Part shown: in pieces, positions 1 through 64,000 of the stretch
Layout: every line of letters starts with the position of its first letter
How positions within the stretch are numbered: position 1 is the first letter of the stretch
Assembly: GCF_030684675.1 (NCBI RefSeq)
Contig: NZ_JAUXXZ010000035.1
Location: 1 to 64,000, forward strand
Direction: 5' to 3'
Length of the DNA: 64,000 bases
Origin: Daejeonella sp.
GTDB taxonomy: Bacteria > Bacteroidota > Bacteroidia > Sphingobacteriales > Sphingobacteriaceae
Translations under genes and position numbers: made by a program
Notes under the pieces: generated by a model
Seen by the model: the letters and a program-made list of their open reading frames with translations, nothing else
What the model was told of the DNA's origin: nothing
The model's database searches: none

Positions 1-1490
1 TGACCGGAACTCCAGCTGTAAGAATATGGTGCTGTTCCACCGGAAACTGTCAGATTGATCGAACCGGTACTTTCACCAAAGCAGTTGATATTGGTTTGAG
101 TACTGCTTATTGAAAGAATAGCAGTGGGTTGAGTAATCAGAATAGTTTCTGTAGAAGTGCATCCTTTCGAATCTGTGACGGTAATTGTGTAAGAACCTGC
201 TGTCAAAGCACTCAAATCCTCTGTCGTCTGGCCGGTACTCCAGTTATAAGAATACGGTGCAGTCCCACCGGAAACTGTCAGATTGATTGAACCGGTGCTT
301 TCTCCAAAGCAGTTGATATTGGTTTGAGTAGTGGTCAGGGATAAAACTGTAGCAGGTTGAGTAATCAAAATCGTTTCTGTAACAGTGCACCCTTTGGAAT
401 CTGTGATGGTAGCTGTGTAAGAACCTGCTGTCAAAGCACTCAGGTCTTCCGTTGCCTGACCAGAACTCCAGCTGTAAGAATATGGTGCAGTTCCACCCGA
501 AACTGCTAGATTGATTGCACCGGTACTCTCTCCAAAGCAATTGATATTGGTTTGAAGCGCAGTTAAGGATAAAACTACCGCAGGTTGAGTAATCAGAATC
601 GTTTCTGTAACAGTACATCCTTTTGAATCAGTGACGGTAATTGTGTAAGAACCTGCTGTCAAGCCGCTCAAATCCTCAGCAGTTTGACCGGAACTCCAGG
701 TGTAAGAATATGGTGCTGTTCCACCGGAAACCGTCAGATTGATCGCGCCTGTACTTTCACCAAAGCAGTTGATATTGGTTTGAGTACTGCTTATTGAAAG
801 AATAGCAGTGGGTTGAGTAATCAGAATCGTTTCTGTAGCGGTACACCCTTTGGAATCTGTGACTGTAACCGTATAAGAACCTGCTGCTAAAGCATTCAGG
901 TCTTCCGTTGCCTGACCAGAACTCCAGTTGTAAGAATATGGTGCTGTTCCTCCGGAAACTATCAGATTGATTGAACCGGTGCTTTCTCCAAAGCAGTTGA
1001 TATTGGTTTGAGTACTGCTTATTGAAAGAATAGCAGTGGGTTGAGTAATCAGAATCGTTTCTGTAGCGGTACACCCTTTGGAATCTGTGATGGTAGCTGT
1101 GTAAGAACCTGCTGCTAAAGCATTCAGGTCTTCCGTTGCCTGACCAGAACTCCAGTTGTAAGAATATGGTGCTGTTCCTCCGGAAACTATCAGATTGATT
1201 GAACCGGTGCTTTCTCCAAAGCAGTTGATATTGGTTTGGGTGCTGCTCAAAGTAAGAGCTGCCAATGGTTGAGAAATTAAGATAGTGTCAGTTGCTGTAC
1301 AGCCTATTGAATCAAGCACCGAAATAATATAGGTTCCAGCAGATAAACCATTCAGATCTTCACTTGACTGACCAGAATTCCAGCTATATGTGTAAGGTGC
1401 AGTTCCGCCTGATATGGTCAAATTAATCGTACCCGTACTTTCACCGAAACAATTTACATTAGTTTGGCTCGAAATTAAAGTAAGACTTGA
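1..1490 (-). repeat. Tandem SprB repeats, 228-bp unit
   Basis: The GCAGTTGATATTGG landmark recurs at 81, 309, 537, 765, 993 and 1221, with a diverged copy at 1449. Every interval is exactly 228 bp (76 codons). About 6.5 units are visible and the array continues past the left edge. The units at 765-992 and 993-1220 are almost identical in DNA sequence, which points to recent expansion or gene conversion. The unit nearest the N-terminus is the most diverged. Confidence 0.95.
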
Positions 1491-3434
1491 ACGAGTAATT
1501 GATACATCATCCGTGCATCCCCCATAGTCAGATTTTAACATAAAACGATAAATACCATCAGCCGACATACCTGTCACCTCCCCTGTCAATGAATCTATAC
1601 TTGCATCAACAGGATTTCCAGCCAACTTTATCCATTTGTAACCCAGTCCGGAATCAGCAAGTTTATAGGTACTCTGTGGAGAACAGATTTTTACATCTAT
1701 TCCAGCACTTGCAACTACATCACGGGTTACGCTAACCGTATCTGTACATCCACTCGAATTAATCAAATGAAATCTATAAAAACCATTGGAGACCATGCCA
1801 CTTATATTTCCCGATTGATCAATGGTGGCCGGGGCCGGATTCCCAGCAACAATAGCCCAGGTCTCTCCTGAACCTGCAACTTTCAATTTGGCTGTGCTTG
1901 AACTGTTACATCCTGTTATATCTGCACCGGCAAGAGGCTTTTCAAATGCCGAAACTGTGATGATCTTATCTGCAGAAATATTGCATGTCGTACCTGATAA
2001 ATTATTTGCATCTGTAGCAACTTTCAATCTGTACCTATACCCATTCATACTGGGATCAATTGGAATATCGCCGTAAATAGCCTGATATTCATAAGATCCT
2101 GTTAATGTGTTATATACAGGACTCCCGGTAGCCGGGCTTCCCATATCTGTCCAGGTTAGTCCACCATCTACACTATTCTGAAAAATATAAGATGCATAGG
2201 TATTAATTGAGGCTACGATATTGGCTTTTAAGGGTAAAACACCGTAAGAACAAAATTTCGGAGTCAATGAAATATCAGGATAAGTTATCTCAGGGCCACA
2301 AATGGCCATAGAAATATCATCCAGACCAAGATCATTGCCGCTGGCGACAAATGTTGCATTATCAATTCTCAGGTTCACGGAGGTATTGGGACCAGAATAC
2401 CATAAACCTCCCACCTTTACCCAGGCTGGTTCAAAACTTGTAGAAGCATTCGAATAAGGTATAGCTCCCGAAGTAGATACCAGTTGATTATTAATATAAA
2501 AACTGATGTTGGGCTCAGTACCAGGTAAGGCTGCAGAATGATTTCCTGGTAATACATTGATCACATAAGCTGAAAATTCATAGAGCGTATTCGGGCATAC
2601 TGCAATACTGCTGGCATTATAAAATGTCTTCCCAAATGTTGCGGAGTTTGGTGAGCCATTCACAATCATAGCATATCCTCCATCACCAGTATGATCTGAT
2701 GCTACCCAATCCGTCTTGATACAGTTACGGGTGGCCATGGTACCAAGTGTTTTCAGAAAGGAATAAGTTCCCTCAGGACCTAGTCCGCCACTCGTTGAAG
2801 CATAATTATAATTCGTGAGTCCGGGCTTGGCATTACCAAGGTTTTGTGAAGGCGATGCAACTGTTGAATTATTATTTATGCAACTGCTTGTAGCATTAGC
2901 TGTTATAAACGGGGAACTAAAGGTTCCTTGTGCCCCAAGAATATTATTTCCGAGTCCAGCCCCACTGCATACCAGCAATGTTCCATTATCTGTAACCGGA
3001 ATACTAAATATAGCTGCCGAGTCGTCGGAATTACCATCATTATCAGTTGCAGTAAACGCAAAAGATGCCGTCCCGGTAAATGTGGATTTAACTTCAAACT
3101 GTAGTTGTTTCGCCTGAACAGGATTTAAAACCTGATTTACACTAACAATTACATTATTTAAGTACAGGGTACCGTGTAAATTATTGGGAAGGCTTAGAAT
3201 CTTAAAGGAAATGATAGTACCATCAGAATCACTGCCTATCAGTGGAAGGATTTGGGAGCGGCCGGAAATATTCTGAATAGGAAAGTTATTGATATTGATA
3301 GCGATTGGAGGACTTGAAACAAGCCTCCTGTTGTTTTCTGAATTAAAAAAATAAGCAAATAACGGCGAAAAAGAAAAAAGTACGAACAAAAAAATGACTA
3401 TAAAGCTGGAAATAAGCTTTGGTATAATTCTCAT
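1..3434 (-). CDS. Large SprB-repeat cell-surface protein, 3' end outside window
   Basis: The reading frame is open from an ATG at 3434 to the left window edge, giving at least 1,144 residues with the C-terminus missing. The N-terminus (MRIIPKLISS followed by a hydrophobic run) is a signal peptide or membrane anchor. Residues about 30-150 resemble a cadherin/tandem-95-type Ig-like domain. A β-sandwich-like region with conserved Cys and Trp follows (about 200-380), then Ig-like segments. From about residue 650 to the edge there are SprB-type repeats containing motifs such as TQTNINCFGESTGSINL and SGGTAPYSYNWSSGQ. In this phylum such proteins are usually secreted by the type IX system and act as gliding or attachment adhesins. 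The T9SS C-terminal signal would lie outside the window, so secretion route and function are inference. Confidence 0.85.
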   Translation of the reverse strand, partial: MRIIPKLISSFIVIFLFVLFSFSPLFAYFFNSENNRRLVSSPPIAININNFPIQNISGRSQILPLIGSDSDGTIISFKILSLPNNLHGTLYLNNVIVSVNQVLNPVQAKQLQFEVKSTFTGTASFAFTATDNDGNSDDSAAIFSIPVTDNGTLLVCSGAGLGNNILGAQGTFSSPFITANATSSCINNNSTVASPSQNLGNAKPGLTNYNYASTSGGLGPEGTYSFLKTLGTMATRNCIKTDWVASDHTGDGGYAMIVNGSPNSATFGKTFYNASSIAVCPNTLYEFSAYVINVLPGNHSAALPGTEPNISFYINNQLVSTSGAIPYSNASTSFEPAWVKVGGLWYSGPNTSVNLRIDNATFVASGNDLGLDDISMAICGPEITYPDISLTPKFCSYGVLPLKANIVASINTYASYIFQNSVDGGLTWTDMGSPATGSPVYNTLTGSYEYQAIYGDIPIDPSMNGYRYRLKVATDANNLSGTTCNISADKIITVSAFEKPLAGADITGCNSSSTAKLKVAGSGETWAIVAGNPAPATIDQSGNISGMVSNGFYRFHLINSSGCTDTVSVTRDVVASAGIDVKICSPQSTYKLADSGLGYKWIKLAGNPVDASIDSLTGEVTGMSADGIYRFMLKSDYGGCTDDVSITRSSLTLISSQTNVNCFGESTGTINLTISGGTAPYTYSWNSGQSSEDLNGLSAGTYIISVLDSIGCTATDTILISQPLAALTLSSTQTNINCFGESTGSINLIVSGGTAPYSYNWSSGQATEDLNALAAGSYTATITDSKGCTATETILITQPTAILSISSTQTNINCFGESTGSINLIVSGGTAPYSYNWSSGQATEDLNALAAGSYTVTVTDSKGCTATETILITQPTAILSISSTQTNINCFGESTGAINLTVSGGTAPYSYTWSSGQTAEDLSGLTAGSYTITVTDSKGCTVTETILITQPAVVLSLTALQTNINCFGESTGAINLAVSGGTAPYSYSWSSGQATEDLSALTAGSYTATITDSKGCTVTETILITQPATVLSLTTTQTNINCFGESTGSINLTVSGGTAPYSYNWSTGQTTEDLSALTAGSYTITVTDSKGCTSTETILITQPTAILSISSTQTNINCFGESTGSINLTVSGGTAPYSYSWSSG

Positions 3435-3546
3435 CTTATGTTAATCACAGTAGGTGATTATTTCTACGTCAAAAACCCGAAAAGGTTATGATTTTAACGA
3501 TAAGAGGGGATATTTTAGAATTTTTTGTTGATTGGGGATCGGAATC

Positions 3547-3768
3547 TTATCGCGACAGAGTCCTGATATAAAGCTCTTCAACCTTTTTACGAGCCCATTC
3601 TGTTTTCCTGAGAAATTTCAGACTGGATGGAATGCCCGGATTCTCATTAAAGCAATTGATCCTGATCAGAGTACCAAGTTTATCCCATCCGTAATGATCT
3701 ACAAGATACACCAGGATCATTTCTAGGGTTTTGCCATGAAGCGGATTATTTGGCTGCTCTGTTTTCAT
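3547..3768 (-). CDS. VF530-family DNA-binding protein (DUF2132)
   Basis: This 73-residue protein matches the VF530 family along its whole length. The characteristic blocks are NPLHGKTLE near the start, [10 protein letters not shown] in the middle, and [20 protein letters not shown] at the end. Family members are small helical proteins proposed to bind DNA; their cellular role is not established. The length is normal and there is no signal peptide. It stands alone between the surface-protein gene, which is on the same strand and starts 112 bp downstream of its stop, and a divergent Smr-domain gene. The family call is firm and the function is open. Confidence 0.85.
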
Positions 3769-3858
3769 AGAAAAATTTTAAATTCAGGACAAATGTAAAA
3801 AGCAATCTGGATTTTTTCCTTTAAAGATGATTGTCTGACATCCGGATTTTTATTTTCA

Positions 3859-3866
3859 TAAATTTG
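3859..3866 (+). promoter_or_regulatory. Bacteroidota-type -7 element for the Smr-domain gene
   Basis: TAAATTTG matches the TAnnTTTG consensus used by the primary sigma factor of Bacteroidota. It lies 42 bp before the ATG at 3908. No clear -33 TTTG is visible at the usual spacing, so the assignment rests on the -7 motif alone. Confidence 0.4.
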
Positions 3867-3907
3867 CTTCATGCAATCCATTTCCAGGGCTGCCAAAATC
3901 CGTGAAT

Positions 3908-4858
3908 ATGAAGTATAAATTAGGTGAGTTCGTTCGGTTTGTCAATGAACGAAGAGAAGGTTATATCACCAGGATAATTGATGAAAGTACCATTGCGGTA
4001 ACCGACGACGATGGATTTGAAATTCCGGTACTGGCAAGTCAGGTTACACGTGTGCATGGAAAAACTGATAGCTCTGATGATCTGCCTGTTGAAACCGATT
4101 CCGATCTAAAAACATCACAATTCATTTCAAAAGGTATATTTCTTGCCATCAGCCCCGACAAAAGAAGCCCATCGGTAGTTCATTTCCATTTAATCAATTC
4201 GAGTTCATGGCAATTGCTAACCACACTATACATCCGAAATAAGAACAAGCATAAAGGCGAATATGCCGGAATTCTAAAGGCTCAGTCCACAGTTCAGATT
4301 TATTCATGTTCATTGAATGAACTTGATCTTTGGCCTGAATTTAATATTCAGGCACTTTTTTTCAGCCCGGGCAACGAACAGTATCAAAAGCCTATTGAGT
4401 TTTCAGAGAAATTCAAAGCCAAAGATTTTTCCGGAGCGAAAAAGCAACATGAATTACTTGAGCAAGCCGCCTGGTTAATACAGCTTGACAGTCCTGAACC
4501 GGTCATTGATCCCGAAAAACTAAAAGAAAGCTTTTTCAGACCTCATGCAGAAAAAATTGAAATAGAAAAGCCAGGAAAAGAGGTTGACCTGCACATCGAA
4601 AAGCTCCGGGATGATTATCAGTTCCTGAGCAACTCGGAAATACTGGATATCCAGATGGGTTATTTCCGAAAATCTCTCGATGCGGCAATTGTTCATAAAA
4701 TACCTTCTATCATTTTTATTCATGGCTCCGGAAACGGTACTTTAAGAAATGAAATATATAAAATCATCAGCAAACATGCCCAGGTTAAAACTTTCATGGA
4801 TGCCTATAAAGAAAAATTTGGATACGGGGCAACTGAGGTCTTCTTTAAAACCCTGTAA
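3908..4858 (+). CDS. DUF2027 protein with C-terminal Smr domain
   Basis: This 316-residue protein combines an N-terminal small β-barrel-like segment (KLGEFVRFVNERREGYITRI), a central DUF2027 region, and a C-terminal Smr domain. The Smr domain begins at VDLHIEKL (about residue 225) and contains the HGSGNGTLR loop, the usual signature of MutS2-type Smr nuclease or nucleic-acid-binding domains. Architectures of this type are common in Bacteroidota, and a role in nucleic-acid or ribosome-associated processing is only inferred. The ATG at 3908 is chosen over an in-frame GTG at 3902. The gene precedes prfC on the same strand with a 141-bp gap that holds its own promoter-like motif. Confidence 0.85.
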   Translation: MKYKLGEFVRFVNERREGYITRIIDESTIAVTDDDGFEIPVLASQVTRVHGKTDSSDDLPVETDSDLKTSQFISKGIFLAISPDKRSPSVVHFHLINSSSWQLLTTLYIRNKNKHKGEYAGILKAQSTVQIYSCSLNELDLWPEFNIQALFFSPGNEQYQKPIEFSEKFKAKDFSGAKKQHELLEQAAWLIQLDSPEPVIDPEKLKESFFRPHAEKIEIEKPGKEVDLHIEKLRDDYQFLSNSEILDIQMGYFRKSLDAAIVHKIPSIIFIHGSGNGTLRNEIYKIISKHAQVKTFMDAYKEKFGYGATEVFFKTL

Positions 4859-4900
4859 GTCTTCTAAAGGCTGACAGGGTTCTCAAAAGCCGACAGGGTT
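4849..4900 (+). terminator. ACAGGGTT dyad after the Smr-domain gene
   Basis: AACCCTGT at 4849-4856, overlapping the last codons, is complementary to ACAGGGTT at 4874-4881 and again at 4893-4900. A hairpin can therefore form over the stop codon with two alternative right arms. There is no T-run, so it could be a repeat or an mRNA-stabilising hairpin rather than a true terminator. Confidence 0.35.
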
Positions 4901-4912
4901 ATAAAATATTAT

Positions 4913-4920
4913 TATCTTTG
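4913..4920 (+). promoter_or_regulatory. -7 element upstream of prfC
   Basis: TATCTTTG is an exact match to TAnnTTTG and is followed by C, the commonest next base. It lies 79 bp before the prfC ATG. The -33 region has no convincing TTTG. Confidence 0.5.
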
Positions 4921-4999
4921 CGTGACAATGAAAATACTCGGTATCCTTCCGTTATCTCTAAACCTACCGTCTTAATCTCAATACCCTCTCTTTATAAAT

Positions 5000-6592
5000 A
5001 TGCTTAGTCCTGAAATTGAAAAAAGAAAAACATTTGCGATCATTAGTCACCCAGATGCTGGTAAAACAACGCTAACTGAAAAGTTTCTGCTTTTTGGTGG
5101 CGCTATAAACACCGCTGGCACCGTAAAACGAAATAAAGCAAATCAAAGCAGCACATCCGATTTCATGGAGATTGAAAAGCAGCGGGGGATTTCTGTTGCT
5201 ACGTCAGTAATGGGCTTTGAATATAATGGGAAACGAATCAACATACTTGATACACCGGGACACAAGGATTTTGCTGAAGACACTTACCGCACCTTATCTG
5301 CTGTAGATAGTGTTATTCTGATTGTCGATAGTGTTAAAGGTGTCGAAGAGCAAACACAAAAGCTAATGGATGTCTGCAGGATGCGCAATACCCCTGTTAT
5401 CATATTCGTAAACAAACTTGACCGCGAAGGAAAAGACACCTTTGAACTGCTCGATGAACTTGAGAACAATCTGAATATCAGTGTATGTCCGCTTTCGTGG
5501 CCAATAGGGCAAGGTTATAATTTCAAGGGGGTATATAATATATTCGACAAGCAGCTTAATCTATTTAAACCTGATAAATCTAAAATCAGTGAACCGGTAA
5601 TACAGGTTAAAGATCTTAATGATCCACTACTAACTCAATTTCTGCAGCCTAAAGAACTTAAAACCTTACAGGATGACCTTGAACTTGTTGATGGAGTTTA
5701 TGGAAATCTGGATAAAGACCTCTACCTGGAAGGTCTGCTTGCACCTGTTTTCTTCGGAAGTGCTATAAATAATTTCGGAATTCGCGAATTGCTTGACACA
5801 TTTGTTGCTATTGCTCCAAGCCCAAAAAGCCGGGAAGCCAATGAGCGGATGGTAATGGCGAATGAAAAGAATTTTACCGGCTTTGTATTTAAGATCCATG
5901 CCAACCTCGATCCAAACCATCGCGACAGAATTGCCTTTTTAAGAATATGTTCCGGCAAGTTTGAACGTAATAAATTCTTTTATCACACCCGACTGAATAA
6001 AAAATTGAAATTCTCAAACCCTGTGGATTTTATGGCCAATGAAAAAAGTCTGGTAGAAGAAGCATGGCCAGGGGATGTTGTAGGGCTCTATGACAGCGGG
6101 AATTTTAAGATTGGTGATACACTAAGTGAAGGTGAACAATTACAATTTAAAGGAATCCCTAGTTTCTCCCCTGAAATATTCAAAGAAGTTGAAAACCGTG
6201 ATCCATTAAAATCCAAACAACTTGAAAAAGGCTTGCAACAATTAACAGAAGAAGGTGTTGCTCAATTGTTCGTTCAACAACCCGGAAACCGTAAAATCAT
6301 TGGTACAGTTGGAGAACTTCAATATGAAGTAATCGTGTTCAGACTTCAGCATGAATATGGTGCAAAATGTGCCTTCAGGCCACTTACATTTAGAAAATCA
6401 AGCTGGATGACTTCAAAAGACAAGAAGAATATCAATGAAATAACCCAGCGCAGACATCATCATATTGCGACCGATAAAGATGGAAATCCTGTATTCCTGG
6501 CAGATAATGACTGGACATTAAATCTTGCAAAGCGTGATTTTCCTGAAGTTGAGTTTCATAATACTTCGGAGTTTAAGAGACAACAATCTTAG
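5000..6592 (+). CDS. prfC: Peptide chain release factor 3
   Basis: RF3 is the translational GTPase that recycles RF1 and RF2 from the ribosome after peptide release. The 530-residue length is typical. The P-loop SHPDAGKTT is at about residues 16-24, the switch II motif DTPGHKDF starts at about 84, and the G4 motif NKLDRE is at about 140. The EF-Tu-like domain 2 and the RF3 C-terminal domain follow to the end. SHPDAGKTT distinguishes RF3 from EF-G. The gene is monocistronic, with a promoter-like motif at 4913 and a heptamer inverted repeat straight after its stop. It converges on the L,D-transpeptidase gene. Confidence 0.97.
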
Positions 6593-6598
6593 AAGCGG

Positions 6599-6661
6599 TA
6601 AGTTGTAAGTTCCCTAATGTGTTAAGCACCCAGACTTACAACTTATAAGCTACAACTTACA
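6599..6661. repeat. Heptamer array, ACTTACA family, inverted
   Basis: TAAGTTGTAAGT at 6599-6610 is the exact reverse complement of ACTTACAACTTA at 6634-6645. The right arm continues as ACTTACA-ACTTATA-AGCTACA-ACTTACA with a strict 7-bp period. It fills the convergent gap between prfC and the L,D-transpeptidase gene and ends six bases from the latter's stop. The hairpin could serve as a terminator for both genes. Confidence 0.75.
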
Positions 6662-6666
6662 AATAA

Positions 6667-8430
6667 TTACAAATCCCTTTTAACAGTCGGCTTCACAACA
6701 GCGGCACTCACTTCATTAAAATACTGTTGTGCAAGCGTCTTATCATGCCCGTAGATATCCTCACGGAAGTGTACATTTCCACTTTCATCAGCCCATGCAG
6801 TGAAGTAAACGAGGTAAACTGGTAATACTTGTTTTAGCTTTACATATTTTTCCTGCCCCTGGGCAATTGTGCTTTGAATTTTGTTCATATCCCATCCAAC
6901 AGGGCGTAAAAGGTATTCCGCTAGTTCAAGTGGCCTTTCAACACGAACACAGCCGTGGCTGAAATTACGTTTTATCTGACTGAATAATTCGTCGTGCGGG
7001 GTATCATGAAGATAAATATCATTTGTATTCGGGAAGATGAATTTCACATCGCCAAGGTCATTTTTAGGTCCTGGTTTTTTGCGAAGTGTGTATTTCCAGT
7101 TATCCCTGGTAACAGAACTCCAGTTCACTTGCGAAGGACTAACCCGGTTCCCTTTTGCATCAATCAGCTCCATATTCGAGCGGTCAAGATAACCGGGATC
7201 ACTTGCTATTTTAGGGCCTAGCTCCTCTCTCACGATGCTTGCTGGAACATTCCAGTAAGGTGCAAGAACCACGTTTTCCATCTTATCGCTGAAAATTGGT
7301 GTACTGTTCATCGTTTTACCAACGATCACGTTCATTGCTATCTGCTCTTTTCCTTTCTCATATACGCGCAACCTGTATTCCGGGATATTAACAATCAGGT
7401 AATCTTCTTCAAAGCTTTTCGGGATCCATCTCCAGCGTTCCATATTCAGGATGATCTGTTTAATCCGCTGATCTACCGGAACGTTAAGAAGCTTTGCAGT
7501 TTCAGGATCCAGGGCTCCGTCAGGCTTCATGCCCTGGTCCGATTGAAACTTCTTTAGCGCGTTAACTGTTTCGGCATCGAATGTTGAATCTATCGAACTC
7601 AGGTTGAGGCGCTTCTTCAAAGCAGCAACTACGGGCGCCTTTTGCCCTTCTTTTAATTTAGGACTAGGAGTTACTGAAGGCCAGCCCCCGGCAGCCTGAA
7701 TCTTGCGATAGGCTGCAAGCGCTGATTTAAGTCTCGCATAATCCGGGTGAAGCGGACTAAAGCTAGCATAGGAATACTTACTCTCCCGCTCTTTCAAAAC
7801 GGCCATTAAAGCCTTATGCAGCTTGATCTTATTCCGCTTAATGTCCCATTCAATTTCTTCATTGTCCCGAGGAATAATTACTCCCCGGTAATAATCAGAC
7901 GCCCATACAAAATACGTGGATGAAAGAGCTACATCGATCTCTTTCTGGATTGCTGTAAATTTGGCAGAATCGCGCTTCGCAGATTCGAGGTTAGCAAAAA
8001 GTGTATTAAAATCTATAAATTGGTATTTCTTAGGATTAAGCCCTTCCTCACCGGCTTTGCTAATCATGTTCAGCATATCCTTAGCCTGAGGAACGATCTC
8101 ATTATTTTTAAACCAGCCTAACTTAAAATTACGCTCCCTGTAAAATTTTTTCGCCCAATCCGTATGCTCTTTTAGCAAGGGATCATTATTCATATAGTTA
8201 ATATAGGACATACTATCCAGGGTCGGCTGCGGTTTCCCAGCCACTTGCCTTTCCTGCTTCTTCTTATCACCGCAAGCGGAGGCTAATCCGATGAGGCTGA
8301 TTCCCGTTAATACCAGGAGATATTTTTTCAGAGATCGGATACTTGTCCGGAAATAGTGATGGGTATTACTATTTTGTTTGGTATTTTTATACATATCGGG
8401 TTTCAAGGTTTGGTTATTATTTGGACTCAT
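6667..8430 (-). CDS. L,D-transpeptidase, YcbB/LdtD-like lipoprotein
   Basis: This 587-residue enzyme probably forms 3-3 cross-links in peptidoglycan or attaches proteins to it. A lipobox-like LASAC (Cys about residue 53) follows an unusually long N-terminal region, so the true start may be the ATG at residue 13. The order then matches E. coli LdtD: a scaffold domain, a peptidoglycan-binding domain (LKKRLNLSS to LLNVPVDQ, about 265-335), and a YkuD catalytic domain. The catalytic motif SHGCVRVERP is near residue 490 with its His and Cys present. The gene is monocistronic and converges on prfC. Confidence 0.9.
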   Translation of the reverse strand: MSPNNNQTLKPDMYKNTKQNSNTHHYFRTSIRSLKKYLLVLTGISLIGLASACGDKKKQERQVAGKPQPTLDSMSYINYMNNDPLLKEHTDWAKKFYRERNFKLGWFKNNEIVPQAKDMLNMISKAGEEGLNPKKYQFIDFNTLFANLESAKRDSAKFTAIQKEIDVALSSTYFVWASDYYRGVIIPRDNEEIEWDIKRNKIKLHKALMAVLKERESKYSYASFSPLHPDYARLKSALAAYRKIQAAGGWPSVTPSPKLKEGQKAPVVAALKKRLNLSSIDSTFDAETVNALKKFQSDQGMKPDGALDPETAKLLNVPVDQRIKQIILNMERWRWIPKSFEEDYLIVNIPEYRLRVYEKGKEQIAMNVIVGKTMNSTPIFSDKMENVVLAPYWNVPASIVREELGPKIASDPGYLDRSNMELIDAKGNRVSPSQVNWSSVTRDNWKYTLRKKPGPKNDLGDVKFIFPNTNDIYLHDTPHDELFSQIKRNFSHGCVRVERPLELAEYLLRPVGWDMNKIQSTIAQGQEKYVKLKQVLPVYLVYFTAWADESGNVHFREDIYGHDKTLAQQYFNEVSAAVVKPTVKRDL

Positions 8431-9053
8431 AATATTGATTATCAGTTATATAGCAAGTGTAAAGGTTTATGTTGTGTTTAGTTGTGCTTGTAATGCAACA
8501 AATGTGCCGTTGCTTCACTTCGCTACCCATGACATCGATTATTTTTTGAATTTGTTTCATTGCTAGCGAAGCAATCTCCCTATTAAAGATTATCAGCAAA
8601 GTTGCCCGGAACCGCGTCATCTTAACGACGTAATCTATTCATTACGCTTTACAAACAGCCTGGGCAAAAGAAAACTGTATTGCGTAAATTAAACCGGGGC
8701 GGCAGCGTTAGCTTTTTTGCCACAGAAATAGCTATAATTATACACCCTTTGTTATGGTAAAAAACTAAAGCAGAGCACGGGACCATCGGAACCGAAGAGC
8801 TACTGACTTTGCTTTTCACAAAAATCCAAAACCGCCCCCTGTCGCGCCCGACTGGAGTATTCAGACAGGCCTCACTGAAAAAAGACTACCCGGAAGCTAG
8901 CAGGAGGGGGGAAATATTACAAGATAGAAGTATCACCTTCCATCCTCCGCTAAGCTACGGCGGGTAACGTGTGCCAACTTGACACTTCCAACCTTTTGGA
9001 ACATCCTTTGTTACACACCTTACATCTAAAACATTAATATCAAACAAAGAAAA
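8431..9053. other. 623-bp intergenic region with repeat remnants
   Basis: This divergent gap lies between the L,D-transpeptidase gene and htpG. I find no supported gene. It holds a short dyad, ATTGCTAGCGAAGCAAT at about 8553, resembling dispersed REP-like repeats of this phylum. It also holds a ~62-bp stretch related to one at 38655 (listed separately) and a GC-rich palindromic stretch around CCGCTAAGCTACGGCGG at 8947. A 68-codon stretch from 8761 to 8967 is open but has no start codon. Confidence 0.6.
8755..8816 (+). repeat. Dispersed ~62-bp repeat, copy 1
   Basis: The stretch containing GCAGAGCACGGGACC, ACCGAAGAGC and TTGCTTT aligns with 38655-38712 (GCAGAACACGGGAAGG, ACCGAAGAAGC, TTGCTTT), with two or three short indels and roughly three-quarters identity by eye. 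Both copies are intergenic and in the same orientation. It probably derives from a decayed mobile element. No terminal repeats are visible around this copy. Confidence 0.45.
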
Positions 9054-10937
9054 ATGCAAGAAAAAGGAACCATTTCGATCCACACGGAAAATATCTTTCC
9101 AATCATTAAGAAATTTTTATACTCTGATAACGAGATCTTCCTGAGAGAGCTGGTTGCAAATGCAGTCGATGCCACTCAAAAAATCAAACGCCTCTCCTCT
9201 TTAGGTGAATATAAAGGGGATCTGGGTGAGTTAAAAGTTTCAGTATCGGTCGACGAAAAGAAAAAAACCATCACTATTTCCGACAATGGTTTGGGAATGA
9301 CAGGCGAAGAAATTAAAAAATACATCAATCAGATTGCATTCTCGGGTGCAACAGAATTTGTTGAGAAATTCAAGGATGCCAAAGATGCGAATGAAATTAT
9401 CGGAAAATTCGGACTTGGGTTTTACTCAGCCTTCATGGTTGCTGATCAGGTTGAAATTCAAACACTTTCTTATCAGGACGGTGCAGAACCTACGCGCTGG
9501 ATCTGCGACGGAAGCACAGAATTTGAAATCAGTGCCGGAACACGTGCAAGCAGAGGTACTGATATCATCCTACATGTAAATAAAGAGTCCAAAGAATTTC
9601 TGGACAAAGCAAAAATCAAGGTTATTCTTGATAAATACTGTAAATTCCTCCCAATTCCGGTACAATTTGGAACCCGTTCAGAGCAAGAACCTGATGGAGA
9701 AGATAAAGAAGGAAAACCAAAATTCAAATCTGTTGAGGTTGATAATATCATCAACAATACCAGTCCGATTTGGACAAAATCTCCTTCTGAATTAAAAGAC
9801 GAAGATTATCTTGCCTTCTACAAAGAGCTTTATCCATTCTCAGAAGATCCCTTGTTTTGGATCCATCTGAATGTAGATTATCCTTTCAATCTGACAGGTG
9901 TTCTATACTTCCCGAAAGTGAAGAATGAGTTTGAAATACAGCGAAATAAAATCAAGCTCTTCTCGCGCCAGGTATTCATTACCGACGAGGTAAAAGATGT
10001 AGTTCCTGAATTTTTAATGCTGCTGCATGGAGTAATCGATTCACCGGATATTCCGCTGAACGTTTCAAGAAGCTTCCTGCAAGCTGACAGTGCCGTTAAA
10101 AAGATCAATAGTTATATCACCAAAAAAGTGGCCGATAAACTGGCTTCACTGTTCAAGAATGATCGTAAAGCTTTTGAAGAAAAATGGAGCGACATCGGTT
10201 TATTCGTAAAATACGGAATGGTTAGTGAAGAGAAGTTTTATGATAAGGGAAAAGATTTCGTGCTGCTTAACAATAGCCAAAACGAATATTTTACTCTTGA
10301 AGAGTACAAAGAAAAAGTAAAAGCAGCCCAAACTGATAAGAATGATATGCTGGTTTACCTGTATGCAACCGATACCGATAAGCAGGATACCTTTATACAG
10401 TCGGCAAACAAAAAGGGATACGATGTTCTAAACCTGAACTCTCCAATCGATCCGCACTTTATCAGTCAATTGGAGCAAAAACTCGAAAAAACATCCCTTA
10501 AGCGTGTTGATGCTGAGGTTGCCGATAAGATCATCAGTAAAGAAGATCAAACCGTACATGTATTGAACGACGAGGAAAAAGCACAGGTTAAAGCAATCTT
10601 TGAAAAGGCCATCGTTAAACCAAACATGAGGATTGAGATTGAAAGTCTGAATCCTGAGGAACTTCCTGTTATAGTAACCATGGATGAATTTATGAGACGT
10701 ATGAAAGATATGTCTAAAATGGGTGGAGGCATGGGATTCTATGGAAATCTCCCGGATAATTATAATGTAGCCATTAATGGTAATCATAAGCTTATCGGTA
10801 AAATCCTTCAAACTCAGGACGAGGCAGAACAAACACAATTGGCAAAACAAGCTTTTGATCTGGCTTTATTGTCGCAGGGTATGCTGACTGGTGCTGAGTT
10901 AACTGAATTTGTGAACAGAAGTGTGAGTTTGATCTGA
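9054..10937 (+). CDS. htpG: Molecular chaperone HtpG (Hsp90)
   Basis: This 627-residue Hsp90-family protein is a cytoplasmic ATP-dependent chaperone. The N-terminal GHKL ATPase domain is intact, with ELVANAVDATQKIK carrying the catalytic Glu and the Asn, DNGLGMTGEE, and GKFGLGFYSAFMV. The middle domain contains the conserved NVSRSFLQ. The C-terminal dimerisation domain follows, and the MEEVD tail of eukaryotic forms is absent as expected. A charged EDKEGKPKF linker lies between the N-terminal and middle domains. The gene is monocistronic with a strong terminator 28 bp after its stop. No heat-shock operator (CIRCE) was seen upstream. Confidence 0.97.
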   Translation: MQEKGTISIHTENIFPIIKKFLYSDNEIFLRELVANAVDATQKIKRLSSLGEYKGDLGELKVSVSVDEKKKTITISDNGLGMTGEEIKKYINQIAFSGATEFVEKFKDAKDANEIIGKFGLGFYSAFMVADQVEIQTLSYQDGAEPTRWICDGSTEFEISAGTRASRGTDIILHVNKESKEFLDKAKIKVILDKYCKFLPIPVQFGTRSEQEPDGEDKEGKPKFKSVEVDNIINNTSPIWTKSPSELKDEDYLAFYKELYPFSEDPLFWIHLNVDYPFNLTGVLYFPKVKNEFEIQRNKIKLFSRQVFITDEVKDVVPEFLMLLHGVIDSPDIPLNVSRSFLQADSAVKKINSYITKKVADKLASLFKNDRKAFEEKWSDIGLFVKYGMVSEEKFYDKGKDFVLLNNSQNEYFTLEEYKEKVKAAQTDKNDMLVYLYATDTDKQDTFIQSANKKGYDVLNLNSPIDPHFISQLEQKLEKTSLKRVDAEVADKIISKEDQTVHVLNDEEKAQVKAIFEKAIVKPNMRIEIESLNPEELPVIVTMDEFMRRMKDMSKMGGGMGFYGNLPDNYNVAINGNHKLIGKILQTQDEAEQTQLAKQAFDLALLSQGMLTGAELTEFVNRSVSLI

Positions 10938-10964
10938 TAATTCGTCTCTAACCATCGCATATTT

Positions 10965-11005
10965 AAAAAAAGCATCCTTTCCATTCAAGAAAGGATGCTT
11001 TTTTT
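10965..11005 (+). terminator. Rho-independent terminator after htpG
   Basis: A perfect 17-bp stem (10965-10981 with 10989-11005) has core GCATCCTTTC/GAAAGGATGC, a 7-nt loop and a run of seven T. Confidence 0.93.
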
Positions 11006-11062
11006 GTTCAATTGAAATTTAAAATTGAATAATATTCCAGAGGTAAATACTAATTTAGTCGG

Positions 11063-12268
11063 ATGGATGCGCTAAATATTCTCATGGAGAATTATCAGGA
11101 ATTTGAAGAAACGCGAATAAAAGATCGTTTTTTCAAACATGCTGATCTCCTGAAAATACTGGGAAAGTTAAAGACAAATTCTGCCTTTAGTATAAAAGAA
11201 GCAGGAATGTCAACCAAGGGACTTTCCATCAATCTGGTTACCTGGGGTAAAGGGCCCAAACGGGTATTTCTTTGGAGCCAGATGCACGGTGATGAAGCTA
11301 CGGCTACAATGGCTATTGCTGATCTTTTGAATTTTTTATCACAACCTGGCCAGTTTCGGCAGATTCATGATTTGCTGGCTGAAAAATGCACGCTGTATAT
11401 ATTGCCACTGGTAAATCCTGATGGCGCCGAAGTATTCAATCGCAGGAATGCAATGAATATTGACATTAACCGGGATTTTCATCGGCAACAGAGTCCGGAA
11501 GGAAGAATATTACGCCATTTAAGGGATGAAATTAACCCCCACTTTGGCTTTAATCTCCATGATCAAAGCACCTTATGGTCGGCAGGACATACCGGGAATC
11601 CGGCAACAATCTCTTTGCTTGCTCCGGCATATGATGAAGGCCTGAGTATCAATTCAACCAGGGAACAGGCAATGAAAGTAATTGCCATCATGAATTCAGC
11701 TATTCAAAAAAGTATATCAGATCAAGTCGGACGTTTTGATGATGAATATGAACCAAGGGCATTTGGTGATAATTTTCAGGCTGCAGGAACCAGCACAATA
11801 TTGATCGAAGCAGGTGGTTTTTACAATGACCCCGAGAAACAATATATCCGAAAAGTATTTTTTAAAGCTATTCTTTCAGGACTGATCAGTATTGCAGATG
11901 AAACCTACTTGAAGGCTAAAACCAAAGATTATTTTTCAATACCCGAGAATAAAAAACTACATTTTCACATATTACTCAGGAATTGTAAACTGGAAAAAAA
12001 TGGCATCCCTTACAAGCTTGATATCGGACTTTGCGCAGAGGAGAAAGTCACAAAGGATGCCAAATCGGTAAAATACACCTATATGGTAACTGAGTTGGGC
12101 GACCTGTCGGATTATTTCGGTTACGTAGAATTTAACTGCGAGTTTTTGACTTTAACAGAAAAAACAAAATTGAAGCTTGATGAACCTGCAGATTTAATTG
12201 TTCATCATGATAAGAATATTTTGATTAAACTTAAAAATGGGGTTTTGAAAACGGTGATTGGTTGTTAA
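11063..12268 (+). CDS. M14-family zinc carboxypeptidase
   Basis: This 401-residue protein has the M14 zinc ligands in order: His75 and Glu78 in SQMHGDEATA, and His166 in FGFNLHDQS. The substrate-binding block NPDGAEVFNRRN is at 118-129 and DINRDFHR at 134-141, and a candidate catalytic Glu lies in TSTILIEAGGF near residue 249. A C-terminal region of about 110 residues of unknown role follows. There is no signal peptide, so it is probably cytoplasmic. Like other intracellular M14 enzymes it may trim cell-wall peptides or modified amino acids. The family is certain and the substrate unknown. Confidence 0.88.
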   Translation: MDALNILMENYQEFEETRIKDRFFKHADLLKILGKLKTNSAFSIKEAGMSTKGLSINLVTWGKGPKRVFLWSQMHGDEATATMAIADLLNFLSQPGQFRQIHDLLAEKCTLYILPLVNPDGAEVFNRRNAMNIDINRDFHRQQSPEGRILRHLRDEINPHFGFNLHDQSTLWSAGHTGNPATISLLAPAYDEGLSINSTREQAMKVIAIMNSAIQKSISDQVGRFDDEYEPRAFGDNFQAAGTSTILIEAGGFYNDPEKQYIRKVFFKAILSGLISIADETYLKAKTKDYFSIPENKKLHFHILLRNCKLEKNGIPYKLDIGLCAEEKVTKDAKSVKYTYMVTELGDLSDYFGYVEFNCEFLTLTEKTKLKLDEPADLIVHHDKNILIKLKNGVLKTVIGC

Positions 12269-12320
12269 TTGGTTTTTGTTAGTAATTTCAATCATTTATA
12301 ATAAATTCATTTTTCCTGCT

Positions 12321-12393
12321 ATCTGTTGTCTGTTACCAGGCATACATAACCAGATAACTGGTAACAGACAACAGATAACAGGCAACTGATTAC
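12321..12393. repeat. Heptamer array, AGATAAC family, with 17-bp inverted repeat
   Basis: ATCTGTTGTCTGTTACC (12321-12337) is perfectly complementary to 12360-12376. The right arm continues in 7-bp steps: AGATAAC, TGGTAAC, AGACAAC, AGATAAC, AGGCAAC, TGATTAC (12352-12393). It ends five bases before the ATG of the next gene, so the hairpin would lie in that gene's leader or act as terminator of the M14 peptidase gene. Confidence 0.75.
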
Positions 12394-12397
12394 ACCT

Positions 12398-13639
12398 ATG
12401 GCATTAAACTACATCTGGATCGGCTTCTTTGTAATTGCATTCCTTGTCGCATTAGTTAAGCTAATCTTCTTTGGGGATACTGCGATTTTCAATAATGTAG
12501 TTAATGGAATGTTCGACAGTGCAAAAACAGGTGCAGAAATCTCCATAGGTTTGATTGGGGTTATGACTTTCTGGCTGGGCATCATGAAAATCGGCGAACG
12601 GGCAGGTATGATCTCGCTTTTTGCAAAAGGTGTGAGTCCGTTTTTTAGCAGATTATTTCCCGGAGTACCTAAAAATCACCCGGCCAATGGTTCAATCATC
12701 ATGAACTTTTCGGCCAATATGCTGGGACTGGATAATGCAGCTACTCCTGTAGGTTTGAAAGCCATGCAGGAATTGCAGGAATTAAATCCTGAAAAAGATA
12801 CTGCAACAAATGCTCAGATCATGTTCCTAGTGCTGAATACAGCTGGAATTACCCTGATACCAACAGGGGTTATTGCATTGCGAATGGCAAATGGTGCTGC
12901 AAATCCAGCAGATGTGTTTATTCCTTGTTTGATAGGCACGTTTATTTCATTTTTAGCCGGGATGATCGCAGTATCTTTCTACCAAAAGATCAATCTATTA
13001 CAGCTTCCTATATTGATATTTTTCGGAGGGTTCATTGCCCTGATGGCTGGATTATATTTCTGGCTTGGAAGTCTCCCTCCTGATCAGATACAGATCTATG
13101 CTGGCTTATTAGGAGGTATCATTATTTTTTCAATCATCACCCTGTTCATCGTTTATGGGGCTTCTAAAAAAGTAAATGTTTATGAGGCATTTATTGATGG
13201 CGCGAAAGAAGGTTTCAGTACCTCCATCATGATTATTCCCTTTCTGATTGCAATTCTGGTTGCCATCAGTGCATTTCGTACCACAGGATGTATGGATTAT
13301 GTGGTAAATGCAATCGGTGCAGTGGTTGCTGCCATGGGACTGGATACTTCCTTCGTTCCGGCGCTTCCTGTAGGTTTAATGAAGACCTTGAGTGGTGGTG
13401 GTGCAAGAGGACTAATGGTCGATGTTATGACCACCTATGGTGCTGATTCCTTTCAGGGTAGACTGGCAAGTGTGATTCAGGGTAGCTCAGAAACTACATT
13501 TTATGTACTGGCGGTATATTTCGGGTCAGTTGGAATTAAGAAACCACGGTATGCATTAGTCTGCGGACTTATTGCAGATCTAGTTGGACTCATCGCCGCA
13601 ATTTTCCTGACCTACCTCTTCTTCGGACATACCATTTAA
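12398..13639 (+). CDS. SpmA/SpmB-like nucleoside-recognition membrane protein
   Basis: This 413-residue protein is made almost entirely of membrane helices. It contains two Gate (nucleoside recognition) domains, corresponding to a fusion of the Bacillus spore maturation proteins SpmA and SpmB. The first half has the conserved NFSANMLGLDNAATPVGLKA block, near residues 105-124. The second half has SGGGARGLMVDVM and GSSETTFYVLAVYFG. Spore formation is irrelevant here. In non-sporulating bacteria the family is only loosely described as transporter-like, so the substrate is unknown. It starts directly after the heptamer array. Confidence 0.85.
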   Translation: MALNYIWIGFFVIAFLVALVKLIFFGDTAIFNNVVNGMFDSAKTGAEISIGLIGVMTFWLGIMKIGERAGMISLFAKGVSPFFSRLFPGVPKNHPANGSIIMNFSANMLGLDNAATPVGLKAMQELQELNPEKDTATNAQIMFLVLNTAGITLIPTGVIALRMANGAANPADVFIPCLIGTFISFLAGMIAVSFYQKINLLQLPILIFFGGFIALMAGLYFWLGSLPPDQIQIYAGLLGGIIIFSIITLFIVYGASKKVNVYEAFIDGAKEGFSTSIMIIPFLIAILVAISAFRTTGCMDYVVNAIGAVVAAMGLDTSFVPALPVGLMKTLSGGGARGLMVDVMTTYGADSFQGRLASVIQGSSETTFYVLAVYFGSVGIKKPRYALVCGLIADLVGLIAAIFLTYLFFGHTI

Positions 13640-13660
13640 TAGTAACCAGACTTTAATAAT

Positions 13661-13694
13661 TTAACCTTCCTTATATCGAATTCAGATTAATTTA
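13661..13694 (+). repeat. Copy of dispersed TTATATCGA repeat
   Basis: The stretch AACCTTCCTTATATCGA followed by ATTCAGATTAATTTA recurs as a reverse complement at 38314-38344 and in diverged form at 38736-38769. A 17-bp piece of it (13678-13694) is also identical to 38289-38305. It lies ten bases before the MITE-like element at 13704. Confidence 0.6.
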
Positions 13695-13703
13695 TTATCT
13701 TTT

Positions 13704-13838
13704 AGTGTTACCTCACTCATCAATTGACGGATAAAGTTTCAATAATTTCATCCTATCATCGTCCCAGTTAAACCGCCATTTTATTTAAGCCTCCCTGGTA
13801 TTCCGATTGGTTTGTCAAAGTATTTATGACATGACACT
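13704..13838 (+). mobile_element. MITE-like element, copy 1
   Basis: This 135-bp non-coding element starts AGTGTTACCTCA and ends TATGACATGACACT, so its ends are imperfect inverted repeats. Copy 2, 14135-14266, has the same orientation and shares blocks along its length, such as AGTTTCAATA, TTTAAGCCTCC/TTTAGCCTCC, GTATTCCGAT and GACACTAGT. No coding potential is visible. The two copies bracket a REP-like cluster. Confidence 0.6.
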
Positions 13839-13847
13839 AGTACGGCC

Positions 13848-14075
13848 GCTCAATAGGCCCCAGCTTTAGCTAGGGTTAACCAGTTTGTTCGTTTTTGGGC
13901 TTCAGCCCAACATTCAGCAACATGTGAGGAAAATTACATTGGGCTTTAGCCCGATAGCTAGAAATTTTGGCGCTGAAGCACCAGTATTTGTTCCGTTCTG
14001 GTCGCTCAGGCTTTGGGCTGAAGCCGATCTGAAAACCTGATCTTTACCCGGAGCTAAAGCCCCTGTCTATTGAGC
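13848..14075. repeat. REP-like palindrome cluster
   Basis: The unit begins GCTCAATAGGCC and ends CTATTGAGC, so it has complementary ends. It contains several GGGCT-AGCCC palindromes: TTGGGCTTCAGCCCAA at 13895-13910, TTGGGCTTTAGCCC at about 13939, and TTTGGGCTGAAGCC at about 14012. Such palindromes are typical of REP/BIME sequences mobilised by RAYT transposases. No RAYT gene is in the window. Confidence 0.65.
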
Positions 14076-14134
14076 GATGCGGGTATCCCAAGACACAGTA
14101 TTTTTTATTCAATCATTTCAATTACCCAACATTC

Positions 14135-14266
14135 AGTGTCATCTCACCTATTAATTGATGTTTAGAGTTTCAATAGTTTTACCCTGGTATAGTCACATTA
14201 AACTGTCTTTATTTTAGCCTCCTTAGTATTCCGATGTGATCGTCAAATTAAGTATGACGTGACACT
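14135..14266 (+). mobile_element. MITE-like element, copy 2
   Basis: This 132-bp element has ends AGTGTCATCTCA and TATGACGTGACACT. They match over about 11 bp as inverted repeats with two mismatches. It is a direct copy of 13704-13838 and ends 22 bp before the stop of the minus-strand thioesterase gene. Confidence 0.6.
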
Positions 14267-14288
14267 AGTTTATTAAGAATAATTAAAA

Positions 14289-14723
14289 TTATTCCAGCCG
14301 TATCATATTCGAATATCCCCTGACAATTAATCTGTTCTTTATGGGGAGCCATAGTTCACATTGCAGGTTGATTATCTGTTTACCTCGCTTAACAACCGAG
14401 CTTCTAGCTTCAATAATATCTCCCTCATGTGCCGGAGCAAAATAGTCTATGTAATTATTGATGGTAGTGTAATGATGGCTTAAATTCATTGTAAACACGG
14501 TTGCACCGATAACATCATCAATTATACCGGCACTAACCCCGCCATGCAGGACCTGCATCGGATTGGTCATATCCTTTCTGATCCGGTATTCAAAAATCAG
14601 GGCACCAGCTTCAGCACTTCTGACGATAGGTTTGAGCCAGTGGGCAAAGGGTGAGGGGCTATTGCTGAACTCTTTTCCAATTTCCTGCTGGATCGCAGCT
14701 AAATGTGCGTTAATTTCGTTCAT
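14289..14723 (-). CDS. PaaI-type hotdog thioesterase
   Basis: This 144-residue protein has the hotdog-fold acyl-CoA thioesterase pattern of the PaaI family. The catalytic-loop motif LHGGVSAGIIDDVIG is near residues 78-92, followed by HYTTINNYIDYFAPAHEGD and the β-strand EARSSVVKRGKQI. The length is normal. The family hydrolyses acyl- or aryl-CoA thioesters in the cytoplasm, and the substrate here is unknown. It follows the YeiH-type transporter gene on the same strand after a 54-bp gap and may be co-transcribed with it. Confidence 0.85.
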   Translation of the reverse strand: MNEINAHLAAIQQEIGKEFSNSPSPFAHWLKPIVRSAEAGALIFEYRIRKDMTNPMQVLHGGVSAGIIDDVIGATVFTMNLSHHYTTINNYIDYFAPAHEGDIIEARSSVVKRGKQIINLQCELWLPIKNRLIVRGYSNMIRLE

Positions 14724-14777
14724 CTCAATTTTTAATTATAATAAAATATTGGTGTTTAACAATAGAATTCCTGTTCA

Positions 14778-16031
14778 TCAAAAAAGAATCAAAGCAATAA
14801 TCAAGGTTACAATCACATTGAAGCCCTGAGCGATCAAAAAAGCGTAAAAAGGTTTCTTGCTCTGTTTATTAAAAAGATCAGCAAAATTGGTTTCAAGCCC
14901 GATGCTGGTAAATGCTAGCGCAAACCATAAGCCCTGCAAGTTTTTAAGACTCCCTTTTACAGATGAACTGACTTCAGGACTCAATACAAAAGAAAACAAT
15001 AACGAAGCTGCCAGAAAACCCAAAACGAATTTGGGAAAACGCTCCCAGATGACTTTCAGACCTGGCTTCCCATCAGGCTCATTAGCTTTTGGGTGTTTGG
15101 TATAAGTCCAGTAAACGGAGATTGCAAAAGCGGCCAAACCCAGCAATACATTTTGGGAGAACTTAACAATGGTACTGATCTTTAATGCAGTTTCCCCAAC
15201 TAATGAACCTGAGGCAACTACCGCACCTGTGGTATCGATACTGCCACCAAGCCATGCACCTGTAACTTCCTGCGATAAGTCAAAGTATTTGGCTATCATA
15301 GGCATGAATATCATCATCGGAATAGCTGTGATCAATACCATTGAAATTACATAGGAAAGCTTTTTCGAATCTCCATTAATTGCTCCTGAAGTTGCAATAG
15401 CTGCCGAAACACCACAGATAGAAACCGCACTGGAGATCATCATTGTGAGTTCATCGTCTATTTTCATCTTCTTACACAGCCAGAAAGCAAAATACCATAC
15501 CGATACAACCACAGCCAAAGCCTGAATCAGTCCGAGTGAGCCTGCTTTTAATACATCAGAGAAGATTACACTAGTTCCCAGCAACACTAGTCCGATTTTG
15601 ACGAACAATTCGGTTGAAAGTGATGAACGCAGCCATTCAGGTAGTTTAAAGAAGTTACTGATAGCAAGCCCCAGACTTAGACTAAAAATAACTGCCTCGA
15701 GATTAAAAGATTTGACCTGACTATTCCCTGCAAGTATTAAAGCAATGATGGTGATTAGATAGACCAATGGAAAACCAAATAAAAAATGTTTAAATGGCTT
15801 TCCTGTTAAAAATGCACCTATTGCAGCTATGACCAATACAAACATGAACTGGATAAAAATGAGACTCAGATTACTGGCTGAGAGTACCTTCCCGAAAAGC
15901 TCACCGGAATTACTCCAACTGAAAGCCGGGACTTCTAAAATTAGTCCTACAATCGACAGGATAATGATCAGAGCACCCAGTATTACAACTGTCCAGTCCT
16001 CATGAATTGCAACTTTTTTCTGTTCTGACAT
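14778..16031 (-). CDS. YeiH-family putative sulfate exporter
   Basis: This 417-residue membrane protein has about ten predicted helices and matches the YeiH / putative sulfate exporter family. Diagnostic blocks are SSAVSICGVSAAIATSGAIN, WLGGSIDTTGAVVASG and the C-terminal SIGLETNFADLF. The transport substrate in the family is poorly established; sulfate is a tentative label. The upstream gene, a phytoene-desaturase-like oxidoreductase, ends five bases before this start, so the two are very probably one operon, possibly with the downstream thioesterase gene. Confidence 0.87.
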   Translation of the reverse strand: MSEQKKVAIHEDWTVVILGALIIILSIVGLILEVPAFSWSNSGELFGKVLSASNLSLIFIQFMFVLVIAAIGAFLTGKPFKHFLFGFPLVYLITIIALILAGNSQVKSFNLEAVIFSLSLGLAISNFFKLPEWLRSSLSTELFVKIGLVLLGTSVIFSDVLKAGSLGLIQALAVVVSVWYFAFWLCKKMKIDDELTMMISSAVSICGVSAAIATSGAINGDSKKLSYVISMVLITAIPMMIFMPMIAKYFDLSQEVTGAWLGGSIDTTGAVVASGSLVGETALKISTIVKFSQNVLLGLAAFAISVYWTYTKHPKANEPDGKPGLKVIWERFPKFVLGFLAASLLFSFVLSPEVSSSVKGSLKNLQGLWFALAFTSIGLETNFADLFNKQSKKPFYAFLIAQGFNVIVTLIIALILF

Positions 16032-16036
16032 AAAAT

Positions 16037-17488
16037 TTATAATGTGATTTTGATATTAAAAATGTCCTTAAGTACTTGCTTAGCAGCATTATAACCACAC
16101 ATCCCATGTACTCCTCCACCCGGAGGAGTTGATGATGAGCAAATATAGATTCCTCTCGCAGAAGTACGGTATGGCGAACTTCTGAGGGCGGGACGGGTAA
16201 ATAGCTGACCTATATCTATAACTCCTCCATTGATATCTCCACCAATATAATTGGGATTATATGCTTCAATTTCCCGGGTATTCATCGTATGTTTTGCGAG
16301 AATCAAATCTTTGAATCCTGGCGCAAAACGTTCTACCTGATTTTCGATGGCATTTGTCATGTCCTTCTCAGATCCATTGGGCACGTGGCAATATGCCCAT
16401 GCCGTATGTTTACCTTCAGGGGCACGCAAAGAATCAAATAAACTTTGCTGAGCCAAAAGAACAAATGGCTTTTCAGGTAATACACCTGCATTTGTCATTT
16501 CTTCCCCCCTAGCAATCTCCTCAAAAGTGTTTCCAAGATGAACAGTTCCTGCTTTACGGCATTCGAGAGCAGTAAAAGGAATCTGTCCATCCAAGGCCCA
16601 GTCTATTTTAAAAACTCCCATCCCATATCGGTATCGCTTTAATTGCCAGGAATAAATAGATGAAAAACGCTCCCCTGCTATTTCCAGAATCTGTTTCGGA
16701 GTAAGATCAAAGAGAACAACAGTAGATGCAGGTATATCTTTCATTGATCGAACAGGTATACCAGTTTCTATTTTTCCACCGATTGAAAGAAAGTAGGAAA
16801 CAAGTGCATTAGCAATTACTTTTGATCCACCTTTAGGCACAGGCCAGCCTTTTAGGTGTCCGGTAGCCATTAAGACCAGTCCGAAGGCTGAAGTACCTAA
16901 ATTGCTTAATGGTTGCAGTGAATGGGCTGCCATACCTGCCCATAGACCTCTGGCTTCTTTAGCTTTAAATTTCCGTACAAGTGATGTTGCAGAACGCAAA
17001 GCATTCAGGCCAAATGCAGCCATATCTAAGGGATGCTTTGGCAAATTCAAAGGTCTCAGTAAATCCTTCACCAAGCCGGGCCAGCTTTTGACCAGCGGGT
17101 TTAACAAATTGCTATAGGTTTCCTTGTCAATCCCAAGAGTTTCGGCGGTATTGTCTACACTTCCGTTCAGTGCTGCCGAAGTTCCATCATCAAACGGATG
17201 GGCTGCTGCCACCCCCGGATAAATATATTCGAGTCCGTGTTGCTCAAGTGGCAAGGAATTAAAAAAAGGAGAACCAGCTGCCAATGGATGAATCGCAGAA
17301 CAGATATCATGTACAAATCCGGGCAAAGTGAGTTCTGCAGATCTTAATCCTCCTCCTAGTGAATCCTTTGCCTCCAGGATCAGAACAGAAAGTCCGGCCT
17401 GTTGTAAGGTAATTGCTGCTGACAAACCATTTGGGCCTGAACCTATAACAATTGCATCAAATTCAGAACTGACATTTACTCGTCTCAT
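16037..17488 (-). CDS. Phytoene-desaturase-like FAD-dependent oxidoreductase
   Basis: This 483-residue protein has an N-terminal dinucleotide-binding βαβ motif, GSGPNGLSAAITLQQAG (about residues 17-33), followed by the acidic ribose-binding end ILEAKDSLGGG. The C-terminal FAD-binding signature GIYICSSSTPPGGGVHGMCG is intact. It belongs to the CrtI/PDSFP1-like flavoprotein group. No other carotenoid gene is nearby, so carotenoid chemistry cannot be assumed. It shares an apparent operon with the YeiH-type transporter. The start at 17488 sits just before the flavin motif and fits the family length. Confidence 0.85.
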   Translation of the reverse strand: MRRVNVSSEFDAIVIGSGPNGLSAAITLQQAGLSVLILEAKDSLGGGLRSAELTLPGFVHDICSAIHPLAAGSPFFNSLPLEQHGLEYIYPGVAAAHPFDDGTSAALNGSVDNTAETLGIDKETYSNLLNPLVKSWPGLVKDLLRPLNLPKHPLDMAAFGLNALRSATSLVRKFKAKEARGLWAGMAAHSLQPLSNLGTSAFGLVLMATGHLKGWPVPKGGSKVIANALVSYFLSIGGKIETGIPVRSMKDIPASTVVLFDLTPKQILEIAGERFSSIYSWQLKRYRYGMGVFKIDWALDGQIPFTALECRKAGTVHLGNTFEEIARGEEMTNAGVLPEKPFVLLAQQSLFDSLRAPEGKHTAWAYCHVPNGSEKDMTNAIENQVERFAPGFKDLILAKHTMNTREIEAYNPNYIGGDINGGVIDIGQLFTRPALRSSPYRTSARGIYICSSSTPPGGGVHGMCGYNAAKQVLKDIFNIKITL

Positions 17489-17698
17489 TTTAGATGAATA
17501 TCATCATTCTGGACTAAAAAACATAATAATACCCTAAATATGAGGAATCATATCAAACTTTAATTTATAGATGGCTGAAGTAAAAAAACAGACAGATTTT
17601 ACCATTTAGCAATTACAAAAGCAATAGACCTTTCCTTAAATAAATACATCATCCGAAATTGTAAAGAATCCTTATTTTCGAAAGCAAAACCGTATAAC

Positions 17699-18157
17699 AT
17701 GAATTCAAAAATAGATTTAATCAGAAAAACAAGGTTCAAAGCATTGGAAATTATCAACGGACTAAGTATTCCGGAATTAAATAAAATTCCCGAAGGATTC
17801 AACAATAATATTATCTGGCATCTGGGACATCTGATCGCTGCCCAGGAAGGAATATTTTACCTTCGGGGCAAACTTGAACTTAATGTAGAACAGGAGTTTT
17901 TCAATTCATTCAAGAATGGTTCAAGACCTGATCGTGAGATTCTTGCTGAAGAGCTTGAAAACATTAAATCCCTACTTTTCAGTAGTCTGGATCAGTTTGA
18001 ATCAGACCTGGGGAAAAATGTCTTTCATAATTATCCTGCATGGACTACCAGTATGGGAATAGAAATCAATTCTATTGAAGATGCATTAAACTTTTTGCCA
18101 TTTCATGAAGGACTTCACCTGAGTTATATTATGGTGTATAAACGTATGATTTTCTAA
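17699..18157 (+). CDS. DinB-family protein
   Basis: This 152-residue protein has a DinB/YfiT-like four-helix bundle. Two of the usual metal-binding histidine positions are visible, in IIWHLGHLIAAQEG (about residues 40-53) and in FHEGLHLSYIM near the C-terminus. Members are metal-dependent, and some transfer thiols such as bacillithiol; the reaction of this one is unknown. The protein is soluble with no signal peptide. Its stop is three bases from the stop of the convergent antiporter gene. Confidence 0.82.
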   Translation: MNSKIDLIRKTRFKALEIINGLSIPELNKIPEGFNNNIIWHLGHLIAAQEGIFYLRGKLELNVEQEFFNSFKNGSRPDREILAEELENIKSLLFSSLDQFESDLGKNVFHNYPAWTTSMGIEINSIEDALNFLPFHEGLHLSYIMVYKRMIF

Positions 18158-18160
18158 TAC

Positions 18161-20320
18161 TTATTTCTTAAATATCCTTTTAAGATTTAGAGCTGATTTC
18201 CCAACTGTACTTATTTTATCGGCAATAGATTCGATAACATAAGGATCAACCTGTTCAATATTATTCATATTTATACCCTGATCAAGCTGTTTTGGATAAA
18301 CAATCAAGAAACTGTTGGAATTGAAATATGTTCCTAAATAGTAAGGTAATTTCTCTAAATAATTGTTGTATGAAATATGCCCCTTTCGGGAAGTAATCAC
18401 GACAAAAAAATCATTTGGTTTCAGCTCTCTGCTGAAGATTAAAAAATCTTCCCAGTTATCAAATTCGCTATATGACACACTAATCTGGCTCTTTGCCTTC
18501 TGATGGGCACTTTTAATTTCCGACAAGGTACCAGGTGTTGCATAGAACCAAATCGGAATTCCGGCAGATATGGCAACAATTGATAATTTGTTTAACCAAT
18601 GAAAGAAACCAGGCTCCTGCTCAGCATTTTTAGAAACAAGTACGAGCATCCTTTTTAATGTATTAAATGGCTGTGCTGGTTTGTAGATATAAATAGTTTC
18701 AGGAATTTTATTGAACAATTCTTCAGTTGTAGAGCCAAAAAACTTGTTTTGATCTGATTTATGATGAAGGCCAATTAGAATATCTGTAATCTTATGTTCC
18801 TTAATCGTATAAATAATACCATGGCTGATATTAATATCGTATCGGGTAAGTGGATGAATAGTGTTCTCAGTTGCCGCAGCATGCATGATTGCCTTTTCCA
18901 ATACTTTTTCAGGCTTTACTTGAGTATTGCTATCTGACCATTCATCATCCGTAACATGAAGTGCATAAACAGGAACTGAACTCTTTGAAGGTTTAAGCAT
19001 TAAACCAAAATCAACCAGTTCATTTACCGAATCAGGATATGCCAGGGAAATCAGGATTTTTTCCTCTCCCAAATCAGAATCGCTACTATCCGATTCATTG
19101 ATTAGTGCCAGACGTCTTGAAGCTTTTTCAACCACAAATGAACTGACTGCACAACTTACCAGAATTAACAGAATCGTACCGTTAAGCACATCCTCGTTCA
19201 ATAATCGTATCGGTTCACCTGAACTCGTTTCACCAATAATAATGTTATAACCTACCAGAATAATAGCTAAAGTTGCAGCAGCATGGCTAGAGCTTAATCC
19301 AAAAATAAGTCTCCCCTCCTCAGATGTTAGCTTAAAAGCCTTCTGAGTTATTACTGCTGCGAGATATTTGGCTAAAATGGCCACAAAAATGATCACTCCT
19401 GCAACTTTCAGTGCTCCCCAGCCATTGACCAGAACACTTATATCAACCAGCATTCCTACACTGATCAAAAAAAACGGGATAAAAATTGCATTCCCAACAA
19501 AGTCAATACGATTCATCAATGGAGAGGAATGAGGTACAAATTTGTTAAGTACCAAACCCGAAAAAAAAGCCCCGATTATGGCTTCTAGTCCGGCTGCTTC
19601 CGCCAGAAAAGAAGCCAAAAAAACCATAGCTAACACAAAAATATATTGAGAAACACTATCGTCATAATGCTTAAAAAACCACCTCGTTATCATCGGAAAT
19701 ACAAAAAATACAATAGACACAAATGCTGCTGTTGAAATTATCAACTGCAGCCAGAAGCTTAAAGAAACTTCTTCCTTCGTTACCCCTGAAATACCAGCAA
19801 GTATAAGCAAGGCAAGAATGTCGGTAATCATTGTCCCACCGATTGTTAGTGTCACTGCCCGGTTTTTTGCAATTCCATATTTACTGGCAATGGGATATGA
19901 AACCAATGTATGTGTTGAAAACATACTTGCAAGCAACATTGATGAGAGAAAACTATATCCTAATATGTAGTAACTAGCCATAATTCCGAGAACGAATGGC
20001 AATAAAAACGTAAGTAAACCAAAGAACAATATTTTAGTTCTGTTCTTCTTAAATTCTACCAGATCTATTTCAAGACCAGCAAGAAACATGATATATAATA
20101 ACCCTACAGTACCAAATAAAACAATACTGCTATCCCTTCTCAGGAGATCTAATCCATAAGGACCTACAATAACACCGGCAAGTATAAGCCCTATGATATG
20201 AGGTACCTTAATCTTATTGAATAAAATCGGAGCAAATAATATGATGAAAAGAACCAGGGAAAATATAATTACCGGGTTCCTTAATGGTAATGAAAGATCG
20301 AGAGCTGATAATATAAGCAT
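18161..20320 (-). CDS. CPA2-type cation:proton antiporter with C-terminal USP-like region
   Basis: This 719-residue protein starts with a CPA2-type exchanger domain of about 12 helices (residues 15-400), including FAPILFNKIKVPHIIGLILA, GLEIDLVEFKK and EAIIGAFFSGLVLNKFVP. A cytoplasmic region of about 300 residues follows (420-719) and resembles two universal-stress-protein-like lobes, as in KefB-related exchangers. It probably exchanges Na+ or K+ for H+ in the inner membrane. The upstream lipoprotein gene ends eight bases before this start, suggesting co-transcription. Confidence 0.87.
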   Translation of the reverse strand: MLILSALDLSLPLRNPVIIFSLVLFIILFAPILFNKIKVPHIIGLILAGVIVGPYGLDLLRRDSSIVLFGTVGLLYIMFLAGLEIDLVEFKKNRTKILFFGLLTFLLPFVLGIMASYYILGYSFLSSMLLASMFSTHTLVSYPIASKYGIAKNRAVTLTIGGTMITDILALLILAGISGVTKEEVSLSFWLQLIISTAAFVSIVFFVFPMITRWFFKHYDDSVSQYIFVLAMVFLASFLAEAAGLEAIIGAFFSGLVLNKFVPHSSPLMNRIDFVGNAIFIPFFLISVGMLVDISVLVNGWGALKVAGVIIFVAILAKYLAAVITQKAFKLTSEEGRLIFGLSSSHAAATLAIILVGYNIIIGETSSGEPIRLLNEDVLNGTILLILVSCAVSSFVVEKASRRLALINESDSSDSDLGEEKILISLAYPDSVNELVDFGLMLKPSKSSVPVYALHVTDDEWSDSNTQVKPEKVLEKAIMHAAATENTIHPLTRYDINISHGIIYTIKEHKITDILIGLHHKSDQNKFFGSTTEELFNKIPETIYIYKPAQPFNTLKRMLVLVSKNAEQEPGFFHWLNKLSIVAISAGIPIWFYATPGTLSEIKSAHQKAKSQISVSYSEFDNWEDFLIFSRELKPNDFFVVITSRKGHISYNNYLEKLPYYLGTYFNSNSFLIVYPKQLDQGINMNNIEQVDPYVIESIADKISTVGKSALNLKRIFKK

Positions 20321-20328
20321 ATCAAATT

Positions 20329-20916
20329 TTAAAGGGTATTTATTTTAGATAATCCGACTGAGTAGATAATTTTACAATTACCTCCCTGATTAATTTCTCT
20401 GATCCCTTCCATCTTACTATCAGAAATTTGATTGAGCTGAATGTTCATGCTTGTTAAGAGATTACCCTCCTGCTGCCTTGACTGGACTGTCAGGCCGGTT
20501 TCGGTGTATACTCCCAGGTACACTCTGCTTATGCTGTTTTTAGACATTACCTTAACAACTACTCTGTTATTATGATAAGCAATATTCCATCGCTCAGTTT
20601 TAGTATCTCCAAGAGCTGAACCTTCACAACTGGTTTCAATACACTTCATAATCACAGTCCAGTTTCCAATCAGCTTTGAATTATAAATTCCGGTTGTGTC
20701 ACCAATATGCTCCAAACTATCTAAAAGCTGTTCACGGCTACTAAGATCAATGTCTCTGGAAATAAGCTGCTGCTCAAATATCTTTAATTCTTCCTCCTTC
20801 TGTGTAACTTTCAATTCCCGCAATTTAAGCTGATTAGAACCTTCCTTGTTACCACAAGCTATAAGAAATGAAATAATTAAAATAAAGCTGATCAAATGTG
20901 ATTTTAACATTGACAT
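20329..20916 (-). CDS. Lipoprotein of unknown function with coiled coil
   Basis: This 195-residue protein has a lipoprotein signal peptide with lipobox FLIAC (Cys about residue 21). A heptad-rich stretch about residues 32-68 is likely a coiled coil. A β-rich domain follows, with GNWTVIMKCIETSCEGSALG and GGNCKIIYSV near the end, where spaced cysteines could form disulfides. I do not recognise the family. It is directly upstream of the cation:proton antiporter gene in a probable two-gene operon, so a link to envelope or ion stress is possible but unproven. Confidence 0.7.
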   Translation of the reverse strand: MSMLKSHLISFILIISFLIACGNKEGSNQLKLRELKVTQKEEELKIFEQQLISRDIDLSSREQLLDSLEHIGDTTGIYNSKLIGNWTVIMKCIETSCEGSALGDTKTERWNIAYHNNRVVVKVMSKNSISRVYLGVYTETGLTVQSRQQEGNLLTSMNIQLNQISDSKMEGIREINQGGNCKIIYSVGLSKINTL

Positions 20917-21114
20917 CCTGATTTATTTGGTTTAAAAAATATTTCGATAACCCGAAAGTATCAGAAATTTTAAGCCCGGCCATATAAAAATATTAGAATA
21001 CGATTTTAATATTTATACCTGAAGTAGGGAATATACGCCAAATTGAGCTAAAAAAAAAGGATAAATAAAATTTTAAAGATCCATCTCATAGTAGAAAATG
21101 GCTAACTTCCGAAA

Positions 21115-21957
21115 CTAAGGAAGCAATGAAAGAGAATCAAGCGTGTGATATTTATGTTCGACTACCCGACCTTTTACATTAACAATCCTGAACCCCGAAC
21201 TATCGGCTCCGAGTGGTCTTCCGACAGGCCCGGTAGTGATCATTTCCAAATCACCAGCTTTTCCATACGAATTACGATGATAGTGGCCTGCAAAAACCTG
21301 TTTTACGCCATAATGCTTAAATAATTCAAGATACATTTTGCGGCGCTCAGTATTAATATTGAAATATTCGTCAGGTTCATTTTGATCTTTCAGGAAGAGT
21401 GAGTGGTGCATAAATACCATGATGTTTTTTGCTCCTGAATTTTTAGCCTTTTCTAAGATAATTCTTAACCAGGCTTCCTGTGCTGCGGCCTCGGCTGGCG
21501 CCAATGAAGGGTCTTTGATCAATGATGAATTAATTATTATTCCAAGCATATTACCTGAACGGAAAGTATAGCGGTCCTCGCCAAAATGCTTTTTATAAAG
21601 TTCAAGACTGGCAGGAGTTGGAACATTTTCGACATCATGATTGCCGGAAACGCTGTACAATTTAATTGAGGGATCCAGTTTAGCAGCAATCCGCTTATAT
21701 TCTGCAATCTGTGCAAGATCACCGGGTTTGTTTACAAGATCGCCGCATATTATTACAAAAGCAGGTTTTAAACGGTTTGACTCAGCAATTGCCCTTTCCA
21801 TGTTTACAGTTTCCCTGCTGAATTCCTTATTGGCATTAAAAAAACCAAATTGGGTATCTGCCATTTGAAAAAATGTATAGGGCTTTGATGAGCAGCCTGC
21901 TATCAATAAGAATAAAAGGATTGCAAGTATATGTCCGGGATAAAAAAATCTTTTCAT
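21115..21957 (-). CDS. Calcineurin-like metallophosphoesterase lipoprotein
   Basis: This 280-residue protein has a lipoprotein signal (LLFLLIAGCSSK, Cys about 22). It carries every metallophosphoesterase block in order: MADTQFGF, CGDLVNKPGD, SGNHDVENV, MHHSLF and GHYHRNS. These provide the ligands of a dinuclear metal centre. Similar enzymes are calcineurin-like or purple-acid-type phosphohydrolases exported to the periplasm or surface. The substrate cannot be told from sequence. It is monocistronic and divergent from the thiolase gene across a 220-bp gap. Confidence 0.88.
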   Translation of the reverse strand: MKRFFYPGHILAILLFLLIAGCSSKPYTFFQMADTQFGFFNANKEFSRETVNMERAIAESNRLKPAFVIICGDLVNKPGDLAQIAEYKRIAAKLDPSIKLYSVSGNHDVENVPTPASLELYKKHFGEDRYTFRSGNMLGIIINSSLIKDPSLAPAEAAAQEAWLRIILEKAKNSGAKNIMVFMHHSLFLKDQNEPDEYFNINTERRKMYLELFKHYGVKQVFAGHYHRNSYGKAGDLEMITTGPVGRPLGADSSGFRIVNVKGRVVEHKYHTLDSLSLLP

Positions 21958-22177
21958 TTGTTAAATATCTCTATTCAATATGACTAAGCAAAACATTTAT
22001 ATGATCATTACGTTAAGTTTATGCTAAAAAACACGATGAATACGCAGAGAACATCTCTGAATGTGTTGATTTATCTGGAATTTAAAATATAACATCTAAG
22101 CATAGCAATAATTATGTGTTTATATTCTGTTGACCTTAATTTCTTAACTTGCGCCTTCTAACCAAAACAAGATAAAA

Positions 22178-23356
22178 ATGAACGAAGTATATATCATCTC
22201 TGCGGTAAGAACTCCTATTGGAAGTTTTGGAGGCTCACTCTCAAGCCTTTCTGCGAGTACTTTGGGCGCTGCTGCAATCAAAGCTGCGGTTGAACGCGCA
22301 GGTATTAAAGCTGATCAGGTGCAGGAAGTATTTATGGGAAATGTTTTATCGGCAAATCTCGGACAGGCTCCTGCTACCCAGGCAGCAAAATTTGCGGGCT
22401 TACCTGATATACCGGCAACCACAATCAACAAAGTATGCGCATCAGGAACCAAGGCAATTATGATAGCTGCCCAGAGTATTGCATTGGGAGAGAATGATAT
22501 TGTTATTGCCGGCGGAATGGAAAGCATGAGCAATGTGCCTTATTATCTGGATAAAGCAAGAAATGGCTATCGGCTGGGCAACGGACAGATCATTGACGGA
22601 CTTGTAAAGGACGGCTTATGGGATGTTTATAATGATTATCACATGGGTTCTGCAGCAGAACTTTGCGCTACAGAATGTAATATCAGCCGTGAAGATCAGG
22701 ATGCATTCACCATAGAATCATATAAACGATCGCAATCAGCACAGGCAAACAGCAAATTTAAAAATGAGATCGTAGCTGTTGAAATAAAGGACCGAAAAGG
22801 GGAAATAAGCCTGATTGAGCATGATGAAGAGATCAATGCCGTTAAATTTGACAAAATTCCTTCGCTAAAACCTGTATTTAAAAAGGATGGTACCGTAACA
22901 GCTGCAAATGCTTCCACTTTAAACGATGGTGCGGCGGCTCTGGTACTCATGAGTAAAGCAAAGGCCGATGAATTGGGACTTAAGCCCTTAGCTAGGATTA
23001 TATCCTACGCAGATGCCCAGCAGGCTCCCGAATGGTTTACAACTACACCATCGAAAGCAATTCCTAAAGCACTGGAGCGTGCCGGAATCAAGGCTTCAGA
23101 TGTAGATTTTTACGAGATCAATGAAGCATTTTCAGTGGTTTCAGTAGCAAATAACCGAATTCTTCAACTTGATCCTGCTAAAGTTAACGTAAATGGAGGT
23201 GCCGTTTCAATGGGACATCCGCTTGGAGCATCGGGTGCACGAATTGTGGTTACCTTGCTGAATGTTCTTAAGCAAAATGGCGGAAAGATTGGTGTTGCCG
23301 GCATCTGTAACGGAGGTGGTGGAGCAAGTGCGATCATCATCGAAAATATGCAATAA
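22178..23356 (+). CDS. Acetyl-CoA C-acyltransferase (thiolase)
   Basis: This 392-residue thiolase has the nucleophile Cys87 in NKVCASGTKA, the catalytic His near 348 in MGHPLGASGAR, and the second Cys near 378 in GICNGGGGASA. It condenses or cleaves acyl-CoA (acetoacetyl-CoA thiolase or β-ketothiolase), and sequence alone does not separate these. No hydroxyacyl-CoA dehydrogenase or enoyl hydratase is adjacent, which fits a biosynthetic-type acetyl-CoA acetyltransferase. A TAACTTGC motif at 22145 is a weak -7 candidate. The next gene begins six bases after the stop. Confidence 0.92.
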   Translation: MNEVYIISAVRTPIGSFGGSLSSLSASTLGAAAIKAAVERAGIKADQVQEVFMGNVLSANLGQAPATQAAKFAGLPDIPATTINKVCASGTKAIMIAAQSIALGENDIVIAGGMESMSNVPYYLDKARNGYRLGNGQIIDGLVKDGLWDVYNDYHMGSAAELCATECNISREDQDAFTIESYKRSQSAQANSKFKNEIVAVEIKDRKGEISLIEHDEEINAVKFDKIPSLKPVFKKDGTVTAANASTLNDGAAALVLMSKAKADELGLKPLARIISYADAQQAPEWFTTTPSKAIPKALERAGIKASDVDFYEINEAFSVVSVANNRILQLDPAKVNVNGGAVSMGHPLGASGARIVVTLLNVLKQNGGKIGVAGICNGGGGASAIIIENMQ

Positions 23357-23362
23357 GAAATA

Positions 23363-24268
23363 ATGAGAATTCTTTTTATAATTTTCGGTTTGTTAGTTTT
23401 TACTTCGGGCAAAGCTAAGGCTCAGCATTCTGATAGTAATAAAAACAATCAGACCATGCTGAATCTTCAGGATAGTCTGCAGATTCTAAGTTATAAAATG
23501 ATCAATGACAGCATTGAACCTGAACGCTATAATGCCAATTATAAATTCATTAAAACCTTAGTCAATAGCTTAAAGACACCCTATTCTTTCAATTTTTCAT
23601 TCGATTCACTAAAGACAATTTCAATTCAGTCATCTTCGGATAAAAGATTCAGGATCTTCAGCTGGCATGTGATGAATAATGATGGCAGCTACCGTTACTA
23701 TGGCACCATACAAATGAATAACCCTGATGGTAAGCTGCAAATGTTTCCGCTGGTTGATTATACTCCTGCAATAAAAAACAGCGCTGACACTATCACTACA
23801 TCTGATAAGTGGTATGGCGCTCAGTATTACCGTGTTATATCGGTTTTGAATAATGTTCAAACTCCTTATTATGTATTACTTGGCTGGAAAGGCAATACAG
23901 TCAGGTCAACTAAAAAAGTAATGGAAATCCTGTATTTCAAGGATGGTAAAGCCTATTTCGGGATGCCTGTATTCGACGGTGACAAAGAACAGCCCTTTAA
24001 AAAACGGGCAATCTTTGAGTACGACCGTCGCGCATCGATGGTGCTAAACTATGAGCCATCAATAAGTACAGTGGTTTTCGACCATCTCGCCCCACCTGAT
24101 CCCAAATTAAAGGGAAGATTTGAACTCTATGGTCCTGATTTCTCATACGATGGTTACCGGCTTGTAAACTGCAGATGGAAATTTGTACAGGATCTGGAAC
24201 TAAAAAATATGCCAACAGATCAGGATGATAATTTCAATGACCCGAAGAAAATGAAAGGTAATAGATAG
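23363..24268 (+). CDS. Exported protein of unknown function
   Basis: This 301-residue protein has a signal peptide (hydrophobic run to about residue 18, with cleavage near GKAKAQH). The mature part is β-rich with many aromatic residues, for example IFSWHVMNNDGSYRYYGTIQ and YYVLLGWKGN, and ends in an acidic DQDDNFNDP tail. I recall similar unannotated proteins in Bacteroidota but cannot name a function. The six-base gap to the thiolase gene indicates co-transcription, although an exported protein has no obvious link to thiolase chemistry. Its stop codon overlaps the first base pair of a heptamer repeat. Confidence 0.75.
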   Translation: MRILFIIFGLLVFTSGKAKAQHSDSNKNNQTMLNLQDSLQILSYKMINDSIEPERYNANYKFIKTLVNSLKTPYSFNFSFDSLKTISIQSSSDKRFRIFSWHVMNNDGSYRYYGTIQMNNPDGKLQMFPLVDYTPAIKNSADTITTSDKWYGAQYYRVISVLNNVQTPYYVLLGWKGNTVRSTKKVMEILYFKDGKAYFGMPVFDGDKEQPFKKRAIFEYDRRASMVLNYEPSISTVVFDHLAPPDPKLKGRFELYGPDFSYDGYRLVNCRWKFVQDLELKNMPTDQDDNFNDPKKMKGNR

Positions 24269-24289
24269 TTGACAATTGATAGTCATTGT

Positions 24290-24629
24290 TGTCCGGTTAA
24301 AATTAAATTTTTAGTCAAATGTGCCATCTATGACTTTAAAATGAGAATTTATTATCGTTTTAAAAAGCATGCCCACCTGTTTTATCAAAATTATAGGATA
24401 AGCAAAATGAGGTTCAGCTTTCGCTGAATGACATGCACTTTTTTAGTATTTGAGAGATCCTGACCTTCGTCAGGATCGTAGTGCCTGAAAAGCCCTTTCA
24501 TTAAAGATAGAAATTGATAGAAATCAGATTCCGGCGAAGGCCGTATTCTCCCTATTTCACCCCATGGGCTGTCACCAAAGGGAACCTCCTAAATCTTTAG
24601 GGAATTACATTTCAAGCTTTCACCGGACA
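24290..24629. mobile_element. 340-bp element with TGTCCGGT terminal inverted repeats
   Basis: TGTCCGGTTAAA at 24290 and its counterpart ending ACCGGACA at 24629 (reverse complement TGTCCGGTGAAA) form matching ends. Inside are the hairpins TTCAGCTTTCGCTGAA (about 24415) and GATCCTGACCTTCGTCAGGATC-type dyad (about 24467-24488). There is no reading frame. It is flanked on both sides by related heptamers (AGTTGAC, AATTGAT), as if inserted into a heptamer array. It is probably a non-autonomous or decayed insertion sequence. Confidence 0.55.
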
Positions 24630-24634
24630 CTGGT

Positions 24635-24726
24635 GATTGATAGTTGACAATTAAACTCATAACTCGCACCAGATAACTGCTAACAGATAACAGGCAACAG
24701 ATAACAGATAACAGATAACAGATAAC
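24635..24726. repeat. Heptamer array, AGATAAC family
   Basis: GATTGAT-AGTTGAC (24635-24648) is followed by eight consecutive 7-bp units at 24671-24726: AGATAAC, TGCTAAC, AGATAAC, AGGCAAC, then AGATAAC four times. It belongs to the same sequence family as the array at 12321. Its last base is the first base of the minus-strand stop codon of the DUF819 gene. Confidence 0.85.
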
Positions 24727-25976
24727 TACGGCGATACCGCCTGCATCATCAATCCACAAACATAAGCACCGTAAGTACCAATTACATACCCGAATACCGC
24801 CAGCAATACTCCTACTGGTGCAAGGGAAGGGTGAAATGCACTGGCTATAACTGGAGCTGATGCCGGTCCGCCAATATTGGCCATACTACCAACCGCTGCA
24901 AAAAAGAAGGGTGTCTTTGTGATCTTGGCAGTAATCAATAAAAAAATCGCATGAATAAGTATCCAGACCAAGCCGATGAGCAGAATTCCCGGATTCCTGA
25001 AAATGGCCATCACATTCATTTGCATCCCAATAGTAGCAATCAGAACATATAAGAGAACACTCCCTATCCTGGATGCTCCCGCTCCTTCCAGATTTCTCAT
25101 TTTTGTGAACGAGAGTATCATTCCCAATGTGGTAGCAATGATAACCAGCCAGAAAAAACCAGATGTAAGGCTGAAGGTACTTAAATAAGGTGCATTGATT
25201 GTAACCCAGGGCGCAATCGTATCAGCTCCAAGATGAGCAATACCGGTAACCCCGAAACCGATTCCAAGAATCATAAGAATATCTTCCATTTTTGGAATCC
25301 TCATAATACTTAATTGATAGGCTTCAATCTTATCCTTTATTTCAGTAACCGACTGATCATCAGCCTTTAAAAATTGGTTAATCTTATTATTCTTTCCTGC
25401 TCCATATAACAGGAGTGCCATCCATGTGTAACTAACAAATACGTCCAAAGCCACCATGGCTGAAAAAAGGTCTGTACTTGGCTTAAATATCTCAAACATA
25501 GCAGCCTGGTTAGCTCCCCCACCTATCCAGGTGCCGGCGACCGTACTCAATCCCCTCCAAACCGCATCCGCTCCTTCTCCACCAACTATTTCAGGTGCAA
25601 ATAAAGAAACAATCAACACAGCTAATGGCCCACCGATTATTATACTGAATGAAGCTGTGATAAACATCAAACCGGCTTTCTTTCTTAATTTCCAAATTTC
25701 ACTCAGATCAAGGCTTAGGGTAAATAAAACCAAACTGGCAGGTAAAAGATACCTGGAAGCCATTGCATATAATCCGGATGAAGTACCGGAAATAATACCC
25801 GCAGAATTTAGAATACCCGGCAGAAAATAACAGAGCAATATTGGAGGAATAACCGAATAAAGTTTTTTGAAGAATGTCAGACCACTTTGAGAAGACCAGA
25901 ATACTAATCCCAGAATACTCATTAAAATCCCCAGAACAACGGCATCATTCGTAATTAATGGAATTTCTTTGATCAT
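24726..25976 (-). CDS. DUF819-family membrane protein
   Basis: This 416-residue protein has about 11-12 predicted helices and matches DUF819 (YjcL-like). Diagnostic blocks are GLSTVAGTWIGGGANQAAM, ASRYLLPASLVLFTLSLDLS and SMANIGGPASAPVIASAFHP, two of them Gly/Asn-rich re-entrant-like loops. The family is presumed to be a transporter but has no agreed substrate. Its stop codon coincides with the end of the heptamer array. It is divergent from the POT peptide transporter gene (151-bp gap), though no functional link is implied. Confidence 0.85.
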   Translation of the reverse strand: MIKEIPLITNDAVVLGILMSILGLVFWSSQSGLTFFKKLYSVIPPILLCYFLPGILNSAGIISGTSSGLYAMASRYLLPASLVLFTLSLDLSEIWKLRKKAGLMFITASFSIIIGGPLAVLIVSLFAPEIVGGEGADAVWRGLSTVAGTWIGGGANQAAMFEIFKPSTDLFSAMVALDVFVSYTWMALLLYGAGKNNKINQFLKADDQSVTEIKDKIEAYQLSIMRIPKMEDILMILGIGFGVTGIAHLGADTIAPWVTINAPYLSTFSLTSGFFWLVIIATTLGMILSFTKMRNLEGAGASRIGSVLLYVLIATIGMQMNVMAIFRNPGILLIGLVWILIHAIFLLITAKITKTPFFFAAVGSMANIGGPASAPVIASAFHPSLAPVGVLLAVFGYVIGTYGAYVCGLMMQAVSP

Positions 25977-26127
25977 TGAAAGGGATTTTATTTAGTACAA
26001 TTAATATAAGTGGGCAATTTTAGTAAATTTTAATTATAATTGAACTTTTTACTCCTTTTTAACCAATTAAAGAGTAAGACCTTATCCAATTATAAATTCT
26101 AAACAATCAATTATTTTATTAAAACGT

Positions 26128-27489
26128 ATGGAAATACAGCAAAAACAGCTTTTTGGACACCCAAGAGGGTTATATGTACTGTTTCTTACCGAAATGTGGG
26201 AAAGGTTCAGTTTTTATGGAATGAGAGCCCTGCTCGTACTATTTCTTGTTTCATCAGTAAATGGTGAGAACCCCGGATTTGGTTGGACCAGTAGTGAAGC
26301 CTTAAAGCTTTATGGCATTTATACTTTCCTTGTCTATTTATCCTCTATCCCGGGGGGAATCCTGGCAGATAAATTGATTGGACAAAAAAAGGCCGTAATC
26401 CTTGGCGGTTTACTGCTGGTAGCCGGACACAGTATCCTTGCATTCCAGTCATTAATTACTTTTTACATAGGATTAGGGCTTATCATTGCTGGCGTGGGAT
26501 GTTTAAAACCCAATATTTCGACCATGGTTGGGGGTCTGTACCCGAAAGGTGATGACCGTCGTGATAAGGGCTTTACAATTTTCTACATTGGTATAAATAC
26601 CGGAGCCTTTTTAGCAGGTATCATTATTGGATATGTCGGTGAAACTATGGGCTGGCATTATGGTTTCGGACTTGCAGGAATAGGAATGGCATTCGGACTG
26701 ATTATATTTATGCTTGGCCATAAGTATTTAAAGGGAGTTGGTGAAGCAACTACAGCATTATCAGCTGCTGATCAGGCAATTATCTCAAAACCGCTTACCA
26801 GTATTGAAAAAGACCGCGTAAAAGTAATGTTGCTTTCTTTCTTGATGATTATTGTATTCTGGGGTGCCTTTGAGCAGGCCGGGGGATTAATGAACCTCTA
26901 TGCATCAGAAAAAACCAATCGCATGATTGAATTCCTGAACTGGACAGTCCCTGCGACCTGGTTTCAATCGGTAAACTCATTCTTCATAATCACTCTGGGC
27001 ATTCCTGTAGCTGCATTCTGGTTTAACCGGAAAAGAAATGGCAAGGAAGCTTCCTCGATCTTCAAGATCGCAATCGGTGTGATCATTATGGGCTGGGGAT
27101 TTTTATTCATGTCGGCAGCATCAGTTCAATATCAAAATGATGGCGCTTCAGCGATGTACTGGCTGGTTCTTGCCTACCTGTTCCACACCATTGGTGAACT
27201 TAGTGCCTCCCCTGTTGCATTATCCTTTATTACTAAACTTGCGCCAATGAAATATGCATCAATCATGATGGGTGTATTTTTCGCAGCTACCGGACTTGGT
27301 AATTACGTAGCCGGATGGGTCGGTGTATGGTCGCAAACAGCCGGCGAACTCGAAATATTTACCGGAATTGCCATTTTCTGCACACTTATCGGAGGTATTG
27401 TAATCGCCATTCTTAAGCCATTGAAAAGACTTGCCCATGGAGCTGAGGACTTTTCTAAGGAAACCATGGCCACAGCCAAAGCCGAATAG
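26128..27489 (+). CDS. POT-family proton:oligopeptide symporter
   Basis: This 453-residue protein has the PTR2/POT signatures. The ExxERFxYYG-like block is FLTEMWERFSFYGMRALLVL (residues 15-34), with conserved Glu and Arg for proton coupling. GVGCLKPNISTMVGGLY and FTIFYIGINTGAFLAGIIIG follow, and FGAFEQ-type GAFEQAGG lies in the second half. It imports di- and tripeptides with protons across the inner membrane. The length is slightly short for the family but complete. A perfect hairpin follows the stop. Confidence 0.93.
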   Translation: MEIQQKQLFGHPRGLYVLFLTEMWERFSFYGMRALLVLFLVSSVNGENPGFGWTSSEALKLYGIYTFLVYLSSIPGGILADKLIGQKKAVILGGLLLVAGHSILAFQSLITFYIGLGLIIAGVGCLKPNISTMVGGLYPKGDDRRDKGFTIFYIGINTGAFLAGIIIGYVGETMGWHYGFGLAGIGMAFGLIIFMLGHKYLKGVGEATTALSAADQAIISKPLTSIEKDRVKVMLLSFLMIIVFWGAFEQAGGLMNLYASEKTNRMIEFLNWTVPATWFQSVNSFFIITLGIPVAAFWFNRKRNGKEASSIFKIAIGVIIMGWGFLFMSAASVQYQNDGASAMYWLVLAYLFHTIGELSASPVALSFITKLAPMKYASIMMGVFFAATGLGNYVAGWVGVWSQTAGELEIFTGIAIFCTLIGGIVIAILKPLKRLAHGAEDFSKETMATAKAE

Positions 27490-27511
27490 AGTTCTATTAC
27501 AAGTATAAAAT

Positions 27512-27543
27512 GAAGAGAGAGATACAGAAATATCTCTCTCTTC
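27512..27543 (+). terminator. Hairpin after the POT transporter
   Basis: GAAGAGAGAGATA (27512-27524) pairs perfectly with TATCTCTCTCTTC (27531-27543) across a 6-nt loop. The T-run is weak, so it is a probable rather than certain terminator. Confidence 0.6.
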
Positions 27544-27580
27544 GTTTAAAGCAGTATATTCGCAAATCAAATCTGTATTC

Positions 27581-28309
27581 GTGTTATCAGACAGCATCGT
27601 CATAATTCCCACCTATAACGAGAAGGAAAATATTGAAAATATCATTCGGAAGGTATTTTCACTGCCTGATGTATTTCATATTCTGGTTGTTGACGACGGA
27701 TCACCTGACGGTACTGCCGAAATTGTTAAAAATCTGCAGGAAGAATACGAAGGCATGATTCATATTGAAGAGCGGTCTGGCAAACTCGGGCTTGGGACTG
27801 CTTATATTCACGGCTTTAAATGGGCCCTTGAACGTAATTACGAATATATTTTTGAAATGGATGCAGATTTTTCGCACAATCCGGAAGACCTGATCCGTTT
27901 AAAAACTGCATGTATTGAAGGCGCTGACCTGGCTATTGGTTCAAGGTATATCAGAGGGGTGAATGTAGTAAACTGGCCAATGAGCAGAGTACTCATGTCC
28001 TATTTTGCCTCCGTGTACGTCAGGCTGATCACAAGAATCGATATTCAGGATGCAACCGCTGGTTTTAAATGCTACCGTCGTGTGGTGCTTGCAACCATAC
28101 CTCTGGATAAAATCAAGTTTATCGGTTACGCGTTCCAGATTGAAATGAAATTTACTGCAATCAAATATGGTTTTAATGTAGTGGAAGTTCCGATTATCTT
28201 TACCGATCGTACTGAAGGCATCTCTAAAATGAGTACTAAGATATTCAGGGAAGCCTTTTTGGGCGTGATTCAGATCAAATTAAACAGCCTTTTCAGGAAG
28301 TATAAATAA
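27581..28309 (+). CDS. Polyprenol-phosphate mannosyltransferase (GT2)
   Basis: This 242-residue soluble GT-A glycosyltransferase is related to dolichol-phosphate mannose synthase (DPM1). VIIPTYNEKENIENII is at the N-terminus, VVDDGSPDGT provides nucleotide-sugar binding, and FEMDADFSHNPED carries the DxD-like metal site. QDATAGFKCYRR and the C-terminal FTDRTEGISKMS are DPM hallmarks. It would transfer mannose (or another hexose) from a GDP-sugar to a lipid phosphate. There are no C-terminal membrane helices. The start is GTG at 27581, only a few codons before the conserved motif; no upstream ATG is in frame. Confidence 0.9.
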   Translation: MLSDSIVIIPTYNEKENIENIIRKVFSLPDVFHILVVDDGSPDGTAEIVKNLQEEYEGMIHIEERSGKLGLGTAYIHGFKWALERNYEYIFEMDADFSHNPEDLIRLKTACIEGADLAIGSRYIRGVNVVNWPMSRVLMSYFASVYVRLITRIDIQDATAGFKCYRRVVLATIPLDKIKFIGYAFQIEMKFTAIKYGFNVVEVPIIFTDRTEGISKMSTKIFREAFLGVIQIKLNSLFRKYK

Positions 28310-28427
28310 TCTGGCTTGAAACTGAATTTTAAGAATTTAAGGACATATGGTTTATATTTACTTCATATTTATCAATTCTTTTATGATATGTTACAACTAA
28401 AATGACCATGAAAACTTTTGGCAATTG

Positions 28428-28462
28428 GTGTTAAGTGTTAAGTATCAAGAGCCAGGAACCAG
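28428..28462 (+). repeat. Heptamer array, GTGTTAA / GAGCCAG family
   Basis: Five 7-bp units run in series: GTGTTAA, GTGTTAA, GTATCAA, GAGCCAG, GAACCAG. It lies in the 244-bp gap upstream of ruvB. Nothing else is recognisable in that gap. Confidence 0.65.
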
Positions 28463-28553
28463 GACAAAATTTTGGTTCATTTTAGAATTTCTTATCAAGA
28501 ATAAAGATATTAGCCGGAAATCTGAAAAAAATATCTATCATAAAACATAACCT

Positions 28554-29576
28554 ATGAATGAACATCTTGACCCTGGAGAAGAGAACTTATCACCTGTAGA
28601 ACGGGAGATCGAAAAGGTTCTGCGTCCCCAGGTCTTTGAAGATTTCACAGGTCAGCATAAAATTCTGGCGAACCTTCGTGTATTCGTTCAGGCGGCTAAA
28701 CAACGTGGTGAAGCTCTGGATCATGTATTGCTACATGGCCCGCCCGGATTAGGAAAAACAACCCTGTCGCATATCATTGCTAATGAAATGGGTGTTAATA
28801 TCCGCATCACCTCCGGACCTGTTCTGGATAAACCCGGGGATCTCGCCGGATTATTAACCAATCTTGAAGAAGGAGATATCCTCTTCATTGACGAAATCCA
28901 CCGTTTAAGTCCGCTGGTAGAAGAATATCTCTACTCAGCAATGGAAGATTTCAAGATCGATATCATGCTCGAAACTGGCCCGAATGCCCGTTCCGTACAG
29001 ATTTCATTAAATCCCTTTACTTTAGTTGGTGCTACGACCCGCTCAGGCCTGCTTACAGCACCTTTACGAGCCCGTTTCGGCATTAACAGTCGCTTAGAGT
29101 ACTATGATGCCAAATTACTAACTACTATTGTCCAGCGTTCTGCGCAAATTCTAAAAACAGAAATTTCTGATGAAGGATCTTATGAAATTGCCCGCAGAAG
29201 TCGCGGTACACCCCGTATCGCCAATGCCTTATTACGCCGTACCAGAGATTTCGCACAGATAAAGGGTACAGGAAATATCGATACTGATATTGCAAAATAT
29301 GCCCTGAATGCTCTTAATGTGGACGAGCATGGTCTTGATGAAATGGATAATAAGATTCTGCTGACTATTATCGATAAATTCAAAGGCGGACCGGTAGGTC
29401 TCAAAACCATTGCTACTGCGGTTGGTGAAGAAGAAGGAACCATTGAGGAAGTATACGAGCCTTTTCTGATCCAGGAGGGCTATATTATGCGTACTTCAAG
29501 AGGCAGGGAATGTACAGAGGCAGCCTATAAACATTTGGGCAGGATAAAAACAGGAGGCAGCAACACCTTGTTTTGA
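28554..29576 (+). CDS. ruvB: Holliday junction DNA helicase RuvB
   Basis: This 340-residue AAA+ motor drives branch migration with RuvA. Walker [10 protein letters not shown] is at residues 62-70 and Walker [11 protein letters not shown] near 116. Sensor 1 [18 protein letters not shown] includes the arginine finger region. The C-terminal winged helix carries [20 protein letters not shown] and [13 protein letters not shown]. The start MNEHLDPG matches the usual short N-terminal arm. ruvA and ruvC are not adjacent, which is common in this phylum. Confidence 0.97.
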
Positions 29577-29582
29577 TACGAT

Positions 29583-29618
29583 TATTGATTTATATTTAAG
29601 AATAAATATAAATCAATA
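29583..29618 (+). promoter_or_regulatory. Perfect 16-bp AT-rich dyad at the dienelactone hydrolase start
   Basis: TATTGATTTATATTTA (29583-29598) is perfectly complementary to 29603-29618, with a 4-nt spacer. The right arm ends on the A of the ATG start codon. It could be an operator, or an mRNA hairpin that hides the start. Confidence 0.5.
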
Positions 29619-30475
29619 TGGATCAGAAAATCATTAATCTTTACGACGAATACACTCATAAGCCCTTAAGCCGAAAGTCGTTTATGAACCGCCTGGTAAA
29701 GCTCACAGGGAGTGCTGCTATGGCTATGACGGCGCTTTCTGTACTGGAAGTTGGCTATGCAAATGCAGAAACTGTTTCTGAGCAAGATGAAGACCTGATA
29801 CTTGAAGATATTTCCTATCCCGGGGATGATTGCACCATGAAGGGGTATCTTGCCCGTCCTAAAGGAAGGGGGAAATTTGGAAGTGTAGTAGTAATACATG
29901 AAAATCGTGGCTTAAACCCTCATATAAAAGATATAGCACGACGTGTTGCTAAGGCAGGTTTTATTGCCCTTGCACCGGATGCCCTATCCCCTTTTGGCGG
30001 AACACCTGCAAATACCGACGATGCCCGCGGTATGTTCAGTAAGATAGATGCATCAAAAAACCTGAACAATTTCCTGAACGCACTGGACTATCTGAAATCT
30101 AGAAAAGAAAGTAATGGTAAAACTGCTTGTGTAGGATTCTGCTGGGGTGGTAGAATGACTAATTTCCTTGCGGTAAATTCAGCATCCCTGAATGCAGCTG
30201 TTGCTTATTATGGCGGACAACCTGATGCAGGAGATGTTCCAAAAATAAAAGCAAAATTAATGCTGCATTATGCAGGGATGGATGAGCGTGTCAATGCGGG
30301 AATTCCTGCTTACGAAGCCGCATTAAAAGCATCAGGTGTTGATTACCAGCTTTATATTTATGATGGAGTTCAGCATGCCTTCAATAATGATACTGGTGGC
30401 GAACGTTATAATGCTGAAGCTGCTAAACTTGCCTGGGGCAGAACGCTGGAACTTTTCAATAAAGCAATCAACTAA
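29618..30475 (+). CDS. Exported dienelactone hydrolase-family α/β hydrolase
   Basis: This 285-residue protein has an N-terminal export signal. It resembles a twin-arginine type (SRKSFMNRLVKLTGSAAM with RK instead of RR) and is cleaved near GYANAE. The hydrolase core carries HENRGLNPH, the nucleophile Cys in GFCWGGRM, and the late His in DGVQHAFNND. A Cys nucleophile is the hallmark of dienelactone hydrolases and carboxymethylenebutenolidases. Periplasmic homologues are widespread and of unknown substrate. It is separated from ruvB by the 16-bp dyad and followed by a strong terminator. Confidence 0.87.
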   Translation: MDQKIINLYDEYTHKPLSRKSFMNRLVKLTGSAAMAMTALSVLEVGYANAETVSEQDEDLILEDISYPGDDCTMKGYLARPKGRGKFGSVVVIHENRGLNPHIKDIARRVAKAGFIALAPDALSPFGGTPANTDDARGMFSKIDASKNLNNFLNALDYLKSRKESNGKTACVGFCWGGRMTNFLAVNSASLNAAVAYYGGQPDAGDVPKIKAKLMLHYAGMDERVNAGIPAYEAALKASGVDYQLYIYDGVQHAFNNDTGGERYNAEAAKLAWGRTLELFNKAIN

Positions 30476-30513
30476 AAAAAAGGGGCTGATCCGAATGGAG
30501 AGCCCCTTTTTTA
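30474..30513 (+). terminator. Bidirectional terminator
   Basis: AAAAAAAGGGGCT (30475-30487) pairs with AGCCCCTTTTTT (30501-30512). A-run and T-run on either side allow it to serve both the hydrolase gene and the convergent OmpA-family gene. Confidence 0.9.
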
Positions 30514-30528
30514 GGATTATAATTGATC

Positions 30529-31887
30529 TTAGTATAAAGTAAATTCTACTCTTCTGTTGTCCTGACGACCTTTGGTAGTCTTATTAGTTGAGATCGGCTG
30601 GCTTTCACCATAACCTATTGCTTCAATACGTGAAGAACTAGCTCCCTGACTTACCAGGTAAGATTTCACTGATTCAGCACGGTCTTTTGACAATTTCAAA
30701 TTTGCTGCATCGCTACCTACATTATCTGTATGGCCTGCTAATTTAAGACTAAAATCTTTAGATTTTAATAAATCAGCAACTCTGTTCAAGGTTGGATATG
30801 ACGTTGAACGTAAAGTTGATTTTGCAAAATCAAATTCAAGATTACGAATAGCATCGGCAACAATCCTTCTGTCTTCTTCGGTTACTACAACACGAACAGG
30901 ATTAACAACAGTTGTTGTTGAAGTTACTTTAATTTCACAACCTGCACCATCAACCTGTATTCCTACTGGTGTGTTCGGGCATTTATCAAAGTAATCAGAA
31001 ACACCATCCTTATCGCTATCATTTAAAAAGCGCATTCTTTCCTTATTCATCTCTTCCATATGTGCTGCATGCTTAGCTCTGTCTGCATCAAGGCTTGCCT
31101 GAAGTGCTGCATTTCTGGTGATATAATCATCCTGTAACGCCGCAACCGGATTATAGCTGGACAATGGAGTTTTTGATTTGCTTCCTAAATTAAATTCCAA
31201 TCCGATATGAGAATAAGAAAATTTATCGTTTTGTGGTCCTGCACGATATCCATCAAGGTTATCGCCATCAACAAAATTCATGGTGTAACCCATATCCAGA
31301 TTAATAGCATTAGATAAACCGAACTTTATTCCAAGTCCAACAGGTAAATAAGCTTCTTTAACATTCTCACCAGCATTAAATTTGGCTTCAACTCCGGCTT
31401 TAGTTTTAGTAGTTGGCTTATAACCCATAATACCATATCCTGCGGTCATGTAAGGTCTAATGACATTCACACGATTCATCCAGTAAATATTTGCAAGAGT
31501 TAAGTTAGCACTCAAACTAGCTGCATAGGAAACTTTGGTCTCGTATGAATCAAACGCACTTACAGGAGGCAAACCATTACCCCAATTTCTGCTATTATCA
31601 GCCTTAAGTTTTCCGGCTAAAAAGTCGGCCTGAATTCCTAATGCCGGTAAAATTTGATTTTTCAAAGTAGCACCATATCCGACATCGGCTTTCCAGTTTG
31701 TAAAATCATTCATTCCATTGATAACCGTAGGAGCAAGGATACCAGCATGGATACCAAAAGACCATGTATTAAATGCTGATGAAGGAGCGAACAGCTTGGG
31801 ACTCTCAGGTTTCTCCTGAGCATTTGCTCCGGCAGTAACAATTAAGCTGAGTGCCAGTGCTGATAGTTTTAGAAAATGTGTTTTCAT
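30529..31887 (-). CDS. OmpA-family outer-membrane protein with TSP3 motif
   Basis: This 452-residue protein has a Sec signal peptide (cleavage near GANAQE) and an N-terminal β-barrel of about residues 30-235. A helical/linker stretch follows, then a calcium-binding thrombospondin type 3 repeat (DSDKDGVSDYFDKCPNTP, near 300). The C-terminal OmpA peptidoglycan-binding domain has LAGHTDNVGSDAANLKLSKD, RAESVKSYLVSQG and GQDNRRVEF-type RQDNRRVEFTLY. It anchors the outer membrane to the cell wall and is a common abundant porin-like protein of this phylum. It is monocistronic. Confidence 0.93.
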   Translation of the reverse strand: MKTHFLKLSALALSLIVTAGANAQEKPESPKLFAPSSAFNTWSFGIHAGILAPTVINGMNDFTNWKADVGYGATLKNQILPALGIQADFLAGKLKADNSRNWGNGLPPVSAFDSYETKVSYAASLSANLTLANIYWMNRVNVIRPYMTAGYGIMGYKPTTKTKAGVEAKFNAGENVKEAYLPVGLGIKFGLSNAINLDMGYTMNFVDGDNLDGYRAGPQNDKFSYSHIGLEFNLGSKSKTPLSSYNPVAALQDDYITRNAALQASLDADRAKHAAHMEEMNKERMRFLNDSDKDGVSDYFDKCPNTPVGIQVDGAGCEIKVTSTTTVVNPVRVVVTEEDRRIVADAIRNLEFDFAKSTLRSTSYPTLNRVADLLKSKDFSLKLAGHTDNVGSDAANLKLSKDRAESVKSYLVSQGASSSRIEAIGYGESQPISTNKTTKGRQDNRRVEFTLY

Positions 31888-31998
31888 AATTTATGATTAA
31901 TTTAACAGCTTAATGCAAATGCTATACCATAAAGTCAACTAACGCCATTATTAGAGCCGTATGCTGATTCTGAACCAGGAAGCACGTATTCTTATTCC

Positions 31999-32006
31999 TA
32001 TCTTTG
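31999..32006 (+). promoter_or_regulatory. -7 element immediately upstream of queG
   Basis: TATCTTTG matches TAnnTTTG exactly and ends 10 bp before the ATG. A transcript starting 5-7 bases downstream would have a leader of only a few nucleotides. Confidence 0.5.
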
Positions 32007-32015
32007 AACTAAATA

Positions 32016-32948
32016 ATGGTCAGTAGTTCACGATATTCAAAATTCATAAAGACTGAAGCCCTTAAACTGGGATTTCAGTTTTGCGGCATTTCTAAAGCCG
32101 GATTTCTGGAAGAAGAGGCTCCAAGACTTGAAAACTGGCTAAAAAGTGGGTACCATGGCGAAATGAGCTATATGGAGAACCATTTTGATAAGCGCTTGGA
32201 TCCGCGAAAGCTTGTAGATGGTGCCCGTTCGATCATTTCCCTGTCCCTAAATTACTATACTGATCAACAACAGGAAGATGAAAGTGCGCCAAAGATCAGC
32301 AAATACGCTTATGGTAAGGACTATCATTTTGTGATAAAAGATAAGCTGAAGCTTCTGATGGAAGCTATCAGAGGTAATATTGGAGAGGTAAACGGCCGGG
32401 CATTTGTAGATTCGGCACCTGTTCTGGACAAGGTTTGGGCAAAAAAAGCAGGAATCGGCTGGGTCGGAAAACATAGTAACCTGATCAATAAGAATACCGG
32501 CTCATTTTTCTTTCTGGCTGAATTAATTACTGACCTTGATCTGGAATACGATATAATTCCAACAAAAGATCATTGCGGAACCTGTACCCGTTGCATAGAT
32601 GCATGTCCTACTGAAGCTATTGTGGCTCCATACATGGTCGATGGAAGCCGCTGCATCTCTTACCTGACTATAGAGCTAAAAAGTGAATTACCTCCGGAAT
32701 TCAGTATAAAAATGAAAAACTGGATGTTCGGCTGTGACATTTGTCAGGATGTTTGCCCCTGGAATAAATTTTCTTTACTAAATACTGAGCAGAATTTCAG
32801 TCCGCATAAGGACCTTCTCGGACTTAAACAGGCAGAGTGGCATGAACTTACCGAAGAAACTTTTAACAAAGTATTCAAAAACTCTGCGGTTAAAAGAACA
32901 AAGTATAGCGGATTAAAACGGAATATTGATTTTCTGAAACCACTTTAA
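32016..32948 (+). CDS. queG: Epoxyqueuosine reductase
   Basis: This 310-residue cobalamin-dependent enzyme catalyses the last step of tRNA queuosine synthesis, epoxyqueuosine to queuosine. The N-terminal DUF1730 region contains [14 protein letters not shown] and [19 protein letters not shown]. Two [4Fe-4S] clusters are coded by [12 protein letters not shown] (near 190) and [11 protein letters not shown] (near 240). The length fits the shorter QueG forms that lack the C-terminal HEAT repeats. No queuosine precursor gene is nearby. Confidence 0.95.
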
Positions 32949-32987
32949 GGCTTATTTCTATCAAAAAAATTGGAAAATAAGTCAACT

Positions 32988-33020
32988 CATCACATTTATC
33001 CCCTATCCCATCACATTTAT
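32988..33020 (+). promoter_or_regulatory. Candidate LytTR binding site
   Basis: CATCACATTTAT occurs perfectly twice, at 32988-32999 and 33009-33020, exactly 21 bp apart (two helical turns). Direct repeats with this spacing are the usual target of LytTR regulators such as AlgR and ComE. It lies just upstream of a LytS/LytTR operon, so autoregulation is a natural reading. Confidence 0.55.
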
Positions 33021-33072
33021 TAGCGGAGCAGTAATAGCAACTGTATCATTGTTTCATAATTCATTACAGAAA

Positions 33073-34617
33073 ATGATAAATAAAAATATACAAATGAAAA
33101 GTATAATTAAAAACCCTTCAGATATTAATAGAATAGAATTCTGGGCTGCAACTACCATGTTCGTATTCTCAATATTCTTTCTCGTTTCAGGAGCTATAAA
33201 CAATAACTGGGAGCCGGGAAAATATGAATTCGATGAAGCTCATCAGCACTATTCATATTTCAGTAACCATTTTTTACCAATGTTATGCAGATACCTTAGC
33301 TTTTATGCCAGTTATTGCCTGCTCACCTTTGTGATCATACCACCCCTCGGCAGAAAAGAAAACATCACACTGAATATCATATTCACGCTGATTATATTTT
33401 ACCTGATCAGCGTTGTACTTGCCATTACTGATACCTGGACTCAGGGGTATCTTTTCGATAAATATTCAGAAGATGAGCTTTATTCAAAGCTCTTTCAGGA
33501 AGCAGCCATCTATTCTTTCTGGTTGTTGATGATGTTTGCCCTGTATAACATCATAAAGTTCCTTGCGATCTACCTTCTGGAAAACTCAGATCTGATCCAA
33601 TCAAAATACAGGGTAATCACCCGCGACGGAATATTTGCATTTATTTTCTGGATGATAGCATTGTTCCTTTTATTGATTGGTCAGAGTGATGCAGAAGTTG
33701 TCGTAGGTATTGCCACATGTTCACTTGCTGGGATATTTTTGTACTGCTATTCGATGTATGCCTTATTACCGGATATCTACAAGAAATCGAAGCCATTTAA
33801 AACTTATCTGAAAAAAATTTTCCTTTTAGTTTTACTCAGTACTATACCCATCTTCACAATACTGCTTGTTCTGATTCCACATCATCATGGTGAAATAGCT
33901 TTTGTAGCTGCATTATTTAATATCGGATTTCAACTTTTATTTACAGCACCACTGGCCTGGTATGTTTACAAGCATAGAACCACAGTAGATTATGAAATTA
34001 AAGGACTTCAGACCGCATTAGGGCGTTCAACAGCCGACCTGAACTTCCTTCGCTCCCAGATCAATCCTCATTTCCTTTTCAATGTGCTGAATACTCTCTA
34101 TGGAACCGCACTTCAGGAAAATGCGGAACGAACTTCTGAGGGTATTCAGAAACTTGGTGATATGATGCGCTTTATGCTGAGGGAAAACCTTCAGGAGAAA
34201 ATTTCTCTAACAAGGGAAATAGAATACCTGAATAATTATATCGGACTTCAGACCCTGCGTACCCAGTCATCCCCTGATATACAGATTCATACAGAAATCG
34301 AGGAGCATACAGGCATACTGCAAATCGCACCGATGCTGCTCATCCCTTTTATTGAAAATGCATTTAAACATGGCATCAGTCTGAAGGAGCCTTCAAACAT
34401 TCGTATCAGTCTGGTTTGTAAAGACAAAACCCTCTATTTCGATATTTCTAACAGTATCCATCCAAAATCTATAAATGATCCGGAAAAGGACAATAATGGT
34501 ATAGGCCTGAATAATGTGCAGCAAAGACTTAGGCTAATATATTCAGGAAAACATGAGCTATCTATCCGCGAAAGCGGGAAAGAATTTTTTGTTCACCTAA
34601 CTATTCAACTGGACTAA
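33073..34617 (+). CDS. LytS-type sensor histidine kinase
   Basis: This 514-residue inner-membrane kinase has an N-terminal half with about eight hydrophobic segments (to about residue 310). A His-kinase domain of the LytS/YehU type (PF06580) follows, with phospho-acceptor block RSQINPHFLFNVLNTLYG and ATP-binding block MLLIPFIENAFKHGI, then the NGIGLNNVQQRLRLIY glycine box. The ATG at 33073 is chosen; a TTG at 33049 and an ATG at 33094 are also possible. The partner LytTR regulator gene is in the same operon, one small gene downstream. The sensed signal is unknown. Confidence 0.9.
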   Translation: MINKNIQMKSIIKNPSDINRIEFWAATTMFVFSIFFLVSGAINNNWEPGKYEFDEAHQHYSYFSNHFLPMLCRYLSFYASYCLLTFVIIPPLGRKENITLNIIFTLIIFYLISVVLAITDTWTQGYLFDKYSEDELYSKLFQEAAIYSFWLLMMFALYNIIKFLAIYLLENSDLIQSKYRVITRDGIFAFIFWMIALFLLLIGQSDAEVVVGIATCSLAGIFLYCYSMYALLPDIYKKSKPFKTYLKKIFLLVLLSTIPIFTILLVLIPHHHGEIAFVAALFNIGFQLLFTAPLAWYVYKHRTTVDYEIKGLQTALGRSTADLNFLRSQINPHFLFNVLNTLYGTALQENAERTSEGIQKLGDMMRFMLRENLQEKISLTREIEYLNNYIGLQTLRTQSSPDIQIHTEIEEHTGILQIAPMLLIPFIENAFKHGISLKEPSNIRISLVCKDKTLYFDISNSIHPKSINDPEKDNNGIGLNNVQQRLRLIYSGKHELSIRESGKEFFVHLTIQLD

Positions 34618-34627
34618 TTCAGAAAAA

Positions 34628-34915
34628 ATGAAAAGTTTATTGTGCATACTGCTCTTTAGCCTCATATTCAATGCCTGCTGCGAAAGTTTATGTGATGAAC
34701 CCGGTTCAGAGGAAATCAACAAGGCCGAAAATCCCAAAATGATTGACCACCAGCCAAATAAAAAACATGCTATAACAGAAAGCAAATGTCATTTATTGAA
34801 TGAATGGCTAAATCGAAAAAGCATGGGTCATTTTCTAAAAAATCATATTTCATTGGAATCAGGAATCAGCTGTATCAATGAAAAAACTCTTTTTAATGAT
34901 ACATTTATACCATGA
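34628..34915 (+). CDS. Small putative lipoprotein between kinase and regulator
   Basis: This 95-residue protein has a hydrophobic start and a lipobox-like FNAC followed by Cys (MKSLLCILLFSLIFNACCES). The remainder is polar, with a KSMGHFLKNHISLE segment and two further cysteines. It starts 10 bp after the kinase stop. Its stop overlaps the regulator start as ATGA (34912-34915), which implies translational coupling and supports it as a real gene. No family is recognised. It might be an accessory envelope component of the two-component system. Confidence 0.65.
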   Translation: MKSLLCILLFSLIFNACCESLCDEPGSEEINKAENPKMIDHQPNKKHAITESKCHLLNEWLNRKSMGHFLKNHISLESGISCINEKTLFNDTFIP

Positions 34916-35592
34916 ATGCCATTGCACTTGACGATGAACCATTAGCACTTGAAGTAGTGCGCAGTCATGCTTCAAAAGTTTCTTTTCTGAACCTGAAGGC
35001 CGAATTTACCGATGCTTTTAAAGCTATGGAGTATATTCAGAAGGAAAATATTGACCTGATATTTCTGGATATTAAAATGCCAGATATTTCGGGTATCGAT
35101 TTCATGAACAGCCTCAATAAAAAGCCGATGGTAATCTTCACAACCGCTTATTCTGAACACGCGGTTACCAGCTTTGAACTGGATGCTATCGATTACCTTC
35201 TCAAACCATTCTCATTGAGCCGCTTTGTAAAGGGATGTAATAAAGCATATGAACTGTTCCAATTGAGAAATAAAAGTGGCAGCGCTGATTTCATTTTTCT
35301 AAAAACAGGATATGAGCAGGAAAAAGTACATTTTGACGATATACTATACCTGGAAGCCGCTGGAAATTATGTCAATTTTGTTCTGAAAAATAAAAGTCTG
35401 CTTTCGCGAATGACCTTCGCCGAACTTGAAGTGATCCTGCCAAAGAATAAATTTATCAGAGTCCATCGCTCCTACATGGCCGCTGTGACTGCAATAAACA
35501 GAATTGAAAGACATCAGATTCATATAAATGACCTTCAAATCCCTGTAAGTGAATCGTATATGTCAAATCTGAGTAGTTTGGATAAGAGATAA
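34912..35592 (+). CDS. LytTR-family response regulator
   Basis: This 226-residue regulator has a receiver domain with acidic pocket LDDEP (residues 6-10), phospho-acceptor Asp53 in IFLDIKMPD, the Thr/Ser switch in FTTAYSEHA, and Lys in YLLKPFS. The C-terminal LytTR DNA-binding domain runs from about 125 to the end, with ILYLEAAGNYVNF and FIRVHRSYMAA. It pairs with the LytS-type kinase upstream and probably binds direct repeats such as those at 32988. The start codon overlaps the stop of the small lipoprotein gene. Confidence 0.93.
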   Translation: MNAIALDDEPLALEVVRSHASKVSFLNLKAEFTDAFKAMEYIQKENIDLIFLDIKMPDISGIDFMNSLNKKPMVIFTTAYSEHAVTSFELDAIDYLLKPFSLSRFVKGCNKAYELFQLRNKSGSADFIFLKTGYEQEKVHFDDILYLEAAGNYVNFVLKNKSLLSRMTFAELEVILPKNKFIRVHRSYMAAVTAINRIERHQIHINDLQIPVSESYMSNLSSLDKR

Positions 35593-35613
35593 GGCTTTTC
35601 TTAGATTTATAAT

Positions 35614-36450
35614 ATGAAATATGTCCTGCTCCTGTTTATTTCTATTTGTACTATCGACTGCTATTCGCAGCATCTGAAATTAAAAAAGCGTGTATCTAAT
35701 GCATTAAATGGCTCTGATTTCTCAAGGAGCATCAGAGATAGTTCTTTAAGCCTTGAGGACCGTGAAAGTATTATATTTAATGAGATCCGATCCGGTAATA
35801 TTCCCCGCTTTTATAGAAAACTTTCAGTGATCAGGGATACAGCAATGATTATAGGACAATTACAAACGATCAGGTATTATGTTCTGCCTGATTTTCTGGC
35901 GATTGGTTCTGATTCTGATTATTTTTATTGTCCGATGCGACCTCAGTTAGCTCAGAAAGTTGCTGATTTTCTCGACTGCAGTCTGCCAACAAGAAAGATC
36001 TCCGACAGAATTTACCATACTGCAAAGGTAAAAATGATGCCCCAGCCAATCCCTCCTTCCAAAGCAATGATCACTGTTCCGGTATTTGAAAGGCATACCA
36101 GGATGGTACAGCAGCAAAGGGAACAATCAATAAAGCAATTTCCATTGGGAAGTCTGGTAGCTGGAAATAAGAAAGATGTTGTAATCTCAAATATGATTTT
36201 CAATTCCAAAAATCAACTCAGAGTTGCAATTTATGGCTGGCATAAACCCGATGGAAAAGCCATTCAACCCCTGCATAATGGACATACAACTGACCATGTG
36301 GATTACAGCCACGGTATACGACTGGTTCAGAATAAGTTATGGATTAATGGAAAGAAATCTACACTGCGTGCCATACTTGGATCGGAAACATTACACCCGC
36401 TGCTAAGCGATGAAGGAATGATTAGTAAGGCGTATTACCCGGTAGAATAG
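35614..36450 (+). CDS. Exported protein of unknown function in the LytS/LytTR operon
   Basis: This 278-residue protein has a Sec signal (MKYVLLLFISICTIDCYSQ). It begins 21 bp after the regulator stop, so it is likely in the same operon and may be its physiological target or output. Polar conserved-looking blocks include YYVLPDFLAIGSDSDYFYCP, YGWHKPDGKAIQPLHNGH and HVDYSHGIRLV. The last resembles an active-site cluster of His, Asp, Tyr and Ser. I do not recognise the family and assign no activity. Confidence 0.75.
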   Translation: MKYVLLLFISICTIDCYSQHLKLKKRVSNALNGSDFSRSIRDSSLSLEDRESIIFNEIRSGNIPRFYRKLSVIRDTAMIIGQLQTIRYYVLPDFLAIGSDSDYFYCPMRPQLAQKVADFLDCSLPTRKISDRIYHTAKVKMMPQPIPPSKAMITVPVFERHTRMVQQQREQSIKQFPLGSLVAGNKKDVVISNMIFNSKNQLRVAIYGWHKPDGKAIQPLHNGHTTDHVDYSHGIRLVQNKLWINGKKSTLRAILGSETLHPLLSDEGMISKAYYPVE

Positions 36451-36469
36451 ATGTTGCCGGTTATATACC

Positions 36470-36536
36470 AATTACGAATTATTAATTACGAATTACGGAC
36501 TATCTCATTGTCAACTGTCCATTGTCAACTGTCAAT
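36470..36536. repeat. Two heptamer arrays, AATTACG and ATTGTCA families
   Basis: AATTACG, AATTATT, AATTACG, AATTACG (36470-36497) is followed after one unmatched unit by ATTGTCA, ACTGTCC, ATTGTCA, ACTGTCA (36507-36534). Two unrelated heptamer families are thus juxtaposed in one convergent gap. The second runs into the stop codon of the minus-strand exonuclease gene. Confidence 0.8.
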
Positions 36537-37480
36537 TACTTCCCAAATTTCATCTTCAGCTGCTCCAAATGATCATTTGTGATTGGTTTAGCTTCTTCCT
36601 TAGGTTTTGGGGGAGTACTTTGATCGGCCTGCGGGGCAGCCGCCGCAGTCTGCCGCTCAGTTCTTAACTGTTCTTTTTTTGCATTAAAACGATTCCATAT
36701 TTTTTCGAGACAACGCTTGGTATACAATGGAAAATCACCATTCAGCATCCAGTTATAATAACTAGGTTCTGATTGAAATACATCTTCAACAGGACGGCCT
36801 TTATGCTTTCCAAAATTAATTACCTCCACCCCATCTTCATTATAAACCATTCTGGCAGCGAAATCTACCGGTTTGTTCAGATTTGTGAATGCATGAAGTG
36901 CTTCGATATTGTTTTGAACGGGTTTTGAAACTGTACCCTTTTTATCCTCCCAGCTCTGATTTTCATAACGTTCAATCTGGGCTTTCAGAACTTCATAGGT
37001 AGCTTTAATATCCGCTTCCGCTGAATGTGCATTTTCAATATCTTTACCGCAATAGAACTTATACGCGGCCTTTAAAGTACGCTGCTCCATCTGATGAAAT
37101 ATATTCTGAACATCAACAAAGTGCCTGTTTTCAATGTCAAAATCAATACCGGCACGCAGAAACTCCTCCATTAATACCGGAATATCAAAGCGGTTGGAAT
37201 TGTATCCTGCAAGGTCGCAATCATCCAGAAAACGGGCCAGTTCCTCTCCTGCCTGCTTGAAAGTACGCTCATGACGGATATCCTCATCATAAATACCGTG
37301 AATCAGTGATGACTCAAGGGGAATTGGAATTCCCGGATTGATACGCAGGGTTTTTACATCTTCCGTTCCATCAGGCATTGCTTTCAGGATAGAGATTTCA
37401 ACTATGCGGTCGGAAGCAACATTTACGCCGGTTGTTTCAAGATCAAAAAAGGCAAGCGGACGTTTGAGGTTTAATTTCAT
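36536..37480 (-). CDS. DnaQ-like 3'-5' exonuclease with C-terminal DUF3820
   Basis: This 314-residue protein begins with a DEDD exonuclease domain. ExoI AFFDLETTGV carries the Asp-Glu pair (about residues 12-17), ExoII is in DLAGYNSNRFDIPVL, and ExoIII HSAEADIKATYEVL has the His-x4-Asp of the DEDDh type. A DUF3820 segment, NFGKHKGRPVEDVF to YYNWMLNGDFPL, follows near 225-255. The tail is rich in Ala, Pro and Gln. It may act in DNA repair or as a proofreading-like nuclease. The 40-residue membrane protein gene ends four bases upstream of its start. Confidence 0.88.
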   Translation of the reverse strand: MKLNLKRPLAFFDLETTGVNVASDRIVEISILKAMPDGTEDVKTLRINPGIPIPLESSLIHGIYDEDIRHERTFKQAGEELARFLDDCDLAGYNSNRFDIPVLMEEFLRAGIDFDIENRHFVDVQNIFHQMEQRTLKAAYKFYCGKDIENAHSAEADIKATYEVLKAQIERYENQSWEDKKGTVSKPVQNNIEALHAFTNLNKPVDFAARMVYNEDGVEVINFGKHKGRPVEDVFQSEPSYYNWMLNGDFPLYTKRCLEKIWNRFNAKKEQLRTERQTAAAAPQADQSTPPKPKEEAKPITNDHLEQLKMKFGK

Positions 37481-37484
37481 GTGA

Positions 37485-37607
37485 TTAACTAAAGATTATG
37501 ATGCCTGCCAGAATACCTAGAACCATTATCATGTACATCAGAATCTCTGTGGTAGCAAAGCGCTTATATTTCTTCCAGAATGTATAGTCGCCTTTTTCTG
37601 TGCTCAT
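37485..37607 (-). CDS. 40-residue single-helix membrane protein
   Basis: A complete reading frame of 40 codons runs from ATG at 37607 to TAA at 37485. The N-terminal half is charged and aromatic (STEKGDYTFWKKYKRF). The C-terminal half is a hydrophobic helix (ILMYMIMVLGILAGIIIF) preceded by positive charges, predicting an N-in topology. The stop is four bases from the exonuclease start, so the two genes may be co-transcribed. No family is recognised. The clear amphipathic-to-hydrophobic design and tight spacing support a real gene. Confidence 0.6.
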   Translation of the reverse strand: MSTEKGDYTFWKKYKRFATTEILMYMIMVLGILAGIIIFS

Positions 37608-37675
37608 AAATAGGTCCGGGATTATTATTGTCCAAAATTACTGATAAAAACAGATAATCAATGAAAGAATTGAGC

Positions 37676-38221
37676 CTATGGTTTGACACTACCAGCCCTT
37701 GTAAAATATTTATAATACCATGGATCTTTTAAATCACTGATTATTACCCCTTTCGAGGTAGAAGCATGAACAAATTTATTATTGTGAAGATAAACCCCAA
37801 CATGGCTAAACTTTTGACCGTCGAAATCAAAGAAAACCAGATCACCCTCCTCCAGATCATGCTCATATTTTCGCTTCACTTTATCTGCCATTGTACGGGC
37901 AGTACGGGGTAGATCTTTGTCATAAACCTCTTTTTCAAGCAGAAAAGTGAACCCGGAGCAATCAACACCCCTTTTATCCATTCCTCCCGAACGGTGAGGC
38001 ACTCCTATCCAGCTGTCAATAAAACGGTATAGTTTCTCATTATTAAGCTCCTTTTCTTTTACATTCAAGAGGGATGCATAACGCTCCTTTATACTTCCAG
38101 AAGATATTGCATTTGATTTTGAGGCATCGGTAATGATCTTTTTGCTTTTACAGGAGGTATAGATAAGCGGTGTAAAAATAACTAAATACAAAAAAACAAT
38201 TGATCTGACTCTTATCATCAT
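37676..38221 (-). CDS. NlpC/P60 (C40) peptidoglycan hydrolase lipoprotein
   Basis: This 181-residue lipoprotein has a lipobox ending at Cys24 (LIYTSCKSKK). The C40 domain has the catalytic Cys88 in RGVDCSGF, His near 139 in FSHVGVYL, and a polar third residue in NNKFVHAST. Such enzymes cut D-Glu-diaminopimelate bonds in cell-wall peptides. It is 68 bp upstream of the small membrane protein gene on the same strand. Confidence 0.93.
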   Translation of the reverse strand: MMIRVRSIVFLYLVIFTPLIYTSCKSKKIITDASKSNAISSGSIKERYASLLNVKEKELNNEKLYRFIDSWIGVPHRSGGMDKRGVDCSGFTFLLEKEVYDKDLPRTARTMADKVKRKYEHDLEEGDLVFFDFDGQKFSHVGVYLHNNKFVHASTSKGVIISDLKDPWYYKYFTRAGSVKP

Positions 38222-38871
38222 GATTCAAAGTTCAGTGATAGAATAGTTGACAGTATATAACTTTTATAAACACCTGTTGATAAACGCAGAATTCAGATTA
38301 ATTTAATGAGTATAATTTAACCTGAGCTCGATATAAGGAAGGTTAAAATAATACCGTTACAATTGGTTAGTTAAGGCTCTGGAATCACAATAATTAGGTA
38401 TTGGAAATCAATACCTGTATGTTATAGGCTGGTTCAGCCCTTTCCTCCGGTTAGTTCCGGCAAGAAATCGCGTTCTGATGCAAATTACCATTAGCCGGAA
38501 GCTACCTCCTCCGGCAAGGTTTATTTTACCCGGAGCTGTATTTCATCGGGACGAGCCTGGCAAAAGGACCATCAACCATTTGAAATAAACCTAAGGGGGT
38601 GGAAGCTGTAGATTTTTTGCAATACTGAATTTCATGATATATACTAAATCTGCTGCAAAAATAACAGCAGAACACGGGAAGGCGCGACCGAAGAAGCACA
38701 GACCTTGCTTTCTAGAACAAGAGAAAATTATACAATTTAAACTTATTTTATATCGAACTCACCTTAATTTAAAACAGATATTAATAAATGAAAAAATTAT
38801 AAGTTCAAGAAAATAACCCCTCTTAATCATCCATATTAATACATTAACATCTTATTATCATGATCATCATA
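38222..38871. other. 650-bp intergenic region at the edge of the sugar-acid locus
   Basis: I see no supported gene here. It holds a ~455-bp element with terminal inverted repeats (listed next), the second copy of the 62-bp dispersed repeat (38655-38712), and a 17-bp match at 38289-38305 to 13678-13694. The rest (38222-38280 and 38770-38871) is AT-rich with nothing recognisable. Confidence 0.6.
38314..38769. mobile_element. Decayed element with TCGATATAAG terminal inverted repeats
   Basis: The left end reads AATTTAACCTGAGCTCGATA then TAAGGAAGGTT. The right end, read as its complement, is AATTAAGGTGAGTTCGATAT then AAAATAAGTTT. They match at about three-quarters of positions, including all of TCGATATAA. 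A third copy is at 13661-13694. The interior has no long reading frame, so this is a remnant or non-autonomous element. The transposase family cannot be stated. Confidence 0.5.
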
Positions 38872-40371
38872 TCAACTATAAGTCCTATCATGAGAGCGTA
38901 GTTCATTCCACTCATTTGTAGGGGCGAAATAACTCTTATCAGTAGATTTTAAATGCTGTTTTAAAACCTCCTCATTCAATTCAATACCTAATCCAGGAGA
39001 ATTAAGCGGCAGAATAGCATAACCTTTTTCTATCATTTTTTTACCATCTGTCGTCTTTACCAGGTCTTCCCACCATGGGATATCAACTGAATGATGCTCC
39101 AGTGCAAGGAAATTCTGTGTCGCTGCAGCACAATGTACACTAGCCATAAAAGAGACCGGTGTACCTGCCTGATGCATTGCCATAGCTACTCCATATTCTT
39201 CGGCATAATCCCCTATCCTCTTGGTTTCAAGCAGACCGCCCGATGAGGCAAGATCAGGGTGAATAATATCCACCGCCCGTGCATGGATCAAAGGCTTGAA
39301 ATCTTTCAGCAAATAGATATCTTCACCGGTTGTAGTAGGCGTTTCCAATGCATCTGAAATGGTTTTCCATTGCTCGGTATAAGTCCAGGGTACCATATCT
39401 TCAAACCAGGCTAACCTGTATTTTTCCATTGCCTTGCCCAAACGGATGCTATTATTCAGGTCAAAATGACCATAATGGTCAGTAGAAATTGGAATTTCAT
39501 ACCCAACCATTTTACGTATTGAATCTACAACTTGAGATAAATCCTCCAAACCTTTTTCAGTGATCTGAATCTGTGTAAACGGATGTGCGGTATTACCATA
39601 AGACATCATATTTCGCTGATCCCCCCATTGTGCCAGATCTCCTTTATCATTCTCCCAGAATTTAGAATTCACAACTGTACCTGGTTTCCCTTTTAACTCA
39701 CTGATTGAGATATCCATTTTCAACCAGGTATATCCCTGATCATTGATCCGGTAATTGATCAGTTTTTTTTGTTCTTCAGGACTTGCAGCTTCAGGTGTAT
39801 CCGCATAAAGCCTTACTTTATCGCGATATCTTCCGCCAAGTAACTGCCATGCAGGTACGCCATATGCTTTTCCGCATAGATCCCATAAGGCCATTTCTAC
39901 AGCACAAACGCCTCCGGCCTGACGAGCTGGTCCGCCGAATTGCTTAATCACTTTAAAAATCATTTCTACATTACAAGGATTCCTTCCGAGAATACGGCTC
40001 TTTAACATCAGGGCATACCTGACGTCTGCAGCATCCCTTACCTCACCGAGGCCATAAATGCCCTGGTTCGTATCGATACGTATGATCGCTGTTCCTCCCA
40101 TTACATTTGTGAGGCAATAACGCATATCGGTTATCTTCAGATCCGAAGGGTTAGAAGACCTTTTTACATTTTGCGTTGTATGGGCAATAGTATCTTCAAT
40201 AGTCAGATTCATCAATCCACCTAAGGCAATACCACCCAAGGCTGTTTTTTTAAGAAAACTCCTCCTGTTGGTGCCGGTCTCCGGATTATTGATTTCAGCC
40301 TGCCTTGAAGCAGCATAGAACTTTTCCTCTTCCTTATTTCTGGAAATCAAAGATTGTAAAGTGCTTTTCAT
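38872..40371 (-). CDS. Tat-exported enolase-superfamily dehydratase (F)
   Basis: This 499-residue mandelate racemase/muconate lactonizing enzyme-type protein carries a twin-arginine motif, Arg36-Arg37 in TNRRSFLKKTALGG, so export to the periplasm is predicted. The barrel supplies metal ligands at STDHYGHFD, WFEDMVPW and TTGEDIYLL, a candidate base Lys in WLKMDIS, and His in AMAMHQAGTP. The ATG at 40371 is chosen because a longer frame (to 40488) would overlap the upstream RraA-like gene and lacks a signal. It is the last gene of the locus and is followed by the repeat-rich gap. The substrate is probably a sugar acid but not determined. Confidence 0.85.
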   Translation of the reverse strand: MKSTLQSLISRNKEEEKFYAASRQAEINNPETGTNRRSFLKKTALGGIALGGLMNLTIEDTIAHTTQNVKRSSNPSDLKITDMRYCLTNVMGGTAIIRIDTNQGIYGLGEVRDAADVRYALMLKSRILGRNPCNVEMIFKVIKQFGGPARQAGGVCAVEMALWDLCGKAYGVPAWQLLGGRYRDKVRLYADTPEAASPEEQKKLINYRINDQGYTWLKMDISISELKGKPGTVVNSKFWENDKGDLAQWGDQRNMMSYGNTAHPFTQIQITEKGLEDLSQVVDSIRKMVGYEIPISTDHYGHFDLNNSIRLGKAMEKYRLAWFEDMVPWTYTEQWKTISDALETPTTTGEDIYLLKDFKPLIHARAVDIIHPDLASSGGLLETKRIGDYAEEYGVAMAMHQAGTPVSFMASVHCAAATQNFLALEHHSVDIPWWEDLVKTTDGKKMIEKGYAILPLNSPGLGIELNEEVLKQHLKSTDKSYFAPTNEWNELRSHDRTYS

Positions 40372-40399
40372 ATCGTTTAAATTAGAGATTAATAAAATA

Positions 40400-41329
40400 T
40401 CAGTGTTTTTTACCCAGATAAGTATCGAGTTGTTCAGGAGTGTACATGGTCTTCCTTGGATACTTTGCCAGCCAGGCTCTGAATTCATTTTTTATTGTCT
40501 CAGTCCAGTCCCCATGGATCTCTCCAGAAAGATATTTACCCTGTTTCAGCAATAAACGTTCGAACTCATCACGCAGACCTGTCAGTTCATTTGCCTTGAC
40601 CAGATCTTCTACAAGATGAGCAGGAATAAATACAACCCCATAATCATTAGCAAATATTATATCTCCCGGAAAAACGGTAACCTCACCAACGCGGATTGGT
40701 GCGTTGATCGAAGTTGGGGTCATGTCCCTGATATAAGAAGGATCATGTCCTTTCACCCATGCATTAAATCCTTCAGTATCCCGAAGCTCCTGCATATCCC
40801 TGATAGATCCATTAAAAACTACGCCATTGCCTGTTTTGGCATAAATTGAATTTCCCAGGCTTGAGCCAATAAGGGTACCATCCTTCACTTTACCAAATCC
40901 ATCAGCTACATAAACGTCTCCTTTACTTAAGATATCAATAGGCCAAATATTAAATCCACCACGCTGAGAGCGTCCTTCTTTACGACCCTGTACTCTTACC
41001 AGTGTATCAAGATCTGGTCTGGAAGGCATAAACTGTGCGGTAACAACCCGACCAACCATTGTTTGTCCTGATTTTAGAATAGTCCAGTTCTTTTCAACCT
41101 GATTTCGGTAGCCTTTATTATTCAGATAACCCCATATCTGTTCGAGTGTATTATATTGTAAACGTTCAAGCACGATCTCAGAAACCAAAGGACGGCCATC
41201 CGCCGAACGCTCACCTTTCCATAATGCAGTCATCTGTTGTACATACTCAGAGCTTGAACCAATTCGCTGAGCATAGGATAAAAAACTACTACAAACAAGA
41301 AGAACTAAAAGGATTGTTATTTTTTTCAT
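40400..41329 (-). CDS. Exported RraA-like aldolase-family protein
   Basis: This 309-residue protein has a Sec signal peptide ending near SYAQR. The RraA / 4-hydroxy-4-methyl-2-oxoglutarate aldolase fold occupies about residues 100-270, with LIGSSLGNSIYAKTGNG, NGSIRDMQEL (catalytic Arg-Asp) and FPGDIIFANDYGVVFIP. RraA-fold aldolases of this type cleave or decarboxylate short 2-keto acids with a divalent metal. The usual proteins are about 160-230 residues and cytoplasmic, so an exported, extended form is notable. Placed among sugar-acid dehydratases, retro-aldol cleavage of 2-keto-3-deoxy acids is a reasonable inference. Confidence 0.82.
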   Translation of the reverse strand: MKKITILLVLLVCSSFLSYAQRIGSSSEYVQQMTALWKGERSADGRPLVSEIVLERLQYNTLEQIWGYLNNKGYRNQVEKNWTILKSGQTMVGRVVTAQFMPSRPDLDTLVRVQGRKEGRSQRGGFNIWPIDILSKGDVYVADGFGKVKDGTLIGSSLGNSIYAKTGNGVVFNGSIRDMQELRDTEGFNAWVKGHDPSYIRDMTPTSINAPIRVGEVTVFPGDIIFANDYGVVFIPAHLVEDLVKANELTGLRDEFERLLLKQGKYLSGEIHGDWTETIKNEFRAWLAKYPRKTMYTPEQLDTYLGKKH

Positions 41330-41388
41330 GATTTAGAATTTAATTATTTTTTAAAATTTCAGAATAAAATATTGAGTTGATTAATAAT

Positions 41389-42546
41389 TTATACTCTTTT
41401 TTCTTTTGCCACTGCTTCAGCCAGACCCCGCATGTACCCGATAGCAAAAAGGTTTCCCAGAGTCATATATCCTGGTCTGGCATTCTCTTCACCAGCCATA
41501 GTAGGAACATGATCAGCACGGATTGGACCTTTAAATCCTATATCGTAATATGCCTTCATGGCAGCATACATATCAATCTGGCCTTCATCATGAAAGGTTT
41601 CAGTAAATTTGGTACTGGGTATCACACCACTCAGGTCCTGAACATTTCTGAAATGAACAAAATGAATTTTACCCGCTTTCCCCCATCTTCTAACTAATTT
41701 AGGGATATTGGCACCCATCAGAGAAAAATTACCCTGACAAAGTGTAACTCCATTAAATTCACTGGGCATGATTTTTAACATTCTATCAAAATTTTCTACC
41801 GTATTCATAATTCTTGGAATTCCTTGAATACTATTAACCTGAGGATCATCAGGGTGTAACGCCAGTTTCATTTCAATTTTTTCTGCCTCAGGTACAACAG
41901 CCTTCAGGAAATATTCCAGGTTCTTCCACATACTTTCAGGAGAAACTTCTCCATACTTTGTAAGTGGTCGGTTCTTAATCTCTTCATAATCAAAAGCGGT
42001 AACAAGTGCACCGCCCCGACCAGGACGGTCCATTTGTGTCCGGGCCCAACTAATGACCGGCATCCAATTATAACAGATGACATCAACTCCTGAGCGCTTG
42101 AGGTTTTTCATGAAGGTTATAAAATTTGCTATTTCTTCATCCCTACCTTCAAGGCCAAGCTTAGTCTTTTCTCCCAAACAAGGTGGCCCTTCGACGGTAT
42201 TGTAATTTAGTCCAACCTTTTTCCAGGAATCCCTTACCTCCATTATGGCATTATAATCCCATGGCTTTGCATTTACATTTCGTGTGAGCCTCATATCAAT
42301 TCCAGCGATTGCACCAAACGCTCCCATCTGTTTTGCAAGCTCAATCAGCTGCTTATTAGCTTCCATTCCTGAAAAATAAGCATTACTCATTTCCATGCCT
42401 GCATCTTTTGCAACTGAAATTAATTCTAAACTGACAGGCGCAATTTGATTAAGAGGTTTTGAGATAGTTGAATTTATACCACCCACAGAAAGAGCAGCTG
42501 CAATTGATGCACTTTTTTTAAGGAAATCTCTGCGATTATCTGTCAT
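41389..42546 (-). CDS. Tat-exported mannonate dehydratase, UxuA-like
   Basis: This 385-residue protein is related to UxuA, which dehydrates D-mannonate to 2-keto-3-deoxygluconate using a metal ion. A twin-arginine signal is at residues 5-6 (NRRDFLKKSASIAAALSVGG). The TIM-barrel core contains VICYNWMPVISWARTQ, LHPDDPQ, GVTLCQGNFS, HFVHFRNVQD and the C-terminal IRADHVPTMAGE, with the Cys and His metal ligands of the family present. Ordinary UxuA is cytoplasmic, so the export signal is unusual. It is flanked by the RraA-like and DgoD-like genes in one transcriptional direction. Confidence 0.88.
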   Translation of the reverse strand: MTDNRRDFLKKSASIAAALSVGGINSTISKPLNQIAPVSLELISVAKDAGMEMSNAYFSGMEANKQLIELAKQMGAFGAIAGIDMRLTRNVNAKPWDYNAIMEVRDSWKKVGLNYNTVEGPPCLGEKTKLGLEGRDEEIANFITFMKNLKRSGVDVICYNWMPVISWARTQMDRPGRGGALVTAFDYEEIKNRPLTKYGEVSPESMWKNLEYFLKAVVPEAEKIEMKLALHPDDPQVNSIQGIPRIMNTVENFDRMLKIMPSEFNGVTLCQGNFSLMGANIPKLVRRWGKAGKIHFVHFRNVQDLSGVIPSTKFTETFHDEGQIDMYAAMKAYYDIGFKGPIRADHVPTMAGEENARPGYMTLGNLFAIGYMRGLAEAVAKEKRV

Positions 42547-42653
42547 GACTACATAAGTTTTGAATAGATGTTGGCAATGCTATTAATAATCGAAGGTCCC
42601 AGTTAGATAATTGAACTTTCGATTATGGGGTTCTGATCTTAACTACAATTCTT

Positions 42654-43928
42654 TTACCAGTCTACTACCGATCCGTCAAGTGAATTGTAAGTTTCCGGAT
42701 TTTTCCAATCATGACCTATTTTATCAGCCATTAATGCTTCATCCAATTCAACACCCAAACCTGGTCCTTTAGGAATAAGAACAGTCCCATCCTTTTGTAA
42801 TTTAAACGGGTTTTTTAAATATCCTTCGCCTAATGAAACTTGTTCCTGCACTAAAAAATTGGGTATGCTGGCGGCTAGTTGCAAGCCTGTGGCTAATGAT
42901 ATCGGTCCCATTGGATTATGTGGTGCAATTGGAACATAATACGCTTCGGCCATACCAGCGATAATCCGACCCTCAGTAATACCACCTGCATGACAAAGAT
43001 CCGGCTGAATTATACTTGCAGCTCCTTTTTCAAGTATTTCCCGAAAACCCCATTTGGTAAAAATTCTTTCTCCGGTTGCAATGGGTATATGTGTACCTCT
43101 GGCAATGTCGACCATTACATCAACATTTTGACATTGACAAGGCTCTTCAATGAACATTGGCTGGTAAACTTCAAGTTCTTTAATCAGAATTTTTGCCGTT
43201 TGGGGAGAAATACTGCCATGAAAATCAATTCCTATATCCATATCATCACCACCAGCATCCCGTAAGGAAGCAAAATTATCTACTGCATATTTGATAAATC
43301 TTGGATTTTCGACAATATTAGCATGAGTTTTTTTTGCAACTGATGTTTTAATTACAGTAAAACCAGCGGCCTTTTGCTGTTTGATTTGCTCCGGAGTACC
43401 CGCACGTCCATATACCCTCACGCGATCGCGTGTAGGACCACCCAATAATTCATAGATCGGAACATTTAAAAGCTTTCCTTTAATATCCCATAAAGCCTGA
43501 TCTATTCCACTTAAAGCGCTTGTAAGAATCGGACCTCCACGATAGAAAGCATGTCTGTATATAGCTTGCCAATGATGCACTACATTTCTGGGATCTTTAC
43601 CAATTAAATATGGCTCTATCTCTTTTATAGCCGTTTGAATTGTCAATGCCCGACCCTCCAGTAAGGGTTCGCCCAGACCATAAATTCCGACATCTGTATG
43701 AATTTTTAGAAAAATCCATCGAGGCTTTACCAGAAATGTTTCAAGCCTGGTAATCTTGACCTCTCCATTTCCTTTTATTTGTTCAAGTGTAGAGGGTGAT
43801 ATTTTATTTCCAACATCTTTTGCATAAGAAGATTCTGGTAAAGCCATAATGCCAATCCCTGCAACCCCTAAAACAGACTGTATCGCAGTGCGACGGGAAA
43901 TTTCTAATTTCTTTGTGTTAGATTTCAT
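42654..43928 (-). CDS. Galactonate dehydratase-like enolase-superfamily protein (E)
   Basis: This 424-residue protein resembles D-galactonate dehydratase DgoD. The lid domain has GIYGLGEPLLEGRA. The barrel has metal ligands at GIDFHGSISPQT, FIEEPCQC and IATGERIFT, and a His in PIAPHNPMGPIS. A weak twin-arginine motif (ISRRTAIQSVLGVAG, Arg12-Arg13) precedes a hydrophobic stretch ending PESSYA, so export is probable but less clear than for its neighbours. DgoD dehydrates galactonate to 2-keto-3-deoxygalactonate; other aldonates are possible. It lies 435 bp after the ManD-like gene, and that gap contains a conserved hairpin leader. Confidence 0.85.
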   Translation of the reverse strand: MKSNTKKLEISRRTAIQSVLGVAGIGIMALPESSYAKDVGNKISPSTLEQIKGNGEVKITRLETFLVKPRWIFLKIHTDVGIYGLGEPLLEGRALTIQTAIKEIEPYLIGKDPRNVVHHWQAIYRHAFYRGGPILTSALSGIDQALWDIKGKLLNVPIYELLGGPTRDRVRVYGRAGTPEQIKQQKAAGFTVIKTSVAKKTHANIVENPRFIKYAVDNFASLRDAGGDDMDIGIDFHGSISPQTAKILIKELEVYQPMFIEEPCQCQNVDVMVDIARGTHIPIATGERIFTKWGFREILEKGAASIIQPDLCHAGGITEGRIIAGMAEAYYVPIAPHNPMGPISLATGLQLAASIPNFLVQEQVSLGEGYLKNPFKLQKDGTVLIPKGPGLGVELDEALMADKIGHDWKNPETYNSLDGSVVDW

Positions 43929-44363
43929 CAGATAAAAATTCTAAAGTAGTATTATTATTTTTTTGTGTATTCAGGTGATCTTGAAATTCAATACTTTAAG
44001 TTATGACTAATCTCATCAGCACTAATCGAACCTACTCCACAAAACTATTTAAGGTCAATTTCATAATCAATAAAAATTAAAATAGAAAGTTATTCCGGGT
44101 AAATGAGTAGAGCATAAAATCCCATAAATAAGTTTCATAGAGGATAAAAAAGATTCTTCAATAGTGATTGGATAATTTGGTAAAATAATTTACCGGAAAG
44201 TGGGCAAACACTTTCCGGAATTCTTTACTTAAAAATCTTTCTTTTAATGTTTAATTACCCTTAAATTAAAAGTTTGAGTCATGTTGTTCAAATTAAATAT
44301 GATTAAACCTTCATCATTTTAACATAGAGTTGAATTCTCAAGATTAATTCTTTAAAAAAGAGA
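43929..44363. other. 435-bp gap inside the locus, probable internal promoter region
   Basis: AT-rich DNA separates the ManD-like gene from the DgoD-like gene. Apart from the hairpin block at 44153-44218 no gene or repeat was recognised. Because the same block precedes susC, this gap is a likely second promoter/leader serving the downstream four genes (38.9-43.9 kb). Confidence 0.5.
44153..44218 (-). promoter_or_regulatory. Conserved hairpin leader, copy 2 (upstream of dgoD-like gene)
   Basis: The block contains ATTCTTCAAT, GTGATTGGATAATTTGG and a perfect 10-bp stem CCGGAAAGTG/CACTTTCCGG (44193-44202 with 44209-44218) around the loop GGCAAA. The same elements in the same order and strand occur at 55162-55231 upstream of susC. 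Minus-strand transcription would read it as a 5' leader about 225 bp before the DgoD-like start. Confidence 0.6.
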
Positions 44364-45725
44364 CTATGGTCTTATAATGGTTCCATCTGATTTTCTAACC
44401 TGCCAATTAGATTTTGTACCGATAGGATACTTAGCGGCTTCTTTTTCATTCACCTCCACACCTAAACCAGGTACTTCATTTATATACATATAACCATCTT
44501 TCATTGTTGGCGAACCGGGGAATATAGCCCTTGATTTATCCGAAATAATAGCTGCCTCCTGAATTCCGAAGTTCCAGATGGCAAGATCAATATGAGCATG
44601 TGCCGCGTGACCAACAGGAGAAACATCACCTGGGCCATGCCAAGCGGTTCTAACATTAAACCACTCCCCTAATCTGGCAATTTTCATGGCCGGGGTAATA
44701 CCACCTATTTGAGAAACATGGCATCTGATATAGTCAAACCATTGATTAACCATAGGCATTTTAAATTCATTAACATTATTAAACAGCTCTCCCATGGCAA
44801 TCGGCACAGTGGTACTTTGTCGAAGAAGTTTGAACCATTCCATATTTTCAGGAGAGAAAGGATCTTCAATAAAGAATGGACGGTATTGCTCCAGCTGTTT
44901 AATCATGTTAATAGAGTCCATAGGCTGAGTATTCTCATGGATATCATGTAATAATTCGACCTCGCCTCCACAAACCCTTCTAACGGTTTCAAACATCTTA
45001 GGAACTCCTTTAATATAGGCATACTCATTAATATGACGATCTCCTTCATATCCAAAGCCGGCCACCTTAAAATCAGGTTGTTTAGAATTTGTACCTACAC
45101 CTCCATAACCACCCTGTTGAATCCTGATATATTTATATCCTTGAGCCATGAATGATTGAACACTTTCAGCAACAGCTTCTGGGGTGTTCCCTCCAGCATG
45201 GCCATAGCATGGTATTGCAAATCTTGATTTACCACCTAAAAGCTGATAAACCGGCATATTGGCTCGTTTACCTTTTATATCCCAAAGTGCCTCATCAAGT
45301 CCGCTTAAAGCATTATTTAAAACCGCACTATTCCTCCAGTATGAACTTACATAACAGGAATTCCACATGTCTTCGATATTGTCAACATCCTTACCGGCAC
45401 AGAAGTCATTAAGGTAGTCGTTAATTGCTGATACCACTGCCAGTGCACGTTGTGTAAATGTTGCACAACCATATCCATAAAGGCCAGGTTCAGTTGTCTC
45501 AACTTTAACAACAATTAAGTTTGATCCCTGTGGGGCTGTAACAATGGCTTTGACACTTTTAATTTTAACAGGAGCTAATCCCTTTTGATAATTTGGTGTT
45601 TCATAATTAGCTGCATTTGCTTCAGCTGATCCGAATAAACCCAACAGCCCGGCTGAAGAACCAAGTGCAAGCATCTTTAAAGCATCACGGCGGCTTGAGG
45701 ACGCATTTTCTTCTAAATTTTTCAT
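44364..45725 (-). CDS. Tat-exported ManD/RspA-like dehydratase (D)
   Basis: This 453-residue enolase-superfamily protein is closest to the ManD/RspA group. The twin-arginine motif is Arg12-Arg13 (SSSRRDALKMLALG), with cleavage near AEANAA. Characteristic features are YGHAGGNTPEAV, IRIQQGGYGG, the metal-ligand sites ELLHDIHENT, FFIEDPFSPEN and MGELFNNVNEF, and the late RTAWHGPGDVSPVGHAA. Family members dehydrate D-mannonate or D-gluconate to 2-keto-3-deoxygluconate, some very slowly. It is the fourth enzyme gene after susD, 31 bp downstream of its neighbour. Confidence 0.87.
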   Translation of the reverse strand: MKNLEENASSSRRDALKMLALGSSAGLLGLFGSAEANAANYETPNYQKGLAPVKIKSVKAIVTAPQGSNLIVVKVETTEPGLYGYGCATFTQRALAVVSAINDYLNDFCAGKDVDNIEDMWNSCYVSSYWRNSAVLNNALSGLDEALWDIKGKRANMPVYQLLGGKSRFAIPCYGHAGGNTPEAVAESVQSFMAQGYKYIRIQQGGYGGVGTNSKQPDFKVAGFGYEGDRHINEYAYIKGVPKMFETVRRVCGGEVELLHDIHENTQPMDSINMIKQLEQYRPFFIEDPFSPENMEWFKLLRQSTTVPIAMGELFNNVNEFKMPMVNQWFDYIRCHVSQIGGITPAMKIARLGEWFNVRTAWHGPGDVSPVGHAAHAHIDLAIWNFGIQEAAIISDKSRAIFPGSPTMKDGYMYINEVPGLGVEVNEKEAAKYPIGTKSNWQVRKSDGTIIRP

Positions 45726-45756
45726 GTTTTATCTTGTATTTAAAGTTTATTTATTA

Positions 45757-47136
45757 TTAATCAAAGAAGTTTTTGTCTTCTTCCGCCAGAAATTTCTTTG
45801 CTTCTTTTTCAATAAAATTAACTCCTAATCCCGGTCTATCCCATACATCAATTAAACCGTCCTTTACAATTTGTTTAGGCAGGCCTTCTACTATATCATA
45901 CCAAAATGGAGCTGCTTGGGTATATTCAAAGGCAATAAAATTCTCCGGCATCGTTGCGCCAACCTGAACCTGTGCGGCTAGACCAAGAAGTCCGTTAAAG
46001 GTACCATGGGGAGCTATTTTTATTCCATAAAGGTCGGCATGCTGAGCAACCCACTTCAGCTCTGATATACCTCCCATATCTGCCGGGTCTGGCCCCAGGA
46101 TATCAATAGCATGCCTGTCTATCAGTTCTCTAAAATTTTGTCTTAAATAGATCTGCTCACCGGTAAATATTGGCAGTGATGTACTTTCTGTAAGTTGGCG
46201 GTAGTCGTCTGCCGTCACATAAGGTGTATAATCACCGGATAGCATATCTTCCGCCCAACAAATGTTATAAGGCTCCAATAAATTTGCCATTTTAATGGCG
46301 TCAAACAACATAAAGCCAGGTCCGATATCAAGACCCAGGTCAATATCGTCACCAAGTGCAGTCCTCATTCCTTCAACATGGTCAACGATCATTTTATATC
46401 CCGTAATTTTCATTGGACCGCGATAATATGGGTTGTCTTTCTTGCTCTCTGAAGATTTGCTTAGATTACTATAGCTGAAGTCGGGATTATTTTTCATTGA
46501 GGGTCCGTGAAAACCTAAATTTTCCTTAATGATTTCCCAACCATATCCGGAAGACTTGACCTTTTCTGCCCAGTCACGATAATGCTGAGGTGTTTTACCC
46601 TCAACCGTGAACCGTATTCCTTTGCCATAACTGGCATAACAACGCACCTGGTCGCGAACCTTACCGCCTAACAGCTTATAAATGGGAAGGTTTGCAGCTT
46701 TCCCTGCGATATCCCATAGTGCCGTCTCAATAATGCTGACAGCACTCCCCCAGGGTTTAAAACTACCCATACGTCTGATCTTCATCATTACACGCTCCAC
46801 ATTGGTAGGATCCTCCCCAATCAAATAATCTTTGTAAAAAAGGACAAATGGTTTAAGGTAAGGCTTAGCAGTTTCGGCTTGCCCATAGCCGCTAATACCT
46901 TCATTTGTTGTTATGCGTACCACCGGACTTCCTCCGATTATGGCACACTTAAGGTCTGTAATCTTTAGTGCAGCCTTTGCAGTAGCCATTCCATTTACAT
47001 ACAAAGGAACATCACGAGCAGCAGCATGTGCAGGATTGCTATCAAATAGTCCGAGAAGTCCGGATGCCGTACCTAAACCCAGCATTTTAAGTGTGTTTCT
47101 ACGCTGAATGCCAAAATCGTTTTTTTCTTTTGTCAT
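45757..47136 (-). CDS. Tat-exported enolase-superfamily dehydratase (C)
   Basis: This 459-residue protein is one of three neighbouring paralogues. The twin-arginine signal is IQRRNTLKMLGLGTASGLLG (Arg12-Arg13), cleaved near AHAAA. The barrel contains candidate base Lys in WEIIKENLGFHG, metal ligands at LGLDIGPGF, CWAEDML and FTGEQIYL, the Asp of GPDPADMGG and the His of KIAPHGTFNG. That is the arrangement of the mandelate-racemase subgroup, which includes many acid-sugar dehydratases. The substrate is unassigned. It is more diverged from paralogues A and B than they are from each other. Confidence 0.86.
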   Translation of the reverse strand: MTKEKNDFGIQRRNTLKMLGLGTASGLLGLFDSNPAHAAARDVPLYVNGMATAKAALKITDLKCAIIGGSPVVRITTNEGISGYGQAETAKPYLKPFVLFYKDYLIGEDPTNVERVMMKIRRMGSFKPWGSAVSIIETALWDIAGKAANLPIYKLLGGKVRDQVRCYASYGKGIRFTVEGKTPQHYRDWAEKVKSSGYGWEIIKENLGFHGPSMKNNPDFSYSNLSKSSESKKDNPYYRGPMKITGYKMIVDHVEGMRTALGDDIDLGLDIGPGFMLFDAIKMANLLEPYNICWAEDMLSGDYTPYVTADDYRQLTESTSLPIFTGEQIYLRQNFRELIDRHAIDILGPDPADMGGISELKWVAQHADLYGIKIAPHGTFNGLLGLAAQVQVGATMPENFIAFEYTQAAPFWYDIVEGLPKQIVKDGLIDVWDRPGLGVNFIEKEAKKFLAEEDKNFFD

Positions 47137-47192
47137 AAATTTTGAGTTTAATAAGATTACTTAATTGAATAGTTTCGGATTAATTGAATTTC

Positions 47193-48575
47193 TCAGTCAA
47201 AAAACTTCATATCTTCTTCCGCTAAATATTTCTTTGCTTCTTTCACAATAAATTCAACACCTAAACCCGGGCTATCCCATACATCTATGTGTCCATTTTT
47301 TACTATTGGATCTGGCAGACCGGTAATAATATCGTACCACCACTCAGGTGTAGCAACGGAATATTCAAATGCGATGAAGTTCTGAGGCATAACAGCCCCT
47401 ACATGTACCTGCGCTGCATTACCAATCAGTCCGTTAAAAATACCATGAGGTGCCATTTGAATTCCGTGCAGATCGGCATACTCCGCAATCCATTTTATTT
47501 CTGCCATCCCACCTACATCAGCTACATCAGGTCCTATGACCCGTATTGCATTTTTCTCTATTAGTTCACGAAAATTTTGACGAAGGTAAATTTGTTCGCC
47601 TGTATGTATGGGCACCGTTGTACTTCTTGTTAATTCAAGGTAATCATCAGCCATGACATAAGGGCGGTAGTCTCCGGTTAGGAGATCTTCCATCCACATC
47701 AGGTTATAAGGTTCCAATACTTTACAAAGTCTGATTGCATCAGACAACATAAACCCTGGCCCACAGTCGAGTGCTAAGCCAATCCCATCGCCCAAAACCT
47801 TTTTCATTGCCTCAACACAGGCAACAATTCTTTTTAATCCTTGTTCTGTTAGCGGGCCACGATTTGCATGAGGTTGATTGTTGGGTCCAGCTGGATCACC
47901 GTAAAAAAAATTGGGTGCTTTTGAGCCCATTGAGCTGTGAAACCCAATCGCCATTTTAATTATGGTTACCTTCTCTTTTGCATCCTTCATACGGGAAACC
48001 GTATCGGCATAATACTGTGGATCAATACCGGTATCTTTAGCACTTAGAGGATTTGTTCTTGCAATTCCACCATTATAAATTCTAACACGATCACGCACCT
48101 TACCGCCAAGTAACTTATAGACAGGTAATCCGGCAGCTTTCCCTGCCAGGTCCCAAAGCGCCATCTCGATTGCGCTTACTGCAGCTCCCCATGGCTTGAA
48201 AGCTCCCATGCGCCTTATCTTCATCATACAGCGCTCTACATTGGTTGGATCTTCACCCAATAGATATTCTTTATAAAAGAGCACGAATGGTTTTAAATAC
48301 ATTTTACGGCTTTCCGCTTGGCCATAACCACTAATACCTTCATTTGTAATTATGCGTACTACCGGGCTTCCCCCAATTATAGCACACCTGAGGTCTGTAA
48401 TAGTAAGCGCAGCTTTTGCAGGAGTCATTCCTTTTCCATAATAAGGACTATCAAATTTTGAGGCATGCGCATCATTGCTGTCAAACAGGCCCAGGAGTCC
48501 GGCGGTAGAGCCTAAGCCCAACATTTTAATTGTGTTTCTACGCTGAACAGTAAAGTTATTCGCTGCTTTTGCCAT
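47193..48575 (-). CDS. Tat-exported enolase-superfamily dehydratase (B)
   Basis: This 460-residue paralogue has twin-arginine signal VQRRNTIKMLGLGSTAGLLG (Arg12-Arg13), cleaved near DAHAS. It shares long near-identical stretches with paralogue A, for example GPLTEQGLKRI, LEPYNLMWMEDLLTGDYRPY and STTVPIHTGEQIYL. Metal ligands lie in LALDCGPGF, WMEDLL and HTGEQIYL, and the base His is in QMAPHGIFNG. The candidate catalytic Lys is in VTIIKMAIGFH. Compared with C it carries an insertion around the 200s (residues of the GSKAPNFFYGDPAGP loop), which A also has. Confidence 0.86.
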   Translation of the reverse strand: MAKAANNFTVQRRNTIKMLGLGSTAGLLGLFDSNDAHASKFDSPYYGKGMTPAKAALTITDLRCAIIGGSPVVRIITNEGISGYGQAESRKMYLKPFVLFYKEYLLGEDPTNVERCMMKIRRMGAFKPWGAAVSAIEMALWDLAGKAAGLPVYKLLGGKVRDRVRIYNGGIARTNPLSAKDTGIDPQYYADTVSRMKDAKEKVTIIKMAIGFHSSMGSKAPNFFYGDPAGPNNQPHANRGPLTEQGLKRIVACVEAMKKVLGDGIGLALDCGPGFMLSDAIRLCKVLEPYNLMWMEDLLTGDYRPYVMADDYLELTRSTTVPIHTGEQIYLRQNFRELIEKNAIRVIGPDVADVGGMAEIKWIAEYADLHGIQMAPHGIFNGLIGNAAQVHVGAVMPQNFIAFEYSVATPEWWYDIITGLPDPIVKNGHIDVWDSPGLGVEFIVKEAKKYLAEEDMKFFD

Positions 48576-48635
48576 AATTTTTGCGCTTACTAAAGATCAA
48601 TTAATTGATTTAATTCAAATTATATCTGGAATTTC

Positions 48636-49985
48636 TTAGTCAAAAAACTTACTATCCTCTTCGCTCAAATATTTTTTTGCTTCCTTGACTATAAAATCAA
48701 CACCTAAACCTGGTCGGTCCCAAACGTCAATATGACCATTTTTTACCATCTGATCAGGTAGTCCATCTATAATGTCGTACCACCATTCTGGAGTTGCAAA
48801 GGAGTATTCAAAAGCGATGAAGTTTTGAGGCATAACGGCCGCTACATGTACCTGAGCAGCATTACCGATGAGTCCATCATAAATCCCATGAGGAGCCATT
48901 TGAATACCATGTAAATCAGCAAATTCAGCAATCCATTTTATTTCGGCCATTCCACCTACATCAGCCACATCAGGCCCAATTACCCTTATTGCATTTCGTT
49001 CTATTAATTCGCGAAAGTTTTGCCGTAAATAAATTTGTTCGCCTGTATGAATTGGTACTGTTGTACTTCTGGTTAATTCGAGGTAATCATCGGCCATAAC
49101 ATAAGGGCGGTAATCTCCTGTAAGAAGATCTTCCATCCACATCAGATTATAAGGTTCGAGTGATTTGCAAAGTCTGATTGCATCCGATAGCATAAAGCCA
49201 GGTCCACAATCTATGGCCAGTCCAATCTCATCACCAAGTACTTTTTTCATTGCCTCAACACAGGCAATTATTCTTTTTAATCCTTGTTCTGTTAAAGGTC
49301 CACGATTGGCATGAGGTGGATTTCCCGGTCCGACCGGATCGCCATAAAAAAAATTTGGTGCCTTACCTGCCATCTGGCTATGAAAACCAATAGGCATTTT
49401 TATAATTGTAAAACCTTCTTTGGCTTCCTTAACTTTTGAGACTGCCTGTGCATAATCAGCGGGGTTAATACCTGCTGTTTGACGATATTGTGCAACTGCT
49501 GTAGTATAAACCCGAACCCGGTCGCGAACCTTCCCACCCAGTAATTTGTAAACCGGTAGTGAAGCGGCTTTACCTGCGATATCCCATAAAGCCATTTCAA
49601 TAATACTTACAGCACTGCCATATGGTTTGAAACTTCCCATTCGTCTGATTTTAAGCATACAGCGCTCAACATTTGTTGGGTCTTCGCCAACTAAATAGTC
49701 TTTATAAAAAAGCACGAATGGTTTTAAATACTTTTTAGAGGTTTCTGCCTGCCCATAACCACTGATACCTTCATTGGTTGTTATACGTACTACCGGGCTT
49801 CCTCCAATGATGGCGCACTTAATGTCTGTAATAATTAAGCCACCTTTTGAGGGTACTTTAATTTCCAGATCCTTCCCTTTCTCAAATGAATCCCCAAAAA
49901 GTTTATTACTCATCAGACCGAGTCCTAATCCACTTAAAGTAGATTTAAACAAAAAATCTCTCCGGCTTGCCTTAGTTTGTTCCAT
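48636..49985 (-). CDS. Tat-exported enolase-superfamily dehydratase (A)
   Basis: This 449-residue paralogue is the first enzyme gene after susD. The ATG at 49985 is preferred to a GTG at 49994. The twin-arginine motif is Arg8-Arg9 (ASRRDFLFKSTLSGLGLG), without an obvious AxA cleavage site. The lid and barrel match paralogue B closely: GGSPVVRITTNEGISGYGQA, FTIIKMPIGFHSQ, LAIDCGPGF, WMEDLL, HTGEQIYL and QMAPHGIYDG. The signal region differs from B and C, whereas the catalytic domain is conserved, consistent with duplication followed by signal exchange or drift. Confidence 0.86.
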   Translation of the reverse strand: MEQTKASRRDFLFKSTLSGLGLGLMSNKLFGDSFEKGKDLEIKVPSKGGLIITDIKCAIIGGSPVVRITTNEGISGYGQAETSKKYLKPFVLFYKDYLVGEDPTNVERCMLKIRRMGSFKPYGSAVSIIEMALWDIAGKAASLPVYKLLGGKVRDRVRVYTTAVAQYRQTAGINPADYAQAVSKVKEAKEGFTIIKMPIGFHSQMAGKAPNFFYGDPVGPGNPPHANRGPLTEQGLKRIIACVEAMKKVLGDEIGLAIDCGPGFMLSDAIRLCKSLEPYNLMWMEDLLTGDYRPYVMADDYLELTRSTTVPIHTGEQIYLRQNFRELIERNAIRVIGPDVADVGGMAEIKWIAEFADLHGIQMAPHGIYDGLIGNAAQVHVAAVMPQNFIAFEYSFATPEWWYDIIDGLPDQMVKNGHIDVWDRPGLGVDFIVKEAKKYLSEEDSKFFD

Positions 49986-50024
49986 AAGATCCACAGATTG
50001 GTTTATTGATGTGGCGCGTGATAG

Positions 50025-50056
50025 AACAACTTCCGATTTAAAAATCGGAAGTTGTT
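50025..50056 (-). promoter_or_regulatory. 15-bp hairpin between susD and the first dehydratase gene
   Basis: AACAACTTCCGATTT (50025-50039) is perfectly complementary to 50042-50056 with a 2-nt spacer. No T-run follows on the minus strand, so it looks more like an mRNA-stability or attenuation hairpin separating the susCD message from the enzyme genes than a full terminator. Confidence 0.55.
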
Positions 50057-50092
50057 GCTCTATAAAACTGAATTGATTAAAACTTTGACTTA

Positions 50093-51631
50093 TTACTTAT
50101 CCCACCAAACACGAGTATTTAATTTATCTCCACCTTGCTTTGTAATCGCAGCATTGAGATTCGTTTTGTTGATCGCATACTCAGAATCCGGATAAGTTAG
50201 TTTCCGTACAAAGGGTGTAACATCTCTGCCTTGATAAGGATTTGGAGTTAATGCCGGAAATCCGCTTCTACGGAAGTTTGCAAATGTTTCAGGTCCATTT
50301 AGAAGTGTCGCTACCCAGTATTGTTCGTTAATATCTCTTAACTCATTTCCAACACTTAAAGGATTGGCTGTAACAAAAGCCTCAATATCAGAATTAGCTA
50401 TGGCTGATGCAGGTGAGAATTGTGCCATTTCGGCCATATTTGCACGAATTGCATCTGCATAAAGAGCGGCTGCAGTTGGTCCTGTTGTGATCCAGCCCCG
50501 AACCCGGGCTTCGGCTAATAATAATTTAGTTTGAGCATTAGTTAGTAAAAACATTGGAGCATCAATTCTGCCCAATCTAAACCTGTCAAGCTGAGAGTAA
50601 TCATAAAAACTAGCTAATCCATCAAGTCTTGCTTTTGCCACAATTGTTCCATTATCGAAACCGATTGGCATACCTCTTTGAGCTGCCGGAGTAAAATCTG
50701 CCCGGGATGGGGCTTGCTGTGGACCGCTTGCCGCACCGACGTACCGCACCGACATAGATCTCAATCTTGGATCGCCTTTCAAGAATAAAAAATCTACAAA
50801 AGGTTTAGCCAAAAAATAGTTATTAGCTTCCGAGCCATTCAATAAACCGTTAACAGCGTTTTGGTACAAAGAAGTATGACGGATTACCGCACTTCCGCTA
50901 TTTGCCTGGATCACGCCACCTGCAACTGCTTTTGCAACAGACTGCTGGGCAAGCGTTGGGTCAACTTTAGAGAGACGCATGCCCGCTCTAAGCATGAGCG
51001 AATATCCAAAGGCCTTCCATTGAGCGATATCGCCACCAAATAAAACATCACTGTTATTTCTGGGCTTGGCTGGATCTAAGCCAGCGGAGGCTTGTTCCAG
51101 TTCTTTTAAAATATCTTTATAAATAGACTCCTGACTATCATAAACCGGAACTGAAATGTTTTCTGAAAATCCCTTACCTGCTTGAAAATAGGGAATATCA
51201 CCATAAGAATCTGTTAGAACCATGAATGCATAAGCACGCATGATGCGCGCAGAGTGATAGAGATTTGATCGGTCTGGAGCACCTGGCTTAGTAACCGCTG
51301 TTTCAGTGATTACCGAGGCCAAAGACTTAATGACTGTCTGATAGTATCGAACCCAATTTCCCTGGTTACGAACTTTGTTGTCCTGGTTATAATTTCCACC
51401 ACCAAGCACACCACCAAAGGGAGTTATAATTTGTTGGACAATCGCAAGTTCAAAAATCATTGTTTCTAATGGAACAGAAGAGCCAATTATTGCATTGTTC
51501 ATTAAAAAAGCCGGATCGAGTGCGATAGGCAACGTTTTATTTGTATTGATTTCCTCAAAGCCTTTATCACAACTCGGCAATAAGCATATTGTTGATAAAA
51601 ACAGGATGGTATATAAAGTTATCTTTTTCAT
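50093..51631 (-). CDS. SusD/RagB-like nutrient-binding outer-membrane lipoprotein
   Basis: This 512-residue lipoprotein has lipobox LLPSC (Cys about 21) and the SusD-like_2 layout. TPR-type helices form the scaffold (YQTVIKSLASVITE, ARIMRAYAFMVLTDSYGDIPYF), with the C-terminal EQYWVATLLNGPETFANFRR. It would cap the SusC barrel and capture the substrate at the cell surface. It follows susC with a 41-bp gap, the normal arrangement. The closest functional hint is the downstream sugar-acid dehydratases; no bound glycan can be predicted. Confidence 0.93.
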   Translation of the reverse strand: MKKITLYTILFLSTICLLPSCDKGFEEINTNKTLPIALDPAFLMNNAIIGSSVPLETMIFELAIVQQIITPFGGVLGGGNYNQDNKVRNQGNWVRYYQTVIKSLASVITETAVTKPGAPDRSNLYHSARIMRAYAFMVLTDSYGDIPYFQAGKGFSENISVPVYDSQESIYKDILKELEQASAGLDPAKPRNNSDVLFGGDIAQWKAFGYSLMLRAGMRLSKVDPTLAQQSVAKAVAGGVIQANSGSAVIRHTSLYQNAVNGLLNGSEANNYFLAKPFVDFLFLKGDPRLRSMSVRYVGAASGPQQAPSRADFTPAAQRGMPIGFDNGTIVAKARLDGLASFYDYSQLDRFRLGRIDAPMFLLTNAQTKLLLAEARVRGWITTGPTAAALYADAIRANMAEMAQFSPASAIANSDIEAFVTANPLSVGNELRDINEQYWVATLLNGPETFANFRRSGFPALTPNPYQGRDVTPFVRKLTYPDSEYAINKTNLNAAITKQGGDKLNTRVWWDK

Positions 51632-51672
51632 TTTATTGTTTTTAATATTTCAGTAAGAGATACTATTTCAAT

Positions 51673-54600
51673 TTAAAATCTCACATTAAGATTGAACCCG
51701 ATACTACGGCTGGTAGGAAGTCCAGTCTGCTCCAAGCCCTCTTGATTATCCGATACGCTATTTGCCATTTCAGGATCAATATTCGGTACCCATTTCTTTA
51801 GGATTGCCACATTGTTCGCAACCGCACTCAATCGTAAGCCTTTAATAAAAAGCCGTGAAGGCAGCATTTTTGTAAAGTCGTAGCCCATAGTAATTTGTCT
51901 CAATTTCCAGAAACCTGCATTATAAGCAAATTCTTCACGTATACTACTTGTGTTAACCGTTTCATAAAAAGTTTGAAGTGGTGTTGCAACTGCGTTGGGT
52001 GCACCTAGCTGATTTACACCTACACCGGTTACAAGGTTTGTTTCCCGTCCAACCAATGTTGATCTGTGTAAGCCGTGGCGGTATAAGTTGAAGTTAGTTT
52101 GTGATCCTAAATAATGACCTAGTTTGAAATCGATTAAACCGGAAAGTGTTACACCCTTAAAGTTGAAGGAGTTAAAAATACCACCCACATATTTTGGGAT
52201 AGTTGTTCCTATCAATAAAGCTTGAGGAGCTCGTAGCGGTCGGCCATTATTCGTATCAAAAACTTGACGGCCCTGGGCATCACGAAGATAAGCAGTTGCA
52301 TACAAACCGTTTAAATTCTGTCCCACAGTTTGTCTGATTGAATTGGAACCGGCAGCGCCACCTGAAATTATTTCAGTCACACCCTCCCCCAGGTCAAGCA
52401 CTTCGGTAGCATTTTGAGCAAAATTAAAGTTAGTTTCCCATCTAAAATTTTTGGTTAAAAAAGGCGTTCCTGATAACATTAATTCAATACCCGAATTCTT
52501 GCTTTGGCCTACGTTAATTACCGAACTTGTAAAACCGGACGCATCTGAAATTTGAGATGCCAAAATTTGATCATTTGTAATCTTATTATAATAAGTTACT
52601 TCAAATCCAATTCTATTTTCAAAAAATTTTGTTTCAATACCAAACTCAGCTTCTTCAACACGTGAAGGTCTTAAATTTGCATTGGGCACTACACCGCTAG
52701 GAATAGAACCAACCGGTTGAGCTGCACCCGCTGGATTAGGAAATAAATTATTATTAACTCCAAAAAATAAACTATTTGCATAAGGACCAACTGCGTTATC
52801 ACTTCCTACCTGAGAATAACCGGCTCTTATTTTTCCGAACGAAAACCATTTAGGCATGCCTTCAAATGCCTCGCTAAAAATAAAACTTGCGTTAGCCGAA
52901 GGATAAAGAATACTTCTGTTGGCAGGAGCTAAGGTAGAGAACCAATCATTACGTGCGGTGAGGTTCAAATATAGATAGCTTTTGTAGGAAAGTTCTGCTG
53001 CTGCATAAAGTGAGTTAATTTTTACTTCACTTAAATCATAAAAAGGATCCTTTACACGTCCATTTGCCACGGTATACAGATTGCGCACAACAAAATCCTG
53101 AACCGTAACCGAGTTACGATCAAATACACTGTAGCGCTGGTTCCCTCCAACTGTGGCATCAAAAGCAAATCCATTTTTAAAACTTTTAGTAGCTCCAAGG
53201 AGGAAATCAGAATTTAATTCGCGACTACGAAGTACTTCTTGTGTAAATCGTCCGTTAACAAAACCGGCAGGTGCAGCAGGATTTGATGCTCTTCCGGTCG
53301 GATCATTGAAGTCACGATCACGCGAGAAATAATCCTGCCCAATTCGACCTTGTAAATAAAGCCAATCTGTAAAATTGTACTTTGCAGTTATATTTCCGAA
53401 AACACGATCACGTTTTATATTTTCAAAACGATTGTATGTTGACATATAAGGATTGGTTCTATTCCTAAATCGTGTCCAAACAAACTCATCTCCATTGGCA
53501 TCAAAACGCTTTGCACTCAACACATCAAATGGCATAGAGTTAGACAGAGTATAAATCACAACAGGTGTACTGTTATCCTGTCCCCCAACTACTACCGGGT
53601 TTGTATTTTTCTCATTAGAGTAGGCAATGTTACCGGAGACACTTAGTTTCTGGGAAATTTTTTGATTAAATCCGAGATTGATTGTTCTACGATTGAATTT
53701 GCTATTTGGCTGAATACTACTGTTATCCATATTCGCAATAGAGAGATTAAAACCACCATTTGCACCTCCATTCGAAACGGAAACGGTGTTAGTCAATGTG
53801 CTCCCTACCTGATAGAATTTTTTAATACGATCTCTAACGGGCTCATATGGAGCAGTTACGCCATCAAACAAAACTTGTGTCATACCAGGCTGAAATCTTT
53901 CTCCAAAACTCCAAACACCCGATGTTGGATTTGCTGTTGTTGGTCGAACTCCAAACTCTCCCTGACCATATTCATACTGCAGGTCGGTAAAGTCCAGAGG
54001 AGTATCTGATGTGTAATTGGTATTAAAATCAACACCCAAGCCTTTGTTGGAAGTACCGGATTTAGTCGTAATCATTACTACTCCATTTTGAGCGCGAGAA
54101 CCATATAATGCCGCGGCAGCACCTCCTTTAAGAATAGTCATTGATTCAATATCATCTGGATTAATACTACTTAGTCCATCCCCTCCATCGGTAGAAACTA
54201 CAGCACCCTGTCCTCCAAAATCTCCACCCACACCAAAAGTTGTATTATTAATAGGAACTCCATTAACAACGATAAGCGGACTATTTTGAGCTCCAAAAGA
54301 AGATTGGCCCCTGATTCGGATTTTGCTGGATCCGGCAGGACCTGTACCCATCGGTGTAATATTCACACCAGGCATTTTTCCTACAAGGCCACTCATGAAA
54401 TTTACCGTGCGGTTTTCGCTGATTTGTAGCGCATTAACGGTTGCAGTGGCATAACCAAGTCTCTTTGTTTCTTTCTTGATACCTAACGCAGTAACTACTA
54501 CCTCAGTTAAAGAGGTTAATTCTTCAGACAATCTCACATCAATGCTTGTACGATCGCCAACTGATATTTCCTGCGAATTAAAGCCGATAGAACTGAATAC

Positions 54601-55134
54601 TAGGACTGCATTTCCATCAGGAACGGTAATTGAATATTTGCCATCAATGTCTGTTGAAGCACCGATCATTGTACCTTTAATCCTAATACTAACACCAGGA
54701 AGAGATAGCCCTTTACTGTCACTGACTATTCCCTTTATTATGATATCTTTTGGAGGGCTTGATTCAGCATTAGGATTATCCAAACTCTTTACTACAATGG
54801 TATTTTGAAAAATCTTGTAAGTTAAAGATTTGTCTTTAAGGCACTTATTCAATGCCTGCTCTATTGTAGCATTTTCAATATTAACATTTATGGTACCAGC
54901 TTTAGAAATGTCCCTTTTATCATATAGAAAGTGATAATTTGTCTGCTTTTCTATTAAGCTAAGAACATTAGCAATAGAAATATTCTTCTCTCGAAGTGTT
55001 ACCATTTGACTATAAGTGTTAGCACTCACCGTGGAAAGTGTTGCAACTATAATAATCATAGTCAATTTCATAGCCAATAGAATTTTGGACAGTTTAAGTC
55101 CTCCAGCAGGAATGACTTTGTAATTAAATTTCAT
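51673..55134 (-). CDS. SusC/RagA-type TonB-dependent transporter with STN domain
   Basis: This 1,153-residue outer-membrane transporter has a signal region with an N-terminal extension (residues 1-43). An STN domain follows (about 45-120), of the kind that signals to FecR. Then come a carboxypeptidase-regulatory-like β-domain (about 131-215), a plug with TEVVVTALGIKKETKRLGYA and GSSKIRIRGQSSFG, and a 22-strand barrel ending in the aromatic residue of NLNVRF. The STN domain and the upstream sigma/FecR pair indicate ligand-induced transcription. Large oligomers or acidic sugars are plausible cargo. Confidence 0.95.
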   Translation of the reverse strand: MKFNYKVIPAGGLKLSKILLAMKLTMIIIVATLSTVSANTYSQMVTLREKNISIANVLSLIEKQTNYHFLYDKRDISKAGTINVNIENATIEQALNKCLKDKSLTYKIFQNTIVVKSLDNPNAESSPPKDIIIKGIVSDSKGLSLPGVSIRIKGTMIGASTDIDGKYSITVPDGNAVLVFSSIGFNSQEISVGDRTSIDVRLSEELTSLTEVVVTALGIKKETKRLGYATATVNALQISENRTVNFMSGLVGKMPGVNITPMGTGPAGSSKIRIRGQSSFGAQNSPLIVVNGVPINNTTFGVGGDFGGQGAVVSTDGGDGLSSINPDDIESMTILKGGAAAALYGSRAQNGVVMITTKSGTSNKGLGVDFNTNYTSDTPLDFTDLQYEYGQGEFGVRPTTANPTSGVWSFGERFQPGMTQVLFDGVTAPYEPVRDRIKKFYQVGSTLTNTVSVSNGGANGGFNLSIANMDNSSIQPNSKFNRRTINLGFNQKISQKLSVSGNIAYSNEKNTNPVVVGGQDNSTPVVIYTLSNSMPFDVLSAKRFDANGDEFVWTRFRNRTNPYMSTYNRFENIKRDRVFGNITAKYNFTDWLYLQGRIGQDYFSRDRDFNDPTGRASNPAAPAGFVNGRFTQEVLRSRELNSDFLLGATKSFKNGFAFDATVGGNQRYSVFDRNSVTVQDFVVRNLYTVANGRVKDPFYDLSEVKINSLYAAAELSYKSYLYLNLTARNDWFSTLAPANRSILYPSANASFIFSEAFEGMPKWFSFGKIRAGYSQVGSDNAVGPYANSLFFGVNNNLFPNPAGAAQPVGSIPSGVVPNANLRPSRVEEAEFGIETKFFENRIGFEVTYYNKITNDQILASQISDASGFTSSVINVGQSKNSGIELMLSGTPFLTKNFRWETNFNFAQNATEVLDLGEGVTEIISGGAAGSNSIRQTVGQNLNGLYATAYLRDAQGRQVFDTNNGRPLRAPQALLIGTTIPKYVGGIFNSFNFKGVTLSGLIDFKLGHYLGSQTNFNLYRHGLHRSTLVGRETNLVTGVGVNQLGAPNAVATPLQTFYETVNTSSIREEFAYNAGFWKLRQITMGYDFTKMLPSRLFIKGLRLSAVANNVAILKKWVPNIDPEMANSVSDNQEGLEQTGLPTSRSIGFNLNVRF

Positions 55135-55161
55135 AACTTTGTTTGGTTTTGGTTAAACATA

Positions 55162-55231
55162 ATTCTTCAATTGGTGATTGGATAATTTGGGAACCAACTA
55201 TTTACCGGGTAAGTGGGCAAACACTTCCCGG
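55162..55231 (-). promoter_or_regulatory. Conserved hairpin leader, copy 1 (upstream of susC)
   Basis: ATTCTTCAAT, GTGATTGGATAATTTGG and a stem CCGGGTAAGTG/CACTTCCCGG (one bulged T, loop GGCAAA, 55205-55231) lie 28-97 bp before the susC start. The same block is at 44153-44218. The arms differ between copies (AAAGTG versus AAGTG with GGG), but pairing is kept, which suggests selection for RNA structure. Confidence 0.6.
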
Positions 55232-55377
55232 TTTTTTTTTCTTTACAAATTGTCAACCTAAAATTTAAATTTTATTAAATAGGCTTTTAATTTCGAGTTC
55301 CTTTTTCCTAATTTTTCTGTATTTTTTATCTCATAATTATAATTTTAGTGAATTATCAATTTTTCATTTCTGGATTC

Positions 55378-56595
55378 TTATTTGTTCATAATAACAATAT
55401 TTTTCCCTGTAATTTTAAATTTTACTCCGGCATAATTGAGTAAGTTCATGAATTCTAAAGCATTTACATTCCGCGAAACTTTTCCTGTAAGATATTTTTT
55501 TGGAACTTTTCCTTCAAAAGTTACATTTAAATCATACCATGAAGCTACCTGACTCATCACTTCCTCTATACTTGCATCTTTGAATATAAATAATCCATTT
55601 TTCCATGCAATTTGTTCTTCAATATCAACATTATTCAAAATCGTCAAATTTCCTCCTGTTAGTCGTACCTGCTGTCCCGGCTTTAACAAAAGAGAGGAGT
55701 TACCCTCATTGATCTTAACTGAGCCCTCAACCAGTGTTGTTTTCATTATCTTTTCTTTGGAATAGGCTTTAACATTGAAATGCGTTCCCAATACCTCGAT
55801 CTCCGTTCTTCCGGACCTCACCATGAACGGCATAGCAGATTTTTTTACAATTTCAAAATATGCCTCCCCATCCAGCTCGACCTCGCGTATGTTACGCTTG
55901 AACACTCCGGGAAACTTTATTGAAGAAGCTGCATTTAACCACACTTTACTTCCGTCGGGCAGAGTTATCCGGTAACCACCGCCACGCGGCGTGCTGACCA
56001 CATTAAAATCTCCGTTACGGGCATTTTTATAATTTCTATCAAATGCATGATAAACTAATTGCCCGTTCTCAGTTTTAATTATTTCGAAACTCTCATTTTT
56101 CGCAATAATTCCGTTATTAATGCTATCCAGAATAATTCTTTGACCATTTTCAAATGTCAACACAGCTCTATTCCCTCCTGGCGAAAGATCCGTATTTACC
56201 TTAGCTGAAACAATTTGAACAGATGCGGGAGTAATCTTTTCACTCCAGAAATCAAATCCGATAATATTGATGATTATAAGTGCAGCTGCAGCAGAAATAC
56301 TTATGAATATTAATGGCTTTCTCCTTGATATTACAGCGGGGACTTCTTCATGAAACTTATTTTTATCTCTCCCGGAAGCTAGGATCTTGTCAAGCATTTC
56401 TTGACTCTTTTCAAAACTAAAAAAGGGAGCTTCCATATGTTGAAAATTCTCCCATTCATCCCTCATCAGCTTGGTTAATTCCTGGTCAGAGCTAGATTTT
56501 AAAATGTCGAATAATTCTTTAATCTCCTTCTGACTGGCAGTTCTATCATAATATTTACTGAAAAGATAAGTTGTCCTGGAGTTTGAAAAATTCAT
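55378..56595 (-). CDS. FecR-family anti-sigma factor
   Basis: This 405-residue inner-membrane protein has a cytoplasmic sigma-binding N-terminus (SKYYDRTASQKEIKELFDIL), one membrane helix (IFISISAAAALIIINIIGF, near 97-115), a periplasmic FecR domain (TPRGGGYRITLPDGSKVWLN, then LDGEAYFEI and VLGTHFNVKAY), and a C-terminal DUF4974 domain. It would relay the state of the SusC STN domain to the sigma factor. The ATG at 56595 is chosen rather than a TTG at 56616. It lies directly between the sigma and susC genes. Confidence 0.93.
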   Translation of the reverse strand: MNFSNSRTTYLFSKYYDRTASQKEIKELFDILKSSSDQELTKLMRDEWENFQHMEAPFFSFEKSQEMLDKILASGRDKNKFHEEVPAVISRRKPLIFISISAAAALIIINIIGFDFWSEKITPASVQIVSAKVNTDLSPGGNRAVLTFENGQRIILDSINNGIIAKNESFEIIKTENGQLVYHAFDRNYKNARNGDFNVVSTPRGGGYRITLPDGSKVWLNAASSIKFPGVFKRNIREVELDGEAYFEIVKKSAMPFMVRSGRTEIEVLGTHFNVKAYSKEKIMKTTLVEGSVKINEGNSSLLLKPGQQVRLTGGNLTILNNVDIEEQIAWKNGLFIFKDASIEEVMSQVASWYDLNVTFEGKVPKKYLTGKVSRNVNALEFMNLLNYAGVKFKITGKNIVIMNK

Positions 56596-56684
56596 CTTGT
56601 TCAAATTAATTAACAAAAAAGAATGAACTGTTTAATTCTCTTTGTATACAAGACACCAAAGAATCATAAAAGGGGGGTATTGGC

Positions 56685-57257
56685 TTAAATAAAAATAATG
56701 GAGAGTATTAATAAAATATGGAAATTTGTCAGAACATAATTAGTTATGGAAAAAGTAGCTATCTGTAAATATTTTTTTACTGATTCACGGGAAATGTTCA
56801 TCCTGTTCGCCACTTCGGCATACCTTAGTCGCTCATGTCTGCTTAAAAGGTATACCTTTTGTTGTTGAGGAGGTAGACGATCGATTGCTTCGTCAAGGAT
56901 AGTATAGTAATCGTTGGGATCAGAGCTTGAACCAATATGTGAGCTCGTATAGCTTTCTTCAAAGTCGTTGAAATGTTGACGTTCAATACTCAGCTTTCTC
57001 AAACAATTTAAAGTGTGATTTTTGGAGATTACAAATAAATATGCTTTAAAATTTTTTACCCCGGCGAGAACTTCCCTGTTCATCCATATTTTAAGGAATA
57101 CATCCATTACAATCTCTTCAGCAAGATCAACAGAGTTGGTGATCCGGAATATATGCTTTCCAAGTTGCTGATGATATTTATAATAAAGTCGATTATAGGC
57201 TATTTCGTCGCCTCCAGCGACTTTTATCAACTCATTACTTTCAGATAAATCTGACAT
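56685..57257 (-). CDS. ECF sigma-70 factor, FecI-like
   Basis: This 190-residue sigma factor contains region 2 (IAYNRLYYKYHQQLGKHIFR to MDVFLKIWMNRE, about 18-80) and region 4 (AIDRLPPQQQKVYLLSRHE, helix-turn-helix RYAEVANRMNISRESVKKYL, about 118-168). It ends with a hydrophobic tail. It lies 89 bp from the FecR gene in the standard Bacteroidota sigma/anti-sigma/SusCD order and should switch on the locus when the SusC ligand is present. Confidence 0.93.
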   Translation of the reverse strand: MSDLSESNELIKVAGGDEIAYNRLYYKYHQQLGKHIFRITNSVDLAEEIVMDVFLKIWMNREVLAGVKNFKAYLFVISKNHTLNCLRKLSIERQHFNDFEESYTSSHIGSSSDPNDYYTILDEAIDRLPPQQQKVYLLSRHERLRYAEVANRMNISRESVKKYLQIATFSITNYVLTNFHILLILSIIFI

Positions 57258-57674
57258 AAATATTTCTAAAGGATAAGGAAGTTAACAACAATATTACATT
57301 AATACAAAATAATTTTATTTATTTTTTTAAAAAATTTCTTGGAAAAGTGATAAAAACTGTTTATAAATCAAATACTCCAATTGGTAACAATATCCCATCG
57401 AGCAATAATGGTTGTTCTGGTAAATCAGGAATAAAAAAATAGTTATGAGGCTGCTTCCTGCACAAAAAATCTTAAAATAATTTAAGTGAAAGTTCCAGAA
57501 CTCTTAAAATCTGTCTAACCGCTTGTGAGCTACATATCAATAAATTCTAAATATAGAAAGTCAGAATAATTAAATAAATCCTGAATCCCGTAAATTAAAT
57601 TTCGCAAAACAAAATTTTTGGCACCATTATTTCTGTACTATATTGGCCATCAACCATGTGGCCAAAAGGAAATT
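57258..57674. other. 417-bp divergent intergenic region
   Basis: This AT-rich region separates the divergent sigma-factor and glycine-zipper genes. It must hold both promoters, but I could not assign motifs with confidence. No repeat, RNA gene or further reading frame was recognised. Confidence 0.5.
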
Positions 57675-58133
57675 ATGAAAAATATACTAATCATGTTTGC
57701 ATTTGCAGTGATAGTTACAGCTTGCAACAGTAACGCGAATGAGAATGCTAAAATAGATCAGGACTCGATCAGAATGGTAAATCAGCTTGACAGCTTTAAA
57801 AGAGCTGCATCAGCAGATTCGGCTGCAACTGCATTAGCAATCGCAAAAGAAAGAGCTAATACTAAAAATCAGTATCAATCATCAGGTACTTCTTCAAAAT
57901 CAGTGACAAACACGACAAACACAACAACTCAAACAGGTACAACAGCACAGAAAAAAGGCTGGAGTTCAGCTGCTAAGGGTGCAGTTATCGGTGGAGTTAT
58001 TGGTGCAGGAACAGGAATCATCGTTGACAAAAAAGATGGCAGAGGTGCTGCAATTGGTGGTGTTGTTGGTGCAGGAACAGGCTATGTAATTGGCAGGGAG
58101 CAGGATAAAAAATCCGGCAGAGTGAATCAGTAA
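57675..58133 (+). CDS. Glycine-zipper lipoprotein
   Basis: This 152-residue protein has a lipoprotein signal (FAVIVTACNSNA, Cys about 17), a Ser/Thr-rich linker (about 70-95), and two glycine-zipper segments, GAVIGGVIGAGTGIIV and GAAIGGVVGAGTGYVIG, each followed by a charged turn. Such segments insert into or span membranes as paired helices. The ATG at 57675 is chosen because an AAAAGGA sequence precedes it and the lipoprotein signal begins there; a longer frame from 57618 lacks these. The function is unknown and stress-related roles are only suggested for similar proteins. Confidence 0.82.
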   Translation: MKNILIMFAFAVIVTACNSNANENAKIDQDSIRMVNQLDSFKRAASADSAATALAIAKERANTKNQYQSSGTSSKSVTNTTNTTTQTGTTAQKKGWSSAAKGAVIGGVIGAGTGIIVDKKDGRGAAIGGVVGAGTGYVIGREQDKKSGRVNQ

Positions 58134-58149
58134 CAATTTCTACCTATGA

Positions 58150-58191
58150 AAAAAAATGCCCCGGATTAAATTTAATCCGGGGCATTTTTTT
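58150..58191. terminator. Bidirectional terminator
   Basis: This is a perfect palindrome centred between 58170 and 58171. The stem core is TGCCCCGGATTAAA with its complement, flanked by A- and T-runs. It serves the glycine-zipper gene and possibly mutS from the other side. Confidence 0.93.
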
Positions 58192-58206
58192 GTCTTGATC
58201 TCTGGC

Positions 58207-58248
58207 TCTCACTACTCACTACTCAATACTCAATACTCAATACTCAAG
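58207..58248. repeat. Heptamer array, ACTCAAT family
   Basis: Six 7-bp units run TCTCACT, ACTCACT-like, then ACTCAAT three times, and ACTCAAG. The array overlaps the 3' end of mutS: the TGA stop on the minus strand (58244-58246) lies inside the last unit. Confidence 0.85.
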
Positions 58249-60856
58249 CCTTAAGAACCCTTTGAATCTCATCAAGCTTCATCAGAGCCTCAACCGGCGT
58301 CAGTGTATTTACTTCAAGATTATTCAGCATATCCCTGATCTTAACCAGTACCGGATCATCAATTGAGAACATTTGTAGCTGGTAGGCTTGCTTCTGAACT
58401 TTTTTGAGGCTATCTTTGATATCCTCTCCACCTGTCCTTTCCTGCTCAAGCCGTTTCAATATTTCGTTTGCCCTGCTGACGAGCTTTGGCGGCATTCCAG
58501 CCATCTTAGCGACATGTATCCCAAAACTATGTTCACTACCTCCAGGAACCAGTTTTCTTAGAAAAATAACTTTGTTCCCTAACTCTTTAACAGACACATT
58601 GAAATTCTTTATTCTGCTGAATGAGTTGGTCAGTTCATTCAATTCATGATAATGTGTCGCAAATAGCGTTTTTGCCTTCGCCGTGGGATGATTATGAAGA
58701 TATTCTGCAATTGACCAGGCAATTGATATTCCATCATAGGTACTGGTACCCCTGCCTATCTCATCCATCAGAATGAGGCTTCGGGGTGATAAATTATTCA
58801 GAATGCTAGCTGTTTCATTCATTTCAACCATGAATGTTGACTCACCCGTGGTGAGGTTATCCGAAGCCCCTACCCGGGTATAAATCTTATCTACAAGGCC
58901 AATCTGTGCTTCCTTTGCAGGAACAAAACAACCCATTTGTGCCATGAGTACGATCAAGCCGGTTTGCCTCAATAAAGCCGATTTTCCCGACATATTCGGA
59001 CCGGTAATAATTATGATCTGCTGAGTATCACTGTCAAGGAACACATCGTTGGTAATGTATTCCTCTCCCGAAGGAAGGTTTTTTTCAATAACCGGATGTC
59101 TGCCCCCTTTAATATCAATTACACTGCTTTCATCGATCACAGGCTTGACATAATAATTCCTGATCGCAAGGCTGGCAAAATTTATCAATACATCCAATTG
59201 AGCCACTAATTGGGCATTTAATTGAATGGGTTTGATAAATTCGGATAGTGCAAAGGTCAATTCATTGTACAGACGGGTTTCCAGAACCTGAATTTTTTCT
59301 TCCGCACCAAGGATCTGCTCTTCGTATTCTTTTAGCTCCGGGGTAATATAACGTTCCGCATTAACCAGAGTTTGCTTTCTAAGCCATTCGGCAGGAACTT
59401 TATCCTTATGGGTATGGGTTACTTCCAGATAATAACCGAAAACATTATTGAATGCAACTTTTAGGGATGGAATACCGGTAATTTCAGCCTCACGCTTTTG
59501 GATTTCGAGCAGGTAGCCCTTTCCTCCGAATGCGATCTTCCTTAGACGGTCGAGTTCCTCATCAACCCCATCTGCTATAACAGAGCCTTTCGCCAGCATC
59601 ACCGGCGAATCAGGATTCAGCTCCCGCTCAATTTTATCCCTGATCAGAACACAGGGATTGAACTGCTCGGCAATCATTTTTAATGGGAAGCTTTCAGATT
59701 CATGACAAAGCTCCTTGAGGTTGAAAATAGCATAAAGTGCCCTTTTCAGTTGCAATACTTCCCGGGGGTTTGCCTTTTGAAGACCAATTTTAGAAATCAG
59801 CCTTTCAAGATCCCCTATTTGTTTCAATTCATGCAATAGTTTTTCACGGAGTTCATCCTGCCCGACAAGGAATTCAACCACATCCAGACGTTCCTGAATT
59901 GGTTTTAGCTCCTTCAGTGGCATAATGATCCATCGACGAAGTAAACGTGCTCCCATCGGAGAACAGGTCTTATCCAGCACATCTACCAGGCTGACTGCAT
60001 TCTCATTCGCGGAGCCTATCAGTTCAAGGTTCCGGATCGTAAACCGGTCCAGCCACATATAACGGTCTTCTTCAATCCTTGAAACAGAGGAAATATGCTG
60101 AAGATTACGATGCTCGGTCTCATTCAGATAATGCAGGGCTACCCCAGCAGCAGTGATAGCAAGCGGATATTTTTCAATTCCAAAGCCTTTCAATGACTTG
60201 ACATCGAAATGTTTGAGCAGAAATTCAGAAGCATAATCACCACTATAAGCCCAGTCGTCGAGATGATAGGTATAAAACCGGTCGCCAAAAGTCTCCGTAA
60301 AATCGCGCTGCCTGCTTTTTTGAAAAATTACCTCACTCGGTTTAAAACTCTGAAGCAACTTGTCTATATAATCGGCATTACCCTGCGCAACCAGAAATTC
60401 ACCCGTCGAGATATCGATAAATGCTATCCCAAATGAATTCTTTTCAAAATACAGTGAAGCCAGGTAATTATTGGTGTTTTGCTGAATGATATTATCGCTG
60501 TATGAGACACCGGGAGTTATCAGCTCAGTTACCCCTCTTTTAACAATGGTTTTTGTTGTTTTAGGATCCTCCAGCTGATCACAAATAGCCACTCTTTGAC
60601 CTGCTCTGACCAATTTTGGCAGATAAGTTTCAAGAGAGTGATGTGGAAAACCAGCCAGCTCCGTATTAGTGCCCGAACCATTTCCACGTTTAGTTAGCAC
60701 AATCCCTAATATTCCGGAGGCTTTTATCGCATCCTGCCCAAAAGTTTCATAAAAATCGCCTACTCGAAACAATAATAATGCACCGGGATATTTAGCCTTG
60801 ATGGCATTGTACTGCAGCATTAAAGGTGTTTCCTTCTGTTCGTTCTTTTTAGACAA
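58244..60856 (-). CDS. mutS: DNA mismatch repair protein MutS
   Basis: This 870-residue protein initiates mismatch repair. The mismatch-binding Phe-x-Glu is in [10 protein letters not shown] (near 36-38). Connector, lever and clamp domains follow, and the ATPase has Walker [14 protein letters not shown] (near 620), Walker [17 protein letters not shown] and [10 protein letters not shown]. The C-terminal helix-turn-helix region is present, ending [13 protein letters not shown]. The full length matches family members. The stop codon is supplied by the adjoining heptamer array. Confidence 0.97.
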
Positions 60857-61042
60857 GTTCTTGCAATTAATCAGGCCATAAAGTTAATGGATTGCATAAC
60901 TTTTAGAAGATTTGTGGAAAACTGTCTCAAGGTGGGGAAATCCGCAAACTGATTTTGTTAAATCCCTGTAATAAATAATCAATTTGGTAGTCAAATATGT
61001 AGGTTCCTTATCAATTTTCCGAACTATTATTTAATTTGCCGC

Positions 61043-62281
61043 GTGCTTTCATACCCTATTAATCTATACAAAAAAGCCTATTCCGGACTTAGTAAGGAAA
61101 GCTGGTATCTTTCTTTTGTGATGCTGATTAACCGCAGCGGAACTATGGTAGTGCCTTTCCTCACTATTTATTGTACTCAGAAATTAAATTTCAGCATAGT
61201 TGAGGCGGGATTGATCATGGCAATCTTCGGACTGGGATCAGTGTTTGGTGCATTTTTCGGTGGAAAGTTTACAGATAAGATTGGCTTCTATTACCTTCAG
61301 ATTGGAGCACTATTAAGCGGCGGCCTGATGTTCTTTATGATCAGCTTTCTCGAAACATTTTGGAGCCTGGGAATAGGGACATTCATTCTGAGCATGTGTA
61401 ATGAGAGCTTCAGACCCGCCAATGCAACAGCAATAGCCTATTACAGTAATGAGACGACGAGAACAAGATCCAACTCATTAAACAGGCTCGCAGTCAATCT
61501 CGGCTGGTCATTTGGTGGAGCTCTGGGTGGCTTCCTTGCTTCTGTTGATTATCATTTGTTATTTTATGTGGACGGGTTCTCCAACATCCTCGCTGCAGTC
61601 TTTCTCATCAAATTATTGCCGGCAGTAAAAAACTCAAAGTCTAAGGAAACTGAAACTCATGAAATTCAGGTTCAATCCCCTTATCAGGATAAAATATATC
61701 TGGCATTTATCGTTTTGACCATATTGTTTTCATCCTGTTTTTTTCAGTTGTTTACCCTGCAACCGGTATTTTTCAAAACAGAATGGAAATTGACCGAGCA
61801 ATTTATCGGGGTATTAATGGCTATGAACGGACTGATCATTGTTTTCACCGAAATGCTTCTGGTAAACAATCTTGAGGGGAAAAGATCTCCACTGTATTTC
61901 ACCGGTATTGGGGTGATTATAGCAGCAATTAGTTATGCCATATTAATATTTTTTCCGGCTGCGGCCTGGCTTGCGGTTATTTCCATCATTCTGGTAACAC
62001 TGGGAGAAATGATTGCTATGCCCTTCATGAATACCTTTTGGATGAGTCGTTCTAACGACAGAAACCGTGGAGAATATGCAGCCCTGTATACCATTGCATG
62101 GTCTATAGCTCAAATCATAGGTCCGATTTACGGATCATTTCTGATCGAATACGGGGGTTATAAATTATTCTGGTACTTTATTTTTGGCATTTGCCTGCTG
62201 ACAGCTGGTGGCTATTTTTACCTCAATAATTTAAACAGAAAAAGGGAATTTAAAAATGTGATGAATATCGCTTCTTCTTAA
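61043..62281 (+). CDS. MFS transporter
   Basis: This 412-residue, 12-helix major facilitator protein has the MFS A-motif-like GGKFTDKIGFYYLQ between helices 2 and 3. RPANATAIAYYSNETTRTRS and RLAVNLGWSFGGALGGF lie in the first half, typical of a YjiJ/drug-exporter-like subgroup. The substrate is unknown. The start is GTG at 61043, with the -7-like TTTAATTTGC ending only a few bases before it. Its TAA overlaps the convergent aldose epimerase stop. Confidence 0.87.
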   Translation: MLSYPINLYKKAYSGLSKESWYLSFVMLINRSGTMVVPFLTIYCTQKLNFSIVEAGLIMAIFGLGSVFGAFFGGKFTDKIGFYYLQIGALLSGGLMFFMISFLETFWSLGIGTFILSMCNESFRPANATAIAYYSNETTRTRSNSLNRLAVNLGWSFGGALGGFLASVDYHLLFYVDGFSNILAAVFLIKLLPAVKNSKSKETETHEIQVQSPYQDKIYLAFIVLTILFSSCFFQLFTLQPVFFKTEWKLTEQFIGVLMAMNGLIIVFTEMLLVNNLEGKRSPLYFTGIGVIIAAISYAILIFFPAAAWLAVISIILVTLGEMIAMPFMNTFWMSRSNDRNRGEYAALYTIAWSIAQIIGPIYGSFLIEYGGYKLFWYFIFGICLLTAGGYFYLNNLNRKREFKNVMNIASS

Positions 62282-63321
62282 TACAGCGAAATTTTATAAC
62301 TGGTTCTGCTTCTATAAATCTCGCCCGGTCTTAAAATAGTCGAAGGAAAATTCGGGATATTCACTGCATTGGTATGATGCTGGGTCTCAAAACAGAGACC
62401 GCAATAAGGCGAATAATTTGCTCTACCCTTAACTCCTGTATTATTTAAATGCTTACCAGTATAAAATTGCACAGTGGGTTCATCAGTAAATACCTCAAGC
62501 TTTATCCCGCTACTTTCTGAGTAAGCCATTGCCGCCTTTCCCCATTCTCCATACTCTTTGTCCAGTATAAAAGACTGATCATAACCCTTTTCAGGATCCC
62601 ACACCTTGCTGATCTGTTTTACACCTCTAAAATCATAGAAAGTATTCTCTACAGCAAGTATTTCACCATTTGGCACCAGGTCACTATGCTGCCCCAGGTA
62701 AAAAGAAGCAGGTATTTCCGCAAAATGATCTTCAATTGTTCCTGTACCATTCAGATTAAAATAATCATGATGGGTTAAATTAACCGGGGTGGCTTTGTCG
62801 GTACTGGCCTCTGTTTGCATGAGCAGTTCATTATTGTCCTTAAGCTTAAAAGATACCTGCACTCTTAGATTCCCCGGAAAACCTTCCTCTCCATCCTTAC
62901 TAAGATAGCTGAGAACAAGACGGGCATCAGGAATACTTGAAATACTTTCAAGCTTCCATACTTTTCTGTCGAAACCTTCATAACCACCATGAAGCTGATG
63001 CGGAGGGTGGTTTGAACTAAGCTTGTAAAGTTGAGAATCTAATTCAAAAACAGAATTACTGATCCTGTTGGCATACCTCCCGACAATAGCACCCAGATAA
63101 GAATTAGATTCAAGATAAGACTGATCAATGTAATGCTCCATCTGGTCGAAACCTAGTACAATATCTCTTTGTTTTCCTATACTATCAGGAACGATAAATG
63201 ATTGGATAATAGCTCCAAAATTACTGATACTAACTTCAAGTCCATTACTGTTTTTCAATGTAAAAAGATACACATCCTCATTCTGGTGTTGAAATAGTAC
63301 TGGAGACTGGACTATTGACAT
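62278..63321 (-). CDS. Aldose 1-epimerase (galactose mutarotase)
   Basis: This 347-residue GalM-family protein interconverts α and β anomers of hexoses. Sugar-binding and catalytic blocks are present: VGRYANRISN, NHPPHQLHGGYEGFDRKVW, NLTHHDYFNLNG (catalytic His) and CGLCFETQHHTNAVN (catalytic Glu). The ATG at 63321 (MSIVQSP) is chosen over an upstream one at 63360 that adds an unconserved Cys-rich extension. There is no signal peptide. The four bases at its 3' end are shared with the MFS gene stop. Confidence 0.92.
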   Translation of the reverse strand: MSIVQSPVLFQHQNEDVYLFTLKNSNGLEVSISNFGAIIQSFIVPDSIGKQRDIVLGFDQMEHYIDQSYLESNSYLGAIVGRYANRISNSVFELDSQLYKLSSNHPPHQLHGGYEGFDRKVWKLESISSIPDARLVLSYLSKDGEEGFPGNLRVQVSFKLKDNNELLMQTEASTDKATPVNLTHHDYFNLNGTGTIEDHFAEIPASFYLGQHSDLVPNGEILAVENTFYDFRGVKQISKVWDPEKGYDQSFILDKEYGEWGKAAMAYSESSGIKLEVFTDEPTVQFYTGKHLNNTGVKGRANYSPYCGLCFETQHHTNAVNIPNFPSTILRPGEIYRSRTSYKISLY

Positions 63322-63425
63322 ATCTGATTCTAAAACCAATAAAATGCAAGGGCATTCCAAATCATGAAATTAAGCCAAAATCTTTAATAATTTTGAAAAA
63401 TAAAGCAGCTTCAATTCGAAGAGGC

Positions 63426-63433
63426 TATTTTTG
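63426..63433 (+). promoter_or_regulatory. -7 element abutting the TrmH-family gene
   Basis: TATTTTTG fits TAnnTTTG and ends six bases before the ATG at 63440, so the transcript could be leaderless. There is no clear -33 TTTG. Confidence 0.4.
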
Positions 63434-63439
63434 GAAGAT

Positions 63440-63976
63440 ATGCGGAAATTAAAAACAGAAGAACTTGGGCGTGTAGGCATTGAGGAATTTAAAAAACAGG
63501 ATAAATTGCCCATCACTGTAATATTGGACAATGTTCGCAGCATGCACAATATTGGTTCTATTTTTCGTACTTCTGATGGGTTTGCGATTGAAAAGATATA
63601 CTTATGCGGGATTACCGCTCAGCCACCTCATCGTGAAATAGAAAAAACAGCCCTTGGGGCGACCCAATCTATTGAATGGGTATATTCAGCAGATATCAGC
63701 GAATTAATCCTGAAATTAAAAGAAGCCCGTTACACCATTATAGCCATTGAGCAGGCGGATAACAGCGTTATGCTCAATGATTTTCAACCTAAAACTTCCG
63801 AAAAATATGCCCTAATCTTTGGAAATGAGGTAAATGGAGTCAGTGATGAAGCAATGAAACTAATTGATACCTGTATAGAAATCCCTCAATTTGGCACCAA
63901 ACATTCATTTAATATTGTAGTTTCAGCCGGGATAGTGCTATGGGACTTTTTTGCCAAACTAAAACTCAGGCCTTAA
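63440..63976 (+). CDS. TrmH/SpoU-family RNA 2'-O-methyltransferase
   Basis: This 178-residue SPOUT methyltransferase has the three family motifs: LDNVRSMHNIGSIFRTSDG (motif 1), ALIFGNEVNGVSDEAMKLID (motif 2) and CIEIPQFGTKHSFNIVVSAG (motif 3). These form the trefoil knot that binds S-adenosylmethionine. It has only the catalytic domain, like TrmH/TrmL-type tRNA enzymes. Whether it acts on tRNA or rRNA cannot be told. The ATG at 63440 is preferred to a TTG at 63431. Confidence 0.92.
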   Translation: MRKLKTEELGRVGIEEFKKQDKLPITVILDNVRSMHNIGSIFRTSDGFAIEKIYLCGITAQPPHREIEKTALGATQSIEWVYSADISELILKLKEARYTIIAIEQADNSVMLNDFQPKTSEKYALIFGNEVNGVSDEAMKLIDTCIEIPQFGTKHSFNIVVSAGIVLWDFFAKLKLRP

Positions 63977-64000
63977 GCGATGTCAATAAATACATTAACA

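Follow-up and report, generated by a model that had tools for sequence, protein, structure and literature searches.

Dehydration of sugar acids is taught as a cytoplasmic process. In pathways of the non-phosphorylative Entner-Doudoroff and De Ley-Doudoroff types, aldonates are dehydrated by members of the DgoD, ManD and UxuA families, which feed the cleavage of 2-keto-3-deoxy acids by aldolases of the DHDPS/NAL or KDPG families. Sugar chemistry outside the inner membrane is known from the periplasmic 3-keto-glycoside and direct glucose oxidation pathways, which are oxidative. A SusCD-linked enolase-superfamily enzyme acting on a sugar acid is found in the carrageenan polysaccharide utilization locus of Zobellia, where DauB, a 3,6-anhydro-galactonate cycloisomerase, yields 2-keto-3-deoxy-galactonate (PMC5698469). 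There an NAD(P)-dependent dehydrogenase makes the sugar acid after uptake and the product passes to a kinase and an aldolase; the part of that paper available to us does not describe export signals (PMC5698469).

The Daejeonella locus examined here shares the dehydratase families and a proposed cleavage step with the Entner-Doudoroff and De Ley-Doudoroff types. It adds export signals, has seven dehydratases, and its candidate aldolase belongs to the RraA family. Unlike the periplasmic oxidations, it is proposed to carry out dehydration and cleavage. Full-text searches of open-licence PubMed Central papers gave no description of an exported sugar-acid dehydration set.

Organization of the locus

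The window is a stretch of 64,000 nucleotides (positions 1–64,000 of contig NZ_JAUXXZ010000035.1, assembly GCF_030684675.1, Daejeonella sp.), and the locus occupies positions 38872–57257. The preliminary description placed an ECF/FecR/SusC/SusD set and eight enzyme genes on one strand. All twelve genes were found in those positions, all on the minus strand, and Pfam assigned them to the expected families: MR_MLE_N/C in six enolase-superfamily proteins (E1–E6), UxuA, RraA-like, SusD-like_2, SusC with an N-terminal STN domain, FecR with FecR_C, and sigma-70 regions 2 and 4. One gene start was revised. Because the longer open reading frame of E1, beginning at 40488, overlaps rraA, and genus-mates have a 499-amino-acid form, the ATG at 40371 is most likely the start, giving 499 amino acids with the twin arginines at residue 36.

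Table 1. Genes and stem-loops of the Daejeonella locus.
Feature	Coordinates	Strand	Evidence
ECF-type sigma factor	56685..57257	-	Pfam Sigma70_r2, Sigma70_r4_2, Sigma70_ECF
FecR-type anti-sigma factor	55378..56616	-	Pfam FecR, FecR_C
Stem-loop in SusC leader, similar to that in E3-E2 gap	55190..55235	-	absent from L019 leader
SusC TonB-dependent transporter with STN signalling domain	51673..55134	-	TIGR04056 609 bits (cut-off 368); STN PF07660 residues 67-116
SusD-like lipoprotein	50093..51631	-	SusD-like_2 PF12771, 240 bits
E6 enolase-superfamily protein, Tat-like N-terminus (SRRDFLFK)	48636..49994	-	78% identity to E5; Tat rule borderline
E5 enolase-superfamily protein, Tat-like N-terminus	47193..48575	-	in Tat-bearing E4-E6 clade
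E4 enolase-superfamily protein, Tat-like N-terminus	45757..47136	-	in Tat-bearing E4-E6 clade
E3 ManD-subgroup protein, Tat-like N-terminus	44364..45725	-	nearest solved relatives 3T6C, 3TW9
10-bp stem-loop in E3-E2 gap, then stretch common to SusC leader	44180..44220	-	
E2 DgoD-like galactonate dehydratase family protein, Tat-like N-terminus	42654..43928	-	NF010624 447.4 bits (cut-off 311)
UxuA-type mannonate dehydratase with Tat signal	41389..42546	-	PF03786 287 bits
RraA-like protein with Sec-type N-terminus	40400..41329	-	PF03737 72.8 bits
E1 enolase-superfamily protein, long n-region Tat signal, conserved RraA partner	38872..40371	-	TIGR01409 19.4 bits (cut-off 16.7)

The ECF/FecR/SusC/SusD head is shared with SusCD polysaccharide utilization loci. 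Such loci are recognized by a SusC/SusD pair with carbohydrate-active enzymes; here the pair is present and the operon has no glycoside hydrolase or polysaccharide lyase (Pfam, 38872–57257).

An Rfam scan of 38000–58500 gave nothing near the gathering score. When the leader stem-loop was searched for genome-wide at up to 3 mismatches, its two copies were found in the E1–E6 locus alone. The possibility that the stem-loop represents a conserved RNA in the leader of SusC was considered and rejected, as the stem is missing there in the related locus L019. The E3-E2 gap of L017, L018 and L019 does keep a similar stem; it has mismatches in L017 and L018, and L019 carries a single two-sided change.

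Export signals

An RR motif followed by a hydrophobic stretch lies near the N-terminus of 7/7 dehydratases, as first noticed in the preliminary description. UxuA (20.8 bits) and E1 exceed the cut-off of the curated Tat model TIGR01409. E3 (16.4 bits) and E4 (12.0 bits) fall under it, and E2, E5 and E6 have no match up to E=10. With 2/7 above the cut-off, a Tat signal in the other five is read from the RR motif and the hydrophobic stretch that follows it. A home-made rule was applied to the N-termini, asking for RR within the first 50 amino acids, closely followed by 13 or more uncharged residues in a row with a hydropathy of 0.9 or higher. E1 with its corrected start, UxuA, E2, E3, E4 and E5 pass. 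E6, whose hydropathy is 0.72, misses this threshold and passes only when it is lowered to 0.7. Shuffled N-termini passed 3 to 15 times per 2000.

Across the window and 48 Bacteroidota loci, 82 open reading frames match one of the seven dehydratases best, and 76 of them pass the rule; the 82 are not independent, since the loci are related. Among open reading frames with no such match the figure is 18/323, and several of the 18 resemble genuine Tat proteins. The RraA-like protein, to which a Sec signal was originally ascribed, begins with a short sequence that looks Sec-like by eye (MKKITILLVLLVCSSFLSYAQ); 0/41 RraA open reading frames pass the Tat rule. A search of the genome for tatABC, set beforehand as a check on export, recovered one TatC gene and three genes of the TatA/B/E family.

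Signal-less homologues

E4–E6 belong to a Bacteroidota clade in which 15/15 members have a Tat-like start, all on one side of a 100/100 branch in a tree calculated without three sequences (L018_1, L048_9686 and L056_9973). The clade is nested in Chloroflexota and Pseudomonadota homologues. A Tat-like start was seen in 0/29 of these, the 29 being those recovered rather than all, because open reading frames in GC-rich sequence were sometimes missed or given wrong limits by the ORF caller; in a few of the 29 the 5' end is too long, truncated or displaced. Most begin where the Tat part ends. A single Tat gain that also covered E1 was rejected: two changes are required on the E1 tree, which has long branches and does not point to one relocation.

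In Alphaproteobacteria (Devosia, Kaistia, Mesorhizobium, Rhizobium lusitanum, Pseudoruegeria), homologues of E1, E2, E4–E6 and RraA occur together, as in Daejeonella. They lack export signals and lie beside an SBP_bac_1/BPD_transp_1 ABC importer instead of SusCD. RraA and the binding protein are both present in 9/19 Pseudomonadota loci. These results suggest that the exported set represents a usually intracellular pathway that was moved to the periplasm.

Catalytic residues of the dehydratases

Catalytic residues are retained in E1, E2, E3, E4–E6 and UxuA. Both MR/MLE Pfam domains of E1 and E4–E6 score above cut-off, and the proteins have the D/E/E residues, lysine and D-H pair that we take to be the metal ligands, catalytic lysine and catalytic dyad. 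In E1 these positions (K218, D298, E324, E350, D373 and H400) are invariant in 26 sequences. E1 and E4–E6 reach no NCBIfam equivalog cut-off, and their nearest solved relative, 2QQ6, is itself uncharacterised.

E2 exceeds the NCBIfam equivalog cut-off for galactonate dehydratase, and its alignment to 3RR1 retains DFH, EEP, GER and PHNP, presumably the metal ligands and catalytic histidines. The structures nearest to E3 are 3T6C, with bound D-gluconate (458 bits), and 3TW9, named a gluconate dehydratase. As E3 falls under both ManD cut-offs (NCBIfam ManD, 386.5 vs 550 bits; PRK15072, 378.1 vs 430 bits), its sequence assigns it to a related subgroup, not to ManD itself. UxuA exceeds the cut-off of PRK03906 (251 vs 191 bits) and falls under that of TIGR00695 (172 vs 199.55 bits).

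The RraA-like protein and its pairing with E1

RraA aldolases of the HMG/CHA type carry the motif D-x20-R-D. The predicted model of the window protein (pLDDT 89.5) is nearest in fold to RraAS2 (5X15, E 3e-15) and the HMG/CHA aldolase 3NOJ (E 2e-14). Serine replaces the first aspartate of the motif while R-D is retained, so the full aldolase motif is absent; among 40 relatives this position is Asp in 21, Ser in 15 and another residue in 4. Fold and active-site R-D are shared with 3NOJ and with FlDet, a cytoplasmic enzyme of Flavobacterium, likewise of the Bacteroidota, whose substrate is a 2-keto-3-deoxy acid and which is described as a dehydratase/decarboxylase, not an aldolase (PMC8563752). 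The window protein differs from both in its predicted secretion, its length of about 300 amino acids and its serine.

In a 296-genome sample of the phylum, RraA lies within 300 bp of E1 in 12/12 E1-bearing genomes, on the same strand in 10 of them. This adjacency rules out chance paralogy of the enzyme set. The preliminary description had emphasized SusCD, which is indeed present in the locus, but what is conserved at the core is E1 together with RraA. Some loci have the pair without SusCD in the retrieved stretch, among them the corresponding chromosomal position of the genus-mates L105 and L106. In L020, a large related locus, E1 and SusCD are present with no RraA in 21 kb.

Further sugar-acid genes occur in the neighbourhoods, several of which are cut by the ends of the loci. 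L137 joins E1-RraA to an SBF gene, a PQQ-dehydrogenase of the glucose/quinate/shikimate type, a gluconolactonase-like SGL protein, and relatives of KDG kinase and KDPG aldolase. A DgoT-like MFS transporter accompanies the pair in L111–L113, L143 and L144. Elsewhere in the Daejeonella genome, a SusCD pair 60%/52% identical to that of the window lies beside a GntP permease, an HpcH-type aldolase and a GarR-like reductase (L101), and another lies beside a Tat enolase, DgoK, KDPG aldolase and a DgoT-like MFS (L102).

Candidate transporters

The operon in the window has no inner-membrane transporter. The MFS gene at 61043 was considered for this role and rejected: its nearest families are efflux (drug-efflux-like) ones and it lies beyond mutS, beside which it is kept in genus-mates without the full operon. 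In a first set, SBF (BASS) genes were found within 5 kb of secreted RraA in 14/49 copies vs 0.28 expected. Because this first set held some genomes already looked at, the comparison was repeated on the remaining 17 RraA-bearing genomes not chosen on SBF, although other stretches of some had been fetched earlier. The repeat gave 20/58 copies vs 0.57 expected, leaving out one SBF fragment (G134:C60:1758) and one RraA fragment (G114:C229); E-values and expected numbers in both sets assume even placement. Genera other than that of the window have SBF next to the E1-linked RraA; the fetched loci of the window genus do not. The SBF and PQQ proteins are under the NCBIfam cut-offs.

Discussion

We propose, with a probability of about 0.55, that the locus encodes an extracytoplasmic sugar-acid pathway relocated from a cytoplasmic one that persists in Alphaproteobacteria. 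From the architecture of the head, the substrate, or its arrival at SusC with its STN signalling domain, would switch on the operon through FecR and the ECF factor. SusCD would bring aldonic-type sugar acids into the periplasm. There the seven predicted Tat-exported dehydratases, with a divalent metal as sole requirement, would turn aldonates of the gluconate, mannonate and galactonate types into 2-keto-3-deoxy acids, judging from family chemistry and the retained catalytic residues. Fold, family and neighbourhoods suggest that Sec-exported RraA then splits these into pyruvate and an aldehyde. The product would cross the inner membrane by an SBF/BASS- or DgoT-like transporter encoded elsewhere; related loci carry these types next to RraA or E1. 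None of the reactions known from these families requires NAD(P) or ATP, in agreement with a periplasmic location. The original suggestion of periplasmic sugar-acid dehydration is supported in part: predicted export is well supported by the motif, its conservation in relatives and the contrast with signal-less homologues, and a sugar-acid role is supported by family chemistry and neighbourhoods.

The evidence from transporters, the PQQ-dehydrogenase and the cytoplasmic twins widens the proposal from dehydration alone to a possible route ending in pyruvate. More tentatively, and at somewhat less than even odds, Bacteroidota may convert sugars to pyruvate wholly outside the inner membrane while sparing cofactors. 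PQQ dehydrogenase and gluconolactonase would make the aldonates. Tat dehydratases would convert many sugar acids to 2-keto-3-deoxy acids, a role that a DgaE-like ammonia lyase and RidA, both exported, would play in parallel loci; secreted RraA would cleave the products, and a BASS-type sodium symporter would import pyruvate, the whole set having been relocated from the cytoplasm.

Dehydration in the periplasm might instead be followed by import of intact 2-keto-3-deoxy acids to a cytoplasmic KDG kinase and KDPG aldolase, leaving RraA to other work such as decarboxylation or cleavage of one side product. We consider this unlikely, though the likeliest of the alternatives. The gene combinations of L102 and L137 suit it, as do the serine in the window RraA and the dehydratase/decarboxylase activity of FlDet (PMC8563752). 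Against it, RraA is the constant partner of E1, kinase and aldolase occur in few of the fetched loci, and RraA, being itself secreted, would meet the dehydration product first.

It is less probable still that the exported members of the enolase superfamily, instead of dehydrating aldonates, work as epimerases, racemases or cycloisomerases, or have sugar-acid groups on larger molecules as their substrates, so that the locus readies odd sugar acids for uptake. The equivalog scores of E1 and E4–E6 and their uncharacterised nearest structure leave room for such activities, and a cycloisomerase of the superfamily works in the Zobellia locus (PMC5698469). The scores of E2 and UxuA (PRK03906) and the gluconate dehydratase structures nearest to E3 argue for dehydration, and pairing with RraA suits a keto-acid product. 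Finally, the RR regions could be non-working signals on a cytoplasmic enzyme set fed by some permease. Although five of the seven N-terminal regions fall under TIGR01409 or do not match it, we regard this as very improbable: the feature is far more frequent in relatives than in unmatched reading frames, the Tat part is an added piece missing from the 29 homologues, a Sec-type RraA travels along, and the operon lacks a permease.

If the periplasmic pathway is correct, a pathway moved as a set would perform central-carbon chemistry before uptake, and therefore one small-acid transporter would stand in for many sugar-acid permeases. Many exported proteins of the enolase superfamily and of the RraA type that are so far unassigned in Bacteroidota would also gain a testable role.

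Gene content of the operon

All genes of the one-strand set in the preliminary description were found, and the enzyme set is real (see table). The enolase-superfamily genes run in the order E6, E5, E4, E3, E2, with E1 at the far end. By pairwise comparison E4, E5 and E6 are paralogues (60-78% identity), while E1, E2 and E3 are 24-32% identical to each other and to E4-E6. SusC possesses an STN domain (Pfam), the hallmark of the FecR/ECF signalling type. Since no glycoside hydrolase or polysaccharide lyase lies within the operon, this is no ordinary polysaccharide locus.

Two stem-loops are each followed by ~35 bases of common sequence. No further copy was found in the genome within 3 mismatches. 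The pair may be a sign of a second co-regulated transcript beginning before E2. The E3-E2 stem is approximately retained in three relatives (L017, L018, L019).

Features of the operon and its surroundings in the window
Feature	Position	Strand
Operon: ECF sigma factor, FecR, SusC, SusD, six enolase-superfamily genes, UxuA, RraA-like	38872-57257	minus
E1, reassigned start	40371	
Stem-loop between E3 and E2	44192-44212	minus
Stem-loop before SusC (SusC leader)	55205-55225	minus
Intergenic hairpin, probably a terminator; its Rfam matches overlap, are weak and stay under the gathering scores	58149-58205	

Export signals and their probable origin

The enzymes had been described as carrying export signals, and signal-like N-termini are present: RR followed by a hydrophobic stretch occurs in 7/7 dehydratases (E1-E6 and UxuA), and the N-terminus of RraA is Sec-like. 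The curated Tat model TIGR01409 accepts UxuA and E1; E3 and E4 are sub-threshold, and E2, E5 and E6 have no match. Because it accepts just two proteins, other tests of the Tat-like feature were run. Our own rule (RR in the first 50 aa, then an uncharged run of at least 13 with hydropathy of at least 0.9) passed 3-15 of 2000 shuffled N-termini. In 49 stretches it passed 76/82 dehydratase-like ORFs vs 18/323 unmatched ORFs, with the window's E6 a borderline case. The suggested search for Tat genes in the genome returned TatC once and TatA/B/E-type genes three times. Judged from these sequences, the predicted export of the enzyme set is very likely.

Relatives of E4-E6 were detected in Bacteroidota, Chloroflexota, Thermomicrobiota and Pseudomonadota. 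The Tat-like region is present in 15/15 Bacteroidota sequences with a complete start and in 0/29 homologues recovered from outside the phylum. The first residue of most of these 29 homologues corresponds to the beginning of the Bacteroidota domain. The 15 Bacteroidota sequences form one side of a branch (support 100/100) within Chloroflexota lineages; their neighbors, at weak support, are Caldilineaceae. For the E4-E6 family, a reading that does not cover E1, this looks like a single transfer and a single signal gain.

Predicted chemistry of the dehydratases and RraA

E2 scores above the galactonate dehydratase cut-off, and UxuA is over the cut-off in 1/2 models. The structures nearest to E3 are D-gluconate-bound or named gluconate dehydratase. 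For the predicted structure of E1 (pLDDT 80.5) the top match is 2QQ6, and gluconate and mannonate dehydratases rank lower. Residues that we take to be metal ligands and acid/base residues align with solved relatives in E1-E6 and appear retained in UxuA.

RraA chemistry may be that of a pyruvate aldolase or a dehydration/decarboxylation. The closest folds to its predicted structure (pLDDT 89.5) are RraAS2 and HMG/CHA aldolase, and PMC5065237 states that either of two motifs is present in the majority of RraA homologues, which are likely to be pyruvate aldolases of class II. Counting against the aldolase, the first Asp of D-x20-R-D was not found in the window RraA, which has Ser there; among 40 relatives this position is Asp in 21, Ser in 15 and other or unclear in 4. 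According to PMC8563752, a Flavobacterium RraA-family enzyme dehydrates and decarboxylates a keto-deoxy aldarate.

E1 and RraA form a core pair

E1 (E <= 1e-80) was identified in 12/296 Bacteroidota genomes, the window's own among them. RraA lies within 300 bp of E1 in 12/12, on the same strand in 10/12. Two genus-mates, L105 and L106, have just the two genes at the corresponding chromosomal site, beside mutS and an NlpC/P60 gene; in L103 the pair is accompanied by E2. The SusCD genes and extra dehydratases of the window seem to have been inserted next to this pair or to have grown up there. L017 and L019, both close relatives, carry one additional E1-like gene that is missing from the window. 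The exception is L020, with E1 and SusCD and no RraA in 21 kb; this related SusCD locus holds three E3-like genes, three E4-6-like genes and E1, nearly all with Tat-like starts.

In other genera E1-RraA is surrounded by DUF4440 proteins, SBF/BASS transporters (L110, L137-L141, L145, L146) or DgoT-like MFS proteins (L111-L113, L143, L144). PQQ dehydrogenases of the glucose/quinate/shikimate type (L110, L137, L138, L143, L144; L113 at the edge), AGE-type epimerases (L132, L135, L138, L140, L142), a gluconolactonase-like protein (L137, L138) and relatives of KDG kinase and KDPG aldolase (L137) are also nearby. Names of SBF, MFS and PQQ proteins are family-level because scores fall under NCBIfam cut-offs. 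Four genomes (L137-L140) share one gene order, with the SBF transporter between two differing E1 copies.

An SBF gene lies within 5 kb of 14/49 secreted RraA copies in 14 genomes vs 0.28 expected, and of 20/58 copies in 17 further genomes vs 0.57 expected, with at least one pair in 13/17. The SBF-linked copies in the window's genus are paralogues other than the operon RraA.

L101 and L102 are further SusCD loci of the window's own genome. L101 (C77), whose pair is 60%/52% identical to that of the window, neighbors an HpcH-type aldolase, GntP permease, GarR-like reductase, Tat-type UxuA, PQQ-dehydrogenase relative and signal-less glucarate-dehydratase-like protein. L102 (C40) has in a row SusCD, a Tat-type DgaE-like protein, sulfatase, Tat-type enolase, DgoK, KDPG aldolase and DgoT-like MFS.

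A possible second exported route and a predicted cytoplasmic counterpart

DgaE-type enzymes convert amino sugar acids to 2-keto-3-deoxy acids, and RidA removes their enamine products. RraA and SBF also occur with a predicted exported DgaE-like PLP enzyme (L097, L098, L147-L149). Both are thus common to two unrelated exported enzyme types expected to give 2-keto-3-deoxy acids. This predicted convergence is the best argument for the role of RraA. Predicted exported RidA is found in L097, L147-L149 and L151, and deacetylase-like amidohydrolases in L098 and L147-L149. Across these six loci Tat-type RidA, Tat-type DgaE-like PLP ammonia lyase, deacetylase-like protein, secreted RraA and SBF appear in varying combinations, which may amount to a periplasmic route for amino sugar acids.

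The same protein families are also grouped in Alphaproteobacteria, there without convincing signals, so a similar enzyme kit would occupy two cell places in two bacterial groups. Among 19 Pseudomonadota loci, many of them cut by contig ends, RraA is present in 10, an E1 homologue (42-46% identical) in 10, an ABC-importer solute-binding protein in 12, and RraA with the binding protein in 9. The alphaproteobacterial importer proteins belong to the SBP_bac_1 and BPD_transp_1 families. The Chloroflexota stretches examined contained neither RraA nor a full importer. Loci of Kaistia, Mesorhizobium, Devosia and Rhizobium (L048-L055, L059) hold signal-less E1/E4-6/E2-like enzymes. Most also encode RraA and an ABC importer, and L048, L049 and L055 have UxuA relatives. 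Each is, by gene content, a predicted cytoplasmic sugar-acid locus; the searches returned no substrate assignment for these loci.

A periplasmic sugar-acid pathway, as originally proposed, is the best explanation for the operon. The enzyme set stands and its export is very likely; the pyruvate route, substrates and importer are what we infer. No earlier description of an exported sugar-acid pathway was found in searches of the open-licence literature. The proposed pathway is a variant form of an already known kind of catabolism.
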